NCBI GenBank assembly: GCA_902768785.1
Contig: CACXMM010000004.1
Coordinates: 35,998-99,997, forward strand
Source of the DNA: an uncultured Prevotellaceae bacterium
Lineage (GTDB): Bacteria > Bacteroidota > Bacteroidia > Bacteroidales > Bacteroidaceae
Length of the DNA stretch: 64,000 nucleotides
Direction of reading: 5' to 3'
Shown: positions 1 through 64,000 of the stretch, one piece after another
Position numbering within the stretch: position 1 is the stretch's first letter
Layout of the letters: the number at the start of each line of letters is the position of its first letter
Made by a program: the position numbers and the translations under genes
The notes under the pieces: model-generated
The model's input: only the letters and a program-made list of their open reading frames with translations
What the model was told of the DNA's origin: nothing
Database searches by the model: none

Positions 1-1827
1 AACAGCATCCATTTCTGCTCTATCCTGCGTGTCGTGAACAAGGGGGGTAGCGTGATGGTATCCGACAGTACCTTGCAACTGCGGGCTGTGGATGAGGCTA
101 CCTTGTACTTTGTGAATGCCACCAGTTTTAATGGCTATGACAAGCATCCCGTGAGTGAGGGAGCCGACTATATCAACGATGCTGCTGATATGGCATGGCA
201 TCTGGTGAACTACACTTATGAGCAGATCCGTGAACGCCATATCAACGACTATCGTCAGTTCTATTCTCGTGTGAAACTGGAGTTGGGTGAGCGTACGGAA
301 CAGACGGTGGCAGGTCACACCTTCAGCCTCTCCGACGATTACGAGTCGGAGGCGATGACCACCGACGAACTGCTGCGAGCCTACAGCAATGGGCGGCCAA
401 GCACCTATCTGGAGACACTCTATTTCCAATACGGGCGCTACCTACTCATCAGTTGCTCACGGACATCAGGTGTTCCTGCGAATCTGCAGGGATTGTGGAC
501 CCCGCATAAATGGTCACCATGGCGCGGCAACTATACCGTGAACATCAACTTGGAGGAGAACTACTGGCCTGCCTTTGCTGCCAATCTTGCTGAGATGGCC
601 ATGCCGTTGGATGATTTCATCAAGGCACTCTCGGAGAATGGACGATATACGGCCAAAAACTACTATGGGATAAACAAAGGCTGGTGCAGCAGTCATAACT
701 CGGATATCTGGGCCATGACGAATCCTGTGGGTGAGAAGAATGAGAGTCCGATGTGGGCTAACTGGAACATGGGTGGGGCTTGGTTGGTGAACACGCTATG
801 GGACAAATACTTATTTACGCAGGATGAGGATTACCTGAGGCAAACGGCGTTCCCGCTGATGAAGGGGGCGGCGGAGTTCTGTGAGGAGTGGCTTATAGAG
901 AATCCCAAGAATCCAGTGGAGCTGATTACTGCACCGAGCACCTCTCCAGAAAATGAGTATATCACGGACAAGGGATACCATGGGGTGACCTGCTATGGAG
1001 GAACCGCTGATCTAGCCATTATTCGTGAACTGCTCACGAATACCATTGCCGCACATAAAGTCTTGGAAAAACACGATGACACGCAGAACAAATATGGCTT
1101 AATAGATGATTGCCTTCCCATGCAGATAACAATCAACAGCCTTCACCCCTATACCATTGGAAAGAACGGTGACCTGAACGAGTGGTACTACGACTGGGAT
1201 GACAGAGATCCGCGTCATCGTCACCAGAGCCACCTGATAGGACTATATCCGGGAAGTCATCTGATACAACCTGAACTGCAACAGGCCGCACGACAGACTC
1301 TCATCCAAAAAGGTGATGAGACGACAGGGTGGAGTACAGGGTGGCGCATCAACCTCTGGGCGCGGCTCCATGATGGAGAGAAGGCATACCAGATCTATCG
1401 TAAGCTGCTAACTGCCGTAGCACCTGAACTGGATAAAACACCAAACTACAATCATGGAGGCGGTACCTACCCCAACCTCTTCGATGCACATCCGCCTTTC
1501 CAGATCGATGGTAACTTCGGCGGGACGGCAGGTGTCTGCGAGATGTTGCTGCAGAGCCGTTACGATGTGTTGTCCAAGCACTACAATATCGAACTGTTAC
1601 CAGCGCTGCCCAAGACATGGGCGTCAGGACGCGTTTCTGGACTCTGTGCCCGTGGCGGCTACGAGATATCCATGAGGTGGCGCAAAGGAAAAGTGATGGA
1701 GGTGACAGTATTCAATCGTTCCGGTGGGAATACACCCGTCACGCTCTCATGTCATGGCACCACCAAAACATTAAAGATCAAACAAGGAAAAACTAAGACC
1801 ATTCGATCATGGAACGTATCAGAATGA
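1..1827 (+). CDS. GH95 family glycosidase (alpha-L-fucosidase/galactosidase type), 5'-truncated
   Basis: The frame is open to base 1, so the N-terminus lies outside the window and the GTG at 34 is not the true start. Family hallmarks of GH95 are visible: NINLEENYWP (codons from 541, the asparagine pair of the catalytic site), TAPSTSPEN with the presumed acid Glu at 949-951, GWSTGWRINLWARL, and FQIDGNFGGTAG with the conserved Asp at 1507-1509. GH95 enzymes are inverting exo-enzymes that remove terminal alpha-L-fucose or alpha-L-galactose from plant or host glycans, usually in the periplasm or at the surface. About 600 of the usual roughly 780 residues are present. The stop overlaps the start of the AraC gene (ATGA), suggesting co-expression. 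Which sugar is cleaved cannot be told from sequence. Confidence 0.93.
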   Translation, partial: NSIHFCSILRVVNKGGSVMVSDSTLQLRAVDEATLYFVNATSFNGYDKHPVSEGADYINDAADMAWHLVNYTYEQIRERHINDYRQFYSRVKLELGERTEQTVAGHTFSLSDDYESEAMTTDELLRAYSNGRPSTYLETLYFQYGRYLLISCSRTSGVPANLQGLWTPHKWSPWRGNYTVNINLEENYWPAFAANLAEMAMPLDDFIKALSENGRYTAKNYYGINKGWCSSHNSDIWAMTNPVGEKNESPMWANWNMGGAWLVNTLWDKYLFTQDEDYLRQTAFPLMKGAAEFCEEWLIENPKNPVELITAPSTSPENEYITDKGYHGVTCYGGTADLAIIRELLTNTIAAHKVLEKHDDTQNKYGLIDDCLPMQITINSLHPYTIGKNGDLNEWYYDWDDRDPRHRHQSHLIGLYPGSHLIQPELQQAARQTLIQKGDETTGWSTGWRINLWARLHDGEKAYQIYRKLLTAVAPELDKTPNYNHGGGTYPNLFDAHPPFQIDGNFGGTAGVCEMLLQSRYDVLSKHYNIELLPALPKTWASGRVSGLCARGGYEISMRWRKGKVMEVTVFNRSGGNTPVTLSCHGTTKTLKIKQGKTKTIRSWNVSE

Positions 1828-2687
1828 TAGAACTCTCCATCGCGGGAGCCAGAAAGGTGTATCACGGTAGTTACATCGAGGACAGTATCCTCCTCATAGA
1901 CGAGTTCGCTCACCTGCCGTTACCAGAAGAGCCTCGCAGGGCAAAATGTATTGTCCTGGGACTGTGCTTACGGGGTAAGGCGCAGTATTCTGTGGATACA
2001 GAGGATCACAATGTAAGGGCGAACGATGCTATCCTGATCAGTGAGGGACAGATTATCGATAACTATATGCTCAGTCCTGATTTCAGCGGCATCGGTATCC
2101 TGATATCCGCTGATTTCTTCAGTGAGATTATCAAAGGAGTGCACGAACTGTCATCCTTGTTCCTTTTCTCACGCACGCATCCCGTCTTCAGTCTCAACAA
2201 CAAAGAGGTGGAAACCATTAAGATGTATTTCACTGCCATCAAACAGAAGGTGGATGATGTTGAGCACCATTTCCGTACGGATGTGGTACGCTCAATCATG
2301 ATGACTATGATCTACGACTTGAGTAATGCGATCTACCGTTTGCAGACGAATAACGATAAGCGACAAACGCGTGCAGAGGCTATTTTCGCCTCTTTCATTC
2401 AGTTGGTGGAACGGCATTTCCGTGCTGAAAGACGTGTAGGATGGTATGCAGAACAGCTTTGTATTACACCGAAGTACTTGTCTGAAACGGTTAAACAGGT
2501 GAGCAGACGGACCCCCAACGAGTGGATCGATAATTATGTGACGCTTGAGGTAAGGGTGCTTCTGAAGAACAGTACGCTGAGTATCAAGGAGATTGCTCAG
2601 GCACTTCATTTCCCCAATCAGAGTTTCCTTGGGAAGTTTTTCAAGGAACATGTGGGGATGAGTCCTTCGGAGTATAGGAAAAATTGA
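1824..2687 (+). CDS. AraC family transcriptional regulator
   Basis: The protein has 287 residues from the ATG at 1824, which overlaps the GH95 stop as ATGA; an in-frame ATG at 1809 is possible but lies inside the GH95 gene. The N-terminal part resembles a cupin-like effector-binding domain. The last 90 residues form the double helix-turn-helix of AraC proteins, with TPKYLSETVKQ in the first and SIKEIAQALHFPNQSFLGKF in the second, ending in the usual GMSPSEYRKN. It probably controls the overlapping glycosidase and whatever lies upstream of the window. The stop codon is formed by the first unit of an 8-bp tandem array. Confidence 0.93.
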   Translation: MIELSIAGARKVYHGSYIEDSILLIDEFAHLPLPEEPRRAKCIVLGLCLRGKAQYSVDTEDHNVRANDAILISEGQIIDNYMLSPDFSGIGILISADFFSEIIKGVHELSSLFLFSRTHPVFSLNNKEVETIKMYFTAIKQKVDDVEHHFRTDVVRSIMMTMIYDLSNAIYRLQTNNDKRQTRAEAIFASFIQLVERHFRAERRVGWYAEQLCITPKYLSETVKQVSRRTPNEWIDNYVTLEVRVLLKNSTLSIKEIAQALHFPNQSFLGKFFKEHVGMSPSEYRKN

Positions 2688-2731
2688 AGAATTGAAAAAT
2701 TGAAGAATTGAAGGATTGAAGAATTGAAGGG
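2680..2731. repeat. Degenerate 8-bp tandem array (GAAGAATT type)
   Basis: About six units of the form GAAGAATT, GAAAAATT, GAAGGATT follow each other with an 8-bp step between the convergent AraC and DUF3109 genes. The first unit supplies the AraC stop codon. Confidence 0.8.
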
Positions 2732-2738
2732 GGATAGA

Positions 2739-3362
2739 TTATTGGGGTGAGGAAGAGAGGAGCTGGGATGCCAGATCACACAGTTCATCATACCACTCCT
2801 TCCCAAAGCGTTGAATCAGGGGTTCTTTCAGAAAACGATAAACGGGAATCTGCAGTTCTCGTCCTTTGTCGCGGGCACATTTGCAGATATCCCATTTGTT
2901 GTAGTTCAGCCCAATCAGGTTATTACTGAAACATTTCACTCGGATAGGGTAGAGAGCACAGCTGATGGGTTTGCAGAAGGATGTCTTACCATTACGAAAA
3001 GCTTTCTCCAAGGCACAGAGGCAGCAGCTACTGATTGTGCCGCCTTCAGGATTGTCAATATCCCCATAGCAGGTAAACACACAATCTTTGCCGTTAACAA
3101 TACTGGTCACCAGGTCTCCTTCCACATCTGTGTAGGCAACACCCTGCTTGTCAACGATGGCTTGTGCTGAAGCTGACAGATCGCTCCATACCAGGTCTAG
3201 CACATTCTCTATCTCCATCACCTCGTCGAGTGTGACAGGTGCACCTGCATCTCCTTCCACACAACAAGCTCCTTTGCAAACGCTCAGATCACAGCAGAAC
3301 ATCTCTGTTAGAATCTCTGATGAGAGGAGCACGTCACCTACTTGAAGGATGGGGGGAAGCAT
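2739..3362 (-). CDS. DUF3109 family cysteine-rich protein
   Basis: Starting from MLPPILQVGD at 3362, the protein has 207 residues, close to the family's usual size; the open frame extends further upstream but into the linker behind ung. Cysteines are clustered as in DUF3109: CCDLSVCKGACCVEG near residue 25, a CVFTCYG stretch, SSCCLCALEKAF, and FCKPISCALYPIRV. The pattern suggests metal or iron-sulfur binding, but no function is established. It lies 45 bp downstream of ung on the same strand and is probably the last gene of a DUF853-ung-DUF3109 operon. Confidence 0.85.
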   Translation of the reverse strand: MLPPILQVGDVLLSSEILTEMFCCDLSVCKGACCVEGDAGAPVTLDEVMEIENVLDLVWSDLSASAQAIVDKQGVAYTDVEGDLVTSIVNGKDCVFTCYGDIDNPEGGTISSCCLCALEKAFRNGKTSFCKPISCALYPIRVKCFSNNLIGLNYNKWDICKCARDKGRELQIPVYRFLKEPLIQRFGKEWYDELCDLASQLLSSSPQ

Positions 3363-3365
3363 GTT

Positions 3366-3396
3366 TGGATTGATAATTGACAATTGATAATTGGTT
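3366..3396. repeat. Short AATTGAT-rich repeat/hairpin in the ung-DUF3109 linker
   Basis: TTGATAATTG occurs twice, separated by AC and shared bases, giving a small direct repeat that can also fold on itself because AATTG and CAATT are complementary. It fills most of the linker between the two minus-strand genes. Confidence 0.5.
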
Positions 3397-3406
3397 GGGG
3401 GAGGAC

Positions 3407-4072
3407 TTACCAGTTGATGGGGGTGAGGCCGTTCTGTTCGAGATAGGCATTGCAGCGGGAGAACTGATGCTGTCCAAACCATCCACCGCGGTTAGCACTC
3501 AAGGGAGAAGGGTGGACGGATTCCAGGACGAGATTCTTCTCTTTGTTGATCATATAGGCCTTGCCACGGGCATACCCGCCCCAGAGCATGTACACCAGAT
3601 GGTCGCGTTGCGTGGCGAGGGCTTTGATAGCCGCATCGGTGAAGGTCTGCCATCCTAAGCGTGCATGACTGTTTGCTTGATGGGCTCTCACCGTGAGGGT
3701 AGCGTTCAGCAGCAGCACTCCTTGTTCTGCCCAGCGCGTGAGGTTACCACTTGTGGGCATCGGAGTACCGAGATCGTCTTGAATCTCCTTGAAGATATTC
3801 TGGAGGGAAGGTGGAAATAGCACACCGTCCTGTACTGAGAAACTCAGTCCGTGGGCTTGTCCTGGCTCATGATAGGGATCCTGTCCGATAATCACCACCT
3901 TCACCTGGTTGAAAGGGCACAGGTTGAAGGCGTTGAAGATCAGACGTCCTGGCGGATAGCAGACGCCCTGCCGGTATTCCTGCCGCACGGCATCAGTTAG
4001 CAGTGTGAAGTAAGGCTTCTCAAACTCTTCGTGGAGGTGAGCCTTCCATGAGGCTTCTATTTGTACGTCCAT
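3407..4072 (-). CDS. ung: Uracil-DNA glycosylase, family 1
   Basis: The product removes uracil from DNA and so starts base excision repair. The 221-residue length is normal. GQDPYH (residues 63-68, with catalytic Asp65) and the HPSPLS loop (187-192) are intact, and LLNATLTV and the conserved WGGYA region are present. The ATG at 4072 lies 6 bp after the DUF853 stop, so the two genes are very likely co-transcribed. Confidence 0.97.
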   Translation of the reverse strand: MDVQIEASWKAHLHEEFEKPYFTLLTDAVRQEYRQGVCYPPGRLIFNAFNLCPFNQVKVVIIGQDPYHEPGQAHGLSFSVQDGVLFPPSLQNIFKEIQDDLGTPMPTSGNLTRWAEQGVLLLNATLTVRAHQANSHARLGWQTFTDAAIKALATQRDHLVYMLWGGYARGKAYMINKEKNLVLESVHPSPLSANRGGWFGQHQFSRCNAYLEQNGLTPINW

Positions 4073-4078
4073 GGCACC

Positions 4079-5665
4079 TTACTTCGTCAGGTTCCCTAAG
4101 ATATCGCGTGTCAGTTCCTTGGTGATGGTTCGGGTAGCGGCCGACGTGGCGTTCTTCACCACTTTCTCCTTGGCGGAGGTCTTACTCTTCGTAGTCTTTC
4201 CCGATACCTTATTACTTACGTAAGTACCGAGGATGGTGGCTAAGGTGGAGGTGACTGCAGTCATCACGGCTTTCCATACCTTACTCATCATTCCGGCTTT
4301 CTTCTTTCCTTTGGCTTCTTTCTCTTCTTCTTTCTCTGTAGCCTTCGCCTCCTCTTCCTGTGCGGCAATGGCAGCTTGTTCCTCTGCCTCTTTCATTAAG
4401 ATCTCATAAGCACTCTCCCGATCGACAGGTGTGTCGTATTTACCATAGATTCTACTCTGCTTGATCAGGTCAAGACGTTGTCCCTCAGTGATGGCACCGA
4501 TCTGCGACAAAGGGAAGAGAATTTTGGCGCGCTCCACCATGTTGGGAGCACCTTTCTCGTCGAGGAAGCTCACCAGGGCCTCACCCGTTTCCAAGTTCAT
4601 GATGGCTTCATCGGTCTTGAACGAGGGATTGGCGCGGAAGGTGTCAGCAGCAGTCTTCACAGCCTTCTGGTCTTTCGGAGTATAGGCACGCAGGGCATGC
4701 TGCACGCGGTTTCCTAACTGTCCGAGGATAACCTCAGGAATATCCGTAGGACTCTGTGTGATGAAATAGATACCCACGCCTTTCGAACGGATCAGACGAA
4801 TCACCTGCTCGATCTTGTCGAGCAGTGCCTTGGATGTCCCCTCGAACAACATGTGTGCCTCGTCGAAGAAGAACACAAGCTTCGGCAACGGAAGGTCACC
4901 TACTTCAGGGAGGGTGGAGTAGAGTTCACTAAGCAGCCACAACAGAAAAGTGGAATACAACTTCGGTTGCATCATCAGTTTGTCGGCTGCTAGCACATTC
5001 ATCACACCCTTGCCGCCCTCTGTCTGCATCAGGTCGTAGATATCGAACGACGGCTCACCGAAGAATTTATCTGCTCCCTGTGCTTCCAACTGCAACAAAG
5101 CACGCTGGATAGCACCTACTGAGGCTGCAGTGATATTACCGTATTTGGTCGTGTAGTCCTTGGCATTCTTGGATACGAAGTCAAGCATTGAACGAAGGTC
5201 TTTGAGATCAAGAATCATCAGTCCGCGCTCATCAGCAATGCGGAACACGATGTTCAACACACCGTCTTGTGTCTCGTTCAACTGTAGCAGTCGTGACAAC
5301 AGCTGGGGTCCCATTTGTGAGACCGTGGCGCGCATGGGATGTCCCTGTTCTCCATAGACATCGAAGAGCCGGACGGGACAGCTTTGGAACTCGGGATTCT
5401 CAATGCCGAACTCTGGCAGTCGTTTCTCGATAAAACCACTCATCTTACCCACTTGAGAGATGCCGGAGAGGTCGCCTTTCATGTCGGCCATGAAACAGGG
5501 CACACCTGCCTGGCAGAACGATTCGGCCATCACCTGCAGGGTGACAGTCTTACCTGTACCTGTGGCTCCCGCTATCAGTCCGTGGCGGTTGGCCATTTTC
5601 CCGTTGATTGTCAGTGCTCCTTCCGAGCAGTGGGCAATATATAGCCCGTGTTCCTTGTCGTACAT
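4079..5665 (-). CDS. DUF853/HerA-like helicase ATPase (YjgR type)
   Basis: This is a 528-residue P-loop ATPase. Walker A is GATGTGKT (33-40) and Walker B is VFFFDEAH around residue 265; the segment [27 protein letters not shown] is typical of HerA/YjgR proteins of the DUF853 family. Residues from about 425 are rich in Glu, Lys and Ala, then a hydrophobic stretch ([22 protein letters not shown]) precedes a Thr/Lys-rich tail. Family members are thought to be DNA-pumping or DNA-processing ATPases; the role in this organism is unknown. A good promoter lies 60-90 bp upstream. Confidence 0.92.
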
Positions 5666-5724
5666 ATCGGTTGTTTTTGATGATTTCTGTCAGATGAGTA
5701 TGAGAGGACATACTATTTCCGAGG

Positions 5725-5757
5725 GCAAAGATACGATTATTCTTTGACATTTCCAAA
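5725..5757 (-). promoter_or_regulatory. Bacteroidota-type promoter for DUF853-ung-DUF3109
   Basis: On the minus strand TTTG (5757-5754) is followed after 20 bp by TATCTTTGC (5733-5725). This matches the Bacteroidota consensus TTTG/TAnnTTTG. Confidence 0.75.
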
Positions 5758-6103
5758 GGATTGTGATCCTTTTTAAGGCAGCCTGTTAGTAGAACAAGGA
5801 AACTTTCATTCTCGTCTTTGTTAATTAGATTTAAATCTGTGATTCCGTGATGCAAGAACCTCCTGTCTTTTGTGTTAGTATGATAAACGAAATCAAATTA
5901 TAGAAAGAAGATGAAGAAAACATGGATGCTATTGGCTATTGTATATGATCAGGAAGGAAAAGAGTTATGCCACTAGGATCATGTGGCTAGAGGAGGTTAA
6001 ATTGATCATAGGAAAGTTCCTTTGATACAGCTATACTTCTATTCATAGTTTTTTCTACAGGAGTGTCTATTCAATACTTCAAGACAAAGTATTTGTTTAT
6101 TCT
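5758..6103. other. Non-coding stretch with a 20-codon lipoprotein-like start remnant
   Basis: No intact gene is seen. At 5911-5973 on the plus strand a short frame begins MKKTWMLLAIVYD and stops after 20 codons. It resembles the beginning of a secreted protein's signal peptide but has no body, so it could be a decayed gene start or chance. Confidence 0.35.
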
Positions 6104-6178
6104 GAACACAGAAACTCAGAGACACAGAGAAAAAGCATGTGCTTAAAAAATTCTCTGTATCTCTGAGTCTCTGTATTC
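6104..6178. repeat. 28-bp imperfect inverted repeat with internal palindrome, downstream of gpmI
   Basis: Arms 6104-6131 and 6151-6178 match at 25 of 28 positions when one is reverse-complemented; they consist of CTCAGAGACACAGAGAA-like sequence. The 19-bp loop itself contains AAGCATGTGCTT. The structure begins 30 bp after the gpmI stop, so it may end that transcript, but it lacks a clear T-tract and could be a small mobile repeat. Confidence 0.75.
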
Positions 6179-6207
6179 AATTCTTCAAACCTTGGCGTTT
6201 TTAATGA

Positions 6208-7728
6208 TTAATCGCTGATCAGGCACTCACCCGTCATGTCGCTGGGCTGCTCCAACCCCATGATATGCAGGATGGAGGGAGCAACGTCTGCCAGACGACC
6301 GTCTTTGACGGTGGCAGAGTTGTTGTTGGTGACATAGATGAACGGAACGGGATTCAGTGAGTGAGCGGTATTCGGCGTTCCATCGGGGTTGATGGCATTG
6401 TCGGCATTACCGTGGTCGGCAATGATGATAGCCTCATAGTCGTTGGCCTTGGCAGCCTCAATCACTTCCTTTACACAGTGGTCAACGGCCCATACAGCCT
6501 TTGCAATGGCGTTATAGACACCTGTATGACCCACCATGTCACCATTGGCGAAGTTCACCACGATGAAGTCGTATTCCTGTGTATTGATAGCACCTACCAG
6601 CTTATCCTTCACCTCATAGGCACTCATCTCTGGCTTCAGGTCGTAGGTGGCCACCTTCGGAGAGGGAACGAGGATACGGTCCTCACCCTCGAACGGAGCC
6701 TCACGACCGCCGTTGAAGAAGAAGGTCACATGGGCATATTTTTCTGTCTCAGCTGTGTGCAGCTGTTTCTTACCCTGCTTGGAGAGGTATTCACCCAGCG
6801 TGTTCTCTACGTTCTCCTTGGGGAAGAGGATATGAACACCCTTGAAGTTAGCATCATAGGGAGTCATGCAGTAGTACTGCAGACCGGGTATGGTGTGCAT
6901 TCCCTGCTCAGGCATATCCTCCTGCGTCAGTGCGATGGTCATCTCCTTGGCACGGTCGTTACGGAAATTGATGAAGATCACCACGTCGCCCTCTTCGATG
7001 CAACCGTTCACGCTGGCGTTGTGGATAGGCTTGATGAACTCATCAGTAACACCGTCATCATAGCTCTCCTGCATAGCCTGAACCATATCGGTGGCCTGCT
7101 TACCAGTACCATTTACAATCAGGTCGTAACCTTCCTTCACACGCTCCCAGCGCTTGTCGCGGTCCATGGCGTAGAAACGACCCACGATAGAAGCAATGGC
7201 TGCATCATTGTCGGCGCACACCTTACTTACCTGCTCAATGAAACCCTTACCAGAGTGGGGGTCAGTGTCACGGCCGTCCATGTAGCAGTGTACGAACAGC
7301 TGGTTCTTCAAGCCATACGCCTTACCAATCTCGATGAGCTTGAAAAGATGATCGAGGCTGGAGTGTACTCCACCGTCAGAGGTCAGACCCATTAGGTGCA
7401 GTTTCTTGTTGTTTTCCTTGGCATAAGTATAGGCAGCCTTCACCTGCGGGTTCTCCATGATGGAGCCATCCTTACAGGCTCGGTTGATCTTCACCAGGTC
7501 CTGATAGACAATGCGACCGGCACCGATATTCAGGTGGCCTACTTCTGAGTTACCCATCTGACCATCGGGCAGACCCACGTCTTCTCCACTGGCCATCAAC
7601 TGTGAGTGAGCGCTCACTGCTGTCAGGTAATCTAAATACGGGGTTGGTGTGTTGTAGATCACGTCTCCCTTACCATGTTGTCCGATTCCCCATCCGTCGA
7701 GAATCATCAATAATGCTTTCTTTGCCAT
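6208..7728 (-). CDS. gpmI: 2,3-bisphosphoglycerate-independent phosphoglycerate mutase
   Basis: The enzyme interconverts 3- and 2-phosphoglycerate in glycolysis and gluconeogenesis, using Mn2+. The 506-residue length fits. The N-terminal metal site (ILDGWG, Asp11) and the phosphorylated serine in [15 protein letters not shown] (Ser61) are visible, as are [18 protein letters not shown] and the C-terminal IADHGNADN and [11 protein letters not shown] metal-binding segments. It is a single-gene unit with its own promoter. Confidence 0.98.
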
Positions 7729-7767
7729 AATGTATATTTATTTTTTAGTCTTTATTCTTTCCAAGCT

Positions 7768-7800
7768 GCAAAGGTAGTGAAAATGAGTGAAATAAGGAAA
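7768..7800 (-). promoter_or_regulatory. Promoter of gpmI
   Basis: TACCTTTGC on the minus strand (7776-7768) is preceded after 20 bp by TTTC (7800-7797), one base off the TTTG box. Confidence 0.65.
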
Positions 7801-7972
7801 TGAAAAGGGGATAATTTGAAGAAATAGGGCATTGCTACCCTTGAAAATCATCATTTTTAGTGATTGTTTTCATTTTCCCAGACTGATTTGAACGGTATTT
7901 CAAGAATAATTCGTAACTTAGCGGTCGAATCTTTTCATCAAACGACTATTCATTCAATAAAACAGTATAAAC

Positions 7973-9202
7973 ATGTGGAGAAGAACTATGGGAGTCGTGG
8001 CGGCATGTATGACCATGTTGGCGGCTCAAGCGCAGAAGAACATCCCTTTGGTGTATGAAGTAGAGAACACGGGAAATAACTTCAAGGCACCTGCCATGCC
8101 TGGTTATGACGGACTGCGGGAATGCCGTTCGCTGACTGATCCGTTGGAATGGTCTAACGGGAAAGGCAGGGTAAAGAAATTCAAGCAGTGGGAACGCCGC
8201 AGGAACGAGATTGCCGCTGAGATCCAGCACTATGGCATCGGACAGAAACCCGCTGTTGACCGGAAACAGGTGGCAGCACACATGAGTGGCGACACCCTTT
8301 TCGTGGATGTCACCGTGAACGGGGAGACCTTACATCTGCAATCTACCATCATGTATCCGAAGGAGGGCAAGGCACCGTATGCCTTGATGATCGGCACCAG
8401 TATGATGTCATTGCCGCGACAACTCTTTACAGGGAAGAATATCGCCATCATGACGTTCCATGAGAAGCAGGTGAACGACTACGGACAGTTCGGAAGACAT
8501 CATGAACGGGGAGAGCACAACTTCGATCGTCTCTATCCGGCTCTGAAGGACAATGGTGCCTACAGTGAGTGGGCTTGGGGATTGAGTCGCCTCCTTGACG
8601 GATTGGAGATCGTGGGCGAGGCCCGTACCAAGATCGACATGAAGCATATCGGTGTGACTGGTTGTTCGTATGCGGGGAAGATGGCGCTGATGTGCGGCGC
8701 CTTTGATGAGCGCATTGCCCTGACGATTGCCCAGGAGCCCGGCGGTGGCGGTGCAGCAGCCTGGCGCGTGTCGCATACTTTACAGGAAGTAGAGAGTCTG
8801 GAACGTACTGACTACCACTGGTTCCAGGAGAGCATGCGCGAGACATTCTCTGGTGACAGTGTCTATCGGATGCCCTACGATCATCATGAGCTGTGTGCGA
8901 TGGTTTGCCCGCGTGCCTTGCTGATGCTCGGTAATCCCGATTACAAATGGTTAGCTGATGAGGCGGGCTATGTGTCGATGAATGCGGCCAGACGGGTATG
9001 GGAGCAATTCGGTATTGCCGACCGTGTTGGCTATTCCATCGTTGATAAGCATGGGCATTGTCAACTGCCGGAATCACAATACCCTGAGGTATCTGCCTTT
9101 ATCGATCGTTTCCTGTTAGGGAAAGATGCCGATACAAAGAATATCCAGGTGGCCCCGATGTTTAAAGACAAGGTTGACTTGGGCCGTTGGATAAAGTTTT
9201 AA
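7973..9202 (+). CDS. CE15-like glucuronoyl esterase, secreted
   Basis: CE15 enzymes cleave the ester between 4-O-methyl-glucuronic acid of xylan and lignin alcohols. The 409-residue product begins with a signal peptide (MWRRTMGVVAACMTMLAAQA). The nucleophile motif GVTGCSYAGK places Ser232; Glu255 in AQEPGGGG lies 23 residues later, the same spacing as the Ser-Glu pair of characterised glucuronoyl esterases; His360 or His362 in KHGHC completes the triad. EIQHYGIGQKP is also family-like. It is the first gene of the plus-strand catabolic operon. The true substrate may be another sugar-acid ester. Confidence 0.85.
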   Translation: MWRRTMGVVAACMTMLAAQAQKNIPLVYEVENTGNNFKAPAMPGYDGLRECRSLTDPLEWSNGKGRVKKFKQWERRRNEIAAEIQHYGIGQKPAVDRKQVAAHMSGDTLFVDVTVNGETLHLQSTIMYPKEGKAPYALMIGTSMMSLPRQLFTGKNIAIMTFHEKQVNDYGQFGRHHERGEHNFDRLYPALKDNGAYSEWAWGLSRLLDGLEIVGEARTKIDMKHIGVTGCSYAGKMALMCGAFDERIALTIAQEPGGGGAAAWRVSHTLQEVESLERTDYHWFQESMRETFSGDSVYRMPYDHHELCAMVCPRALLMLGNPDYKWLADEAGYVSMNAARRVWEQFGIADRVGYSIVDKHGHCQLPESQYPEVSAFIDRFLLGKDADTKNIQVAPMFKDKVDLGRWIKF

Positions 9203-9225
9203 ATGATAGGTTACATTTGACAGGA

Positions 9226-9266
9226 TCATCGTCTTTCTTGAAAGGACAAATCAAGAAAGACGATGA
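9226..9266 (+). promoter_or_regulatory. Perfect hairpin covering the start codon of the transketolase N-subunit gene
   Basis: A 15-bp perfect inverted repeat (9227-9241 with 9251-9265), extendable by one pair, has a 9-base loop. The 3' arm contains the ATG at 9263-9265. In mRNA the start site would be sealed in a strong stem, which suggests translational control or coupling, or an attenuator between the esterase and the transketolase genes. Confidence 0.7.
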
Positions 9267-10099
9267 ATACAAAAGACTTATTGTTGCTTGCGGAGAAGAA
9301 CCGTAAGCGTTTGGTGGAAGTGGTGTATCGTGCCAAGGCAGGACACATCGGCGGTGACCTGTCGTGCCTGAACGTGATGACAGCCCTCTATTTCGAGGTG
9401 ATGAGGAACCTCGACCCCACACAGCCTAAGAACCCTTCGCGTGACCGTTTTGTGCTGAGCAAAGGACATTGTGTGGAAGCTCTTTATGTTACCCTCGAGG
9501 CTAAGGGATTCTTGAAGCCTGAAGTGTTGGACACCCTAGGACAATTCGGTTCAATCCTCTCGGGACATCCCACGATCGAGGTGCCGGGCATCGAAGTGAA
9601 CTCCGGAGCCTTAGGTCATGGTTTGAGTATCGGTACGGGGATGGCGATTGCCGCTAAGATGGACCAAAAAGACTATCGTACCTTTGTGCTGATGGGTGAT
9701 GGTGAGCAGGGTGAGGGTAGTATCTATGAGGCTGCCATGGCTTGTAATCGTTATCATCTTGACAACCTTGTGGCGATTATTGACAGGAACCACCTGCAGA
9801 TCAGTGGCAACACCGAGGACGTGATGCCGATAGACAGCATCCGGGATCGATGGACGGCCTTTGGCTGGGACGTGAAGGAGATGAATGGCGACTGCATGGA
9901 GGATATCCTGAAGACCTTTGCTTCAATTGACTATTTCAATGGGAAGCCGCACCTGCTGATTTCCGAAACAACGAAGGGCAAGGGAGTAAGTTTTATGGAA
10001 GGTATTGCCAAGTGGCATCATGGCGTGCTGAATGAGGAGCAGTGTAAAGAGGCCGTAGCAGAGATCGAGGCGAGGATTAAGGATTTAGAATCGAGATAA
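9263..10099 (+). CDS. Transketolase, N-terminal (TPP-binding) subunit
   Basis: A 278-residue half transketolase. AKAGHIGGDLSCLN near residue 25 carries the conserved His, GHGLSIGTGMAIAAK follows, and GDGEQGEGSIYEAAMACNRYHLDNLVAIIDRN is the thiamine-diphosphate/Mg motif. Split transketolases transfer a two-carbon ketol unit; specialised ones act in apulose-4-phosphate or sulfo-sugar catabolism rather than in the pentose phosphate path. Its partner is the next gene, and kinases and an isomerase lie nearby, which points to a dedicated catabolic role here. Confidence 0.9.
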   Translation: MNTKDLLLLAEKNRKRLVEVVYRAKAGHIGGDLSCLNVMTALYFEVMRNLDPTQPKNPSRDRFVLSKGHCVEALYVTLEAKGFLKPEVLDTLGQFGSILSGHPTIEVPGIEVNSGALGHGLSIGTGMAIAAKMDQKDYRTFVLMGDGEQGEGSIYEAAMACNRYHLDNLVAIIDRNHLQISGNTEDVMPIDSIRDRWTAFGWDVKEMNGDCMEDILKTFASIDYFNGKPHLLISETTKGKGVSFMEGIAKWHHGVLNEEQCKEAVAEIEARIKDLESR

Positions 10100-10103
10100 G
10101 AAA

Positions 10104-10186
10104 ATTCGATATGCCGAAATATCGATATAACGGTATATCGATTTTCGAAATAACGAAATAACGATAAATCGAAAAAAGAAATAACG
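10104..10186. repeat. 8-bp degenerate tandem array (CG + six A/T) filling a linker
   Basis: CG dinucleotides recur nearly every 8 bp, each followed by six mostly A/T bases (CGATATGC, CGAAATAT, CGATATAA, CGGTATAT and so on). One step is 7 bp and one 15 bp. The array fills the whole linker between the two transketolase subunit genes. Confidence 0.85.
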
Positions 10187-11113
10187 ATGAAAAATATGAT
10201 TGCTTGTAGAAAACAATTCACCGACACGTTGCTGGAACTGGCACGTGAGGACAAAGATATCATCGCTGTAACCACGGATGCCCGTGGCTCTGTGACCTTG
10301 GGCGACTATGCCAATGCGTTGCCAGAGCAGTTCGTGGAATGCGGTATCGCAGAACAGGATGCGGTAGGAATCTCTGCAGGTCTCGCCCACTCTGGCAAGA
10401 AAGTGTTCTGCTGCGGTCCCGCCTGCTTCTATGTGGCACGTTCCCTGGAACAGGTGAAGGTTGATCTGGCATACTCAGAGAATCCTGTCACCATCCTTGG
10501 TGTATCAGGTGGTGTCGCCTATGGCGCATTAGGTGCCACCCATCACTCGTTGCACGATATCGCCGTGCTGCGTACTTTTCCTGGTATGACAGTCTGTCTG
10601 CCCTCCGACTGGCGTTTCACCAAGAAACTCGTGAAACTGCTCGTCGACTACGATAAGCCATGTTATGTCCGTGTTGGACGTGCCGCCGTACCTGATGTCT
10701 ATGCGGACGACAACTTCGAGGTGATTCCCGGTAAGGCAATCACCGTACTGGATGGTAATGATATCACTATCGTAGCTGCCGGCGAGACTGTTTTCCACGC
10801 TTGGCAGGCTGGTTTGCAACTAAAAGAGAAAGGTATTAACGCCAGGGTCCTCGACTGTTCATGGATCAAGCCTTTCGACACAGAGGCAATCCTGAAAGCT
10901 GCCAAGGAGACAGGTCGTTTCGTCACCGTTGAGGAGCATAGTCAGTTTGGTGGATTGGGTGCGATGGTCTGTGAGACTATCAGTGAGCATCCTGTACCCG
11001 TCCGCATCCTCGGTATCCCTGACGAGAATGTCGTACATGGCACGAACGCTGAGATTTTCCACCACTACGGACTCGATGCCGAAGGCATTGTAAAGGCAAT
11101 AATGAATCTATAA
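10187..11113 (+). CDS. Transketolase, C-terminal subunit
   Basis: A 308-residue partner of the preceding gene, with the pyrimidine-binding and C-terminal transketolase domains. FVECGIAEQDAVGISAGLAHSGKKVF contains the conserved Glu that activates thiamine diphosphate; HHSLHDIAVLRTFPGM and YVRVGRA follow, and the C-terminal domain holds VLDCSWIKPFDTEAIL and VEEHSQFGGLGAMV. The start codon follows the 8-bp array directly. Confidence 0.92.
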   Translation: MKNMIACRKQFTDTLLELAREDKDIIAVTTDARGSVTLGDYANALPEQFVECGIAEQDAVGISAGLAHSGKKVFCCGPACFYVARSLEQVKVDLAYSENPVTILGVSGGVAYGALGATHHSLHDIAVLRTFPGMTVCLPSDWRFTKKLVKLLVDYDKPCYVRVGRAAVPDVYADDNFEVIPGKAITVLDGNDITIVAAGETVFHAWQAGLQLKEKGINARVLDCSWIKPFDTEAILKAAKETGRFVTVEEHSQFGGLGAMVCETISEHPVPVRILGIPDENVVHGTNAEIFHHYGLDAEGIVKAIMNL

Positions 11114-11158
11114 TCACTATAGCAGCTATAGAAACTATAGCAACTATAATCAATAACT
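11114..11158. repeat. 9-bp degenerate tandem array (nnnCTATAG) in an operon linker
   Basis: Units such as CAGCTATAG, AAACTATAG and CAACTATAA follow each other at about 9-bp steps between the transketolase C-subunit and the DUF1537 kinase gene. Confidence 0.75.
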
Positions 11159-11161
11159 CCT

Positions 11162-12388
11162 ATGCCCACACGCTTAGTTGTCCTTGACGATGACCCGACA
11201 GGTATACAGACCGTTCATGGCTGTCTGCTGATTACCCAATGGGATGAGGAAAGCGTCAGACTCGCTTTTGAGGATGACGTGCCCTTCTTCTATATCCTCA
11301 CCAATACCCGTGCAATGACACGGGAGGAGGCTGCAAAGGTGACTCGCGAGGCAATGGAGATGGTCATCCATGTCAATAAGGACTATGGCTACCGCCTCAT
11401 CGTGGTGAGCCGCAGCGACAGTTGTCTGCGTGGTCACTTCCCTTTGGAGACGGATGTCATCCGCGACTGTCTGGTACGCCACGGTGTCACCGTGTCACCC
11501 AAGACTCCCTTCTGTCCCGCCTTCATCGAGGCTGGACGCGTCACTATTGACGGAGTCCATTATATGAAAGACGGGGACATGGTGATTCCTGTCAGTGAGA
11601 CGGAATTTGCCCAAGATAATGTCTTCGCCTACCACACCAGTGTGCTGCATGACTATATCCGTGAGAAGGGTGCCAATCCCGACGACTACGAGATTGTCAG
11701 TGCCCAGAGTTATGAAGAGCTCAGGGAGTGGTGGGAAGCGTCTGAATATTCCGAAAACTCCGAGAACTCTGACGCTATCGTCATTCGCTCGTCATCATCA
11801 CTGCCCAAGGCGATTGCCAGTATCCCTGACATTCCCCTGCTAGACCACAGTATCCTCAAACAATCATCAAACGCCAGTCATCAGACTGTCCCCCTCTTCA
11901 TCGTTGGCTCGCATGTCCAGAAGACGACCAGACAGTTGGAATGTCTGTTGGCAACAGAGGGTACCTGCGGTATCGAACTCTACGTACAACGTATTCTCGA
12001 TGACGCGGAGACACTGATGAGGGAAACGCAACAGGTAATCCGACAGGTGGTGGATGAACACCTGACACCTGTGGTGTACACCTCCCGTCAGGAGATCCGA
12101 CGAGAGGATGCCAACCAGCGGCAACACCTCGGACAACAGGTCAGCGACTTCCTCGTGGATATCGTTCGCCAACTGTCCTATACTCCCTCCTATCTCGTAG
12201 CGAAAGGAGGGATTACGTCACACGACATCCTGACACACGGACTGAATATCAAGTCGGCACGGGTCTTAGGACAAATCGTGAACAGTGTACCATGTATCAT
12301 GACCAAGGACTTCCCCTACATCATCTTCCCGGGTAATGTAGGCAATGAGGAATCACTCAAAGAAGTATATCTCAAGTTAAAGGGTTAG
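11162..12388 (+). CDS. DUF1537 four-carbon/acid-sugar kinase family protein
   Basis: The 408-residue protein has the family signature LDDDPTGIQTVHG at the N-terminus (the acid-sugar-binding domain) and VAKGGITSHDILTHGL and FPGNVGNEESL near the C-terminus (nucleotide-binding domain). DUF1537 members phosphorylate threonate, erythronate, 3-oxo-tetronates or 3-oxo-isoapionate. The inserted segment SEYSENSENSD (11729-11773) comes from a 9-bp repeat and sits between the domains. The last codons and stop are part of a 32-bp palindrome. It is the last gene of the plus-strand operon. Confidence 0.9.
   Translation: MPTRLVVLDDDPTGIQTVHGCLLITQWDEESVRLAFEDDVPFFYILTNTRAMTREEAAKVTREAMEMVIHVNKDYGYRLIVVSRSDSCLRGHFPLETDVIRDCLVRHGVTVSPKTPFCPAFIEAGRVTIDGVHYMKDGDMVIPVSETEFAQDNVFAYHTSVLHDYIREKGANPDDYEIVSAQSYEELREWWEASEYSENSENSDAIVIRSSSSLPKAIASIPDIPLLDHSILKQSSNASHQTVPLFIVGSHVQKTTRQLECLLATEGTCGIELYVQRILDDAETLMRETQQVIRQVVDEHLTPVVYTSRQEIRREDANQRQHLGQQVSDFLVDIVRQLSYTPSYLVAKGGITSHDILTHGLNIKSARVLGQIVNSVPCIMTKDFPYIIFPGNVGNEESLKEVYLKLKG
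11729..11773 (+). repeat. In-frame 9-bp repeat within the DUF1537 kinase gene
   Basis: TCTGAATAT, TCCGAAAAC, TCCGAGAAC, TCTGACGCT encode SEY/SEN/SEN/SDA. A 9-bp step keeps the reading frame. Confidence 0.65.
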
Positions 12389-12408
12389 GCGATCGCCTAA
12401 CCCTTTAA
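12377..12408. terminator. 32-bp perfect palindrome, bidirectional terminator between convergent operons
   Basis: Both halves (16 bp each) are exact reverse complements; the left end reads TTAAAGGGTTAGGCGA. The TAG stop of the DUF1537 gene lies inside it and the MFS gene ends 25 bp away on the other strand. Terminal A and T runs on both sides suit a terminator working in both directions. Confidence 0.8.
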
Positions 12409-12441
12409 CTTTCATCTTTCATCTCTCATCTCTCATCTCTC
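12406..12441. repeat. 7-bp tandem array (TCATCTC type) at the MFS gene end
   Basis: TTTCATC, TTTCATC, TCTCATC, TCTCATC, TCTCATC, TCTCAAC run with a 7-bp step. The array forms the stop codon and last codons of the minus-strand transporter. Confidence 0.8.
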
Positions 12442-13653
12442 AACAATCGGCTTCTCCGGATTGATGAAGGCAAAGAGTACCGCACTGATGATCAGCATCA
12501 CGGCAATCATATACAACGGCAGGTTATAATTACCCGACTGCTGCACCAGTTCTCCGAAAAGGATACCACAGCAGAAGCCTCCGATATTCCCGGCGGTATT
12601 CATCGCACCACTGACCGTTCCCGCATGACGCTTGCCTAAGTCGATACATAAAGCCCATGCAGAGGGCAGCATCAGGTCGAAGATACCGAAGCATAACGAC
12701 AGGAAAACAAAGACTGCCATCTTACCAGGGATGAAAGCGGCAAGGAACATACATATCGCAGAGACGGCAAGGGACGTGGATCCTAATGCCTTACGTCCTA
12801 TCTTGATCCCATAACGCTGGGTGAGACGGTCTGTCAGGTGACCTCCTGCGATATTACCTATCATACTCATGATAAACGGTACGGCAACGGCATAGGTCAG
12901 TTCTGTCTTGTCGAAGCCACGCCCTAATTCCATGAAGGTGGGAAACCAGGAGAAGAAGAACCAGGAGCCGAAAGCATAGAAGAAATACATGCCGCAGATC
13001 AACCAGAACTGACGGTTGCACAGGATGGAGGACCAGGGGAGACGGGGCTTTTCTGTATCTATAGTATCTATAGTGACTATAGTTCCTATAGTACCTATAG
13101 TGTCTTTATAGTAGAGCCACCATACAATAGCCCAGATGATGCCTAAGGCACCTAATAGATAAAAGGCAGCGCGCCAGCCCACCGTCATCATTACGGGAAT
13201 CACCACAAATGGGGTCAAGGCACCGCCCATACGACTGGCTGCCCAGACATAGCCTTGTGCCTTACCTACCTCATCTTTCTCAAACCAGCGACTGATGACA
13301 CCTGTGCTACAAGGTGAGGATCCTGCCTCGCCGATACCGAACATGAAACGGATGACCAACAGGGACATCAGTCCACCTGCCATTCCCGTAAAGGCGGTAA
13401 AGGCAGACCACCAGATAACGATGGCGGCAAGAATGCTACGATGTCCGAAACGGTCGCCCAAGGCTCCCATAGGGATCTGCATCAGACCATAGGACAGGAT
13501 AAAGGCACTCTGTACCCATCCCCACTGGGCTGGTGACAGGTTAAGGTCGTGCATGATGCTCGATCCCGCCACACTGATATTGATACGGTCGAGGAAAGTG
13601 ACCATGCCCAGAATGACGAGCATGGTGAGGATGACGTTCTTCCTTTTCATCAT
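12433..13653 (-). CDS. MFS transporter, anion:cation symporter (sugar-acid) type
   Basis: The 406-residue protein has about 12 hydrophobic segments. The start MLVILGMVTFLDRINISVAG and the loop motif GALGDRFGHRS are typical of the ACS branch that imports hexuronates, glucarate and related acids. The central cytoplasmic loop between helices 6 and 7 contains IGTIGTIVTIDTIDT, encoded by a 9-bp tandem array. It is the last gene of the minus-strand catabolic operon and is the only inner-membrane transporter of the locus. Confidence 0.92.
   Translation of the reverse strand: MMKRKNVILTMLVILGMVTFLDRINISVAGSSIMHDLNLSPAQWGWVQSAFILSYGLMQIPMGALGDRFGHRSILAAIVIWWSAFTAFTGMAGGLMSLLVIRFMFGIGEAGSSPCSTGVISRWFEKDEVGKAQGYVWAASRMGGALTPFVVIPVMMTVGWRAAFYLLGALGIIWAIVWWLYYKDTIGTIGTIVTIDTIDTEKPRLPWSSILCNRQFWLICGMYFFYAFGSWFFFSWFPTFMELGRGFDKTELTYAVAVPFIMSMIGNIAGGHLTDRLTQRYGIKIGRKALGSTSLAVSAICMFLAAFIPGKMAVFVFLSLCFGIFDLMLPSAWALCIDLGKRHAGTVSGAMNTAGNIGGFCCGILFGELVQQSGNYNLPLYMIAVMLIISAVLFAFINPEKPIVER
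13053..13111 (-). repeat. In-frame 9-bp array (CTATAGTnn) inside the MFS gene
   Basis: Six 9-bp units with a CTATAG core lie in the central loop of the transporter. The same core forms the linker arrays at 11114-11158 and 13661-13700. Confidence 0.85.
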
Positions 13654-13660
13654 AATAATA

Positions 13661-13700
13661 GGAACTATAGTAACTATAGAGACTATAGAGTCTATAGTCC
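13661..13700. repeat. 9-bp CTATAG array in the racemase-MFS linker
   Basis: GGAACTATAG, TAACTATAG, AGACTATAG, AGTCTATAG run with a 9-bp step. The TAG stop of the racemase-like gene (13694-13692) is part of one unit, and the array fills the linker up to the MFS start. Confidence 0.85.
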
Positions 13701-14348
13701 CAGGAACTTACGCAAGCCCTTCACACCAAGGACAGGACTGGAGAGCACTGGTTTACCGGTCAATTCGCTGAGACGCTGCTCCATCCGTGCCATCGAGCCC
13801 TGGGCTAGAACAAACATATCAACCTGTGAGACAATACGTAGTGCCGCCTCTGCAATCAGACGGTCATGGGTCTCCCCGTCACCACTCTGTCCTGCAGCAA
13901 AAGCACCGTCGGCAAGTCCTTCCACCAAGGTCACCTCACGACCAGCCTTCTTTGCCTCGTTACGTAACAGACGGCAAGTAGGATCGAGGGTGGTTGGTAA
14001 GGTGGAGATGACACCGATGCGGTCGTAGTTACCCACTGCCTCCGCAGCCATTGGCTGGTCGATACGGAATACAGGGATGCGGGCATATAGGTTGCCATAG
14101 TCGGCGATATCACCAACACTGGAACAGGTATTAAACACCACATCGGCTCCAGCGTCAGCTGCTCCGTTATAATAAGATAACAGACGGCGACGCACGGCAT
14201 TCGTCACTTGGTTTTTGGCAATGACCTCCTTGATCAGTGACGAGTCGGCGATATGGTTTACATTCACTTCAGGAAGATACTCCTGGAAAATCTTCGTCAA
14301 AGGCTCCACCAGAGCCATGGCGGTGTGTACACATACTACGTGAATCAT
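13692..14348 (-). CDS. Asp/Glu racemase superfamily protein
   Basis: The 218-residue protein matches the aspartate/glutamate/hydantoin racemase fold: IHVVCVHTAMALVEPL at the start, DVVFNTCSSVGDIAD with one catalytic-type Cys near residue 75, and VISTLPTTLDPTCRLL. The second half, where racemases carry another Cys, reads FVLAQGSMARME and has none. With only one of the two acid/base cysteines it is unlikely to be a normal racemase; related folds act as isomerases, decarboxylases or lactonase-like enzymes. It lies 4 bp downstream of the FGGY kinase gene. Confidence 0.8.
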   Translation of the reverse strand: MIHVVCVHTAMALVEPLTKIFQEYLPEVNVNHIADSSLIKEVIAKNQVTNAVRRRLLSYYNGAADAGADVVFNTCSSVGDIADYGNLYARIPVFRIDQPMAAEAVGNYDRIGVISTLPTTLDPTCRLLRNEAKKAGREVTLVEGLADGAFAAGQSGDGETHDRLIAEAALRIVSQVDMFVLAQGSMARMEQRLSELTGKPVLSSPVLGVKGLRKFLGL

Positions 14349-14352
14349 ATCT

Positions 14353-15858
14353 TTAACTCTTGGTAATCAATTGATTTACTGCTTTACGCCAACCGTCATA
14401 AAGTGCTGATAGCTGTTGACTGTTAGCTGTTGGCTGATAGGTTTCTGTCACTTTACGCAGTCCGATGACCTCATCGAACGACTTCCAGAGTCCACGGGCA
14501 AAACCATTCATGATGACGGCACCGAGGGCGGAAGCATCATCGACCTCCGTGCAGACGACAGGTGTTTCCAACATGTCTGCCTGGAACTGCATAAGGAACT
14601 TGTTCTTCGTCGGTCCACCATCGGCACATATCTCACTGAGTCTGCCTCCCGTGGCACGTGCCATCACATCCACCAGATCCTTGATCTGATAAGCGATACT
14701 CTCCAGGGCTGCACGGAGGAAATGTGCCTTCGTCGTGGCAAAGGTGAGTCCAAAGACTGCACCCTTCACCCCACTCTGCCACCATGGGGCTCCCAGTCCT
14801 GAGAAAGCTGGAACGATATACACACCTCCATTGTCCTCGACACTGGTAGCTAACGCCTCCATCTCCGAGGGATGACCAACTAGCTGCAACTGGTCGGCGA
14901 TCCATTTCAGGGTGGCACCTGTACTATAGATATTACCCTCAAAACCGTAATATACCTTACCGAAGGCAGAGAATCCCACGCTCGTCACCAGTCCCTCGGG
15001 GGCTGTCTGCGGCTCCTCACCGATATTCACCATCACGCTGGAACCTGTACCGTACGTCACCTTACCCGAGCCTTTGGTGAAACACATCTGTCCGACGAGG
15101 GCACCATGACTGTCACCCAACACGCCGGCAATAGGAATCGGCTGGGGGAAGATACCTTCCACCGTCGTCTCTCCATAGACGGCATCACAAGGAAGGACGT
15201 CTGCCATCATACTACGAGGAATCCCGAACAACTTCAACAGGTCGTCATCCCAGTCCATCGTGTGGATATTAAAGAGCATCGTACGGGAAGCATTGGTATG
15301 GTCGGTGGCAAAGGACTTTCCCCCTGTGAGTTTCCAGATGAGCCATGTCTCGATGGTTCCCATCAGCAACTCCCCACGGTTGGCGGCATCCTTTGCTCCC
15401 TCGATGTTATCTAACAGCCATTTCACCCCCGAGGCGGAGAAGTTAGGGTCGATCAGCAGACCGCTCTTTGCCGTCACTTGACGGGTATAACCCAGTTCCT
15501 TCAGTTCACGACAGAGTTCCGCACCACGGGTGTCCTGCCATACGACAGCATGGGCAATGGGTTTACCTGTCTGCTTGTTCCACACGACTGCCGTCTCACG
15601 CTGGTTGGTGATGGCGAGACTCCATTGAACATTCGATGATGAATGGTCAATGGTCAATGAGGAATGGTCCATGAGCTGGCGGATAGCCTCCACCATATTC
15701 TGATAGATCTCCTCTGCGTCATGCTCTACCCATCCCGTCTGGGGATAGTACTGATGATGATCAACATTGGTACGTCCTATCATGTGACACTGCTCGTCAA
15801 ACAACAATGCCTTGGTGGACGAGGTGCTCTGGTCAATTGCGATGATGTATTGTTTCAT
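14353..15858 (-). CDS. FGGY family carbohydrate kinase, glycerol-kinase-like with altered pocket
   Basis: A 501-residue kinase closely resembling GlpK: IDQSTSSTKALLF (phosphate binding), NQRETA (Arg87, Glu88), NASRTMLFNIHTMDWDD, TYGTGSSVMVN. Two glycerol-contacting residues of GlpK differ: DPYF is DPNF (Asn139), and GDQQAAL is GDSHGAL (Asp249 kept, Gln replaced by Ser250). The substrate is therefore probably a larger or branched polyol or ketose rather than glycerol. The segments MDHSSLTIDHSSSN (from residue 63) and TANSQQLSAL near the end look like repeat-derived insertions. Upstream lies an 8-bp array, then BKACE. Confidence 0.88.
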   Translation of the reverse strand: MKQYIIAIDQSTSSTKALLFDEQCHMIGRTNVDHHQYYPQTGWVEHDAEEIYQNMVEAIRQLMDHSSLTIDHSSSNVQWSLAITNQRETAVVWNKQTGKPIAHAVVWQDTRGAELCRELKELGYTRQVTAKSGLLIDPNFSASGVKWLLDNIEGAKDAANRGELLMGTIETWLIWKLTGGKSFATDHTNASRTMLFNIHTMDWDDDLLKLFGIPRSMMADVLPCDAVYGETTVEGIFPQPIPIAGVLGDSHGALVGQMCFTKGSGKVTYGTGSSVMVNIGEEPQTAPEGLVTSVGFSAFGKVYYGFEGNIYSTGATLKWIADQLQLVGHPSEMEALATSVEDNGGVYIVPAFSGLGAPWWQSGVKGAVFGLTFATTKAHFLRAALESIAYQIKDLVDVMARATGGRLSEICADGGPTKNKFLMQFQADMLETPVVCTEVDDASALGAVIMNGFARGLWKSFDEVIGLRKVTETYQPTANSQQLSALYDGWRKAVNQLITKS

Positions 15859-15861
15859 TTT

Positions 15862-15965
15862 ATTCGTTATTTCGGTATATCGTTATTTCGGTATATCGGT
15901 ATATCGATATATCGTTATTTCGATATTTCGATATTTCGGCATATCGGTATATCGATATTTCGATT
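15862..15965. repeat. 8-bp degenerate tandem array (CGNTATNT), about 13 units
   Basis: Units CGTTATTT, CGGTATAT, CGATATAT, CGATATTT, CGGCATAT follow each other with a strict 8-bp step. The array fills the linker between the BKACE and FGGY kinase genes of the minus-strand operon. Confidence 0.9.
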
Positions 15966-15969
15966 TCCT

Positions 15970-16803
15970 TTATTTTTTAATTATGTGTTGCATCTCTCTT
16001 GCCTCATCAGGGGTGGCGGGCTCACAGCCCATCATACGGATCAGTGCCACCAGTCGCTCTACCAGCTCGGCATTCGTATGGGCACGTTTGCCTTCGGCAT
16101 AATAGAAGCTGTCCTCGAAACCGACACGGACGGCAGAGGCTCCCATACCAATGGCACAGGCAAGCATCGAGAAATCATGCATCGAGTCGTGGGTGATACC
16201 CCAACTAGTATTCGGCTCCATCAGAGAACAGAGCATGGCGAGGTTACGACCCGTCGCCGACAGGTTGGAGGAGTTACCAGGACCCACACAGAAGTTATAG
16301 TGCATCGGACGATGGATGACCCCCTCGTCGGCAAGACGGGTGGCACACTCCACATGACTCAAATCAAAGAGTTCCATCTCTGGAACAGTATTCGTCTCAT
16401 CCAGCCGTTTTGCCCAATAACGCAGGTCTGGCATCGTATTGACATACACCGTCTCACCGAAGTTGACACTACCCATGTTCAGAGAGGCGACCTCCACCTC
16501 AGGGACATCCAGAGAGACACAACGCTCAGCGAGGGTCAGTGTGGAGAGTCCTCCTGTAGAACCCTGTATGATCATGTCTGTCTCCTTGCGGATCAGTCCG
16601 ATGGTCTGACGGAAGACATCCAACTCAAAAGTAGGATTCCCCTGCAGGTCACGGGTATGCAGATGTACCTCGCAGGCTCCTGCCTTATAACAGTTAATGG
16701 TATCCTCGGCAATCTCCTCCGGTGTCAACGGGTTCTTTACATCGTCAGGTATCACCTTTCCCACATGGCATACGGGTGCCACGGTGACAATAATCTTTCT
16801 CAT
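15970..16803 (-). CDS. Beta-keto acid cleavage enzyme (BKACE, DUF849)
   Basis: BKACE enzymes cleave a beta-keto acid with acetyl-CoA to acetoacetate and a new CoA ester, using Zn2+. From MRKIIVTVAPVCH at 16803 the protein has 277 residues, the usual length. The Zn ligands are in CEVHLHTRD near residue 44; IIQGSTGG and the C-terminal VRVGFEDSFYYAEGK with conserved Glu are present. It is the first gene of the minus-strand operon, behind two tandem promoters. A beta-keto sugar acid is a plausible substrate given the neighbouring kinase and transketolase; this is inference. Confidence 0.9.
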   Translation of the reverse strand: MRKIIVTVAPVCHVGKVIPDDVKNPLTPEEIAEDTINCYKAGACEVHLHTRDLQGNPTFELDVFRQTIGLIRKETDMIIQGSTGGLSTLTLAERCVSLDVPEVEVASLNMGSVNFGETVYVNTMPDLRYWAKRLDETNTVPEMELFDLSHVECATRLADEGVIHRPMHYNFCVGPGNSSNLSATGRNLAMLCSLMEPNTSWGITHDSMHDFSMLACAIGMGASAVRVGFEDSFYYAEGKRAHTNAELVERLVALIRMMGCEPATPDEAREMQHIIKK

Positions 16804-16837
16804 ATTCTTATTTTTGTTTGTTTTAGTCTTACAAGTA

Positions 16838-16870
16838 GCAAAGGTACGAATAAGTGAGTAGAAATCCAAA
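16838..16870 (-). promoter_or_regulatory. Proximal promoter of the BKACE operon
   Basis: TTTG (16870-16867), 20 bp, TACCTTTG (16846-16839) on the minus strand. The transcript would start about 30 bases before the BKACE ATG. Confidence 0.8.
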
Positions 16871-16912
16871 TTTTATTTGGAATTTCTCGAACGGGAGTAC
16901 TTTCGGCAACGC

Positions 16913-16944
16913 CAAAGGTACGAATAAGTGAGTAGAAATCCAAA
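16913..16944 (-). promoter_or_regulatory. Distal promoter copy of the BKACE operon (32-bp direct repeat)
   Basis: The 32 bp are identical to 16839-16870 and contain both promoter boxes with the same spacing. The copies are 74 bp apart. Confidence 0.8.
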
Positions 16945-16961
16945 AGAAAACCACACTTTTT

Positions 16962-16993
16962 TTTGGCTTTTCCCTTGATTCTTTGTATCTTTG
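16962..16993 (+). promoter_or_regulatory. Promoter of the fucose-isomerase-like gene
   Basis: TTTG (16962-16965), 20 bp, TATCTTTG (16986-16993), leaving a leader of about 27 bases. It diverges from the two BKACE promoters, so one control region could serve both directions. Confidence 0.8.
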
Positions 16994-17026
16994 TCGTCAA
17001 ATCTACTAAACAAATATTTTACACAA

Positions 17027-18448
17027 ATGAGAAACGGAAAAAGTTGTTTCGGAGTAATCATCGGTACACGAGCTTACTTCAATTCAGAGTTAGCGAGAGA
17101 TGTGCGCAAGCAGTTGTTAAAGACCATCACCGACGAGGGATACGAGTATGTGATCCTGCCGGAGGATGCCACCCCTACGGGCAGCAGTAGCATTGAAACC
17201 CGTGAGGACGGCCTGAAGGTGGCTCGTCAGTTCCGTGAGCATCGCGATGAGATCGACGGTATCATCGTGTCACTGCCGAACTTCGGCTTCGAGATCGGTA
17301 TCATCAATGCCATCAACGATGCGGAGCTGAATGTCCCCATTCTGGTGCAGGCTTGTGATGACGAGAACGACAAGGTGGATCTCGACAGCCGCCGTGATGC
17401 TTTCTGCGGGAAGATCTCGGTATGCAACAACCTCTATCAGTATGGTATCCCCTTCACCGATACCACCCTTCATACCTATTCTATCTATAGTGAGCTCCTG
17501 GCTAAGGATATCAATAAGTTTGCTGCTATCTGCCGGGTGGTGAACGGACTCCGTCACTGTCGTATCGGACAGATCGGTACTCGTCCGCTGGGCTTCAACA
17601 CCTGTCGTTCCAGTGAAAAACTGCTGCAGCGTAGTGGTATCACCGTAGTGCCTGCAGACCTCTCTGAGATTCTCTTTGCTGCTCAGAAGATCTCCGACGA
17701 TGATCCGAAGTTCAAGGCGATGTGTGAGCGTACCTGTAACTATGCCGAGGTACCTGAGAGCTACAAGGAGAAGCTGGGACTGCAGGCGAAGTTCAGTGTC
17801 GCCGTGGAAGACTGGATTGCTGCCAACGACGTACAGGCTGTGGCTATCCAGTGCTGGGACTCCTTGGAGCAGAACTATGGCTGTGCACCCTGTGTCACCA
17901 TGTCGATGCTGGGTGATAAACTGATCCCCGCTGCCTGCGAAACGGATATCGCCGGTGCTGTGTCGATGTACGCATTGACTCTTGCCTCTGGAAAGGCTTC
18001 AGCGCTGCTTGACTGGAACAACAATTTTGCTGAGGACCGTAACAAATGCGTCTGCACCCACTGCGGTAACTACCCGAAGTCGTTTGTACAGAACAATCTG
18101 AAGTTAGGTCCTTTGGGCGTATTGGGCAGGACTTTGGGTAAGATCAATACTTTCGGTGCTGTCTATGCGAAGGTCACTGCCGGTGACTTCACCTTCTTCC
18201 GCATCTCCACCGATGATCCGAAGGGATGCATCAAGTCATATCTCGGTAAGGGAACGATCACCGATGACCCATACGGCATGGATGGTTGCATCGCCGTGAC
18301 GAAGGTGGATAACCTGCAGAAGCTGATGAAGTATATCTGCAAGAACGGTTTCGAACACCATGTGGCCATGTGCCGCACCGATGTGGTGGAGATCCTCGAT
18401 GAGGCGATCAACACTTATTTAGGGTGGGAGAACTACACGCACAGCTAA
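17027..18448 (+). CDS. L-fucose/L-arabinose isomerase family protein
   Basis: From the ATG at 17027 the protein has 473 residues; the in-frame TTG at 16991 lies inside the promoter and is rejected. The fold signature is in the second half: AIQCWDSLEQNYGCAPCVTMSML, CETDIAGAVSMYAL with the metal-binding Glu and Asp, SALLDWNNNFAED, and CVCTHCGNYPKSF with a likely metal-binding His. The family interconverts aldoses and ketoses with Mn2+. Divergence from FucI and AraA and its location next to kinase and transketolase genes suggest a different sugar. Confidence 0.85.
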   Translation: MRNGKSCFGVIIGTRAYFNSELARDVRKQLLKTITDEGYEYVILPEDATPTGSSSIETREDGLKVARQFREHRDEIDGIIVSLPNFGFEIGIINAINDAELNVPILVQACDDENDKVDLDSRRDAFCGKISVCNNLYQYGIPFTDTTLHTYSIYSELLAKDINKFAAICRVVNGLRHCRIGQIGTRPLGFNTCRSSEKLLQRSGITVVPADLSEILFAAQKISDDDPKFKAMCERTCNYAEVPESYKEKLGLQAKFSVAVEDWIAANDVQAVAIQCWDSLEQNYGCAPCVTMSMLGDKLIPAACETDIAGAVSMYALTLASGKASALLDWNNNFAEDRNKCVCTHCGNYPKSFVQNNLKLGPLGVLGRTLGKINTFGAVYAKVTAGDFTFFRISTDDPKGCIKSYLGKGTITDDPYGMDGCIAVTKVDNLQKLMKYICKNGFEHHVAMCRTDVVEILDEAINTYLGWENYTHS

Positions 18449-18476
18449 TCTGTCGAGTCACTTCAAGAAAGAAATG

Positions 18477-18545
18477 TCGCCTTTGGCGAGGTGTTTTAGA
18501 AACAAATTATTCAAATTCGTTTCAAATATTTTTCGCCAAAGGCGA
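18477..18545. terminator. Inverted repeat with self-palindromic 13-bp arms after the isomerase gene
   Basis: TCGCCTTTGGCGA (18477-18489) and TCGCCAAAGGCGA (18533-18545) are exact reverse complements, and each arm is itself a small hairpin. The interior pairs further (GAAAC with GTTTC). It lies 28 bp after the isomerase stop and may end transcription or be the edge of the neighbouring repeat element. Confidence 0.55.
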
Positions 18546-18593
18546 TGTTTCCATTCTCCAATTGTTAATTTTTTGAATGATCTTGACGAATTA

Positions 18594-19074
18594 ACTTCAA
18601 TTAACGCGAAAAGCGGGCATTTTGGGAACCAGCCACCCTTTTGGTCGAAAAAACGCAATTCTCACGAGGTTTGGTAAGTTGTTGATAATGAGCTCATTGT
18701 GAAAATATGTCATTTCTGACTTGAGAAAACGGCGTTTTTATGCTCTAAAAACATAGGTTTTAGGGGTCAAAAACACCGTTTTTAGGTGGTGAAAACATCG
18801 TTTTTGCGAAGTAAAAACAACGTTTTTGCGTGAAGAAATGTCATCTACGGGTAGTTCCGAACGGCGTTTACACCTGTTCCGACGGCACCTATCACTCATT
18901 CCGCCGTCGTCTATAGGGGTAAGGTGACGGCGGAACGACCCTTAGATGACGTCGGAAAGGGTGTAAGTAAAGGCTGGGACGAATGCAAGTAACCTTTGAT
19001 TGGGTTTAAAGTAGGCTTTACTTGGGCTTAAAGTAACCTTTACTTTGAATGAAATTAACCTTTACTTGCTAAAC
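18594..19074 (+). repeat. Dispersed intergenic element, copy A: conserved flank plus 22-bp-step array
   Basis: The first 130 bp (to 18724) resemble 58224-58350 on the opposite strand. From 18725 the DNA is ordered in 22-bp steps of a 15-bp unit plus a 7-bp spacer. Units at 18725, 18747, 18769, 18791 and 18813 are AAAAACnnnGTTTTT palindromes. From 18855 units are TTCCGACGNC-like, then inverted (18921, 18943). From 18965 to 19053 they are AAGTAACCTTTACTT-like. The element occupies most of the gap between convergent genes (isomerase and lipoprotein). No credible gene was found in it. Confidence 0.9.
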
Positions 19075-19182
19075 ATCCAATTAGCGTATTTTTATAATCC
19101 TTAATTTTTGACGAATAATCTTGACAATATCATGCTATCCATACCCCCAAAGAATGCCAAGACAAATCGCCTGCTAACGAAA

Positions 19183-20124
19183 TCAGTTGGTTAATTTCAG
19201 TTTTTTGAAGAAATATCCTGGGGCATCGTATGCCATACCGAAATCAAGGATCATCATGCCATCCTTGAACCAGTAGGTGCATTGCCGGCCATTGAGGTTG
19301 ATCTTGGTTTTAACCGTACCGTCATATTTGTTGGTTTCAGTACTAATGCTCTCGTAGGAATAGGAACCAGAATCCATAAAGGGTATCTTTTCCTTATTGA
19401 GGATCTGATTGACAACCTGCATGGTATGGTCCGGATTGAAAAAGACTGTGACTTCACCGGGTTGTACGTCATACATACCCCCAAATGAGAAGTCAGCCCT
19501 TACCAGATGCCATACGCCTTCGAGGGTTTGTGGATTTTCCTCGTATCCCTTTGCTTTGAGCTGAGAGTCATTAAACAGCAAGAAATAGTCATAATGGATA
19601 TTACTGCTAATCTTTCCTGCTTTTTGCAGTATCTCGTACATGCGCTGCATGCCCTTTTTCTGTTGGTCGGTGAGATCGCCCTCAATAACCTTTCCATCTT
19701 CACTGACACGTCGGTTTACCCTAAGAACATACTTTGATCCATTTATGTCAGTAAAACAATACTCGAATGTCAGACCCGAAGTGAGCATACTGGAATAGCT
19801 AGAGCTAAGCTTAGCTTCAAACAGTAAGCTTTTTCCAGAATAGAACTGGATGAGATGTTGCGTTGGTAGGGGATATGCTTTCGAGTCAATCCGCTCCGTA
19901 TTATTTACCTTGAACTCTCCTGTCTCGGGATTCACGGCAAGAATGTTGTCGAGCGTCAGCACATAGTCACTGGGGGTGATGTTACCGTTCTGTGTTCCTT
20001 CTGGTATGATGACAGCATACAGAGTGTTGGGTGAGTTGACCGCAGGTGTCTCGTCATCGCTGGAGCAAGCCGTAGAAAGACTAACGGCCAGCATTGTCAT
20101 GATAAATCCTTTTATTAGTTTCAT
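19183..20124 (-). CDS. Predicted lipoprotein of unknown function
   Basis: Starting at MKLIKGFIMT (20124) the product has 313 residues and a lipobox LSTAC with Cys20, followed by SSDDETPA, typical of Bacteroidota lipoproteins. The middle part has a charged helical stretch (DLTDQQKKGMQRMYEILQKA) and the C-terminal 100 residues read like a beta-rich lipocalin-like domain (LEGVWHLVRADFSFGG, PGEVTVFFNPDHTMQVV). I do not recognise the family with confidence. It stands alone between the repeat element and the ftsZ terminator. Confidence 0.8.
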   Translation of the reverse strand: MKLIKGFIMTMLAVSLSTACSSDDETPAVNSPNTLYAVIIPEGTQNGNITPSDYVLTLDNILAVNPETGEFKVNNTERIDSKAYPLPTQHLIQFYSGKSLLFEAKLSSSYSSMLTSGLTFEYCFTDINGSKYVLRVNRRVSEDGKVIEGDLTDQQKKGMQRMYEILQKAGKISSNIHYDYFLLFNDSQLKAKGYEENPQTLEGVWHLVRADFSFGGMYDVQPGEVTVFFNPDHTMQVVNQILNKEKIPFMDSGSYSYESISTETNKYDGTVKTKINLNGRQCTYWFKDGMMILDFGMAYDAPGYFFKKLKLTN

Positions 20125-20229
20125 ATCTGATATGATAAATGTTCTACTAATAAAAACACGATTACTCAGAAAACTTGCATGCACGTTCCGTTATTTAATA
20201 GTATTTAACAAATTTAAAGCTGATAGACT

Positions 20230-20271
20230 AAAACAATAAAACCGCCCCTTTCTCTCACGAGGAAGGAGCGG
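20230..20271 (-). terminator. Rho-independent terminator after ftsZ
   Basis: On the minus strand CCGCTCCTT pairs with AAGGGGCGG (one G-T pair), followed by a TTTTATTGTTTT tract. It closes the dcw cluster. Confidence 0.85.
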
Positions 20272-20309
20272 CAAGGTATTATGTTCTTATTAAATAATGA
20301 GTAGTCGGG

Positions 20310-21632
20310 TTATGCAAAGCGGATGGTGCCCTGGATGGGCTCTTTCTTCTCATCATCGTTGGCGGTGATATTGCCAGCTGCTTTGTTACGGATCTCATCG
20401 AGTACCTGACGGGTACGCTTGTAGGTGGGTGTCTGCTCTACATCTGAGATCACATCGTCGTTATCGAGGTCTTCCTGCCGGAAGATGAAGATATGAGGAC
20501 GACGCTTGTACTGACTGGTGGAGCCATCCTTGCCATAATAGCGGTTACGACGGTCGAGACGCTCTGCTGCTTTCTCCTCCTCAGCGGCAATACGGTCGGC
20601 CTCCTCCTGGGTGCGTTTGCCGAAGTGACTGCTCATGCCATCGACATCCTCTATGCCGAAGCCAGTGGCGAGGATCGTCACCTTCACCTTATCACCTAAT
20701 TCCGGATCAGTAGCCAGTCCCCATTTGATCTCAAAGTCGTTACCGAACTTCGCCATGAAGTCGTTCACGTCGTTCATCTCCTCCATCATCAGTCCTGTCT
20801 TGCTCTGCTTATCGCTGCAGAAGGAGATGCTTAACAGGATCTTCTTCGAGTTGAACACATCGTTATCGTTGAGGAGGGGAGAGTTCAGCGCATCGTCGAT
20901 GGCCTTCTTCACACGTCCTTCACCCTCGCCGTAGCCCGTGGACATGATAGCCACGCCACCATCCTTCAAGACTGTCTTCACATCATTGAAGTCGAGGTTG
21001 ATCAATCCGTGTACGGTGATGATCTCGGCAATTGACTTTGCCGCCACGCTCAGCGTGTCGTCGGCCTTTCCGAAAGCATCGAGCACGGTAAGCTCGGGAT
21101 AGATCTCGCGCAGTCGTTCGTTGTTGATCACCAGCAGGGCATCCACATGCTTCGACATCTCTTCCACACCGTCCAAGGCCTGGTCGATTTTCTTCGGACC
21201 CTCAAAGCGGAAGGGGATGGTAACGATACCCACGGTGAGGATACCTAACTCCTTACTAACGCGAGCGATGACAGGAGCGGCTCCTGTTCCCGTTCCACCA
21301 CCCATACCGGCGGTGATGAAGGCCATCTTCGTACCGTCGGAGAGCATGTTGCGTACATCCTCGATGCTCTCCTCGGCAGCCTGACGGGCTTTCTCGGGTT
21401 TGTTGCCCGCACCCAGGCCCTCTTTTCCTAACTGAAGGTGTACAGGCACAGGACTGTCATTGAGTGCCTGGTTGTCGGTGTTACACAACACGAAGGTCAC
21501 ATCGTGGATGCCCTCGCGATACATGTGGTTTACGGCATTGCCACCACCGCCGCCGACACCGATCACCTTAATGATACTATTCTCTTTCTCCGGCTCACCG
21601 AAATCTAATATATTAAACTTGTTATCGTCCAT
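20310..21632 (-). CDS. ftsZ: Cell division GTPase FtsZ
   Basis: FtsZ polymerises into the division ring. The 440-residue protein has the GTP-binding loops GVGGGGGNAVNHM near residue 26 and GMGGGTGTGAAPVIA near 118, the NTDNQAL loop, and LDFNDVKTVL with the synergy-loop Asp. The linker after about residue 335 is charged (TQEEADRIAAEEEKAAERLDRRNRYYG), and the C-terminus ends in PIQGTIRFA. It is the last gene of the dcw cluster, 51 bp after ftsA. Confidence 0.98.
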   Translation of the reverse strand: MDDNKFNILDFGEPEKENSIIKVIGVGGGGGNAVNHMYREGIHDVTFVLCNTDNQALNDSPVPVHLQLGKEGLGAGNKPEKARQAAEESIEDVRNMLSDGTKMAFITAGMGGGTGTGAAPVIARVSKELGILTVGIVTIPFRFEGPKKIDQALDGVEEMSKHVDALLVINNERLREIYPELTVLDAFGKADDTLSVAAKSIAEIITVHGLINLDFNDVKTVLKDGGVAIMSTGYGEGEGRVKKAIDDALNSPLLNDNDVFNSKKILLSISFCSDKQSKTGLMMEEMNDVNDFMAKFGNDFEIKWGLATDPELGDKVKVTILATGFGIEDVDGMSSHFGKRTQEEADRIAAEEEKAAERLDRRNRYYGKDGSTSQYKRRPHIFIFRQEDLDNDDVISDVEQTPTYKRTRQVLDEIRNKAAGNITANDDEKKEPIQGTIRFA

Positions 21633-21683
21633 GATCTTGAATATTTAATGATGAATGATTGGATTGAATAGGACACGTGAGGG

Positions 21684-23150
21684 TTATTCCTCTTCCGGCT
21701 CTGCGATCAGACTCTTGAAGAAACTCTTCAGCTTGCTGCCCGTCTTCTTCAGGCTGCTGTTCTTTTTCTTCTCCTCCTCTTCGGCAAGTCGTTTGGCCTC
21801 TGCCTCTTCCTCGCGGGCTTTCTTGGCTGCAGCCTCTGCCTCTTCCTCCTGCTTGCGCTTCTCCTCTTCGACCTTCTGTTTCTCTGCCTCGGTCTGTACC
21901 ACTCCAGGACCTAACTCATTGGGCTTACGGGGTTCGCGATGGATGTCGGTGGTGACGGCAGGTTTCTTCTCTCCGAACAGATCGCCGTTGGTGTCAACCT
22001 CAGCACCAGCACAGTTCATATCGCCCTTGGCCAATAGTCCCAGTACTGTGTTCATCATACCGTTGCGTGCGGCGATGAGCGGATCTTTGGCACTGATGCT
22101 CTGGGTGACGAACTTCGCGATCCGTATCTTGTCGATATGGGTATGGTTGCGGAAAGCGGTCTCGATGTTCTTCATGTTCGAGCCGCCACCTGTGAGGATG
22201 ATACCACCCAGCAGACGGTCGGCATACTCGGAGGGTACCTGATACCATACGTTTTCAATGATTTCCTCCATGCGACCCTCCACGATGGAGATGAACTCAC
22301 GACTCTTCACCGAACGGTCGGCATCGATGCTTAGTGACATATTGTTGTCGATTTCCCCGTTGTCGGTCCAGGCACTGCCGTATTTGAGCTTCATCTGCTC
22401 GGCGGCACTCTCCTCCATCTGGAGTGAGGCGATATCCTTGGTGATATTGTTGCTGCCTAAGGGGATCACGGCTAAGTGGCGCAGGATGTTCTTGTAATAC
22501 ACGCTGACGGTGGTAGTGTCGGCACCCATGTCAACGAGTGCGCATCCGGAACGCTTCTCTGCATCGGTGAGTACGCTGTCGGCCAGTGCCAGAGGTGCCA
22601 GATACATCTCTGCGATGGGCACGCCTGCGAGGTCGAAGCATTTATTGAGATTGCGGTAGAACATCTTCCGCCAGAGGATGTTGAGGAAATTTCCTTCCAG
22701 ACGGGCACATTGGATACCCACGGGATCCATCTGGTACTGGTTGTCAACCTTGTATTCCTGGGTGGCTGCATCGAGGATCTCCTGATCCTGATAGCTCATG
22801 TTCCGGTTCGCATCCATGAGCTCGTTCACCATCTCCTGTGTGACGATGGTGTCGGCAGCCAGGTTTTTCACAATGACATTCTTCACGCTTCGTATAGACT
22901 GACCCCCGACACCCACATACACCTGAGAGATGCTTGTCTTGAGGGTGGTGGTGAGCCGTTTCACAATGTTCGAGATACACTGCGCTGTTTTGTCGATGTT
23001 GTAAATCACTCCCTTGCGGATAAAGGTGGAAGAGTCTTCTGTTACCACGGCGAGCACAGAGATACTGCCGTCAAGATTCTTCTTGCCCGCGATACCGGTC
23101 ATCTTGGATGAGCCGAGTTCGATTGCTACGATGAAATCCTTTGCTGCCAT
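21684..23150 (-). CDS. ftsA: Cell division protein FtsA
   Basis: Actin-like protein that tethers FtsZ to the membrane. AIELGSSKMTGIAG at the N-terminus is the phosphate-1 loop, CALVDMGADTTTVSVY the second phosphate loop, and GIILTGGGSNMKNIETAF the adenosine motif. At 488 residues it is longer than E. coli FtsA because of a Glu/Lys/Ala-rich coiled-coil segment (about 425-470). The end GSKLKSFFKSLIAEPEEE could be the amphipathic membrane anchor. Confidence 0.96.
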   Translation of the reverse strand: MAAKDFIVAIELGSSKMTGIAGKKNLDGSISVLAVVTEDSSTFIRKGVIYNIDKTAQCISNIVKRLTTTLKTSISQVYVGVGGQSIRSVKNVIVKNLAADTIVTQEMVNELMDANRNMSYQDQEILDAATQEYKVDNQYQMDPVGIQCARLEGNFLNILWRKMFYRNLNKCFDLAGVPIAEMYLAPLALADSVLTDAEKRSGCALVDMGADTTTVSVYYKNILRHLAVIPLGSNNITKDIASLQMEESAAEQMKLKYGSAWTDNGEIDNNMSLSIDADRSVKSREFISIVEGRMEEIIENVWYQVPSEYADRLLGGIILTGGGSNMKNIETAFRNHTHIDKIRIAKFVTQSISAKDPLIAARNGMMNTVLGLLAKGDMNCAGAEVDTNGDLFGEKKPAVTTDIHREPRKPNELGPGVVQTEAEKQKVEEEKRKQEEEAEAAAKKAREEEAEAKRLAEEEEKKKNSSLKKTGSKLKSFFKSLIAEPEEE

Positions 23151-23153
23151 ACG

Positions 23154-24062
23154 CTATACTGATTTTTTGTTATTGTCTTGTTTGATGGAATCCTTCTTCT
23201 CTGTCGTCACCGCCGTGGAATCTTTCTTCTCTTCGGTCTTGATGACGGGTGGGGTATAAACCGGCATGGCTTTGACCGTCTTCTTACAGATAATCTGGTT
23301 GTCAAACTCCACGCTGATATAATGGTATTTGTTCCAGCCTGCTGCGTTCAGACCATAACGGTAGAACTTATCCAGCCGTTCCAGTTTCTTCATGACGTAG
23401 TCGGTGATGAGCTGTTTGCGTTTGACCTCATCCTTCGACTGTGGCAGATAGCCGATGAAGATAACGTGTTCACCCACACGGGGCACCAGTTCCACGCCCA
23501 GGTCGGGAAGGATATTGATCTGCACAATCTGGTTCTTCCAGAACTCACTGTCCATCAGTACTTCCGTGAGACAAGCCAGATAATGGCGTGCGAAATCCTT
23601 ATTGATATACCCTGTGGCGATGATTAGGTCGCTGGTGTATTTGGAGTTCGGCATGATGCCTCCCTCGTCGTCGAGGTAGTAGTCATCCCCTTTCACACTC
23701 ATGATCCGCACAACAGGCAGTCGCTGGGTGACGTTGACGCAGACATGTCCGTTCTGTGTCTTGTAACACTGTACGGTATTGACGAAGGAACTGGTCTTTA
23801 GCACCTCCTCGATGTCGCGTGGGTTGATGGCCTGCATGTGCTTCTCCAACGGATAGAGTTTCTTCTTCTCTAAGATCTTTTTGATCTCTTTTGCACTGAG
23901 GAATCCGTTGGTGTTCTCGTCTGCGATGTTGATGCTGACCTTGGTGCACAGCTTGGCGGTCTCGTCCGGTTTGTTGAACGAGGTCATGGCGAGTCCCAGA
24001 TAGACGGCGAGCACGACATCCAGGGTCACGATGAGGGCCTTTTTCCAATTGATGTGCATCAT
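23154..24062 (-). CDS. ftsQ: Cell division protein FtsQ
   Basis: A bitopic membrane protein of the divisome. The 302-residue product has a short cytoplasmic start, one membrane helix (ALIVTLDVVLAVYLGLAM), and a periplasmic FtsQ/POTRA part beginning VSINIADENTNGFLSAKEIKKIL. The C-terminus is a Lys/Thr/Asp-rich low-complexity tail. Its place between murC and ftsA is the standard order, with a 3-bp gap to ftsA. Confidence 0.92.
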   Translation of the reverse strand: MMHINWKKALIVTLDVVLAVYLGLAMTSFNKPDETAKLCTKVSINIADENTNGFLSAKEIKKILEKKKLYPLEKHMQAINPRDIEEVLKTSSFVNTVQCYKTQNGHVCVNVTQRLPVVRIMSVKGDDYYLDDEGGIMPNSKYTSDLIIATGYINKDFARHYLACLTEVLMDSEFWKNQIVQINILPDLGVELVPRVGEHVIFIGYLPQSKDEVKRKQLITDYVMKKLERLDKFYRYGLNAAGWNKYHYISVEFDNQIICKKTVKAMPVYTPPVIKTEEKKDSTAVTTEKKDSIKQDNNKKSV

Positions 24063-24072
24063 ATCTTGTTAT

Positions 24073-25452
24073 TTAGTATTTCTGCGAGAGGATCTTTTCA
24101 ATCTGCTCCACCTGATTATCGAGATCACCGGCACCTAACACGATCAGTACTTCGAAGTCATGGGCCTTCACAAAGTCGAGCACTTCGTCTTTGTGGATCA
24201 TCACCTTCTCGACGCCTTCCTTCAGGTTATCGTAGATGAGCTGTGAGGTGACACCGGGGATGGGCTCTTCACGGGCAGGGTAGATCTCGGTAAGCACCAC
24301 CTCGTCGAGCTGACTCAGACTCTCTGCGAAATCCTTGTAGAAATCGCGGGTGCGGGTATAGAGGTGGGGCTGGAAGATGGCTGTGATCTTCTTGTCCTTA
24401 TACAGTTCACGGATACTCCGTGCGCTTTGGTAGATCTCCTTCGGATGGTGGGCATAGTCACTCAGGAAGACGATCTTGTCGTTTTTCAGCTTGAAGTCGA
24501 AGCGGCGGTCAACACCCCGGTAGGTTTTCATGCCATAACGCAACTCCTCGGCATTGCATCCGCTGAGCTGGGCCATGGCCATAGCGGCGATACCGTTCTC
24601 GATGTTGATCGGCACAGGCTGTCCTAATTCCACGCCAAGGATATTCTCGATGGGGGAGATGAAGTCGAAGGAGATCTCCCCGTTCTCGATTTGGATGTTC
24701 TCCGCATGGAAATCACCACTGTTCAGACCGTACTCATAGACTCGTACGCCCTCTTGTACATCCGCTTTCATCTCCAGGTCCTGATGGATGATGAGAGTAC
24801 CTCCGGGCTGGATGAGTGTGGTATAGTGGCGGAAGCTCTCCAGATAAGCCTCCTTTGTTCCATAGATATCGAGGTGGTCGGGATCGGTGCTGGTGATCAC
24901 AGTCATCCATGGCCGCAGCCAGTGGAAACTCCTGTCGAACTCATCTGCTTCGATCACCACATACTCGCTCTCCTTGCTGAGGATATAGTTGGTGCCGTAA
25001 TTCTTGGAGATACCTCCCAGGAAGGCGTTGCAGTCGATATGGCTCTGGTGCATGATATGGGCACACATGGTGGATGTGGTGGTCTTACCGTGGGTTCCTG
25101 CCACACAGAGTCCTTTGTTCGAACGGGTGAGCATGCCCAGCACTTGTGCCCGTTTCTCCACATTGAAGTTGTTCTCGCGGAAATACACCAGTTCCTGATG
25201 CTCCTGCGGGATGGCTGGTGTGTAGATCACCAAGGTGTGTGCCACGTTCCGGCAGGAGTGGGGAATCTCCTCCACGTTCTCCTCGTAATGTATCAGGGCA
25301 CCCTCTTTCTCCATCTGTTTTGTCAGGGGGGTAGGGGTTTTGTCGTAACCGGCCACCACCAGTCCTTCCTTCAGGAAATAGCGGGCAATGGCACTCATGC
25401 CGATGCCACCGATGCCTACGAAATATACTGCTTTAATTTCTTTCAGTTCCAT
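24073..25452 (-). CDS. murC: UDP-N-acetylmuramate--L-alanine ligase
   Basis: This enzyme adds the first amino acid, L-Ala, to UDP-MurNAc using ATP. The 459-residue protein has the N-terminal GIGGIGMSAIARYFL motif, the ATP loop GTHGKTTTSTM near residue 110, and the C-terminal FQPHLYTRTRDF segment typical of MurC. The spacing in the dcw cluster is 10 bp to ftsQ. Confidence 0.98.
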   Translation of the reverse strand: MELKEIKAVYFVGIGGIGMSAIARYFLKEGLVVAGYDKTPTPLTKQMEKEGALIHYEENVEEIPHSCRNVAHTLVIYTPAIPQEHQELVYFRENNFNVEKRAQVLGMLTRSNKGLCVAGTHGKTTTSTMCAHIMHQSHIDCNAFLGGISKNYGTNYILSKESEYVVIEADEFDRSFHWLRPWMTVITSTDPDHLDIYGTKEAYLESFRHYTTLIQPGGTLIIHQDLEMKADVQEGVRVYEYGLNSGDFHAENIQIENGEISFDFISPIENILGVELGQPVPINIENGIAAMAMAQLSGCNAEELRYGMKTYRGVDRRFDFKLKNDKIVFLSDYAHHPKEIYQSARSIRELYKDKKITAIFQPHLYTRTRDFYKDFAESLSQLDEVVLTEIYPAREEPIPGVTSQLIYDNLKEGVEKVMIHKDEVLDFVKAHDFEVLIVLGAGDLDNQVEQIEKILSQKY

Positions 25453-25498
25453 TTGATTCTTTCCTATCTAAAATCGCTGTCATGAGACGGCTTCTTAT

Positions 25499-26617
25499 CT
25501 ATGCTTTGTCATGCCAAGCCAGTTTCACCACTTCATCGGCGATGATATCTGCCGAGTCGGGTAGTGCCAGCTTCAGGATATTTGTTCGTAAAGATGCCAG
25601 TTTCTCCTTGTCGTTTACCGTTTGGATGGCTAAGGTGATGACTTTTTGCGGCGCCTCTGCATCCTTCACATACAGGGCGGCATCTTTCTCCACCAAGGCC
25701 ATGGCATTCTTTGTCTGATGGTCTTCTGCCACATTGGGTGAGGGGACGAGGATGACTGGTGTACCCAACAGACAGAATTCGGAGATGCTGCTGGCTCCTG
25801 CCCTGCTGATGACGAGGTCGGCGGCTTTGTATGCCGCTCCCATATCGCTGATGAAGTCGAGGACTTTCAGCATGGGCATGTCGGTGTGGCTCTTCATCTG
25901 CTCCAGGATTTGACCGTGGTAGTATTTGCCTGTCTGCCAGATCACTTGGATACCGCTGTTCTTGATCTCATCCAGGTGCTGTAGGACGCTCTCGTTCACG
26001 GTTCTCGCACCTAACGATCCACCAACGATGAGAATCGTTCTCTTGGAAGGATCCAGTCCGAAACTCTTCACGGCTTCTTCCTTACTGATCGTGGTCTCTA
26101 ACAGAGCCTGACGTACGGGGTTGCCGGTCATGATGATCTTCTCTGCAGGGAAGAAACGCTCCATGTGCTCATAGGCCACACAGATTTTCTCCGCTTTCTT
26201 GGCCAGTAGCTTATTGGTGACGCCAGCGTACGAGTTCTGCTCCTGTATGAGACAGGGGATACCCATGGCAGCACATTGGTTTAGAGTGGGACCACTGGCA
26301 TAGCCACCAACGCCCACGGCGGCCATCGGGCGGAAGTCGCGGATGATTTTCTTGGCCATGCGCTGACTCTTCCATATCTTATAGAGCACCTTGACGTTCT
26401 TCAGGAGGTTCTTGCGGTCGAAACCACAGATGGGGAGACCTTTGATCTCGTAACCGGCGGCGGGCACACGTTGCATCTCCATTCTGCCCTCAGCACCTAC
26501 GAAAAGGATCTTTGCATCGGGATGCTTGACCTTGATGGCGTTGGCAATCGATACTGCGGGGAAGATATGTCCTCCCGTGCCGCCTCCGCTGATGATAATC
26601 CTCAATTCTTTTTCCAT
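25499..26617 (-). CDS. murG: Lipid II synthase (GlcNAc transferase) MurG
   Basis: MurG transfers GlcNAc to lipid I on the inner face of the membrane. The 372-residue protein carries GGGTGGHIFPAVSIA near residue 10, PTLNQCAAMGIPCLIQEQNSYAG in the middle, the donor-site region VISRAGASSISEFCLLG and LVPSPNVAEDHQTKNA. Confidence 0.98.
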   Translation of the reverse strand: MEKELRIIISGGGTGGHIFPAVSIANAIKVKHPDAKILFVGAEGRMEMQRVPAAGYEIKGLPICGFDRKNLLKNVKVLYKIWKSQRMAKKIIRDFRPMAAVGVGGYASGPTLNQCAAMGIPCLIQEQNSYAGVTNKLLAKKAEKICVAYEHMERFFPAEKIIMTGNPVRQALLETTISKEEAVKSFGLDPSKRTILIVGGSLGARTVNESVLQHLDEIKNSGIQVIWQTGKYYHGQILEQMKSHTDMPMLKVLDFISDMGAAYKAADLVISRAGASSISEFCLLGTPVILVPSPNVAEDHQTKNAMALVEKDAALYVKDAEAPQKVITLAIQTVNDKEKLASLRTNILKLALPDSADIIADEVVKLAWHDKA

Positions 26618-26638
26618 TTCCTTACCATATTTACGACA

Positions 26639-27922
26639 TCAGGCTGTGGCTAATGCTACCTTCGCCGGTGTCTTCTTTTCGGTGGGCTCATCCTTCCTCT
26701 TGGCTGTGTAGCTCACACTCAGGATGATTCCTACATAGATACAGTTTACGATGGTGGATGTTCCACCCTTGCTGATCAGCGGGAGTGGCTGACCTGTTAC
26801 AGGAGCCAGTCCTACGGCCACTGCCATGTTGAACATAGCCTGTGTCACCAACAATAAGGCGATGCCCATGATGAGCAGGGCCGGGAAGGCATTGGCGCAT
26901 CTGTTGGCAATGGTGGCTGTTCGGAAGAGCAGGATGATATAGAGCAGGCATACTACGGCAGCGCCAATGATGCCCATCTCTTCGATGATGATGGCATAGA
27001 TGAAATCGGAGAAGGCCTGTGAGAGGAAGTCACGTTCCACAGAGTTCCCCGGTCCTTTGCCCACGATGTTTGATGAGGCGATGGCAATCTTTGCATGACT
27101 CTTCTGTGCATCTTTGTCGAGATCCACATCCTCGGGTGCCACCTCCGTATGATCCATGAAATCGATGATTCTAGCTTTCCAGGTGTCGGCACGGTGGAAG
27201 ACTTTCGACAGGATACCTGTTTCTTCTTTCTTTTCCGTCACCTGCTCGGTCATATTCATCTTCTCGGAGGATGCCGTCTCTTTCTGCTCGTTTCCGATCA
27301 GCATGATCATGGCGAAGCCGAAGGCCGCCAACAGGGTGAGCACACCCAATAACCGTCCCAGCTGTTGCTTGGGCACCCTTCCGATGAACATCATGATGAT
27401 GACGGTCAGGAACAGCAGGGCTGCTGTGGAGAGGTTCTCCATGGCAATCAGGAAGACAATAGGCAGCGAGATATATAGGATGTATCTGAAAGCACGTCGG
27501 TCAGCGCCATCGATGGTCTGCATCGCACTGAGAATCTGTGCCTCGGCAAGTATCACGGCTCCTTTGGCAATCTCCGAAGGCTGGAACTGAATCCCGAACA
27601 GTCCGATCCATCGCTGTGCACCGTTGGTTGACTGTCCTACCACGAGCACAGCAATAAGCATAATCAACGAGAGCAACAGGGCAAACGGGGTGACGATCTT
27701 GAAATACTTGCATTTGATGTTCATGGTCACGATCATGAAACCCACGCCAAAGAGCAGTAGAATGGTGTGGTAGAGCACGGGTTTCCAGTAGTTCCCGGCT
27801 TTGTACGTCAGGGAACTGGAGGCACTATATACCTCAAGCACGCTGATGATGCAAAGCAGAAAGAACACCATCCAGATGATGCCGTCGCCTTTGATTTTTA
27901 ATCGTGTCAGTTTATCGAGCAT
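26639..27922 (-). CDS. ftsW: Cell-wall polymerase FtsW (SEDS family)
   Basis: A polytopic SEDS glycosyltransferase that polymerises lipid II at the septum together with FtsI. The 427 residues contain about ten membrane segments. The region after helix 6 holds a hydrophilic loop of about 85 residues (ETASSEKMNMTEQVTEKKEE onward), a common Bacteroidota feature. Conserved parts include FQPSEIAKGAVILAEA, KGPGNSVERDFLSQAFSDFI and GQPLPLISKGGTS. Confidence 0.96.
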   Translation of the reverse strand: MLDKLTRLKIKGDGIIWMVFFLLCIISVLEVYSASSSLTYKAGNYWKPVLYHTILLLFGVGFMIVTMNIKCKYFKIVTPFALLLSLIMLIAVLVVGQSTNGAQRWIGLFGIQFQPSEIAKGAVILAEAQILSAMQTIDGADRRAFRYILYISLPIVFLIAMENLSTAALLFLTVIIMMFIGRVPKQQLGRLLGVLTLLAAFGFAMIMLIGNEQKETASSEKMNMTEQVTEKKEETGILSKVFHRADTWKARIIDFMDHTEVAPEDVDLDKDAQKSHAKIAIASSNIVGKGPGNSVERDFLSQAFSDFIYAIIIEEMGIIGAAVVCLLYIILLFRTATIANRCANAFPALLIMGIALLLVTQAMFNMAVAVGLAPVTGQPLPLISKGGTSTIVNCIYVGIILSVSYTAKRKDEPTEKKTPAKVALATA

Positions 27923-27947
27923 ATTTTTGTTCTATGATCAGAATGGA

Positions 27948-29279
27948 TTACAAGTTGCGAACGAGTGTCTTGAACTGGTCACCACGGTCTTCCATGTTCT
28001 TGAAAAGATCGAAAGAGGCACAGCACGGACTGAGGAGTACGGTCATGCCAGGTTCTGCCATCTCATAGCAGGCTTCCACACATTCTTTCATGGAGTGCGT
28101 ATCACGGACAGGGATACCCATGTCGTCGAAATTCTCATGAAGCTTGGTGTTGTCGGCTCCGAGATAGACGAGACCGGCACACTTCTGCTTCACCAACTCC
28201 TTGATGGGTGTGTAGTCGTTTCCTTTGTCTTTCCCGCCAATGATGAGGATGGTGGGTGTCTTCATGCTTTCCAAAGCATACCAGCAGGCGTCCACGTTCG
28301 TTGCCTTGGAGTCGTTGACATATTGCACGCCACCCACGGTGCATACCTTCTCCAAACGATGCTCCACACCGGGGAAATCGCTCAGACTCTTCCGAATGAC
28401 CTCTTTCTTAATACCAGCCACATCGGAGGCGATACCTGCCGCCAGTGAGTTGTAGATATTGTGTTTACCTGTGAGTGAGAGGGCTTCCTGCTCCATGTTA
28501 AAGGGCGTTGGCACCTCAATCTTATACTGTCCTTCCTCGATGTAGCCGATACTGCCTTTCTCTTTCAGCTCGGAGAAGGGGAGTTGTAAGGCTTTGATTT
28601 CATATTTCTCCAGTTCCCTTTTGATGATGGGGTCGTCGTTCCAGTAAATGAATGCATCACTCTCCGTCTGGTTTTGGATAATTCGCATCTTCGCATCGAC
28701 ATAATTCTGCATCTTGTTCTGGTACCTGTCGAGGTGATCAGGGGTGATGTTCAATAGGACGGCCACATTGGCACGGAAGTCATACATGTTATCGAGCTGG
28801 AAGGAACTCAGTTCGATGATATAGTATTCATGTGGATCCTCTGCTACCTGCAATGCCAGACTGTTTCCGATATTTCCTGCTAACCCCGCATCGTATCCTG
28901 CCTCCTTGAAGATATGATAGATCAGAGAGGTGGTGGTGGTCTTGCCGTTACTTCCTGTGATGCAGATCATCTTTGAATCGGTGTACCGACCGGCAAACTC
29001 GATCTCACTGATGATATGGATCCCTTTGGCGATGACCTTCTGGATCATGGGTGCTTCATCGGGAATACCCGGACTCTTGATGACTTCATCGGCATCCAAT
29101 ATCTTTTCTTCTGTGTGATGACCCTCTTCCCATTCGATGTGGTGGTCATCCAACAGTTTCTTGTATTTGTCCTTGATGGTTCCCATGTCTGACACAAAGA
29201 CATCGAACCCTTCTTTTTGGGCGAGAACAGCTGCTCCTGCACCGCTCTCTGCTGCTCCTAATACAACGATCTTTTTCAT
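27948..29279 (-). CDS. murD: UDP-N-acetylmuramoylalanine--D-glutamate ligase
   Basis: MurD adds D-Glu to UDP-MurNAc-L-Ala. The 443-residue protein shows the N-terminal nucleotide fold VVLGAAESGAGAA, the ATP loop CITGSNGKTTTTSL near residue 110, HNIYNSLAAGIA, VNDSKATNVDA and LLSPCCASFDLFKNMEDRGDQF. Confidence 0.98.
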   Translation of the reverse strand: MKKIVVLGAAESGAGAAVLAQKEGFDVFVSDMGTIKDKYKKLLDDHHIEWEEGHHTEEKILDADEVIKSPGIPDEAPMIQKVIAKGIHIISEIEFAGRYTDSKMICITGSNGKTTTTSLIYHIFKEAGYDAGLAGNIGNSLALQVAEDPHEYYIIELSSFQLDNMYDFRANVAVLLNITPDHLDRYQNKMQNYVDAKMRIIQNQTESDAFIYWNDDPIIKRELEKYEIKALQLPFSELKEKGSIGYIEEGQYKIEVPTPFNMEQEALSLTGKHNIYNSLAAGIASDVAGIKKEVIRKSLSDFPGVEHRLEKVCTVGGVQYVNDSKATNVDACWYALESMKTPTILIIGGKDKGNDYTPIKELVKQKCAGLVYLGADNTKLHENFDDMGIPVRDTHSMKECVEACYEMAEPGMTVLLSPCCASFDLFKNMEDRGDQFKTLVRNL

Positions 29280-29321
29280 TTTCCTTTTGCGTCTTGTGAT
29301 ACTTGGAGTTCTGCTACTCCT

Positions 29322-30590
29322 TTATCTGATCTTCAGTGTGATGATGGTCATGGCTGCCAAGATAAGGGATACGATCCAGAATCTTACCGTGATTTTTGAT
29401 TCATGGAACTGCCGCTCTGGCCATCCTTTAAATATGTATTTACTTGTTTCATCCAGTTGCGAATCCAGTTTCCTGAAATTATCGTGAATGGGGGTGGCAC
29501 GGAATACACGAACCCGCTTGCCTTTTCCTTTATAGTATTTGAACACCTGTGTCTGTATAACGACGCTGAGACACTCCATAAAGAAGACACCGCAGAGGAT
29601 GGGAAGTAACAGCTCCTTGTGAATGATGATGGCAGCAACACCGATAATTCCGCCTATTGTAAGAGATCCCGTGTCGCCCATGAACACCTGAGCAGGGAAT
29701 GCATTGTACCAAAGGAAGCCAACCATGGCACCAATGAAAGCACAGAGGAAGATCACCAGTTCCTGAGATCCGGGGATGAACATGATATTGAAATAGGCAG
29801 CGTATTCAATATGACTGCTGACGTACGCAAGTACTCCTAGTGCCACTCCCGCTGCCGCGGCGTTTCCGGCACACATGCCGTCCATACCGTCATTGAGGTT
29901 TGCACCATTGGAAACCGCTGTCACCACAAGTATGGTCATGATCACAAACAGAATCCAACCAGCTGCACGGGTGTTTTCTCCACACCACGCCATTGCCTTC
30001 GAGTAGTCAAAGTCGTGGTTTTTCACAAACGGAATCGTCGTTTTCAGTGATTTCACCGACTCTGACTTGTGAATGACTGTTTCCTTGTTCTGCTTGGTGA
30101 TTGTCAGGTTCTCGTTGATCTTTGCATCCGGACTCAACCATAGTGTCAACCCTACTATCAGTCCGATACTTACCTGTCCTACGATCTTGTATTTCCCTTT
30201 TAATCCGTCCTTGTTCTTACGGAAGATCTTAATATAATCATCAAGGAATCCCAAAAAACCCAACCAGATGGTTGTTATGATCATCAGGATTAGGTAGATG
30301 TTTCTAGTACGCCCTAGCAGGAGCACAGGAACGAGGATGCTTACGATGATGATGATGCCTCCCATGGTGGGCACACCTTTCTTCTTCTCACCGAAGGGGT
30401 CGATGCTTGCATCACGGGCGGTTTCCGATATATTCCTCCGTTTCATGTATTTGATGAAATGTTCACCAAACCACGCGGAAATAATCAGTGCCAGGATCAA
30501 TGTGAGCAGGGCACGGAAAGAGATATACGACCAGAGATGTGACCCGGGGATATTGAATTGTTCTAAGAATCTAAACAGATAATATAGCAT
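29322..30590 (-). CDS. mraY: Phospho-MurNAc-pentapeptide transferase MraY
   Basis: MraY makes lipid I at the membrane. The 422 residues form about ten membrane helices. Conserved parts are KKGVPTMGGIIII, LGFLDDYIK (catalytic Asp pair), NGANLNDGMDGMC and YNAFPAQVFMGDTGSL. An extra hydrophilic loop (about residues 185-235, SPDAKINENLTITKQ onward) is typical of Bacteroidota MraY. The gene is separated from murE by a pure 8-bp repeat linker. Confidence 0.97.
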   Translation of the reverse strand: MLYYLFRFLEQFNIPGSHLWSYISFRALLTLILALIISAWFGEHFIKYMKRRNISETARDASIDPFGEKKKGVPTMGGIIIIVSILVPVLLLGRTRNIYLILMIITTIWLGFLGFLDDYIKIFRKNKDGLKGKYKIVGQVSIGLIVGLTLWLSPDAKINENLTITKQNKETVIHKSESVKSLKTTIPFVKNHDFDYSKAMAWCGENTRAAGWILFVIMTILVVTAVSNGANLNDGMDGMCAGNAAAAGVALGVLAYVSSHIEYAAYFNIMFIPGSQELVIFLCAFIGAMVGFLWYNAFPAQVFMGDTGSLTIGGIIGVAAIIIHKELLLPILCGVFFMECLSVVIQTQVFKYYKGKGKRVRVFRATPIHDNFRKLDSQLDETSKYIFKGWPERQFHESKITVRFWIVSLILAAMTIITLKIR

Positions 30591-30655
30591 ATTGTTTCGT
30601 TATTACATTATCACGATATCTCGTTATCTCGATATTTCGTTATCTCGACATCTCG
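30591..30655. repeat. 8-bp tandem array in the murE-mraY linker
   Basis: CGTTATTA, CATTATCA, CGATATCT, CGTTATCT, CGATATTT, CGTTATCT, CGACATCT, CGTTATAT follow each other with an 8-bp step, filling the linker completely. Confidence 0.9.
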
Positions 30656-32110
30656 TTATATTGAGGTGAAAACCTCATTCAACACTTCCTTGTCATCGAA
30701 GTGATGTTTCACCCCTTGGATTTCCTGGTAGTCTTCATGACCTTTTCCTGCCACGAGTATGACATCGCCTTTCTGGGCCAGCATACAGGCGGTTCGGATG
30801 GCTTCACGTCTGTCAACAATGCTGATCACCTTTTTCATCTGCTGCTTGTCAAGACCGGCTAACATGTCGTTGATAATATCCTGCGGATCTTCAAAACGGG
30901 GATTGTCGGAGGTGATGATTACTTTGTCGCTCTGCTTTACGGCTTCCTGAGCCATCAGCGGACGTTTCCCTTTATCGCGATTACCGCCGGCACCACACAC
31001 GGTGATCACCTGCCCTTTGCCGTCAAGCACCTCATGGATGGCTTTCAGCACATTCTCCAGGGCATCGGGGGTATGAGCATAATCCACGATCGCGGTGAAT
31101 CCCTCAGGGGAACGCAAAGGCTCGAGACGACCGCTGACACTCTTCAATGTGCTCATCGCCACTAACACATCTTCTGGATCCTGTCCTAACATCACGGCTG
31201 CACCATAAACGGCTAATAGGTTACTGACGTTGAACTTCCCGATGAACTGTACACCTACCTCTCGACCGTTAATCTCTAAGTACATTCCTTCGAAATGACA
31301 TTCCAGGATACGGGCACGGAAGTCGGCCATCGAACGGGTAGAGTAGGTCTTAATGGTGGCCTTGCAATTCTGTACCATGACCATTCCGTTCTTGTCATCA
31401 GCGTTCGTAATGGCAAAAGCACTCTTTGGCAGGTTGTCAAAGAACATCTTCTTCGCGTTCCGGTAGTTCTCCACCGTCTTATGGTAGTCCATATGATCAC
31501 GGGTGAGGTTCGTGAAGATACCTCCCGTGAATTTCAGTCCGCCGATGCGTTTCTGGTGGATGGCATGACTGGAGCATTCCATGAAGGCATATTCACATCC
31601 TGCTTCCACCATACGTGCCAGTAAGGCATTCAGCTCGATAGGGTCGGGCGTGGTATGACTGGCAGGGACCGCTTCTCCTTCGATATAGTTGCATACTGTT
31701 GACAGCAGTCCACAGCGAAAGCCCAATTTCCGGAACATATTATATAATAAGGTGGCGATGGTGGTTTTACCGTTAGTGCCTGTCACCCCTACCAGTTTCA
31801 GCTTGGTTGAGGGATTTCCATAGAATACTGTCGCCACCTTTCCCACAGCATCTTCTGTTGAGGCAACCTGTACGTAAGTCACCCCTTCTTTCAGCTCAGC
31901 GGGAACCTCTTCGCACAATATTGCCGAGGCGCCTAAGTCCTGTGCTTTGTCGATGAAGGTATGACCATCCACTTGTGTGCCACGCATGGCCACGAACAGA
32001 TGACCCTTCTGTATCTTACGGCTGTCAATGTTCACACCCGATATGTCTATATCCTCATTTCCGATGATTTGGATAGGTTTGATATTCTTCAGAAGCTCAT
32101 GTAGTATCAT
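30656..32110 (-). CDS. murE: UDP-MurNAc-tripeptide synthetase MurE (meso-DAP adding)
   Basis: MurE adds the third residue of the peptide stem. The 484-residue protein has [17 protein letters not shown] (ATP loop near 115) and the carbamylated-Lys region [24 protein letters not shown] contains the DNPR motif that in this family marks meso-diaminopimelate specificity. The gap to ftsI is 1 bp. Confidence 0.97.
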
Positions 32111-32111
32111 A

Positions 32112-34268
32112 TCAATTTAATTTTAATGAACAGATTTCACCTTTCTTGATCTGGTGTCCGGCAGGCAGACTCTGGGCTATCACCTTACCGCGTCCTTCAA
32201 TTCGTACTTTCACTTGCCTGCTTTCCAGCATATACACGGCATCACGTGCACCCATGCCAGTGACATCGGGGATCACACCCATGTTTGAGGTCTCCACCTT
32301 TGTCAGTTCCACCAGGTTGTTCTTATGCTCGGCCTTTCCCCAGATGGGGTTGCCATTGGAATAGCTGCCGCTCCAGTTGTCGTTGGTCTTTACACCCAAG
32401 TGTGAGAGTACGTAGTCGGCAGCGATGATATTACCGTTCTTGACCTCCGGCAGGAATATTGACAGGGAATCGCGGGCGTCACTCACTTTCAGCTTCAGGT
32501 CTTGTGCCATGATGCCTTCAGAGATATGATGGAACACCACACCGCTCATGCCACCGCCAGAAGCGGGAAGACCTGATTTCTGAATACATACGATACAGCT
32601 ATATCGTGGTGCATCGGCAGGGAAATAGCCAGCGAAGGAAAGCAGGTAGTTCATCTGACCAGTCTTGTATCCTCCCACACCCTTTGAGATCTGTGCAGTA
32701 CCGGTTTTCCCCGCCACCTTAAACGAAGGTGATCCAGCTTTCTTTCCCAGTCCTTGGCTCACCACATGGTAGAGGATGGTCTGTATCTCTCGCAGGGTCT
32801 TTTCCTTGCAGATCTGTGGTTTGATCACCTCAGGGGGGAACTCCATCAGTACTTCTCCGTTTTTCACCACCTGCTTCACGAACCGCGGGCGCATCATTTT
32901 GCCATTATTGGCGATGGCGTTGTAGAACGTGAGCGTAGAGATGGGAGGGACTTGCGTCTCATAACCGATGCTCATCCAGGCCAGAGCCGTCTTACTCCAG
33001 TTGGCCCAGTGCTTTCCGGTCTTGTCCATCTTGGGCATACGGATACGAGCAGGGGATGCACCCACCAAAGGGATATGCAGATCCTCGGCCAGTCCTAAGC
33101 GGTAGATACCCTGTACGAACTTTTCGGGATTCTTTCCGTAATGTTCGTCGATGATCCGGCTCACGCCGATGTTTGATGAGTATTCCAAGGTCTGCGGCAA
33201 GGAGAGCATTCCGTAGCCTCCACGATGCCAGTTGTGGTCGCGCATCTTCGCTCCGTGCATGTCCATGATCCCGCCGTAGGTATCTACATGAAAGGTTGTA
33301 TCCACCACGCCATCATCGAGGGCTACCATGATAGAGGCCGTTTTGAATACCGATCCAGGCTCCAATAGATCACTCACGGCATCGTTCTTCACCTCGCGGT
33401 ATTCGCCATCGTCACACTTTGTCATGTTCACGATTGCTTTAACATCACCGGTCTGTACCTCCATGACGATGGCTACACCCACATTTCCGTTGATCAGTTT
33501 TAGTTCATCGATAAGTGCCCGCTCTGCTAAGTCTTGCATACCCACATCAATGGTGGTCACGATATCGGCGCCATCGATAGGTGGACGTTCGGTAATGCTC
33601 AGGTATTTGTTCATCACCTTCTTGCGCTGTACGATACCCGATTTACCACGGAGGATGGAGTCGAACGACAGCTCCAGACCGCAACGGGCAGTGTCCTTTG
33701 CACCGAACATATCACCAACAGTACGCTGGGCCAGAGAACCGAAGGGACGCTGTCTTGCATTGAAGGCTTCTGTGTGGAATCCTCCCTTGAAGGGCTTGAG
33801 GTTGAATACCGGTAGTTTTTTTACTTCTGAATAGATATCATAGCTCACACGCTTTTTCCAGATTGGCCAGTTCTGACTCATCTTTTGATGTCCTTCTTCC
33901 AGGTCACGCTTGAACTCAGCGGCTGACTTCTCGGGGAAGATGTCGTGAAGGCCATTGCAGATACTGTCAACCTTTTCGTTCCATAGAGAGTCTTTCTCTG
34001 CACCGCCTGCCTTGAAGTCCATGTATAGCTTGTACTCCGGAAGACTGCTGGCCATCAATCGGCCATCACAGCTGAGGATGTTTCCACGTACCGGCTTCAC
34101 ATCCACACTGTCGCGTTTCAGTCGGTCGGCCACCTTCATCCAGTAGTCGCGTTTGACAGTAGCAGTATAGAGTGCTTTGCCAACAATCATCAAGCCAAGC
34201 AAGACCATCACATAGCCGATGATCTTGTAGCGCGGTACGATTTTCTTTCTATCAAACAGACTACCCAT
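32112..34268 (-). CDS. ftsI: Division transpeptidase (class B PBP) with PASTA domain, FtsI/PBP3
   Basis: This is the septal cross-linking enzyme. The 718 residues comprise one N-terminal membrane helix ([19 protein letters not shown]), a PBP dimerisation domain, and a transpeptidase domain with [13 protein letters not shown] (active-site Ser), YSSNIGV (SxN) and VAGKTGTAQ (KTG). The last 60 residues form one PASTA domain ([19 protein letters not shown]). PASTA on FtsI is common in Bacteroidota and rare in Proteobacteria. The start overlaps the ftsL stop by 1 bp. Confidence 0.96.
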
Positions 34269-34888
34269 TATTGTGGTATATTAATTATATAAGGTGGCTG
34301 GTTGGCAATCTTCAGCACACTGTCTTTGTTGTTACGTAGTAAATCGAGCACATTACTTTCACGGCATTTCTCCGTCAGCTCGCTTGAACTGGAGAGAGCC
34401 TTGTATTTGGCATCTGTCAGTTCTGCATTCAGCCGGTCGATTTCCAGCATGTCTTTCTGACAGCTATACCTATTAGATATATATACGATGGTAAATCCCA
34501 CAATCAGCAGAATGACTCCGATCTGTCGGCGGAGGAAGTCGGCAGTCAGCCAGTCGCCTCCTAAGATCTTTCGCAGTGTGAAGTTGGCCGATTGCGGCTG
34601 TTCATCTTCACGAGCCTGTTCCTTGATGGCTTCTTGTAGTGAGATCTGCTCTCCTGCTGTATCTTGTTCCTTCGTTTCTTCGTTCTTTTTCTTCTCGTTC
34701 TTACGTCCTTCCTTTCCTTCGTTCCCTCCTTTTTCCGTTCCCTCCTTTTTCCGTTCCTTCGTTCCCTCGCTCAGAACAGCGTCATTGGGGTGCTCCACGA
34801 GCTCCTCTGCTCCCGCAGAGAGTTGCTCGTGGGCCTCCTCCTTCTTTGCTTTCTCATTCAGATTTAAAACAATGTTGTCTTCATTCAT
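34268..34888 (-). CDS. ftsL: FtsL-like cell division protein with repeat-derived N-terminal extension
   Basis: The position between rsmH and ftsI, one membrane helix (IGVILLIVGFTIVYISNRY, about 135-153) and a short periplasmic coiled coil identify an FtsL-type bitopic protein. The cytoplasmic part is far longer than usual: residues about 35-80 are a Lys/Glu/Gly low-complexity stretch (EGTKERKKEGTEKGGNEGK). It is encoded by TTCC/CTCC-rich tandem repeats (34664-34770) including two exact copies of a 16-bp unit. The conserved function likely resides in the last 100 residues. Confidence 0.82.
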   Translation of the reverse strand: MNEDNIVLNLNEKAKKEEAHEQLSAGAEELVEHPNDAVLSEGTKERKKEGTEKGGNEGKEGRKNEKKKNEETKEQDTAGEQISLQEAIKEQAREDEQPQSANFTLRKILGGDWLTADFLRRQIGVILLIVGFTIVYISNRYSCQKDMLEIDRLNAELTDAKYKALSSSSELTEKCRESNVLDLLRNNKDSVLKIANQPPYIINIPQ

Positions 34889-35811
34889 GTTGTATGTAAT
34901 ATCTTTTCCGCAATTCTTAATTTCGCACTTCTACTGCGAGGGTTCTGCTGTTGTTCATTCATGTCGGGCACGATCACTTTGTGGTTGACAGCTTTGAAGG
35001 GCGTGTCGATTCGTCCGAAGAAATCCTGACTAATCTTCCCCTCAGCGTTTCCGGCTTTCATCACATTCTTCACGATGCGGTCTTCCAGACTGTGGTAGGT
35101 GATGACTGAGAGTCTTCCGCCGGGCTTGATCAGCTCTGTGGCCGCCAGCAGCATCTCTTTCAATGCCTCCATCTCGTGGTTCACTTCAATGCGCAGGGCC
35201 TGGAACAGCTTGGCCATCTCTTTCTTCTCTCGTTCCCGTTGGAACAGATGACCTACGGCATTCAGCATGTCCTGAGTGGTCTCGATGGACTTCACGGTTC
35301 GTGCCTTGACGATGCAAGCGGCAATCTTCCTTGCTGTCTTCAGCTCTCCGTAGAGATAGAAGATGTCTGCCAACTGCTCCTCTTCGTATTTGTTCAGTAT
35401 GTCGGCTGCCGTCGCTCCAGCTCGTTTGTTCATTCGCATATCGAGGGGTGCATCGAAACGGAATGAAAAGCCGCGGGTCTCATCGTCAAAGTGATGACTC
35501 GACACTCCCAGGTCTCCCAAGAGCCCGTCGATCTGCTCTACTCCATAATAGCGCATCCAGTTCTTCAAATATCTGAAGTTGCTCCTTACAAAGGTGAACC
35601 GCTCGTCACCGATGATATTCCGCTCCGCGTCGGCATCCTGGTCGAAACTGTATAGCTTGCCGTTCTTGCCTAACCTTCTGAGTATTTCCTTGCTATGACC
35701 GCCACCGCCAAAAGTTACATCTACATAGATACCGTTGGGCTTGATGTCTAAACCGTCAACGCTCTCTTTCAAAAGCACCGGTACGTGGTATGTCTCTTTG
35801 TTGTCAGCCAT
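34885..35811 (-). CDS. rsmH: 16S rRNA m4C1402 methyltransferase RsmH (MraW)
   Basis: The 308-residue SAM-dependent enzyme starts at MADNKETYHVPVLLKESVD. An upstream in-frame TTG at 35847, overlapping the mraZ stop, would add 12 unconserved residues and is less likely. YVDVTFGGGGHSKEIL is the SAM loop; GLLGDLGVSSHHFD and SVITYHSLEDRIVKN are family motifs. The stop overlaps the ftsL start by 4 bp. Confidence 0.96.
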   Translation of the reverse strand: MADNKETYHVPVLLKESVDGLDIKPNGIYVDVTFGGGGHSKEILRRLGKNGKLYSFDQDADAERNIIGDERFTFVRSNFRYLKNWMRYYGVEQIDGLLGDLGVSSHHFDDETRGFSFRFDAPLDMRMNKRAGATAADILNKYEEEQLADIFYLYGELKTARKIAACIVKARTVKSIETTQDMLNAVGHLFQREREKKEMAKLFQALRIEVNHEMEALKEMLLAATELIKPGGRLSVITYHSLEDRIVKNVMKAGNAEGKISQDFFGRIDTPFKAVNHKVIVPDMNEQQQNPRSRSAKLRIAEKILHTT

Positions 35812-35843
35812 GAATCTGTTTTCCTTGCGGTCAATGATCAGTC

Positions 35844-36311
35844 TCAAATATCATTTGCCAAACCGCTTGCGTTTCCCATTACCTCCTCCAAGGCCTTCCC
35901 GAAGTCATCAGGATCCATGAAGGGCTTTTCGGTCTTGGCGGTGCTCCAGATTTCGATGGTGTCGCCCATGCCGATGAACTTGATGCCTTGCTCGATATCC
36001 GCCATCTTCAGGTAGCGTTTGGGGATAAGGAAGCGACCATTGCTGTCAAGAGTCACCAATTCCACATCGCTCACAAACTGACGGTAGATCTCCTGTTGCT
36101 CGCGGTTCCAGCGATTCAGACTTCTGCGCATCGTGTCCATCTGCTCGTTCCACACCGATTCGGGGTAGAGCACCAAACAAGGCTGGAACACGTCTTTCCG
36201 CAGCACGAGCGACTCCTCGCTGGCTGCTTGGAGCACCTTGCGGAACACCGCCGGAAGGAACACGCGTCCTTTCGAATCGGTTTTTGCTTCTATGTTGCCT
36301 AAAAATCGCAT
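35844..36311 (-). CDS. mraZ: Transcriptional regulator MraZ
   Basis: First gene of the dcw cluster, 155 residues. Two AbrB-like half-domains are seen, the first with FLGNIEAKTDSKGRVFLPAVFRK, the second with VTLDSNGRFLIPKRYL. MraZ forms rings and binds repeats upstream of its own gene to control the dcw operon. The gene lies just behind a probable promoter. Confidence 0.96.
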   Translation of the reverse strand: MRFLGNIEAKTDSKGRVFLPAVFRKVLQAASEESLVLRKDVFQPCLVLYPESVWNEQMDTMRRSLNRWNREQQEIYRQFVSDVELVTLDSNGRFLIPKRYLKMADIEQGIKFIGMGDTIEIWSTAKTEKPFMDPDDFGKALEEVMGNASGLANDI

Positions 36312-36339
36312 GCGTACTTATAAATTGTGAATTCGGGTT

Positions 36340-36347
36340 CAAAGATA
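36340..36347 (-). promoter_or_regulatory. Probable -7 box of the dcw operon promoter
   Basis: TATCTTTG on the minus strand lies about 30 bp before mraZ. A clear TTTG box at the expected distance is not seen. The nearby minus-strand GTGGAGAAAAGTGGTGGAAA and following GTGGAGG have repeated GTGG(A/T)G words like MraZ binding repeats, which may explain the missing box. Confidence 0.5.
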
Positions 36348-36571
36348 CAACATTTCCTCCACTTTCCACCACTTTTCTCCACAAATTTGATAAAAAAGAT
36401 GCATTTTTCTTGTTTTTCTACTCAAAACGACCTTTTTGTGCAATATTTTTTTGTGTCATCAAGGGCAACATGAACTTGTTGTCATGTAGGAGAACGGATG
36501 GGAAAGCCATCATATATTATCTTTTTTCTAACATTTTTCATCAAAATGAAATGTTTTTCAAATAAAAGTAG

Positions 36572-36580
36572 TATTTTTGC
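36572..36580 (+). promoter_or_regulatory. Probable -7 box for glsA-glsB
   Basis: TATTTTTGC lies 19 bp before the glsA ATG. No clean TTTG partner is seen upstream. Confidence 0.5.
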
Positions 36581-36598
36581 ATATTGTTTCGAAACAAC

Positions 36599-37426
36599 AT
36601 GGATCAAATTACAGAAAAAACAGTTGACATTGAAGACATTCTGAAGAACAAAATGGGCAGTAAGGCTAAGTGGATTCCCTCTCCCTTAGTGAACTGGCTC
36701 AAACGAATTGTTCATCAGGATGAGGTGAACCGTTTCCTTTGGGAAAGCCGTCATCTGACGGGTACTCCCTGGCTGGAGGAATGTGTGAAATACCTCGATA
36801 TGACGCTGGAAGTGGAAGGAAAAGAGAACCTGCCCGACAAGAATGATGGGAAACTCTACACCTTTGTGAGCAACCATCCCTTGGGGGGTGCCGACGGTGT
36901 TGCGCTGGGAAGCATTATCGGTAGGCACTATGACAGCAGGTTCCGCTATCTTGTCAATGATATCCTGATGAACCTGCCTGGACTTGCTCCTCTCTGTATT
37001 CCCATCAACAAGACGGGAAAACAAAGCCGGAATTTCCCTGCGATGGTGGAGACTGGTTTCCAAAGTGACAACCACATGCTGATGTATCCTGCTGGATTAT
37101 GTTCCCGTCGCATCAATGGTGAGATTCATGACTTGCCCTGGAAAAAGACGTTCATCTCGAAGAGTGTGGAGTATCATCGTGACGTGGTGCCGATTCACTT
37201 CAGTGGTCAGAATTCAGATTTCTTCTATAAACTGAGCGGCTTCTGCGATAAACACATCAAGAAAGTGAATATCGCCATGCTCTTCTTGGTTGATGAAATG
37301 TACAAGAACGTGCACAAGACATTCCGTGTAACCATCGGAAAACCAATACCCTGGCAGACTTTCGACAAGACGAAGACACCAGCACAGTGGGCACAATGGG
37401 TGCAAGATCAAGTCTATTCCCTGTAA
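36599..37426 (+). CDS. glsA: Acyltransferase of the PlsC type, likely glycine-lipid O-acyltransferase GlsA
   Basis: The 275-residue protein from the ATG at 36599 is a lysophosphatidate-acyltransferase-like enzyme. The acyl-transfer motif reads SNHPLGGADG (His93, Asp99), an HX5D spacing instead of the usual HX4D. LCIPINKTGKQSRNF and MYPAGLCSRRINGE correspond to the later acyltransferase blocks. The next gene is an OlsB-like N-acyltransferase, and together they match the glsA-glsB pair that makes N-acyl glycine lipids in Bacteroides. An in-frame TTG at 36584 is rejected. Confidence 0.8.
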   Translation: MDQITEKTVDIEDILKNKMGSKAKWIPSPLVNWLKRIVHQDEVNRFLWESRHLTGTPWLEECVKYLDMTLEVEGKENLPDKNDGKLYTFVSNHPLGGADGVALGSIIGRHYDSRFRYLVNDILMNLPGLAPLCIPINKTGKQSRNFPAMVETGFQSDNHMLMYPAGLCSRRINGEIHDLPWKKTFISKSVEYHRDVVPIHFSGQNSDFFYKLSGFCDKHIKKVNIAMLFLVDEMYKNVHKTFRVTIGKPIPWQTFDKTKTPAQWAQWVQDQVYSL

Positions 37427-37475
37427 CCTCACTATCTAAATCCATTAACATTCATCTTTTATTTGGCAAACAACA

Positions 37476-38462
37476 ATGGAACAACCAATCATCTCTCCCA
37501 TTAGCAAAGAACTGCTGAAAAGTGAGCTCACAGCAGAACGTCAGTTGCGAATGACCAACAAGAGCCACAATGAGATTTACGTGGTGACAGCTCATCAGGC
37601 CCCTAACGTGATGAAAGAGATCGGACGACTGCGTGAGATTGCCTTCCGGGAGGCAGGCGGAGGAACTGGTAAGGACATGGATATCGATGAGTTCGATACC
37701 TGTGAGAATTGCTACAAGCAGCTTATCGTGTGGAATCCTGAGGAAGAAGAGATTATTGGAGGCTACCGCTACCTGATGGGCACTGACTGGGAGATGGATG
37801 AGAATGGTCAGCCGTTGCTGGCTACAAGTCACATGTTCCACTTCTCTGATAAATTTTTAAAGGATTATATGCCTTATACGGTGGAACTGGGGCGCTCTTT
37901 TGTTTCTCTTGAGTATCAGAATATACAGAAGAACACCAAGAGCATCTTCGCATTAGACAACCTGTGGGATGGATTGGGTGCCCTGACCGTTCTCTTTCCC
38001 AACGTGAAGTATTTCTTTGGAAAGATGACGATGTACCCTTCGTATGTGAGGAAAGGACGTGATATGATTCTGTATTTCCTGAAGAAGCATTTCGATGACA
38101 AAGAGAACCTGATTGTTCCGATGAAACCGCTAAAAATCGAAGCTGACCCTGCAGAGCTGGAGCAGCTGTTTTGTGGTAAATCATTCAAGGAAGACTATCG
38201 CATCCTAAACTCTGAAATCAGGAAGATGGGATACAACATCCCACCGTTAGTGAATGCGTATATGGGACTGTCGCCTACGATGAAACTCTTTGGTACTGCC
38301 ATCAACTACGGCTTCGGCGATGTGGAGGAAACAGGAATCCTCATTGCTGTTGACGAAATCCTTGAGCAAAAGCGTGTCCGCCATATCGATAGTTTTATCA
38401 AGGATCATCCTGAGGCATTGCGGATTACCAGTGGAGCCAATAAGGTAATCTACAAGGAATAA
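37476..38462 (+). CDS. glsB: GNAT/OlsB-like N-acyltransferase, likely GlsB
   Basis: GlsB attaches a 3-hydroxy fatty acid to glycine, the first step of glycine-lipid synthesis. The 328-residue protein has the hemolysin/OlsB pattern: IGRLREIAFREAGGGTGKDMDIDEFD, a QLIVWNPEEEEIIGGYRY core, VELGRSFVSLEYQ and LFPNVKYFFGKMTMYPSY. It lies 49 bp after glsA, probably co-transcribed. Behind it is an array of 22-bp-spaced palindromes. Confidence 0.82.
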   Translation: MEQPIISPISKELLKSELTAERQLRMTNKSHNEIYVVTAHQAPNVMKEIGRLREIAFREAGGGTGKDMDIDEFDTCENCYKQLIVWNPEEEEIIGGYRYLMGTDWEMDENGQPLLATSHMFHFSDKFLKDYMPYTVELGRSFVSLEYQNIQKNTKSIFALDNLWDGLGALTVLFPNVKYFFGKMTMYPSYVRKGRDMILYFLKKHFDDKENLIVPMKPLKIEADPAELEQLFCGKSFKEDYRILNSEIRKMGYNIPPLVNAYMGLSPTMKLFGTAINYGFGDVEETGILIAVDEILEQKRVRHIDSFIKDHPEALRITSGANKVIYKE

Positions 38463-38473
38463 AGCCAAGGTTG

Positions 38474-38598
38474 TGCATTTTTTGAGAAATCAATCTGCAC
38501 AACTTGTGCAAAGGGGTTGCACACTTTGTGCAGATGCCTTGCACACTTTGTGCAGAGGCTTTGCACTCTTTGTGCAACGGTCTTGCACAAATTCTTCT
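38474..38598. repeat. Array C: 15-bp palindromes at exact 22-bp steps (TGCACAnnnTGTGCA)
   Basis: Perfect 6-3-6 palindromes begin at 38496, 38518 and 38540; the one at 38562 has one mismatch; partial units at 38474 and 38584 keep the register. The 7-bp spacers (AAGGGGT, GATGCCT, GAGGCTT, ACGGTCT) differ. The array occupies the gap between glsB and the aldA promoter. No gene is present in 38463-38789. Confidence 0.92.
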
Positions 38599-38697
38599 TC
38601 CGCCCACCCGTTGCCTTTCCTACTTCTTGCTACAGATGGAGATTCCAGAATTTCTATAATTAATAATTCATAAAACCATGATTTTTCATAAGAATCG

Positions 38698-38729
38698 TTT
38701 GTGATTCTCATCAAAAACCTTTATTTTTG
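38698..38729 (+). promoter_or_regulatory. Promoter of aldA
   Basis: TTTG (38698-38701), 20 bp, TATTTTTG (38722-38729). The leader would be about 55 bases. Confidence 0.8.
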
Positions 38730-38789
38730 TAGCAGATTAAGACAAATAACAATTGTTTATCAAAAACAGATTATTTAAAAACTACGTGT

Positions 38790-40229
38790 ATGAAAGACTT
38801 GAAGATGTACATCAACGGAAAGTTCGTTGAAAGTCGCTCCGGCGAATGGATTGAAGTGTTGAATCCCAGTACAGAAGAGGTGACAAGCCGTCAGCCGTCA
38901 GGAACGGTAGAAGATGTGAACGAGGCTGTGGAGGCTGCTTATATCGCCCAGAAGAAATGGGCGAAGGTGCCTGCAGCAGAACGTGCTGTTTATCTGCATA
39001 AGATTGCTGATGGTATCCGTGCCAACTTCGATAAATTCCAGGAGATTCTGGTACGTGAGCAGGGGAAGACACAAGCCCTTGCTGGTGTTGAGGTAGGTGT
39101 AACTGCCACTTATTTTGATTATATGGCAGAGTTTGCACGTCGCATTGAAGGTGAGGTAATCCAAAGCGATGCTCCTAATGAGACCATGATATTGGTTAAG
39201 AAGCCTATTGGGGTGGCTGCCGGAATCTTGCCTTGGAATTTCCCGTTCTTTCTAATTGCCCGTAAGGCGGCTGCTGCTTTGATCACTGGTTGCTCTATTG
39301 TCATCAAACCTGCCCAGATTACACCTGAGAACTGCTGCGAGATTTGTAAGGTTGTGCATGACAGTGGTCTTCCTGCTGGTCTGTTCAATGTGGTGACAGG
39401 AAAGGGTTCCGTGGTTGGTAATGCTTTGGCAAGTCACCCGAAAGTTGGCATCGTCAGTCTGACAGGAAGTGTGGGTGCCGGTGTGAAGATCATGGAAGCA
39501 GCTGCTCCGAACATCACAAAGGTGTCTTTGGAGTTAGGTGGTAAAGCGCCTGCTATTGTCTTCCCGGATGCTGATCTTGAACTGGCTGCCCAAGCTATCT
39601 TAGAGAGTCGCATTGGTAATACGGGTCAGATCTGTAACAATGCTGAGCGTGTGTATGTTCACAAAGACATTAAGAAGGAGTTCACAGATATCATCGTGAA
39701 GAAGTTTAAAGCTGTGAAGTACGGTAATCCAGCTATTGAGAAGGATGTGGATATGGGACCGTTGGTTGAGAAGGCAGCTTTGGAGAGTGTCACTGCCAAG
39801 GTGAATCACGCAATAGAGCAAGGTGCAAAGGTGCTTTGCGGTGGTGCTCCTGTTGGAGGCAAGGGCTATTTCTACCCTGCTACGGTGCTTGACAATTGTA
39901 CACAAGATATGGACATTATCCATGAGGAGACCTTTGGTCCGGTACTTCCCTTGGTGGAGTTCGACAATATCGACCAGGTAATCGAGTGGGCGAACGATTG
40001 TGAGTATGGACTGGCTTCCAGCGTTTTCACAAAGGATATTGATACAGCTACTCGTATCTGCCGTGAGATAGAGTTTGGCGAGACCTATATCAACCGTATG
40101 CACTTCGAAGCTATCCAAGGCTTCCATGCTGGTGTGAAGAAGAGCGGTATTGGTGGTGCCGACGGAAAACATGGCATGGAAGAGTATCTTGTCACTAAGG
40201 TTGTTTATCTTGACACACATTACAATTAA
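38790..40229 (+). CDS. aldA: Lactaldehyde dehydrogenase-type aldehyde dehydrogenase
   Basis: The 479-residue NAD-dependent enzyme is close to E. coli AldA along its whole length: ILPWNFPFFLIARK, KVSLELGGKAPAIV (Glu248), NTGQICNNAERVYV (catalytic Cys282), HEETFGPVLP, FGETYINRMHFEAIQGFHAG and KSGIGGADGKHGMEEYL. AldA oxidises L-lactaldehyde from fucose or rhamnose breakdown to lactate and also accepts glycolaldehyde and succinate semialdehyde. It is a single-gene unit with promoter and terminator. Confidence 0.9.
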   Translation: MKDLKMYINGKFVESRSGEWIEVLNPSTEEVTSRQPSGTVEDVNEAVEAAYIAQKKWAKVPAAERAVYLHKIADGIRANFDKFQEILVREQGKTQALAGVEVGVTATYFDYMAEFARRIEGEVIQSDAPNETMILVKKPIGVAAGILPWNFPFFLIARKAAAALITGCSIVIKPAQITPENCCEICKVVHDSGLPAGLFNVVTGKGSVVGNALASHPKVGIVSLTGSVGAGVKIMEAAAPNITKVSLELGGKAPAIVFPDADLELAAQAILESRIGNTGQICNNAERVYVHKDIKKEFTDIIVKKFKAVKYGNPAIEKDVDMGPLVEKAALESVTAKVNHAIEQGAKVLCGGAPVGGKGYFYPATVLDNCTQDMDIIHEETFGPVLPLVEFDNIDQVIEWANDCEYGLASSVFTKDIDTATRICREIEFGETYINRMHFEAIQGFHAGVKKSGIGGADGKHGMEEYLVTKVVYLDTHYN

Positions 40230-40252
40230 TCTCATGAGAGATTAGTGGGTCT

Positions 40253-40291
40253 GCTATCGGCATGCTCTTCTGCTTGCCGATAGCTTTTTTT
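40253..40291 (+). terminator. Rho-independent terminator of aldA
   Basis: GCTATCGGCA (40253-40262) pairs perfectly with TGCCGATAGC (40275-40284), followed by seven T. Confidence 0.95.
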
Positions 40292-40373
40292 GTCAAGTTG
40301 TTTTTTAACAATTTTTCATGCAAGATTTCTGCTTTCCTGCGTTTTGTTCATAGAAATATCAATTGAATTGTGT

Positions 40374-41720
40374 ATGAAAAAGTGTAGTTTATGGATGCCG
40401 GCTTTGTTGTTGGCAATCGCAGGAATCGGTGTATCGTGCTCCTCAGAGAAGGATGTAGTTGATCCAGATGTCGTTATCAGTGGTGATCCAAATGCCGTTA
40501 TCAGTGGGGAACCCCGTGCTGTGAATATGGTTTATCCGGAAAAGGTGGTAAACCTAACGAGTGAACAAAGAGCATATGTTGTGGCGAACAACGCGTTCTC
40601 CCTCAACCTGTTCCGTGAGATCAGTGAGAACGACGGTAACAAAAGCAGCTTCTGTTCACCGTTGAGCGTAACCTATCTATTAAGTATGTTAAATGCTGGA
40701 GCAGAAGGTAACACACAGAAGGAGATACAAGACGTACTTGGCTTCGGCACGAGTAATCCGACTGAAATCAATGCTTTTTGTGAGAACCTGCTCAAGACTG
40801 CCCCTGAGCTGGATCCCAAGGTAACGCTGAGCATAGCGAACAGCATTTTTGTGAACAACGCTATCGGAAAGATCCTGCCATCGTATCAACAGGAGATGGA
40901 GAAATACTATGAAGCCAAGGTGGAAGATATGGATTTCGGGAATGTGAGGAATGTTGACAAGATCAACAATTGGTGTAATCAGCAGACGAATGGAATGATT
41001 CCCAAGATTCTCGAAGATAATGAGTTCGACCCCAATGTGGTAATGTTTCTGTTGAATGCTATCTATTTCAAAGCTGACTGGACAGAGAAGTTTGAGGAGA
41101 AATATACTCAAAAAGCCGATTTCATCGGAGCATCCGAAACAAAGAAGGTGAATATGATGCACCAAAAGGTGTTGGCAAACTACGGTGAGTCGGATGAATA
41201 CACCTCACTGTCGCTGCCATACGGTGACGGTGCTTTCTGCATGAAGATTTTCCTGCCCAAAGAGGGAAAGAGTATCAATGATGTTCTTGGAAGACTGAAA
41301 TATGAGATGTCACCTGACAAAATGTCCGTTGAAAGTTATGAGAAGAACGATGTATGTGAGGTGGATGTGAAGATCCCACGTTGGGAGACTTCCACAAACA
41401 TGCCGCTCATTAAGATTCTCAAAAAGATGGGCATTCAACAGATGTTCAATCCCTTTTTTGCTGAGCTAACGAAGATGGCTGAAGGAACCTCTCTTTATGT
41501 AGGCATCATGAAGCAGTTGGCAAAGATTGAGGTGAACGAGACTGGCTCGAAAGCTGCTGCTGTCACCATAGCAGGTACTTATGAGACAGTATCTAACATA
41601 CCGTCAGTTCCTCGAGAGCCAAGAAAAGTGGATTTCCATGCTAACCATCCCTTCCTTTACCTCATTACAGAACGTGGCAGCAATGCCGTCTTCTTTATGG
41701 GCAAATATATGGGTGAGTGA
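40374..41720 (+). CDS. Serpin family protease inhibitor, lipoprotein
   Basis: From the ATG at 40374 the protein has 448 residues. The signal ends in a lipobox GVSC with Cys22, so it is probably anchored to the outer membrane. The serpin body includes NLFREISENDGNKSSFCSPLSVTYLLSMLNAGAEGNT and HPFLYLITERGSNAVFFMGK. The hinge ETGSKAAAVT has the small residues needed for loop insertion, so it should be inhibitory. Counting 17 residues from the hinge Glu puts P1-P1' at Thr-Val in TYETV, which would suit an elastase-like target; this placement is an estimate. Confidence 0.92.
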   Translation: MKKCSLWMPALLLAIAGIGVSCSSEKDVVDPDVVISGDPNAVISGEPRAVNMVYPEKVVNLTSEQRAYVVANNAFSLNLFREISENDGNKSSFCSPLSVTYLLSMLNAGAEGNTQKEIQDVLGFGTSNPTEINAFCENLLKTAPELDPKVTLSIANSIFVNNAIGKILPSYQQEMEKYYEAKVEDMDFGNVRNVDKINNWCNQQTNGMIPKILEDNEFDPNVVMFLLNAIYFKADWTEKFEEKYTQKADFIGASETKKVNMMHQKVLANYGESDEYTSLSLPYGDGAFCMKIFLPKEGKSINDVLGRLKYEMSPDKMSVESYEKNDVCEVDVKIPRWETSTNMPLIKILKKMGIQQMFNPFFAELTKMAEGTSLYVGIMKQLAKIEVNETGSKAAAVTIAGTYETVSNIPSVPREPRKVDFHANHPFLYLITERGSNAVFFMGKYMGE

Positions 41721-41726
41721 TGAGCG

Positions 41727-43064
41727 TTACACTATTGGCAGACTGATACCGTTGATTTTCTGATAGACATCGAGGGCATACACATCCGTCATGCCACTGA
41801 TGTAGTCGATGACCGACATGACTCTCGTCTCCAGATCATCACTGCAGATATCGTACTGACTGCTCACCCTGCCGATAAGCTGCTGTGAGTAGAAACGGTC
41901 GGGATGCAAAATGGCATCGGTCATCACCTCCATGAGTGTGGCCATGATCTTGTAACCGCTTAATTCCACATCAAGGACGGGCTTGCTTCGGTAGATCCTA
42001 TTGACGGAAATCTGACAACACTGTTGGTAAGCCTCTCGCTGGGGAGTGTCGATATGATCTATCAGTGAGCCCGTCATGGTTCCATTCAGGATGTCTTCCT
42101 CATGGTGCATGAAGGCTTCCACACAACAGTTCTCCAGCTTGCCGATGACACAAGCACGCATATACACCACCTTTTCATTGTCATCGTCAATCCCTTCGTC
42201 TGAAATTCTCTTCAGGATTTTCTGACGATTCTCTTCATCAAAGAAACTCAATAGCATACGTTCTGTTTCTTCAAAAGACAGGATCTTCAACTTATGCGCA
42301 TCCTCAATGTCCATGATTTCATAACAGATATCATCTGCGGCCTCTACCAAATAGACCAGTGGATGACGAGCATAGCGTAAAGGCTCATTCTCTTGAGAAA
42401 GACAGGAAATGCCCATTTCATCGGCGATTCGTTGATAAATAGGGAGCTCTGAGGTGAAGAATCCGAACTTTCCTTTCTTCCCTGCGGCAGAAGACACATG
42501 GGGATATTTTACGATGGATGCCAAGGTGGAATAGGTCATGGCAAACCCTCCGTCACGACGGCCCTTGAAACGATGGGTGAGCAGTCGGAAGGCGTTGGCA
42601 TTTCCTTCGAAATGAGTGATGTCGTCCCAGAAAGACTGGCTGACCAATCCTTTCAGTACCATACCCTTCCCCTCAGTGAAGAAGGTCTGGATTGCTTTCT
42701 CCCCACTATGCCCAAACGGAGGATTACCCAAATCATGTGCCAGACAGGCAGTGCTGACAATCGTTCCAATCTGAGGAAAGAGTGTATCTGCAAGTTCCGG
42801 ATGTTGACGGAGTGTGCGGTGTGCCACATCGTTCCCTAACGACATGCCCACGCTGGCAACTTCGAGAGAGTGGGTGAGGCGGTTGTGAACGAAGATACTC
42901 CCAGGAAGGGGAAAGACCTGTGTCTTGTTCTGCAGGCGGCGGAATGGTGCCGAGAAGATCAAACGGTCGTAGTCGCGCTTGAATTCCGTTCGGTCATCAT
43001 GCCGTTCGCTGTGGCGCTTTTCCTGTCCCTGTCGTTTGTTGCTGATAAGGTGTTTCCAATCCAT
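41727..43064 (-). CDS. dgt: Deoxyguanosinetriphosphate triphosphohydrolase-like protein
   Basis: The HD-domain enzyme hydrolyses dNTPs to nucleosides and triphosphate. With the start MDWKHLISNKRQG it has 445 residues. Metal ligands are in NRLTHSLEVA, CLAHDLGNPPFGHSGE and VEAADDICYEIMDIED. An in-frame ATG at 43088 would lie almost at the predicted transcription start, so 43064 is preferred. The stop lies 6 bp from the convergent serpin stop. Confidence 0.92.
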   Translation of the reverse strand: MDWKHLISNKRQGQEKRHSERHDDRTEFKRDYDRLIFSAPFRRLQNKTQVFPLPGSIFVHNRLTHSLEVASVGMSLGNDVAHRTLRQHPELADTLFPQIGTIVSTACLAHDLGNPPFGHSGEKAIQTFFTEGKGMVLKGLVSQSFWDDITHFEGNANAFRLLTHRFKGRRDGGFAMTYSTLASIVKYPHVSSAAGKKGKFGFFTSELPIYQRIADEMGISCLSQENEPLRYARHPLVYLVEAADDICYEIMDIEDAHKLKILSFEETERMLLSFFDEENRQKILKRISDEGIDDDNEKVVYMRACVIGKLENCCVEAFMHHEEDILNGTMTGSLIDHIDTPQREAYQQCCQISVNRIYRSKPVLDVELSGYKIMATLMEVMTDAILHPDRFYSQQLIGRVSSQYDICSDDLETRVMSVIDYISGMTDVYALDVYQKINGISLPIV

Positions 43065-43095
43065 TTTGTACTTATATGCTACTGTCATTCATCTA

Positions 43096-43103
43096 CAAAG
43101 GTA
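43096..43103 (-). promoter_or_regulatory. -7 box of dgt promoter
   Basis: TACCTTTG on the minus strand predicts a transcript start near 43089, about 25 bases before the ATG at 43064. No clear TTTG box is found. Confidence 0.55.
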
Positions 43104-43229
43104 ACAATAATTCATGATTCTGGGGTTTCTCTAACTGTTAAAAATACTTTCCATATTACTTTCTCGAAGAAAGTATGCTACTTTCACATGCTAAACAATA
43201 TAAATCCTTGGGGAAAACAATATATTTTC

Positions 43230-43262
43230 TTTGGGTAAATAATATATATTTCGTACCTTTGC
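43230..43262 (+). promoter_or_regulatory. Promoter of the dut operon
   Basis: TTTG (43230-43233), 20 bp, TACCTTTGC (43254-43262), with a leader of about 23 bases to dut. Confidence 0.85.
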
Positions 43263-43291
43263 ATCCAAATTGAATTCAAAAAGACAAGAGG

Positions 43292-43729
43292 ATGATAGAG
43301 ATAAAAGTAGTGAATAAAGGGCATCAGCAACTGCCTGCTTATGCCACACCACAAAGTGCGGGGATGGATCTCCGTGCCAACCTTGATGAACCAATAGTTT
43401 TACGGCCATTGGAACGTAAACTAATCAAGACAGGACTGTTCATCGCACTGCCCGAAGGGTATGAAGCACAGATCCGACCGCGTAGCGGACTTGCTTTGAA
43501 GCATGGTATAACCGTACTGAACACCCCAGGTACCATAGATGCTGATTACCGTGGTGAGATTGGAGTCTGTCTGATCAATCTCTCACAAGATGATTTTATC
43601 GTCAACGACGGTGAGCGCATCGCCCAGATGGTGATTGCCCGTCATGAGCAGGGTGATTTCATCGTTGTCAGTGAATTGGATGAGACGGAACGTGGCGCCG
43701 GTGGTTATGGTCATACGGGAGTGAAGTAG
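43292..43729 (+). CDS. dut: dUTP diphosphatase
   Basis: The trimeric dUTPase keeps uracil out of DNA and supplies dUMP. All five motifs are seen in 145 residues: [42 protein letters not shown] and [10 protein letters not shown]. It starts an operon with the TPR lipoprotein, DUF4292 lipoprotein and EnvC-like genes. Confidence 0.97.
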
Positions 43730-43753
43730 TTCGGTATTCATAGTTAAAAGTTG

Positions 43754-45631
43754 ATGATGAGAGAAGAAACCAGGAATCGTGGCAGATGGTGGGTGGCAGG
43801 GCTGACATGGCTTTGCCTCTGCATTGTTATGAGTGTAACCTCATGTGTTCCTGCAATGGCTCCTGCTCTGATCGGCGGAATGAGTGGGGGAATGGCTTCC
43901 ACCTTAAAAGATGCCAAGGCAAGGAAGGCCAATAAGAAAGCCGCAAAGAAAGAACGTCAACAGACTCAGAAACAGTCTCCCTTATCCTATAATGATTCAC
44001 AACGGCTGAAATATTTCTATCTTGAGGCACTGAACTTGCAGGAACAGGGTAAATACGATGCTGCCTTCGATCTGCTTAAACATTGTGAGACCATCAATCC
44101 GTATGCTGCAGAGGTGTATTATGCCGAGGCGGCTTACTATGTGGAACTGAAAAACGACTCCATGGCACTGGCATGTATGCAGAAGGCAGCAGACTTGAAT
44201 CCCGAGAATGACACCTATTTGGAACGATTGGCCATGACTCATATCAATTCGAGACAGTTTGATGAGGCGGTGGCTGATTACGAACGCTTATATGCGAACA
44301 ATAAAGACCGCTCCGATGTGCTGAATATCCTCTTCCAGTTGTATAACCAGAAAAAGGATTATCCGCATATGCTTACGACTCTCGACCGTATCGAAGCTGC
44401 TGAGGGGAGTAGTGAACAGCTGGCTCTTTCAAGAATGCGCGTTTTTGCCATACAAGGTGAAAAGGATAAGGAATACCAGGTGTTGAAGGATCTTTCCGAC
44501 AGTCATCCCAACGATATGAACTACCACGTGATGATGGGTAACTGGCTGTTGCAGAACGGACAGGATGAGGGGGCTCTGGAACAATATCGAAGGGTGCTGG
44601 CTGAAGAACCGGAACATGTGGCGGCAAGGATGTCTATGCTTGACTACTACCGTACTACGGGTGCTGACTCGTTGGCCAAGGCTCTGCAAGAGGAGATGCT
44701 GGTGAGTCAGAGTGTCAGCACGGATGATAAGGTGACTTTGATGCGACAGGTGGTGGCTGACAATGAACAAATGGGAGGTGACAGCACAAAGGTGATGGCG
44801 CTCTTTCAGAAGATGCTGGCTGTGCCACAGAAGAATGCTGACATCTACGAGCTTTATGTGGCTTATATGAACCTAAAGAAGATGCCCCAGGACAGCATAA
44901 ATATGGTGCTGAGGCAGGCGTTGGAGGTGGCACCTGACAATGTGGGTGTAAGGCTCCAGCTGGTGCAGTCGGAGTGGGTAGCCAAGAATTACGATGAAGT
45001 GATTGCTCTTTGTGAGCCGGCCACGGAATATAATCCTGATGAGATGGCATTCTACTATTTTCTGGGCTTGGCCCATTTCCAGAAGGATGAGCATGACCAG
45101 ACTTTGAGTGCCCTTCGTCAGGGGTTGGCACAGGTGAACGAGGAAAGCAACAAGGATATCGTATCTGATTTCTATGCCATCATGGGACAGATCCTTTATC
45201 AAAAGGGAAAGGCTGAAGAGGCTTTTGCTGCCTATGACAGTTGTCTGCAATGGAAAGAGGATAACATTGAGACTTTGAACAACTATGCCTATTATTTGAG
45301 TGAACGCGGGGAGCAGCTGCAGAAAGCAGAGCGGATGAGCCTGAAGACCATCAAGGCGGAGCCTGCCAACAGCACTTTCCTCGATACCTATGCTTGGATC
45401 CTCTTTATGCAGGAACGCTACGAGGAGGCAAAGATCTATATTGATCAGGCATTGCAGAATGATACCACGTCCAGTGCCGTCATCATTGAACATGCAGGAG
45501 ATATCTATGCCATGAATGGGGAGATGGGAAAGGCTGTGGAGTTCTGGCAATTGTCAAAGGATAGTGGAAACGATAGCAAGGTGCTGATCCGTAAGATCCG
45601 ACAGCGGAAATATATCAAGGAAAAGAAATAA
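43754..45631 (+). CDS. TPR-repeat lipoprotein
   Basis: About 625 residues. A signal with lipobox VTSC (Cys31) is followed by a Lys/Ala-rich stretch (AKARKANKKAAKKERQQ) and then many tetratricopeptide repeats, such as YYLEALNLQEQGKYDAAFDLLKHCETINPYAAEVYY and LAMTHINSRQFDEAVADYERLY. TPR arrays mediate protein contacts; in Bacteroidota such proteins often assist outer-membrane or secretion machinery. It lies between dut and DUF4292, the conserved context of this protein. Two adjacent ATG codons (43754, 43757) can start it. Confidence 0.88.
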   Translation: MMREETRNRGRWWVAGLTWLCLCIVMSVTSCVPAMAPALIGGMSGGMASTLKDAKARKANKKAAKKERQQTQKQSPLSYNDSQRLKYFYLEALNLQEQGKYDAAFDLLKHCETINPYAAEVYYAEAAYYVELKNDSMALACMQKAADLNPENDTYLERLAMTHINSRQFDEAVADYERLYANNKDRSDVLNILFQLYNQKKDYPHMLTTLDRIEAAEGSSEQLALSRMRVFAIQGEKDKEYQVLKDLSDSHPNDMNYHVMMGNWLLQNGQDEGALEQYRRVLAEEPEHVAARMSMLDYYRTTGADSLAKALQEEMLVSQSVSTDDKVTLMRQVVADNEQMGGDSTKVMALFQKMLAVPQKNADIYELYVAYMNLKKMPQDSINMVLRQALEVAPDNVGVRLQLVQSEWVAKNYDEVIALCEPATEYNPDEMAFYYFLGLAHFQKDEHDQTLSALRQGLAQVNEESNKDIVSDFYAIMGQILYQKGKAEEAFAAYDSCLQWKEDNIETLNNYAYYLSERGEQLQKAERMSLKTIKAEPANSTFLDTYAWILFMQERYEEAKIYIDQALQNDTTSSAVIIEHAGDIYAMNGEMGKAVEFWQLSKDSGNDSKVLIRKIRQRKYIKEKK

Positions 45632-45651
45632 GAATCTAAATAGATCATGTA

Positions 45652-46587
45652 ATGAGAAAACAAGTGAATCAATGGATAAAAATGACAGCGGTGTTCTGTG
45701 TGGGCATGCTGATCATCTCGTCGTGTGCATCAAAGAAATCACTGGTAAAGGATGCTGATGCCACAAAACCTGCGGCTACCACTCCTTCAGGACAGGTGAA
45801 GCCTCAGACAGATGCCAGGCAATTGGAGGCCCTGAAGAAGAATCAGTTTGCAGAGAAGGTGCTCGACCATGCTGTCTATGTGGATAATATCACCTCGAAG
45901 ATTGATTTCACGATCAATACGGGCAGTAAGGAAATCAGTGTGAGCGGAAAGATCCAGATGCGACGTGATGACGTCATCCGCATCCAGCTCTCAGTACCTT
46001 TCCTGGGCATGGAAGCCGGACGACTGGAGTTTACCAAGGACTATGTGATGATAGTGGATCGCATCCATACTGAATATGTGAAGGGTGATTATAATAAGGT
46101 GGACTTCCTGAAAAACAACGGACTGGATTTCTATGCCCTTCAGGCTCTGTTCTGGAATCAGCTCTATATACCAGGAGAACAGAAGGTGACCCAAAAACTG
46201 CTTTCTGCCTTTGTGGTTGACTTGAAAGAGAAACAGGAGAACTCCACTTTGTCTCTGAAACGTGATAATATGTCGTATGCGTGGCAAGCAGAGAATGCGA
46301 CAGGCTTGATTAAACAGGTTGATGTGCAATACAACAGTAAGCAGAGTGGTTCCACAAAGCTGAAGTGCACTTATGGCGATTTCCGTTCACTGGGTGTGAA
46401 GCAGTATCCGGCAGATATCACGTTGGATATGAATACGTCGGCTACCCAGAAGGCCCGTCGCGTAACTGTGAATATTCGCATGAAAGGACTGAATACCGAT
46501 AGTAAATGGGATGCACGTACTACCTTGTCGAAGAAATATACTGAAGTAAGTGTGGATGATGTCCTGAAAAAACTGATGAGCATCTAA
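45652..46587 (+). CDS. DUF4292 lipoprotein
   Basis: The 311-residue protein has a lipobox ISSC (Cys25) and the pattern of DUF4292, related to the LolA/LolB-like folds: VDNITSKIDFTINTGSKEISVSGKIQMRRDDVIRIQLSVPFLGMEAGRLEFT. A role in lipoprotein or lipid handling at the outer membrane is possible by fold but not shown. The stop is followed directly by the EnvC-like ATG. Confidence 0.85.
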   Translation: MRKQVNQWIKMTAVFCVGMLIISSCASKKSLVKDADATKPAATTPSGQVKPQTDARQLEALKKNQFAEKVLDHAVYVDNITSKIDFTINTGSKEISVSGKIQMRRDDVIRIQLSVPFLGMEAGRLEFTKDYVMIVDRIHTEYVKGDYNKVDFLKNNGLDFYALQALFWNQLYIPGEQKVTQKLLSAFVVDLKEKQENSTLSLKRDNMSYAWQAENATGLIKQVDVQYNSKQSGSTKLKCTYGDFRSLGVKQYPADITLDMNTSATQKARRVTVNIRMKGLNTDSKWDARTTLSKKYTEVSVDDVLKKLMSI

Positions 46588-48246
46588 ATGAGAAAATTTC
46601 TAACCATATTCCTGTTATTGATGGTTGTTGGGGCTCCTTTGGCACAGACAAGGAAACCTCAGCAGAAAACGACGACTACCGCCAAGAAGCCTGTGGCGCA
46701 GAAGAAAGCTGTGACTGTGAAACGTAGTACGGCACAGAAGACTCCTGCAAAGAAAGCATCCACACAACAGAAAGGAAAGGCCGCGAAAGGTAAACAGCCT
46801 GTCTATACCAACGACGAGATCAAAGGACTGCAAAGTCAGCGGGCGCAGATACAGAAAAAGATCAAAGAACAGGAAAAACTCCTTCAGGCGAACCGTGCTG
46901 ATGTGAAGGAAAGACTGAACAATCTCTATGTGATTAACAGTGAGATAGAACAGCACCAGAAGTCTATTGAGGGCATCCAGCAGGATATCACGCACATTGA
47001 AGGAAATATCGAACTGCTGAAGACACAGCTCACTACACTGGAGAAACAACTGGATGAGCGGAAGGCCAAATATGTGAAGTCGTTGCGTTATATGTCGCGC
47101 CACCGTTCCATTCAAGAGCAATTGATGTTTGTATTCTCTGCACAGAACCTGGCACAGATGTACCGTCGTATGCGTTTTGTACGCCGCTATGCTGCCTATC
47201 AGCGGGCTCAGGGGGAGCAGCTGAAGGCGAAACAGCAGCAGATTGCGGATAAGCAGGATGAGTTGAAGAAGGTGAGAGGGGAAAAGAACAATCTTCTATA
47301 TAAAGGTAAAAAGGAACAGGCTGCACTTCAAGGAAAGCAGGAGGAACAGCAAAAGGTCGTGACCAGTCTGCAACGGCAGCAGAAGGCTATCCAAGGTATC
47401 ATCGATGAACAGCGGAAAAAAGACCAGGAACTGAATGCGCAAATCGATCGTTTGGTAGCAGAGGAAGTGGCTAAAGCCCGTATCCGTGCTGCAGAGGAGG
47501 CTCGAAGGAAAGCTGCGGAACTGGCTGAAGCTAAGAAAAAACGAGAGGAGGAGTTAGCCAGGAAGAAAGCCGAGGCAGAGAAAGCTGCCAAGGAGAATGA
47601 ACGTCGTATCGCCGAGGCAAAGGCCCGTGAAGCCAAAGCTAAGGAGGAGGCGCGTGCTGCTGCTAGGAAAAAGAACCAGGCAGCCAAGGAACGTGCTGAG
47701 GCAAAAGCCCGTGAGGCTCAAGCGGATCGTGAGGCAGCAGAGCGCAAGGCTGTTGTTGACAGCCGCCGTCATGAGCGTGAGGTGGAAGCGGCAAAGCGAG
47801 AAACAGCTACTGCTTCGTCAATGAATACTGAGGACAGGAAACTAAGCAGTACATTCGAAGGGAATAAAGGTCGCCTGCCCAGACCAGTATCGGGTCGCAT
47901 CGTCCGCCATTACGGTCAGAATAGCGTTGACGGTCTGAAGGGTGTCCACCTCGATAACAAAGGTGTGAATATCCAGGCATCAGCCGGTGCACCGGTATGT
48001 GCGGTATTCAATGGTGAAGTGAGTGCTGTGTATAATTTTGGTGGGAACTACTTGGTAATGGTCCGTCATGGGGGCTATATCACCGTGTATTGTAACCTTC
48101 GCTCGGTTAGTGTAAGCAAAGGACAGCGAGTTAGTACACGTCAGACTATCGGCAGCGTAGGCTCAGAGGGTGTCATGCAGTTCCAGCTCCGAAGAATGCG
48201 CGGCGGTTCTGCGGAGACCTTGAATCCTGAAGTATGGATAAGATAA
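46588..48246 (+). CDS. EnvC-like murein hydrolase activator with degenerate LytM domain
   Basis: A 552-residue secreted protein. A signal peptide (ILLLMVVGAPLAQ) leads to a Lys/Thr/Ala-rich region, then coiled coils (about 75-270 and 285-400) and a C-terminal M23/LytM fold (about 425-552). The zinc ligands of active M23 enzymes are lost: the first His/Asp site reads GVHLDNKGVNI, the HxH-type segment is MVRHGGYITVYCNL with Cys in place of the second His, and MQFQLRR replaces LHFEVR. It therefore probably activates amidases at the septum, as EnvC and NlpD do. Confidence 0.88.
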   Translation: MRKFLTIFLLLMVVGAPLAQTRKPQQKTTTTAKKPVAQKKAVTVKRSTAQKTPAKKASTQQKGKAAKGKQPVYTNDEIKGLQSQRAQIQKKIKEQEKLLQANRADVKERLNNLYVINSEIEQHQKSIEGIQQDITHIEGNIELLKTQLTTLEKQLDERKAKYVKSLRYMSRHRSIQEQLMFVFSAQNLAQMYRRMRFVRRYAAYQRAQGEQLKAKQQQIADKQDELKKVRGEKNNLLYKGKKEQAALQGKQEEQQKVVTSLQRQQKAIQGIIDEQRKKDQELNAQIDRLVAEEVAKARIRAAEEARRKAAELAEAKKKREEELARKKAEAEKAAKENERRIAEAKAREAKAKEEARAAARKKNQAAKERAEAKAREAQADREAAERKAVVDSRRHEREVEAAKRETATASSMNTEDRKLSSTFEGNKGRLPRPVSGRIVRHYGQNSVDGLKGVHLDNKGVNIQASAGAPVCAVFNGEVSAVYNFGGNYLVMVRHGGYITVYCNLRSVSVSKGQRVSTRQTIGSVGSEGVMQFQLRRMRGGSAETLNPEVWIR

Positions 48247-48254
48247 GCTTTCCC

Positions 48255-49322
48255 CTATATCTCTTCTCCGTCTAACAAACGGATATAGGTGTGGATGGCA
48301 TGTTTGATTTCTGAGATCTTGATGAACTCATCCGCAGAATGGGATCGTGAGCTTTCACCTGGTCCTAACTTAAACGATGGGAACCGCATCAGTGCCTGAT
48401 CGGAGAGCGTAGGAGAACCGAAGGGATGCATGCCCATGGCGACACATCGTTGCACCAAGGGATGCTGCGGATCAATTCTCGAGGAGTGGAGATGGAAGGA
48501 GCGTGCCGTCACCTCGCTTTTGAGATGCTTTCGGATATATTCAAAGACATACTCGTTCTCGTAGAACTCATTCGTGCGAACATCCACTACCATATCGCAG
48601 TGGTCGGGAATGACGTTATGTTGTGTACCGGCATGAATCACTGTGACATTCATCTGGGTGTCACCAAGGAACTCACTGGTCTTCTTGAACTTATGCTGAC
48701 GAAGCCATATCAGGTCATCGAGGGCTTCGTAGATGGCGTTCGTCCCTTCATTGCGGGCAGCATGCCCAGATATGCCTTTCGCCTTGACATCCAATACCAT
48801 CAATCCCTTTTCCGCGACTGCTGGTTGCATACCGGTAGGTTCTCCCACGATGGCCACATCAATCTTCGGCAACAGGGGGAGGGCGCGACGGATCCCGTTC
48901 ACTCCTGACACCTCTTCTTCAGCGGATGCCAGATAGATGACGTTATACTTCTGGGGCTTCTTCGTCAGATGACGGAACACTTGAAGCAATGAAACGAGTC
49001 CGCCACCACAGTCGTTGCTCCCCAATCCGTAGAGTATGTCACCTTCTTGTGCCGGCTCAAAAGGATTTCTTGTCCAGGAGTCAACGGCTTTCACAGTATC
49101 GATATGTGCATTCAAAAGCAAGGTGGCCCGGCTTTCGTCATAGCGAGGATCGATGACCCAGATATTGTTGGCTTCTCTTATATAGTCAAAGCCATAAGCA
49201 CGGATAGCCTCAGCCATGATGTCGGCTGCCTTTTCCTCATCACGGCTGACACGGGGTGTGGCGATCAGCTGTTTCAGCAGATCTATCGCATCTTGTGTGT
49301 AGTTGAGTGTTGTCTCTGTCAT
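48255..49322 (-). CDS. argE: M20 family deacylase, acetylornithine deacetylase-like ArgE
   Basis: From MTETTLNYTQDAID the product has 355 residues. Metal-site motifs are LLNAHIDTVK (His, Asp), GLGSNDCGGGLVSLL, LASAEEEVSG (catalytic Glu pair) and IVGEPTGMQPAVAEKG. In Bacteroidota the arginine path uses N-acetyl or N-succinyl derivatives and this enzyme deacylates the citrulline/ornithine intermediate. A frame extending to 49418 is rejected because the promoter lies in it. It is convergent with the EnvC-like gene. Confidence 0.85.
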   Translation of the reverse strand: MTETTLNYTQDAIDLLKQLIATPRVSRDEEKAADIMAEAIRAYGFDYIREANNIWVIDPRYDESRATLLLNAHIDTVKAVDSWTRNPFEPAQEGDILYGLGSNDCGGGLVSLLQVFRHLTKKPQKYNVIYLASAEEEVSGVNGIRRALPLLPKIDVAIVGEPTGMQPAVAEKGLMVLDVKAKGISGHAARNEGTNAIYEALDDLIWLRQHKFKKTSEFLGDTQMNVTVIHAGTQHNVIPDHCDMVVDVRTNEFYENEYVFEYIRKHLKSEVTARSFHLHSSRIDPQHPLVQRCVAMGMHPFGSPTLSDQALMRFPSFKLGPGESSRSHSADEFIKISEIKHAIHTYIRLLDGEEI

Positions 49323-49341
49323 TGCCTTTCTTGTTTCTGTT

Positions 49342-49350
49342 GCAAAATTA
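49342..49350 (-). promoter_or_regulatory. -7 box of argE promoter
   Basis: TAATTTTGC on the minus strand, about 20 bp before the argE ATG; no clear TTTG box. Confidence 0.5.
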
Positions 49351-49434
49351 CGAATTAATTTACTGAAAAAGGGCATACTGTAGCAAAAAGTTGCAGTGAT
49401 GAGAGGAAGAAAACCCATAATTCTTACTGATTTC

Positions 49435-49466
49435 TTCGTTAGTTCGGAAAAAAGATGTATCTTTGC
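49435..49466 (+). promoter_or_regulatory. Promoter of the acyl-CoA ligase-prfB operon
   Basis: TATCTTTGC (49458-49466) is preceded after 19 bp by TTCG (49435-49438), a weak match to TTTG. Confidence 0.6.
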
Positions 49467-49489
49467 ATAAGTTAAATAGATCGAAGCCT

Positions 49490-51298
49490 ATGCAGAATAA
49501 CTGTCACCTTTCGGTGCTCATTCATGAGCAGGCGAAAAAATACGGAGAGAAAACAGTCTTGAACTACCGTGAGTTCGGAAGTCTCAAATGGCAGACCGTC
49601 TCCTGGAACCAGTTCTCAGAACGTGTCAAGCAAGTGAGCAATGCCATGCTGAACTTGGGCGTTCGTGTTCAGGAGAATGTCGGTGTTTTCTCGCAGAATA
49701 CTGTACAGTATCTCTATACTGACTTCGGTGCCTTTGGCATCCGTGCCGTTAGCGTGCCCCTCTATGCCACCAGCAGCGAGCAACAGATACAGCATATCGT
49801 GGACGATGCCGAGATACGCTTCCTGTTCGTAGGTGAACAGGAACAATATGACAAGGCGCACCGCGTGCTTCCCTTATGTCCCACCTTGGAGAAAATCATT
49901 ATCTTCGACCGTTCTGTGCTTATCGCGAAGAGTGATCCCAGCTCTATCTATTTTGATGACTTCATGAGTTTGGGTGAGGGCTTTCCTCGTCAGACGGAGG
50001 TGGAGGTGCTATGGAAGCAAGCTAACTGGGAAGATCTGGCGAATATCCTTTATACCAGTGGCACGACAGGAGAGTCGAAGGGCGTGATGCTTACCTACGG
50101 GCAATACCATGCTGCCTTTGAGGCAAACGATAAATGCGTGCCGGTGGGAGAGACAGACCGAGTGATGAATTTCCTGCCGATCACCCATATCTTCGAACGT
50201 GGATGGCTGATACTCAGTTTGACTGAAGGTGCTGAGATTATTATCAACACCTATCCGAAGGAGATCCAGCAGTCAATGCGTGAGATGCATCCCACCTGTA
50301 TGAGTGCGGTGCCACGTTTCTGGGAAAAGGTGTATATCGGTGTGAATGATAAGATCGAGAAGGCAGGAACCGTGCAGCGTCGGCTGTTTAAACGGGCATT
50401 GAGCGTAGGCAGGAAATACCATTCTGAATACGTCAGCAAGGGAAAACGTCCGCCGTTGCCATTAAAGTTGGAATATGAGACTTATGACAAGACGCTATTC
50501 TCTCTTGTCCGTAAGCAGTTAGGACTGGAGTATGGTAACTTCTTCCCCACGGCAGGATCGTATGTCTCGTCAGAGGTTGAGGAATTTACGCACTCTGTGG
50601 GTATCTGTATGATCGTGGGCTATGGCCTGACGGAAAGTCTTGCAACGGTGTCGTGTGATCATAAGGGTGAGCCCTATACCATCGGCAGCGTAGGACGACC
50701 CATCGAGGGCATTGAGATCCGCATCGGCGAGAATGATGAGATCTTACTGAAAGGTCCTACCATCACCAAGGGATACTACAAACGGGATGGCTTGAATGAG
50801 CAGAGCTTCACTGAAGACGGATTCTTCAAGACGGGGGATGCTGGCTATCTCAGGAATGGTGAGCTCTTCCTGAAGGAACGTATCAAGGAACTCTTCAAGA
50901 CCAGTAACGGTAAGTATATCGCCCCCCAGATGATCGAATCGCGCCTGTTGGTGGATAAGTTCATTGAACAATTGGCTGTAATTGCCGATCAGCGTAAGTT
51001 TGTATCGGCTCTCATTGTGCCGGCTTTCAGTGAGCTGGAGGAATATGCCAAGGAACAGGGTATAGCTTATAAAACGAAGGAAGACCTTTGTTCGAATCCT
51101 CAGATTATCCAGATGCTCACCGAACGTATAGAGACTTTGCAACAGCAACTGGCCAATTACGAGAAGATTAAACGCTTCACCTTACTGTCCAAGCCGTTCA
51201 CGATGGAGTCGGGTGAGCTGACGAATACGTTGAAAATCAAACGTGCCGTGCTGAACAAGAACTATGCGGAGCAAATTGAAGAAATGTATAAAGAATAG
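49490..51298 (+). CDS. Long-chain acyl-CoA synthetase (AMP-forming)
   Basis: From the ATG at 49490 the protein has 602 residues. ILYTSGTTGESKGVMLTYGQ is the ATP/AMP loop, VGYGLTESLATVSC the A5 motif and GFFKTGDAGYLRNGELFLKERIKELFKTSNGKYIAP the hinge with conserved Asp and Lys. It activates fatty acids for lipid synthesis or recycling. Its stop abuts the prfB start codon. Confidence 0.93.
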   Translation: MQNNCHLSVLIHEQAKKYGEKTVLNYREFGSLKWQTVSWNQFSERVKQVSNAMLNLGVRVQENVGVFSQNTVQYLYTDFGAFGIRAVSVPLYATSSEQQIQHIVDDAEIRFLFVGEQEQYDKAHRVLPLCPTLEKIIIFDRSVLIAKSDPSSIYFDDFMSLGEGFPRQTEVEVLWKQANWEDLANILYTSGTTGESKGVMLTYGQYHAAFEANDKCVPVGETDRVMNFLPITHIFERGWLILSLTEGAEIIINTYPKEIQQSMREMHPTCMSAVPRFWEKVYIGVNDKIEKAGTVQRRLFKRALSVGRKYHSEYVSKGKRPPLPLKLEYETYDKTLFSLVRKQLGLEYGNFFPTAGSYVSSEVEEFTHSVGICMIVGYGLTESLATVSCDHKGEPYTIGSVGRPIEGIEIRIGENDEILLKGPTITKGYYKRDGLNEQSFTEDGFFKTGDAGYLRNGELFLKERIKELFKTSNGKYIAPQMIESRLLVDKFIEQLAVIADQRKFVSALIVPAFSELEEYAKEQGIAYKTKEDLCSNPQIIQMLTERIETLQQQLANYEKIKRFTLLSKPFTMESGELTNTLKIKRAVLNKNYAEQIEEMYKE

Positions 51299-52417
51299 AT
51301 GATAACACAAGATCAGTTGAAGGATGTCTTAGATCGTGCAGACAAACTGAAGCACTATCTGAAGATTGACGAGAAACAGTTGGAATACGAGGAGGAGGAT
51401 CTGCGAACACAAGCCCCCGATTTCTGGGAGGATCCCAAACGGGCTCAGGTGCAGATGAAGAAAGTGAAGGACATCAAGCGATGGCTTGATGGCTATAAGG
51501 AGGTGCGTACTTTGGCAGATGAGCTCCAGCTGGCCTTTGATTTCTACCACGATGAGATGGTTTCTGAGGAGGAGATCGATGAAGACTATGCCAAGGCCAT
51601 TGCCGCCATCGAGGACCTGGAACTGAAAAACATGCTCCGGCAAAAGGAGGATCCGATGGACTGTGTATTGAAGATCAATTCAGGAGCGGGAGGAACAGAG
51701 AGTCAGGACTGGGCTTCGATGCTGATGCGTATGTATATGCGTTGGGCTGAGGCTCACGGACATAAGGTGACTGTTAGTAACTTACAAGATGGTGATGAGG
51801 CTGGTATCAAGAGCGTCACCATGGAGATTGAAGGAGGCGAATATGCCTATGGCTATCTGAAAAGTGAGAACGGTGTGCACCGTTTGGTACGAGTATCCCC
51901 TTTCAATGCCCAAGGTAAACGCATGACAAGTTTTGCCTCTGTCTTTGTGAGTCCTCTCGTTGACGATACCATTGAGGTGTATGTGGATCCGGCCAAACTT
52001 TCCTGGGATACCTTCCGCAGCTCAGGTGCTGGCGGACAGAATGTGAACAAGGTGGAGTCGGGTGTGCGGTTGCGTTATTGGTACACCGATCCTGATACGG
52101 GTGAGGAAGAAGAGATCCTCATTGAGAATACAGAGACTCGCGACCAGCCCAAGAACAAAGAAAAAGCCATGTTGCTGTTGAAGTCTCAGCTCTACGACCG
52201 TGCCATGAAGAAGCGTTTGGAGGCACAGGCAAAGATCGAGGCAGGGAAGAAGAAGATCGAGTGGGGCAGTCAGATACGCAGTTATGTGTTTGATGACCGT
52301 CGCGTGAAAGATCACCGTACCAATTATCAGACCACTGATGTGGATGGGGTGATGGACGGAAAGATTGATGGTTTCATCAAAGCCTACCTGATGGAGTTCC
52401 CTGTGAACGAAGAATGA
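51299..52417 (+). CDS. prfB: Peptide chain release factor 2, without programmed frameshift
   Basis: RF2 reads UGA and UAA. The 372 residues are in one frame: the region where E. coli RF2 has its UGA frameshift site (LRGYL/DYD) reads LKHYLKIDEKQ here without interruption. The codon-recognition tripeptide SPF is in RVSPFNAQG and the catalytic GGQ in SSGAGGQNVNKVESGVRL. It is contiguous with the acyl-CoA ligase gene. Confidence 0.97.
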   Translation: MITQDQLKDVLDRADKLKHYLKIDEKQLEYEEEDLRTQAPDFWEDPKRAQVQMKKVKDIKRWLDGYKEVRTLADELQLAFDFYHDEMVSEEEIDEDYAKAIAAIEDLELKNMLRQKEDPMDCVLKINSGAGGTESQDWASMLMRMYMRWAEAHGHKVTVSNLQDGDEAGIKSVTMEIEGGEYAYGYLKSENGVHRLVRVSPFNAQGKRMTSFASVFVSPLVDDTIEVYVDPAKLSWDTFRSSGAGGQNVNKVESGVRLRYWYTDPDTGEEEEILIENTETRDQPKNKEKAMLLLKSQLYDRAMKKRLEAQAKIEAGKKKIEWGSQIRSYVFDDRRVKDHRTNYQTTDVDGVMDGKIDGFIKAYLMEFPVNEE

Positions 52418-52483
52418 GGAGGATGGTCGCTATTTCGTTATCCCTTAATTACAATGTTACGAGATTACAAAGAAATCATAAAG

Positions 52484-52530
52484 TTCAAAGCTCAAAGTTC
52501 AAAGTTCAAAGATCAAAGTTCAAAGTTAAA
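52484..52530. repeat. 7-bp tandem array (AAAGTTC)
   Basis: AAAGTTC, AAAGCTC, AAAGTTC, AAAGTTC, AAAGATC, AAAGTTC, AAAGTTA with a 7-bp step. An almost identical array, including the preceding AAATCAT, occurs at 55120-55163. Confidence 0.9.
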
Positions 52531-52541
52531 TATTTATTAGT

Positions 52542-52685
52542 ATGAGTCAGAAAAGAAAAGCGCAGCGCGCACGCCATGAGGCACAGGTAGAGAAAAAAGG
52601 TAAGGATGTGGTGATGTGGATTATCATTGCATTGATTGTCTTCGCTCTTGTCACTATGGGCATCACGATTTATGGCATGATGTAA
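52542..52685 (+). CDS. Small single-span membrane protein, 47 residues
   Basis: Begins MSQKRKAQRARHEAQVEKK, a basic stretch, followed by one hydrophobic helix (VVMWIIIALIVFALVTMGI) and YGMM. The stop and the CYTH start overlap as TAATG. Good coding shape and tight coupling support a real gene; the function is unknown. It fits a positive-inside tail with the basic end in the cytoplasm. Confidence 0.75.
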   Translation: MSQKRKAQRARHEAQVEKKGKDVVMWIIIALIVFALVTMGITIYGMM

Positions 52686-53206
52686 TGAGCGGTTTCGAGA
52701 TTGAACGCAAGTTCCTGGTGCGTGGCGAAGGCTATCGTGAACAGGCGACGTGCAGCAGCCGCATCCAACAAGGTTATATCTGTAGTGGTCACGGGCGGAC
52801 AGTCCGTGTCCGTATCCGTGACAACTATGGGTATCTCACCATCAAAGGCCCTGCTGGTGAAGAAGGACTGAAACGCTATGAGTTTGAGAAAGAGATTACG
52901 TTGGAGGAGGCACAGCAGCTGATGAAACTCTGTGAGCCTGGGGTGATTGACAAGACGCGCTATCTGGTGAAGAGTCCTGACGGCATCCATACCTTCGAGG
53001 TGGATGAGTTCTATGGCGACAATGCCGGTCTGGTGATGGCAGAGGTGGAGCTGGGCAGTGAGGATGAACCTTACGAAAAGCCTGATTTCATCGGGGATGA
53101 GGTGACGGGTGACCGTCGTTTCTACAATTCCCACATGCGCAAGTTCCCCTTCATCGTCTGGCGTGGTACCATACCCAAAGCGTTCCGACACCTAACATTA
53201 GAGTAA
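52685..53206 (+). CDS. CYTH domain protein (triphosphate tunnel metalloenzyme)
   Basis: A 173-residue protein beginning MSGFEIERKFLV, with the ExExK signature EIERK. Further tunnel residues are in RVRIRDNYGYLTIKG, LKRYEFEKEI, DKTRYLV, FEVDEFYG and MAEVELGSEDE. CYTH/TTM enzymes hydrolyse inorganic tripolyphosphate or thiamine triphosphate. The gene overlaps the end of the opposite-strand VanZ gene by 56 bp. Confidence 0.92.
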   Translation: MSGFEIERKFLVRGEGYREQATCSSRIQQGYICSGHGRTVRVRIRDNYGYLTIKGPAGEEGLKRYEFEKEITLEEAQQLMKLCEPGVIDKTRYLVKSPDGIHTFEVDEFYGDNAGLVMAEVELGSEDEPYEKPDFIGDEVTGDRRFYNSHMRKFPFIVWRGTIPKAFRHLTLE

Positions 53207-53561
53207 CACCGATGCTGTTGGCGAGGAAATCAAGCCATTCGCCACTACGCCTTCCTCCTGTGCAATAGGCTTGGGCCAACTCAATAAGACCGCTCATGAG
53301 GATAGGTGCAAGCCAGCCCCATCCGATCATCTTTTTCCAGGAGAAGCTGCTGGGGTGTGCCTGCAGGGGATGATGGCGCAGATATTCTGTCCAGATCACT
53401 CCGCACGTCACGAAATACATGGCGATGTGTACCCACTTGTCTATCAAGGTAACACCGCTCAACGGAGTCTCTGGAACGGGCATCAGACAAAGAACCCAAA
53501 TCGTTGCTATGAAGAAACAGGATACAGGGTATTTCCTAACCAAATGCAGGATATTATTCAT
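53151..53561 (-). CDS. VanZ-like family membrane protein
   Basis: The 136-residue protein has four hydrophobic segments, with LCLMPVPETP, DKWVHIAMYFVTCGV and ELAQAYCTGGRRSGEWLDFLANSIGVTLML, which are the recurrent VanZ-like motifs. VanZ gives low-level teicoplanin resistance in enterococci; in Bacteroidota the role is unknown. Its last 56 bp are antisense to the CYTH gene. Confidence 0.85.
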   Translation of the reverse strand: MNNILHLVRKYPVSCFFIATIWVLCLMPVPETPLSGVTLIDKWVHIAMYFVTCGVIWTEYLRHHPLQAHPSSFSWKKMIGWGWLAPILMSGLIELAQAYCTGGRRSGEWLDFLANSIGVTLMLGVGTLWVWYHARR

Positions 53562-53580
53562 TTTTGCTTTCTATTTTGGT

Positions 53581-53610
53581 GCAAAAGTACAATTATTTTT
53601 ATAATTTTGC
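53581..53610. promoter_or_regulatory. Closely packed divergent promoters (VanZ / NSS symporter)
   Basis: TACTTTTGC on the minus strand (53589-53581) and TAATTTTGC on the plus strand (53602-53610) are only 12 bp apart. A TTTG at 53575-53578 could serve the plus-strand box with a 23-bp gap. Confidence 0.6.
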
Positions 53611-53631
53611 AGCGTGAAACAGGAAAAAAAC

Positions 53632-54996
53632 ATGTCAAATTCATTAGAGAGAGGGAATTTCGGTACGAAGTTGGGCGTAATCCTTGCTACAGCAGGCGGC
53701 GCGGTCGGCTTGGGAAACGTATGGCGATTCCCCTATGTCACAGGTCAGAATGGCGGTGCAGCCTTTATCCTTATTTATTTTTTATGTGTATTAGTCATGG
53801 GAATCCCCGTGATGCTCTGTGAGTTCCTGATAGGTCGTCATGCCCAAACCAATACGGCGCGTGCCTATAGTAAGTTGTCTAATGGAACGCCCTGGAAATG
53901 GGTAGGCTACATGGGCGTACTCACTGCGGCACTGATCATTGGCTTTTACGGTGTAGTGTCGGGATGGACATTACAGTATGTGTTGGCGTCTGCTACTGGT
54001 CAGTTGCATGGTACACCGGCAGAGATTAAGGAATATTTCTCAGAATTCTCCACCAATCCCATCAAACCCATTATGTGGATGGCCTTGTTGGTAGGCATGA
54101 CTCATTTCGTGATAGTTCACGGCATTCAGGATGGCATAGAGAAAGCATCGAAGATCATGATGCCTCTGCTGTTCATCCTGCTCCTCGTCCTGGTGGGTTG
54201 CTCGCTGATGTTACCGAATGCCATGGAGGGAGTGGAGTTCCTGTTGAAACCCGATTTCTCCAAGGTAACGGGTAAGACCTTCTTAGAGGCATTAGGTCAG
54301 TCGTTCTTTTCGTTGAGTATCGCCATGGGATGTCTGTGTACCTACGCCAGCTATTTCAAACGTGAAACGAATCTGGTGGGTACGGCGTTCCAGATCTCTA
54401 TCATTGACTCTTTCGTGGCCATCCTTGCCGGACTGATCATCTTCCCTGCTGCCATGTCTGTGGGAGTCCAGCCGGATAGCGGTCCGTCACTGATCTTCAT
54501 CACTTTGCCGAATGTGTTCGAGCAGGCCTTTGGCTCCATACCCGTTGTGCAATATGTCGTGTCGTTGGCATTTTACATACTGCTCTCCATCGCGGCCCTT
54601 ACCTCCAACATCTCCTTGCATGAGGTATCCACGTCGTTCCTGAGTGAGGAACTGCGTGTGGGAAGGCGTGAGGCAGCGACGATGGTGTCCATCATGTGTG
54701 TGATTGTGGGTGCCGTATGTTCGTTGTCGTTAGGCAACTGGTCATGGGCACAGCTCCATGGGATGCCGGTATTCGATTTCCTCGACTGGTTTACGGCCAA
54801 CATCTGTCTGCCGTTGGGTGGCTTCTTCACCTGTCTCTTTGTGGGATGGTATGTGGAGCATCGTGTAATCCGCAATGAGATCACGAACTGGGGGACGATG
54901 AACTATGGCTTCTTCCACCTTTTTGTATTTGTGGTCAAATACATTTGTCCGCTGTTCATCCTCTTTATCTTCCTGCATCAAATAGGATGGGTGTAG
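53632..54996 (+). CDS. Sodium-dependent NSS (neurotransmitter-type) symporter 1
   Basis: From the ATG at 53632 the protein has 454 residues and 11-12 membrane helices. VILATAGGAVGLGNVWRFPYVTGQNGGAAF is the unwound helix-1 signature with the Na+/substrate site. SFFSLSIAMGCLCTYASYF (helix 6) and AALTSNISLHEV (helix 8) also fit. Bacterial NSS proteins import amino acids or related amines with Na+. It is followed by a paralogue. Confidence 0.93.
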   Translation: MSNSLERGNFGTKLGVILATAGGAVGLGNVWRFPYVTGQNGGAAFILIYFLCVLVMGIPVMLCEFLIGRHAQTNTARAYSKLSNGTPWKWVGYMGVLTAALIIGFYGVVSGWTLQYVLASATGQLHGTPAEIKEYFSEFSTNPIKPIMWMALLVGMTHFVIVHGIQDGIEKASKIMMPLLFILLLVLVGCSLMLPNAMEGVEFLLKPDFSKVTGKTFLEALGQSFFSLSIAMGCLCTYASYFKRETNLVGTAFQISIIDSFVAILAGLIIFPAAMSVGVQPDSGPSLIFITLPNVFEQAFGSIPVVQYVVSLAFYILLSIAALTSNISLHEVSTSFLSEELRVGRREAATMVSIMCVIVGAVCSLSLGNWSWAQLHGMPVFDFLDWFTANICLPLGGFFTCLFVGWYVEHRVIRNEITNWGTMNYGFFHLFVFVVKYICPLFILFIFLHQIGWV

Positions 54997-54997
54997 A

Positions 54998-55167
54998 GAA
55001 GCCCACCCCGACCCTCCCAAAGGGAAGAGGAGCCCACCCCAGCCCTCCCAAAGGGAGGGAGATAGGAGGAAGGAGGAAGGAGGAAGGAGAAAGGAGACAG
55101 GAGACAGGAGGAAGGAGAAATCATAAAGTTCAAAGCTCAAAGTTCAAAGATCAAAGTTCAAAGTATA
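54998..55167. repeat. Compound repeat linker between the two NSS genes
   Basis: Two copies of a 29-31-bp unit (AGCCCACCCC(G/A)(A/G)CCCTCCC onward, ending AAAGGGA) start at 55000 and 55031; each can fold because CCCTCCC faces GGGAGGG. They are followed by a purine-rich 7-bp array (AGGAGGA type, 55065-55119) and a 7-bp AAAGTTC array (55126-55163) that repeats 52484-52530. Confidence 0.85.
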
Positions 55168-56520
55168 ATGGATAGAGGATCATTTGCATCAAGGATGGGT
55201 ATTATCCTGGCAACAGCGGGATCGGCCGTCGGACTTGGGAACGTATGGCGTTTCCCATACATGACTGGTCAGAACGGGGGCGCTGCCTTTATCCTGCTTT
55301 ATTTTGCCTGTGTCTTCCTCTTGGGCATCCCTGGGATGATCAGTGAGTTCATCGTGGGGCGCCATGGAGCCACGAATGCCGCGAGAGCCTACGATATCCT
55401 GTCACGAGGTAAGCCTTGGAAGATTGTGGGCTACCTCGGCATCCTCACTTCCACCATCATCCTTGGCTTCTATGCCGTGGTGGCGGGTTGGTGCCTGGAA
55501 TATCTCTTTGCCTCTGTGGCAGGACAGCTGCGGGGGGATGCTGCCTATGTGCAGACCTATTTCCAGTCATTCTCTTCTGATCCGCTGAAACCCTGTCTGT
55601 GGGCCGTTGCCTTTATTGTCATCACCCATCTCGTCGTGGTGCGTGGCATCCGCAACGGGATTGAGCGTGCATCGAAATGGTTGATGCCTGCCTTACTGCT
55701 GTTGCTGCTCATTATCGTGGTGGCCTCGTGCCTGCTACCCGGTGCTGACAAGGGCATCGAGTTCCTGCTGAAGCCCGATTTCTCCAAGCTCAGCGGTAGC
55801 GTGTTCTTAGAGGCACTCGGACAGGCATTCTTCTCTCTGAGTCTCGGTACGGCATGTCTTTGTACCTATGCTTCTTATTTCAGTAAGGAAACGAATCTTA
55901 CGCGTTCGGCAGTACAGATTGCTCTTCTCGACTCGATTATTGCGGTGATGGCAGGACTGATGATCTTCCCTGCGGCCTTCTCCGTGGGTGTGACTCCTGA
56001 TGCCGGACCCTCATTGATCTTCATTACCTTGCCGAATGTGTTCCAACAAGCGTTTGCAGCAGCACCGCTGGTGGGGTATGTCATCTCCGTGATGTTCTAT
56101 GCCCTGTTGGTATTTGCCGCCCTCACCTCCACCATCTCCATGCACGAGATAGGTACTGCTTTCTTCACTGAGGAACTTCATGCTCCCAGAAGCAGGGCGG
56201 CATGGATCCTCACCACCGTGTGCAGCATCATCGCCGTATTCTGCTCTTTGTCATTGGGCGCCTGTCCTGATATCCGCCTACAGGGAACCGATCTGCTCAA
56301 TTTCTGTGATAAGCTCACGGCACAGTTCCTATTGCCCATGGGTGCATTCCTCACTTGTCTGTTTGTGGGATGGTATGTTCCCAAGAGATTGGTGCGCGAT
56401 GAGTTTACCAATCAGGGTGCGTTGCATGGGAGGGCGTTCCCGCTTTATCTCTTCATCGTGCGCTTTATCTGTCCTTTGTGCATCCTCCTGATCTTTCTCC
56501 ATCAGATGGGAGTGATCTGA
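55168..56520 (+). CDS. Sodium-dependent NSS symporter 2
   Basis: The 450-residue paralogue of the preceding gene has the same motifs: LATAGSAVGLGNVWRFPYMTGQNGG, AFFSLSLGTACLCTYASYFSKETNL and AALTSTISMHEIGTAFFTEEL. The copies are similar throughout but clearly diverged, so the tandem duplication is old. Substrates may differ. Confidence 0.93.
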   Translation: MDRGSFASRMGIILATAGSAVGLGNVWRFPYMTGQNGGAAFILLYFACVFLLGIPGMISEFIVGRHGATNAARAYDILSRGKPWKIVGYLGILTSTIILGFYAVVAGWCLEYLFASVAGQLRGDAAYVQTYFQSFSSDPLKPCLWAVAFIVITHLVVVRGIRNGIERASKWLMPALLLLLLIIVVASCLLPGADKGIEFLLKPDFSKLSGSVFLEALGQAFFSLSLGTACLCTYASYFSKETNLTRSAVQIALLDSIIAVMAGLMIFPAAFSVGVTPDAGPSLIFITLPNVFQQAFAAAPLVGYVISVMFYALLVFAALTSTISMHEIGTAFFTEELHAPRSRAAWILTTVCSIIAVFCSLSLGACPDIRLQGTDLLNFCDKLTAQFLLPMGAFLTCLFVGWYVPKRLVRDEFTNQGALHGRAFPLYLFIVRFICPLCILLIFLHQMGVI

Positions 56521-56567
56521 ACGGTGACCTCCCTTACTCGCTGAATACTATATCAATACTGAATACT

Positions 56568-57527
56568 ATGAAACTGAAAGAATTCTTCTACTTACAGAAA
56601 TCCGACCGCCAAGTGCTCCTGGTGCTGTCGTGTGTGATCATCATCGCTCTCACCTTATTATATATAATAGGGGGACAAAAGGAAACGACAACTCCGTTGG
56701 ACCATCATACGGGTGACAGCTTGAACACTGTCGCCCATACTGGAACAATGGCCTATGCAGATGACAGTGAGGACAATAGCACGGAAATCCAGTCTCCAAG
56801 ACATCTGTTCCCTTTCGATCCCAATACTGCCGACAGCACCCAGCTGCTCCAGTTAGGTCTTCGTCCCTGGCAGGTGAGGAATATCTATAAGTATCGCGCT
56901 AAAGGGGGCGTGTATCGTCAGCCTTCCGATTTTGCACAGCTCTACGGACTGACCGTTAAACAATATCGGGCACTGGAGCCTTATATCCGCATCTCATCCG
57001 ACTACCTTCCTGCTTCCTCTCTGTTTCCGTCGGGAAAACAACGGATGATGACTTCCACAGACACTCGCTACGACAATCATAACAGGCATCTGGCAGAAAC
57101 GAAACGTGACTCTCTTGCCTATTCTCCCAAACTCCGTCCTGGTGAGACCATCCTCTTAAACAAGGCGGATACCAATGAACTGAAGCGGGTGCCTGGCATC
57201 GGAAGCTATTACGCCCGCTCCATTATCCGCTATGGACAACGACTGGGGGGCTACCATCGTGTCGAACAACTGCGGGAAATCAGCGGCTTCCCTGAAGAGG
57301 CCTTGTCTTACTTCAAAGTATCGAGTCCCGCCGTACGACAGCTGAATGTCAATACATCCACCCTTGAGGAACTGCGCAAACATCCGTACTGCAACTTCTA
57401 TCAGGCGCGTGCCATCATTGACTACCGCCGCCTGCATGGTCCTCTCCACAGCTTAGACGACCTGAAACTGCTGAAGGAGTTCCCCCCAGCAGCGATACAA
57501 CGGCTCAAACCCTACGTGGAGTTTTAG
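56568..57527 (+). CDS. Helix-hairpin-helix (ComEA-like) protein with membrane anchor
   Basis: From MKLKEFFYLQKSD the product has 319 residues. One membrane helix (VLLVLSCVIIIALTLLYIIGG) is followed by a linker and three HhH-like modules: FDPNTADSTQLLQLGLRPWQ, LNKADTNELKRVPGIGSYYA, and LNVNTSTLEELRKHPYCNFYQA. ComEA-type proteins bind DNA during uptake. The frame upstream overlaps the NSS gene and is rejected. Confidence 0.85.
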   Translation: MKLKEFFYLQKSDRQVLLVLSCVIIIALTLLYIIGGQKETTTPLDHHTGDSLNTVAHTGTMAYADDSEDNSTEIQSPRHLFPFDPNTADSTQLLQLGLRPWQVRNIYKYRAKGGVYRQPSDFAQLYGLTVKQYRALEPYIRISSDYLPASSLFPSGKQRMMTSTDTRYDNHNRHLAETKRDSLAYSPKLRPGETILLNKADTNELKRVPGIGSYYARSIIRYGQRLGGYHRVEQLREISGFPEEALSYFKVSSPAVRQLNVNTSTLEELRKHPYCNFYQARAIIDYRRLHGPLHSLDDLKLLKEFPPAAIQRLKPYVEF

Positions 57528-57680
57528 GAGGTGGCTTCTTTTATGATTCTCTGCTAACTCCGTTAACTCTGTGTGATTGTCAAAGATATTCATAAAAAAT
57601 TAAGACTTGCAAAAGTTCTCTAATTGGAAGAAGGGGAACGACTGGAGTGTACGGAAATGTCCAAAAGGGGCGTTTTGTGC

Positions 57681-58350
57681 AAGTAAAGGCTGATTGGATT
57701 CAAAGTAAAGGTTACTTTGCATACAAGTAAAGGTTACTTCAAACCCAAGTAAAGGTTACTTTAAACCCAAGTAAAGGTTACTTGCATTCGTTCCAGACGT
57801 TACTTACACCCTTTCCGACGTCATCTAAGGGTCGTTCCGCCGTCACTTTACCCCCTATAGATGACGTCGGAATGAGTGATAGATGCCGTCGGAACAGGTG
57901 ATAACGCCGTTCGGAACAACCCTTAGATGACGCTCCTTCGAAAATGCATGGTTTTTACTTTGGTAGGGTTCTTGGGGTCGCCTTCGGCGAGAAATCCAAC
58001 AAAATCTAAACAAAATCTTACAAATTTCTGTGCTATTGATTTGTTTTTTGGGTATAGATTTTGTTTGATTTTGGATAGATTTTGTAAGATTTCTGCCCGT
58101 AAGGGCATCCTAAGACAGAAATTATAGTCCTTTTGCTTCACAAAAAACAGTGTTTTCCCCACCTAAAAACGGCGTTTTTGACCCCCAAAACCTATGTTTT
58201 TGGAGCCTAAAAACGCCGTTTTCGCAAGTGAAAAATGACGGATTTTCACAATGCGCTCAATATCAACAACTTACCCAACCCCGCGAGAATTGCGTTTTTT
58301 CGAGCGAAAGGACAGCTGCTTCCCCAAATGCCCTCTTTTTGCGTTAAACG
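57681..58350 (-). repeat. Dispersed intergenic element, copy B: inverted relative to copy A, with an insertion
   Basis: Read on the minus strand it follows copy A. Plus-strand units at 57681, 57703, 57725, 57747, 57769 are AAGTAAAGGTTACTT-like palindromes; 57791, 57813, 57835 are TTCCGACGTCATCTA-like; 57858, 57880, 57902, 57924 are the same unit inverted; 58143, 58165, 58187, 58209 are AAAAACnnnGTTTTT. All steps are 22 bp within blocks. About 200 bp (57940-58140) absent from copy A holds a large imperfect hairpin bounded by TCGCCTTCGGCGA and TGCCCGTAAGGGCA. The remaining 57528-57680 shows nothing recognisable. Confidence 0.9.
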
Positions 58351-58470
58351 AAGTTAAATCGTAAAAATAATTCACATATTTAACATTTTGAATGCATTTA
58401 CGTATTAATGATTCCTTCATCATGCTGAAACTCATTTCGTGACGTTTAAGTAAAATGTTTGGGATAAAAG

Positions 58471-58501
58471 TTGGTGGTTTCCAATATTTTCCGTATATTT
58501 G
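58471..58501 (+). promoter_or_regulatory. Promoter of the repeat-rich surface protein gene
   Basis: TTGG (58471-58474), 19 bp, TATATTTG (58494-58501), about 47 bp before the ATG. Confidence 0.6.
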
Positions 58502-58548
58502 TACCGAAATATAATCAATTTGTATAATTACCAACTATTAATAAGCCT

Positions 58549-61500
58549 ATGAAACAGTTATTCACTAAACAGTTAGCCTTGCTGGTGATGATGTTCTTCA
58601 CCAGTTTGGGAAGTGCCTTCGGGTATACAATTACGTTTAATTTCAATGGTGCTAATGCCACAGGTTCTAACGTAAATGCTTATTTTATTTGTTCAGATTA
58701 TCAATATTGGGTTGATCATGAAAACCCTTTGGAAGTATCAGCTGGAGATAATGTTCAATTTAGGGTAGAACCCAATTCCCTCTATGTGATAAAGAAAATT
58801 CTGCTTGATAATGTTGACATTACAGCCGAACATGATCCCAGTATTGGTTATGAACTTTCCAACATCTCTGCCGACCATACAGTAAGCGTAGAGTGCGAAA
58901 AGGTGGAGACAAATACAATTTCGCTTAATCTTAGTAATGATGAGGTATCCTATGTGAGTTTTAGTGGTGAAAATGGCACCAATTTATGGACCTCTACTCA
59001 GGTCTCTGGTCCAATTGAGGTGCCTAAAGGTGGGTCTGTAAGGATGCGTATCAATCTTTTCTCAACGGTATATTTAGTTAAGAAAGTTTTAATCAATGAT
59101 GTTGAGGTTACTTCACAGGTTCTAAGTGATGAGGGTTACCTCTTTAGCGACGTACAAGCCGACCATGTTGTGAATATAGTCTTTGAAAAGCTTGAATCTC
59201 GTCGAATTAAAGTAAATTGGGCAGAACATTTGATTAACGTATGTTTCAAGGATGTTGAGTCAGGTTTTCGAATGTATGGATCTGATTTGGAATTTGCTGC
59301 TGGGAAAAGCGTGAGAATGATGTTTGATATAGAAAACGGATATGATGTAAAAAGGGTTACTATTTATGACAGTAATGATAATCCAATTCCCGTTACTAGT
59401 TCATTTAAAGAGAATGGCTATTACGAATTCGTTTCACTTTCTGATGATTATGAAGTAGATGTTGTTCTAGAACCAGTCCCAATGCATTCAATAACTGTTA
59501 ACTATGATCGTGAAAAAACATCATGGATTAATCTCCTCAACTATCGTGGCGATCCTGATATAGGAAATAGTACAAATCCAGAACCAGGTGTTGCATATAG
59601 TTTTACAAAGGGTACAAATGCTCGATTAAGTTTTGGAACAGATGACGTGATGTATGAGTTGGAATCCATTATGATTGATGGAACGACGGACGTGGCTTCT
59701 GAATATGTCAATAATGGTTATTATGATATCTCGAATCTCACAGCAGACCACACGGTGGCGGTGTCATTCAAGAAAAAGCCTGTTTTAACGTTGACTTATG
59801 ATACGTATCAGGGCTCTGTTTCCTTTGATGGCTATTGGATGGGCCCAGGTCCTGATAATGCTCGGTACCTTTCCACAGGCTCAGTTGTTAGGTTATTTGT
59901 TAATACCAACCCTGCATTTAAGGTTGGCTCTATCACTGTAAATGGGGCTGCAATTTCCATGGATGATTATTACGCCAACGGCTATTGTGAGTTCACGGTG
60001 AATGAAGACTGCGAAGTCAATGTGACTTTCGAGAAGCTGCCTGCTCTCACAGTGAATTATAATGATGAATTGGGCAGGGTAGAGATAACCGATTTTGGAG
60101 GAGTTGTTTCTGGTAACGAATACGCTTATTTAGAGGGATCTTCCGTGAAGTTATCGGCCTATCCATTTGAGGGATATGAAGTCGGCACTATCACTTTAAA
60201 CGGAACGCCGATTTCCATAAGTGATTATTATGCCAACGGCTATTATGAGTTAACGGTGAATGAAGATTGCGAAGTCAATGTGACTTTCGAGAAAATGCCT
60301 GTTCTCACAGTGAATTTTAATAATGAATTGGGCCAGGTCAATGTTAGTGTCTATGACAATATCTCTCCTAGTTATCCATTTGCCTATCATAAGGGAGCAG
60401 ATGTGAGGTTAGCTGCCTATCCCTCCTTTGGATATAAGGTTGGATCTATCACAGTGAACGGGGCTGCAATTTCCATGGATGATTATTACGCCAACGACTA
60501 TTATGAGTTCACGATAAATGAAGATTGTCAAGTCGATGTGACTTTCAAGGAGGCTGAATGGTATCAGGTACATGTGGACTATAATGAAGGCGGGCAGGTT
60601 GGATTCGGCAACATGAATGAAAACTGGTGGAATACAACTGCAATTCCTCCTATCATAGAAGGCTCTGTGTTAAATCTGTACATTGAGCCTAATGTAGGCT
60701 TTGTACCTACCGCTTATGTAGATGGAGAAGAGGTTGCCTTGACCTATGATCTTGTGAATCAGCGATATTCGTATGTAATCACTGACGACCTTAAAGCAGA
60801 CGTTAATGTCAGCGTAACATTTAATGAGATAGGATATTCTATCTTGCATAGTTCATTTAATGGTTCATTAGCAGAGGTGCTTGCCAATGGTTATTATTTG
60901 TGGCCAGATGGTGAAAGGAATTTCACTAAGGGTTCTACCGTCAGAGCAACCATAAAGACCCGTATCGGTTATGAAGTAGAAAGTGTCTTGCTTGATAATA
61001 CACAATTAACAGCCGATGAAAATGGTTATTATGTCTTTGTGGTTCCTGATGCTGACTACTGTTATTTAAGTGTGACCATACAGAAGGTGACTGCTCCCCC
61101 CACTGTTCCTTTCTCACTCTCTGAATCAGGAATTGGTACGTTCTGCAGCCAGTATGATCTTGATTTCTCTAATATGAGCGGTATTAAGGCATATGTGGCA
61201 AGCGGATACAATCCCACTACCAGCGAACTCGTTCTTACTCGGGTGAATGAGGTTCCGGCAGGAACTGGACTGTTGATCAAGGGTACCTCTGGCGATTATG
61301 CGATCCCCACAAAGAATACGAACTATATGTATGCCAATATGCTGAGAGGTATTGTCGAATCAGAATCTATACTACCAACAAATTGGTATAAATCATGGAT
61401 GGGTGATATGGAATATATGAATTACCTTTTGGGTTCCGATGGTATGTTCTATCCAGCTAATGATGAGTTGCTGGAGGCTTACAGAGCATATCTGCTGATC

Positions 61501-61737
61501 CCAGTGTCAGCTGTTGTTAACTCATCGGCTAAGATCTCTACCATCTTCCTGGATGACGAGGAAGAGTCAGACGGTATCGCGACTGGCATCGGCTTCATCT
61601 GGGCAGGCGAATCTGCAGGAAAGACAAAGGCTGCGAACACAGACGACGTTTACAACCTGCAAGGTCAGAAGGTGAACAGCAAGACACTGAAACCAGGCAT
61701 CTATATCCGCAACGGAAAGAAGTTCATGGTGAAATAG
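58549..61737 (+). CDS. Large secreted repeat protein with C-terminal secretion-type tail
   Basis: A 1062-residue protein. Signal peptide MKQLFTKQLALLVMMFFTSLGSAFG is followed by about ten beta-rich repeats of 75-95 residues ending in patterns such as GYYELTVNEDCEVNVTFEK or SNLTADHTVAVSFKK, like the Ig-like or InlB B-repeat-type modules of bacterial adhesins. Three repeats (59919-60546) are nearly identical in DNA, a recent duplication. The end VYNLQGQKVNSKTLKPGIYIRNGKKFMVK is the tail common in Prevotella secreted proteins and resembles a type IX secretion signal. The repeat part is richer in A/T than its neighbours. Function: probably surface adhesion, not proven. Confidence 0.8.
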   Translation: MKQLFTKQLALLVMMFFTSLGSAFGYTITFNFNGANATGSNVNAYFICSDYQYWVDHENPLEVSAGDNVQFRVEPNSLYVIKKILLDNVDITAEHDPSIGYELSNISADHTVSVECEKVETNTISLNLSNDEVSYVSFSGENGTNLWTSTQVSGPIEVPKGGSVRMRINLFSTVYLVKKVLINDVEVTSQVLSDEGYLFSDVQADHVVNIVFEKLESRRIKVNWAEHLINVCFKDVESGFRMYGSDLEFAAGKSVRMMFDIENGYDVKRVTIYDSNDNPIPVTSSFKENGYYEFVSLSDDYEVDVVLEPVPMHSITVNYDREKTSWINLLNYRGDPDIGNSTNPEPGVAYSFTKGTNARLSFGTDDVMYELESIMIDGTTDVASEYVNNGYYDISNLTADHTVAVSFKKKPVLTLTYDTYQGSVSFDGYWMGPGPDNARYLSTGSVVRLFVNTNPAFKVGSITVNGAAISMDDYYANGYCEFTVNEDCEVNVTFEKLPALTVNYNDELGRVEITDFGGVVSGNEYAYLEGSSVKLSAYPFEGYEVGTITLNGTPISISDYYANGYYELTVNEDCEVNVTFEKMPVLTVNFNNELGQVNVSVYDNISPSYPFAYHKGADVRLAAYPSFGYKVGSITVNGAAISMDDYYANDYYEFTINEDCQVDVTFKEAEWYQVHVDYNEGGQVGFGNMNENWWNTTAIPPIIEGSVLNLYIEPNVGFVPTAYVDGEEVALTYDLVNQRYSYVITDDLKADVNVSVTFNEIGYSILHSSFNGSLAEVLANGYYLWPDGERNFTKGSTVRATIKTRIGYEVESVLLDNTQLTADENGYYVFVVPDADYCYLSVTIQKVTAPPTVPFSLSESGIGTFCSQYDLDFSNMSGIKAYVASGYNPTTSELVLTRVNEVPAGTGLLIKGTSGDYAIPTKNTNYMYANMLRGIVESESILPTNWYKSWMGDMEYMNYLLGSDGMFYPANDELLEAYRAYLLIPVSAVVNSSAKISTIFLDDEEESDGIATGIGFIWAGESAGKTKAANTDDVYNLQGQKVNSKTLKPGIYIRNGKKFMVK
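59919..60546 (+). repeat. Recent internal duplication (about 245-bp unit, three copies) in the surface protein gene
   Basis: The segment encoding DDYYANGYCEFTVNEDCEVN recurs from about 60212 and 60476 with few nucleotide changes; flanking parts are less alike. Confidence 0.85.
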
Positions 61738-61799
61738 TCGTATGAAAAGGCTGTGGAATAACCTTCCTGCCAAGACAGATACGATGTCAATATACTAAA

Positions 61800-61842
61800 G
61801 CGACAGCAGCTGCATCCTTGTGAGGTTTGTGGCTGCTGTTGC
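61800..61842 (+). terminator. Hairpin downstream of the surface protein gene
   Basis: GCGACAGCAGC (61800-61810) pairs with GCTGCTGTTGC (61832-61842) with one G-T pair. Only a short T run follows, so terminator function is likely but not certain. The rest of 61843-61922 shows nothing. Confidence 0.5.
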
Positions 61843-61922
61843 ATTTGTGCTATCCATGAGAAGAATAGCAGAGCGTCTGCTACCTTTGTTTTACATATTA
61901 TTTTGAAAAAAATAATGAAAAA

Positions 61923-61955
61923 TTTGTGTGTTTGCCAAAATTGATGTAACTTTGC
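61923..61955 (+). promoter_or_regulatory. Promoter of rpsU
   Basis: TTTG (61923-61926), 20 bp, TAACTTTGC (61947-61955). The leader of about 75 bases is A-rich near the ATG. Confidence 0.85.
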
Positions 61956-62031
61956 ACCCGCTTTTAATGGCAACATGCAGAAAGTAAAATAAATAACAAT
62001 AAGTTTAACGATAAAAATTTAAAGCAAAGAC

Positions 62032-62223
62032 ATGATTATTGTACCCGTAAAAGAAGGCGAGAACATCGAAAGAGCATTGAAGAAGTTCAAGAGAAAGTTT
62101 GAGAAGACCGGTGTGGTGAAGGAACTCCGCGCCCGTCAGCAATTCGACAAACCTTCTGTCTTGAAGCGCTTGAAGATGGAGCACGCTATCTATGTACAGA
62201 AGCTTCGCCAGGCAGAGGAATAA
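62032..62223 (+). CDS. rpsU: 30S ribosomal protein S21
   Basis: The 63-residue basic protein, MIIVPVKEGENIERALKKFKRK onward, matches bS21 in full. It binds near the anti-Shine-Dalgarno end of 16S rRNA. It is followed by the Xer recombinase gene, a usual Bacteroidales context. Confidence 0.97.
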   Translation: MIIVPVKEGENIERALKKFKRKFEKTGVVKELRARQQFDKPSVLKRLKMEHAIYVQKLRQAEE

Positions 62224-62307
62224 TAAAAATTCTCTGGGAAAAATTTGGTGGTTTGGAGATTTTTCCGTAAATTCGTTGCCGTAAACTCATGGTGAGTACA
62301 GCGCGAT

Positions 62308-63189
62308 ATGATGGTTAAAGAGTTTCTGAACTACTTGGAGGCGGAGAAGAACTACTCTTCACTTACCCTAAAGAGCTACGGCGAGGACTTGCGAGCCTTT
62401 GAGTCGTACTTCAAAACTTTGAATAATCATCTCTCTTGGGAGTCGATAGACTCTGATGTGATCCGTGACTGGATGGAGAGCATGATGGATAAAGGAAACA
62501 ATGCCACTTCAATCAATCGACGTTTGAGTGCTTTGCGTTCCTTTTATCGTTTTGCCCTGAGCCGACATCTCGTAGAGCATGATCCTGCCCATGGAATCGT
62601 CGGACCGAAGAAAAGCAAGCCGTTACCACAGTTCGTGAAGGAAAGTGAGATGGACCGTCTGCTGGATGATCTGCTTACAGGTAGCCTATATAAAGATGTA
62701 CGCGCACGTACCATATTAATATTATTGTATGAGGCAGGGCTGCGTGTGTCGGAGTTGGCCGGACTGGATGACGACAGCGTTGACATGATCAACCGACAGC
62801 TGAAGGTGACGGGTAAGAGAAACAAACAACGGATGATTCCCTTTGGCGAGGAGATGAAGAAAGCGCTGGATCGTTACGTGGAACTGAGGGACCGGGAGAT
62901 AGAACGTGAGGACAGAGCCCTCCTGGTGACAGAAAAGGGTGTGCGGATGAATACGGGACAGATCAGGAACGAGGTGAAGAGATGCCTCTCGATGGTCACC
63001 ACGATGAAAAAACGCACCCCGCACGTGCTCCGCCATTCCTTCGCCACCGCTATGCTCAACCATGAGGCCGGACTGGAAAGTGTGAAGAAGCTGCTGGGAC
63101 ATCAAAGTCTTGCAACGACCGAGATCTATACCCATACGACATTCGAGCAGCTGAAGAAAGTTTATCGTAAAGCCCATCCCAGGGCATAA
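62308..63189 (+). CDS. xerC: Tyrosine recombinase XerC/XerD type
   Basis: The 293-residue recombinase (or 292 from the second ATG at 62311) has the SAM-like core-binding N-terminus and all catalytic residues: Arg in YEAGLRVSELAGL, Lys in VTGKRNKQR, His and Arg in HVLRHSFATAML, His in LLGHQSLA and the nucleophile Tyr in TTEIYTHT. The chromosomal setting beside rpsU, hpf and tuf indicates the housekeeping dimer-resolution enzyme rather than an integrase; XerC versus XerD is not certain. Confidence 0.88.
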   Translation: MMVKEFLNYLEAEKNYSSLTLKSYGEDLRAFESYFKTLNNHLSWESIDSDVIRDWMESMMDKGNNATSINRRLSALRSFYRFALSRHLVEHDPAHGIVGPKKSKPLPQFVKESEMDRLLDDLLTGSLYKDVRARTILILLYEAGLRVSELAGLDDDSVDMINRQLKVTGKRNKQRMIPFGEEMKKALDRYVELRDREIEREDRALLVTEKGVRMNTGQIRNEVKRCLSMVTTMKKRTPHVLRHSFATAMLNHEAGLESVKKLLGHQSLATTEIYTHTTFEQLKKVYRKAHPRA

Positions 63190-63210
63190 CCCTTAAAAAT
63201 GGAGGTAACT

Positions 63211-63510
63211 ATGGAAATTAAAATTCAGTCGATCCATTTCGACGCTACTGAGCAGTTGAAGGCGTTTATCGAAAAGAAAGTCGCCAAGTTGGAGAAATCT
63301 TATGAAGACATTCAGAAAGTGGAGGTGCAGCTAAAGGTGGTAAAACCGGCCACTGCCTTGAACAAGGAAGCAAGCCTGACGGTGAATGTACCAGGCAATA
63401 CGCTGTTCGTGGAGAAAGTGTGCGACACCTTCGAAGAGAGTATCGATCAGTGCGTAGATTCTTTAAAGGTGCAGCTCACCAAATTTAAAGAAAAACAACG
63501 CAACAGATAA
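63211..63510 (+). CDS. hpf: Ribosome hibernation promoting factor, short form
   Basis: The 99-residue protein MEIKIQSIHFDATEQLKAF is the S30Ae/HPF fold, without the C-terminal dimerisation domain of long HPF. Start choice: the ATG at 63211 is preceded by GGAGG with 5-base spacing, a rare good Shine-Dalgarno, whereas the ATG at 63199 lies within that signal. Confidence 0.93.
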   Translation: MEIKIQSIHFDATEQLKAFIEKKVAKLEKSYEDIQKVEVQLKVVKPATALNKEASLTVNVPGNTLFVEKVCDTFEESIDQCVDSLKVQLTKFKEKQRNR

Positions 63511-63527
63511 AAAAATCCCAGAAAAAT

Positions 63528-63559
63528 TTTGGAGATTCGAAAAAAGTACGTATCTTTGC
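63528..63559 (+). promoter_or_regulatory. Promoter of the tRNA-tuf operon
   Basis: TTTG (63528-63531), 19 bp, TATCTTTGC (63551-63559). Confidence 0.8.
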
Positions 63560-63603
63560 AGCCGTTTTAGAACAAGTCCTAACAACGAGGCCTAAACGGC
63601 TGC
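63558..63603 (+). promoter_or_regulatory. 10-bp perfect leader hairpin before tRNA-Thr
   Basis: GCAGCCGTTT (63558-63567) pairs with AAACGGCTGC (63594-63603). It lies at the 5' end of the tRNA transcript and may be a processing signal. Confidence 0.65.
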
Positions 63604-63611
63604 AAGGATTT

Positions 63612-63685
63612 GCCTCTTTAGCTCAGTTGGCCAGAGCACGTGATTTGTAATCTCGGGGTCGTTGGTTCGAATCCGACAAGAGGCT
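63612..63685 (+). tRNA. tRNA-Thr (anticodon TGT)
   Basis: Acceptor GCCTCTT pairs with AAGAGGC, D-arm GCTC/GAGC, anticodon loop TTTGTAA, T-arm GTTGG/CCGAC, discriminator T. The anticodon stem contains one T-T mismatch. CCA is not encoded. Confidence 0.95.
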
Positions 63686-63712
63686 CTCCAAGGGGCAAGA
63701 GGTTTAAAACAA

Positions 63713-63795
63713 GGGTGGTTTCCAGAGCGGCCAAATGGGGCAGACTGTAAATCTGTTGTCTTTCGACTTCGGTGGTTCGAATCCATCACCACCCA
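63713..63795 (+). tRNA. tRNA-Tyr (anticodon GTA)
   Basis: Acceptor GGGTGGT pairs with ACCACCC, the anticodon loop is CTGTAAA, and a long variable arm is present as in bacterial tRNA-Tyr. Discriminator A; CCA is not encoded. Confidence 0.95.
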
Positions 63796-63803
63796 CTTCA
63801 GTA

Positions 63804-63838
63804 GAAGAGGTCCCGAGTTCAAATCTCGGTTACAGCTC
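63804..63838 (+). pseudogene. 3' fragment of a tRNA (T-arm and acceptor strand)
   Basis: CCGAG-TTCAAAT-CTCGG (63813-63829) is a perfect T-arm, followed by TTACAGCT as an acceptor 3' strand, but the D-arm, anticodon arm and 5' acceptor strand are missing. The identity cannot be read without the anticodon. Confidence 0.7.
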
Positions 63839-63906
63839 TACTGATTTGTTGTATTTGTGAAGCAGACAATACGCGATTATTCATTTAATAAATAAAAAGT
63901 AAAGCT

Positions 63907-64000
63907 ATGGCTAAAGAGCAATTTGTGCGCACCAAACCGCACGTAAACATTGGTACTATCGGTCACGTTGACCATGGTAAGACTACTCTGACCGCTGCCA
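63907..64000 (+). CDS. tuf: Elongation factor Tu, 3'-truncated by the window end
   Basis: The 31 codons present ([20 protein letters not shown] onward) match EF-Tu, with the G1 motif GHVDHGKT complete. The tRNA-Thr, tRNA-Tyr, tuf order is typical. Confidence 0.97.

Follow-up and report, generated by a model that had tools for sequence, protein, structure and literature searches.

We report that an uncultured Prevotellaceae bacterium (here G000) carries, between its genes, short tandem arrays of palindromes with a step of 22 bp, and that the arrays of G003 and G042 have this same step, the unit sequences of the three genomes being unrelated. It is the spacing rather than the sequence that appears to be conserved. 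Our tentative reading, which could well be right, is that the arrays are phased dyad sites for a putative DNA-binding protein and are carried by MITE-like elements. A period common to several species, combined with sequences that differ, points to some physical ruler, which might be a protein, a requirement for helical phase or an enzyme that makes duplications.

Arrays in the window and the composite element

In the window, i.e. the whole 64,000-nt stretch of DNA that was analysed, a 15-bp palindromic unit (6-3-6) followed by a 7-bp spacer is repeated at five places, some of the units being imperfect. Two of these are of the AAAAAC..GTTTTT type (array A): the first, at 18725-18827, has five [AG]AAAAC-N3-GTTTTT units with 7-bp spacers and one imperfect pair in three of the five, and the second, at 58143-58223, has four AAAA[AC]C-N3-GTTTT[TC] units. 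The AAGTAA..TTACTT type (array B) is found at 18987-19068, with four AAGTAACCTTTACTT-type units (one perfect and three imperfect) and 7-bp spacers, and at 57681-57783, where AAGTAAAGGTTACTT units comprise four perfect and one decayed unit. Array C, of the TGCACA..TGTGCA type, lies at 38496-38592 and is built from four TGCACA-N3-TGTGCA units (the last being TGCACT) and a terminal half-site, TGCACAAA, with four arm-N7-arm repeats. Another repeat of period 22, at 43192-43252 and of unclear palindromic character, was left out of the counts.

Both array A and array B are contained in a non-coding composite of approximately 570-810 bp, of which 16 near-full copies were aligned. Copy 1 (18560..19127, minus strand, a reverse match to the composite query) consists of a tail, array A, a middle block and array B without the central module; Prevotella sp. 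UBA3294 carries it too, at the orthologous place. The middle block of copy 1 (18835..18986) consists of two halves, inverted relative to each other, with repeats of the GACGNCGGAA type, as defined by the inverted repeat and the sequence. In copy 2 (57578..58386, plus strand) the middle block (57791..57930) shares the 22-bp grid with array B, and a central inverted-repeat module (57976..58115) holds TCGCCTTCGGCGA- and TGCCCGTAAGGGCA-type hairpins and AAAATCT-type inverted repeats. The ends of both copies were placed by eye, with the 16-copy alignment and the sequence as guides for copy 1 and alignment and sequence likewise for copy 2.

In 14 of the 16 copies the middle block stays on the 22-bp grid set by the AAGTAA array, array B varies in length among copies by whole 22-bp steps, and the termini of the composite resemble direct repeats in the alignment. 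The dyad is lost in many array B units of UBA3294, as seen in a search that required the 22-bp step. The composites have no clear location bias relative to genes; a search for the composite in plasmids gave no match, and the exact tandem patterns of C and B were found 0 times in viral contigs. Several G000 contig ends are near a composite copy, which may explain assembly breaks in this genome.

The blocks that the preliminary description called A and B are one and the same composite in two inverted copies and so cannot count as independent witnesses. It had proposed that arrays A, B and C share a geometry and not a sequence; this is partly supported, as two of the three arrays lie in one composite, and the shared geometry with unrelated sequences is borne out by an independent family in G003 (see below).

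Period 22 in the genome

A run was defined as three or more 6-3-6 palindromes with at least 5/6 pairs, and periods 15 to 44 were scanned in the window. Runs at 22 bp were detected at five places; runs also appeared at 33 and 44 and are the period-22 arrays re-read at half or double step, and for this geometry the other periods in the range gave no run. In 100 dinucleotide shuffles of the window the mean was 0.02 runs (maximum 1) as against the five places, and the 15-bp unit plus 7-bp spacer arrays exist as first described. Two of the five places are left when 6/6 pairs are required. The same scan, made regardless of sequence over 464 kb of G000, returned 18 runs at 22, six at 33 and three at 44, with 0-1 for each of the remaining periods between 15 and 45 (one run each at 16, 17, 35 and 45). 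Even-centred palindromes showed no comparable peak in these 464 kb (2 at period 22). For odd-centred palindrome runs in G000, period 22 alone is enriched.

Other species: same step, other letters

G003 has AAGARRGSCTYTCTT arrays of the 15+7 kind, with 127/124 tandem-pair matches at three or fewer mismatches and 66/63 at two or fewer (controls 0), and G042 has TTATACA-N4-TGTATAA-N4 arrays with 68/68 tandem-pair matches (control 0); the controls for both families were the reversed patterns. Additional palindromic 22-bp units were seen in G042, G060, G061 and G075. Since the step recurs with other letters, and as 7-4-7 plus 4 in G042, 22 bp is the wider rule. Thus, the 15+7 rule proposed at the outset stands within G000 as far as scanned (464 kb) and does not extend across species: 15+7 is the version of G000, common to G003, and what is common to all is the 22-bp step alone.

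In UBA3294, 14 period-22 runs were found in 323 kb, the stretches being mostly chosen for arrays or composites, and other basic periods gave 0-1. When 591 kb of 19 other genomes of the same genus were scanned blind to sequence for 6-3-6 units, there was 1 run at 22 compared to 3 at period 15, so a general peak at 22 is absent under this strict scan; the sole period-22 run is in G003, and its unit belongs to the genome-wide family. In a survey of 17 further genomes of the genus (leaving out G012, with 675 bases, and G071, with 1 kb), 22 is the most frequent intergenic repeat period within 12-60 bp, and nine of the 17 together contain 33 intergenic arrays with this period. Palindromy was significant for 11 of the 33 at p≤0.05 and 7 at p≤0.01 (13 and 7 with new permutations), compared to 4/58 and 0/58 for all other periods 15-30; for 22 of the 33 p exceeded 0.05. 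G042 supplies six of the seven arrays at p≤0.01, and without it the numbers are 6/23 at p≤0.05 and 1/23 at p≤0.01. No 22-bp array was detected in 76 kb from other families of the order, and 50 kb of E. coli had one 21-bp array, both samples being too small to restrict the class to the genus. Array presence varies between close species.

That the step is fixed in several genomes whose unit sequences are unrelated, and that array B varies in length by whole steps, would also be expected if palindromes were duplicated by an enzyme that measures out 22 bp, through staggered nicking and fill-in or through hairpin slippage, and the resulting arrays had no function. We consider this very improbable, as a fixed number of C sites per species and differing neighbour spacers are unlike simple duplication, and the arms are intact in dispersed copies.

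The C-array family

C is a dispersed element separate from the composite. Dispersed arrays gave 101 tandem-pair matches per strand, at many gene ends. Four arm-N7-arm repeats are present in 21 of the 24 C arrays in G000 and three in 13 of the 14 in SUG1619; the number of C sites per array is fixed within a species. In 25 chains extended under loose limits, 69 of the 78 interior units have all 12 arm letters intact, and none of these chains is made of degenerate units only. Arm information was first computed on units with at most one arm mismatch, and the loose-limit repeat supports the same point; pair counts that included spacer-centred pseudo-units (166 units) were set aside and not used. 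The spacers carry 0.2-0.9 bits per position, differ between neighbouring units and are partly common to different arrays. For one orthologous array, G000 and UBA3294 differ at 1/48 arm, 4/12 centre and 6/21 spacer positions. Arms that are kept and spacers that vary in dispersed copies suggest constraint after dispersal. ORFs judged spurious overlap five of the 24 arrays.

The arrays have the traits of MITEs in being non-coding, short, multi-copy and intergenic. They might be transposase-binding repeats in BrickBuilt-like MITEs, with the step as the footprint of a transposase family and no gain for the host. Such an origin is suggested by flanks of approximately 80 bp common to seven of nine aligned UBA3294 C arrays, by TIR-like ends (TTTCGCTTGTTTCA / TGAAACAAACGAAA) that match the pattern at two UBA3294 places (L076 = L228, which is one place, and L085; lengths 239 and 267), and by presence/absence between the two genomes, the array at 38496 being absent from the orthologous UBA3294 place and several UBA3294 arrays from G000. 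BrickBuilt of P. gingivalis is moreover itself a MITE with 23-nt tandem repeats. However, the TIR pair pattern is absent from 848 kb of G000, where flank homology among C arrays is scattered only, and no clean empty site with target duplication was seen in the G000/UBA3294 presence/absence comparisons, because whole intergenic stretches differ. Together with the constraint suggested by the arms, and with no cognate transposase known from a search that covered PF01797 only, this makes the explanation somewhat less likely than our main reading.

An autonomous parent around single C units was rejected; the four isolated C-like units in the G000 stretches that were read are apparently chance or off-phase readings of arrays. 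Matches to the C pattern in Paracoccus and Tateyamaria (4 loci among 41 stretches) look by eye like another repeat, with TGTGCA about every 11 bp; these loci took part in the flank comparison and the geometry scan, which gave no run of three in them, and were excluded from the 24-array counts.

Position relative to genes, wobble pairs and folding

C arrays occupy divergent gaps in 0 of 19 scorable cases, compared to 67 of 206 background gaps, and for 22-bp arrays in the 17-genome survey the number is 5/33. Co-oriented C arrays are closer to the 3' end of the upstream gene in 7/10 cases and other 22/44-bp arrays in 15/16. Arrays thus tend to lie 3' of genes, a bias that can also arise from selection against promoter insertion.

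This position would suit a role of the arrays, once transcribed, as hairpins in 3' UTRs, with termination of transcription or protection of the mRNA as their effect. In its minus orientation the composite has 26 G.T and 3 A.C wobble mismatches in array A and 12 and 1 in array B; by array position, nine cells have G.T and one, in a decayed unit, has A.C. Moreover, the whole composite folds strongly, with z values of about -9 to -13 for either strand in the three copies, out of 16, that were tested. Its two strands fold about equally well, though (minus lower in 10/16), so that energy singles out no clear strand, and the G.U orientation differs from the read-through orientation of the left gene in 11/16 copies. 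Among the G003 units that have at least two wobble mismatches, 28 of 43 combine both wobble senses, a pattern more in line with recognition of the duplex than with a single RNA strand. The C arms are nearly invariant and not covarying, and Rfam at gathering threshold gave two tRNAs and no other family. We regard a role as RNA hairpins as rather unlikely. A long hairpin between neighbouring G003 units is unsupported, as the complementarity of units to their actual neighbours (11.66 of 15) does not exceed that to shuffled neighbours (mean 11.69).

A possible function for the arrays

The arrays would belong to one class of intergenic array that occurs in several species of a single genus and has dyads every 22 bp. 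This distance is about two turns of the DNA helix, and each array may be a platform of same-face sites for a putative dimeric DNA-binding protein, which would occupy neighbouring dyads together at gene ends and act, for instance, as a chromatin boundary, a silencer or a roadblock to transcription. The recognised letters would have been replaced between lineages with the spacing constant, and the arrays would be dispersed by MITE-like elements that carry them along and are similar to the BrickBuilt of P. gingivalis. A bolder version, possible but held with less confidence, is a class defined by geometry, in which letters are replaced between species, the 22-bp step and the within-species site number are kept, and a fast-evolving putative DNA-binding family marks or insulates gene ends in the genus.

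Comparison with known systems

The preliminary description had set the arrays apart from CRISPR, REP elements and iterons, and our data agree. In CRISPR the repeats are separated by unique spacers of roughly 25-45 nt, and plasmid iterons are binding sites in tandem at a fixed step, clustered at a replication origin beside a rep gene. The arrays are like these in being repeat-spacer arrays or fixed-step tandem sites. They differ from CRISPR in having 7-nt spacers that are partly common to several arrays, and in being many, short and dispersed, and from iterons in being dispersed downstream of ordinary genes, at many gene ends. BIMEs and REPINs belong with the REP palindromes, some of which come as dimers or arrays.

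Among the papers that literature searches listed, only those on REP/REPIN, PINSR and BrickBuilt were related. REP elements are palindromes scattered between genes that go with RAYT transposases (PMC3733652). The scattering of palindromes between genes, sometimes as dimers or arrays, is shared with the REP/BIME/REPIN group; the rigid 22-bp step is a difference, and identity with REP/RAYT was rejected as the Y1/RAYT transposase (PF01797, Y1_Tnp) has no match in the 99.88% complete G000, with 5 of 14 control genomes positive. PINSR of the Prevotella intermedia/nigrescens group is a 188-bp repeat with 177 and 184 copies and no TIR (PMC4755523). It is likewise clade-restricted in the same genus, probably non-coding, intergenic and highly amplified, but, compared by description only, is one 188-bp sequence.

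A close known kind, not named in the preliminary description, is the BrickBuilt MITE minisatellite of Porphyromonas. In P. gingivalis, where one genome has 19 such elements, the imperfect 23-nt tandem repeats of BrickBuilt are flanked by leader and tail segments and partly determine its length, and its TIRs resemble those of IS elements (PMC4596501). Both are non-coding intergenic elements with short tandem repeats in the same order of bacteria. The step is 23 nt there and 22 bp here, the main text of the BrickBuilt paper is without the term "palindrom", and IS-like TIRs were not seen around the G000 C arrays. In the present arrays, moreover, the unit sequence varies by family and species and the step is constant.

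Palindromic arrays with a 22-bp step in the window and its genome

The window belongs to a 3.41-Mb genome (G000). Among the named relatives encountered, Prevotella sp. UBA3294 is the closest, with 90-98% identity in several flanking proteins, and the genus name given to G000 is inferred from this similarity. The preliminary description had claimed three arrays of 15-bp palindromes (6-3-6) separated by 7-bp spacers, and all three are present with this geometry, some units being imperfect: array A (AAAAAC..GTTTTT; 18725-18827 and 58143-58223), array B (AAGTAA..TTACTT; 18987-19068 and 57681-57783) and array C (TGCACA-N3-TGTGCA; 38496-38592). A sequence-blind scan (odd-centred 6-3-6 palindromes, ≥5/6 pairs, runs of three or more) gave five period-22 runs in the window; 100 dinucleotide-shuffled sequences averaged 0.02 runs, and none had more than one. 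Across 464 kb of G000 there were 18 runs at period 22, 6 at 33 and 3 at 44, the latter two representing the period-22 arrays themselves sampled at a half or double step, while every other period from 15 to 45 gave 0-1 runs.

Other repeats in the window are an AT-rich 22-bp tandem repeat with no clear palindromy (43192-43252), directly 5' of the ORF at 43292, and a 31-bp minisatellite (AGAGAAGCCCACCCCAACCCTCCCAAAGGGA; 54995-55061). UBA3294 has sequence similar to this minisatellite in a longer array that follows the ortholog of the gene whose end is at 57527, and elsewhere at several sites. The 1062-aa ORF at 58549-61737 contains internal tandem repeats of ~258 bp (59930-60546) and may encode a surface protein with repeats.

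Arrays A and B in a composite element

Judged from the alignment of its copies, arrays A and B are parts of one non-coding composite element, represented in the window by copy 1 (18560..19127, minus strand; ~570 bp, without the central module) and copy 2 (57578..58386, plus strand; ~810 bp). With copy 2 as query, 96 matching pieces were obtained in G000, of which 16 are near-full-length copies and the remainder partial, several close to contig ends. In the 16-copy alignment the element runs from a left end through the AAGTAA array, middle block, central inverted-repeat module and AAAAAC array to a tail, and its two ends carry similar GTCAAGATNATTC sequences. The AAGTAA array varies in length between copies by whole 22-bp steps and its grid is continued by the middle block in 14/16 copies; the AAAAAC array follows this grid loosely at best, being at 0 or 21 modulo 22 in 11/16. 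Among the copies at L131-L146 the central-module hairpins switch between TCGCCTTCGGCGA and TGCCCTTACGGGCA types, and look as if exchanged as whole hairpins. Eight contigs start (C9, C12, C18, C28, C40, C43, C44 and C48) and five end (C5, C6, C10, C13 and C39) no more than about 120 bp from a composite match; the composites therefore seem to break the G000 assembly.

UBA3294 also has copy 1, in the orthologous position. There the AAAAAC arms are identical and the five differences within that array all lie in centres and spacers; the last AAGTAA unit differs at three arm letters. Since the gene after copy 1 is equally conserved (97.6%), a shared recombination tract is a possible explanation.

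Form, constraint and distribution of array C

With up to 2 mismatches allowed, each strand of G000 has 101 TGCACA-N3-TGTGCA pairs, and the reversed-pattern control gave none. The strict form, seen in 24 arrays from 848 kb of G000 (384 kb of which were chosen for known arrays), is a half-site, three or four full units and a half-site, with four arm-N7-arm repeats in 21/24 and five in 3/24. Isolate SUG1619 has three such repeats in 13/14 arrays, found via a two-full-unit pattern that would miss shorter ones, and the UBA3294 arrays are looser (four or five in 12/16). Information per position in G000 is 1.8-2.0 bits in the arms and 0.2-0.9 bits in the spacers, computed on units preselected for at most one arm mismatch; because of this preselection the arm conservation was re-examined with loose limits. 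All 12 arm letters were intact in 69/78 interior units of the resulting 25 chains, end units were mostly half-sites and no chain consisted of degenerate units alone, which strengthens the case for constraint on the arms. The orthologous arrays at C2:9069 (G000) and L065 (UBA3294) differ at 1/48 arm, 4/12 centre and 6/21 spacer positions.

Flanks of the G000 arrays share only scattered homology; ~80-bp flanks are common to seven of nine aligned UBA3294 copies, and a TIR-like pattern was matched at two UBA3294 places. Presence varies between these genomes: the array at 38496 is absent from the orthologous place in UBA3294, and among the six UBA3294 loci with both neighbours placed together in G000 (the others being unplaceable in the G000 stretches or at rearrangements) the array is clear at L065, probable at L072 and lacking in the counterparts of L056, L067, L070 and L074. 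No clean empty site was seen among the places compared. Paracoccus and Tateyamaria loci (L058, L066, L079 and L089) match the TGCACA/TGTGCA pattern; these repeats, GC-rich with TGTGCA about every 11 bp, are probably unrelated to C.

The 22-bp step in other genomes

When 591 kb of sequence from 19 further genomes of the genus was put through the strict 6-3-6 scan, there was no general peak at 22, with a single period-22 run, in G003, and 0-3 runs at other periods (3 at 15). The G003 unit, AAGARRGSCTYTCTT, is unrelated to A, B or C and recurs as a family throughout that genome: allowing up to 3 mismatches, tandem-pair matches number 127 forward and 124 reverse, with none for the reversed-pattern control. 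In a tandem-repeat survey of about 1.0 Mb from 17 other same-genus genomes, 22 was the commonest intergenic period between 12 and 60 (36 rows, followed by 14, 16 and 23 with 17, 14 and 12), periods below 12, such as 7, being commoner overall. Removal of overlaps and of rows under two whole units left 33 arrays in 9/17 genomes, 10 of them in G042. Compared with column-permuted controls, 11/33 were palindromic at p<=0.05 and 7/33 at p<=0.01 (13 and 7 with new permutations), versus 4/58 and 0/58 for the remaining periods between 15 and 30 taken together, where the 58 rows include 4 from other families. The breadth of this excess is weakened because G042 supplies 6/7 of the strongest arrays; without it the counts are 6/23 and 1/23. 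G042 has several different 22-bp units, one of which (TTATACA-N4-TGTATAA-N4) is matched 68 times on each strand of the genome, against none for the control. No 22-bp arrays were seen in a small sample (76 kb) taken from elsewhere in the order, outside this family.

The splits seen are 6-3-6+7 and 7-4-7+4, and by eye also 5-6-5+6 and 6-5-6+5. The internal split therefore varies, and 22 bp is the constant. Across species the proposal of a shared geometry with unrelated letters holds for the 22-bp step, as in the G003 and G042 units, but not for a fixed 15+7 split, from which the 7-4-7+4 unit departs. A bolder reading, of a class of arrays defined by geometry, is retained as a possible novel case; the new permutations and the loose-limit C chains, which pull in opposite directions, left the likelihood of the readings as it was.

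Position relative to genes and action as DNA or RNA

Placement was scored against long ORFs defined by a simple rule rather than curated annotation. Leaving out five of the 24 C arrays, which lie inside ORFs judged spurious, 19 were scored: convergent gaps hold 9, co-oriented gaps 10 and divergent gaps none (background divergent, 67/206), and 7/10 co-oriented arrays are nearer the 3' end of the upstream gene. For 33 22/44-bp arrays of other genomes the numbers are 12 convergent, 16 co-oriented and 5 divergent, with 15/16 co-oriented arrays nearer that 3' end. The 16 composites showed no clear bias (7 ++, 4 +-, 3 -+, 2 --).

Whether the arrays act as DNA or as RNA divides the evidence. Wobble mismatches in the minus orientation of the composite are mostly G.T (26 vs 3 A.C in array A, 12 vs 1 in array B; 9 G.T cells vs 1 by position), which favours RNA, yet this orientation differs from the strand that most left-hand genes would transcribe, and folding energy is similar for both strands. 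Hardly any variation in the C arms, and both wobble senses mixed in 28/43 G003 units with two or more wobble mismatches (under a pattern allowing purine/pyrimidine ambiguity at some positions), likewise speak against RNA. Rfam families at the gathering threshold in the window were two tRNAs and nothing else.

Relation to known systems

As far as a PF01797 search can tell, the REP/RAYT reading is unsupported for G000. We found no earlier report of such arrays in the open-access literature searched. Clade-restricted, probably non-coding intergenic repeats are already known in the genus, PINSR of P. intermedia (PMC4755523) being an example. Of known kinds the BrickBuilt MITE in P. gingivalis comes nearest, with its 23-nt imperfect tandem repeats flanked by a leader and a tail (PMC4596501). 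We file the arrays with minisatellite-bearing intergenic elements, the new feature being a common step without a common sequence.
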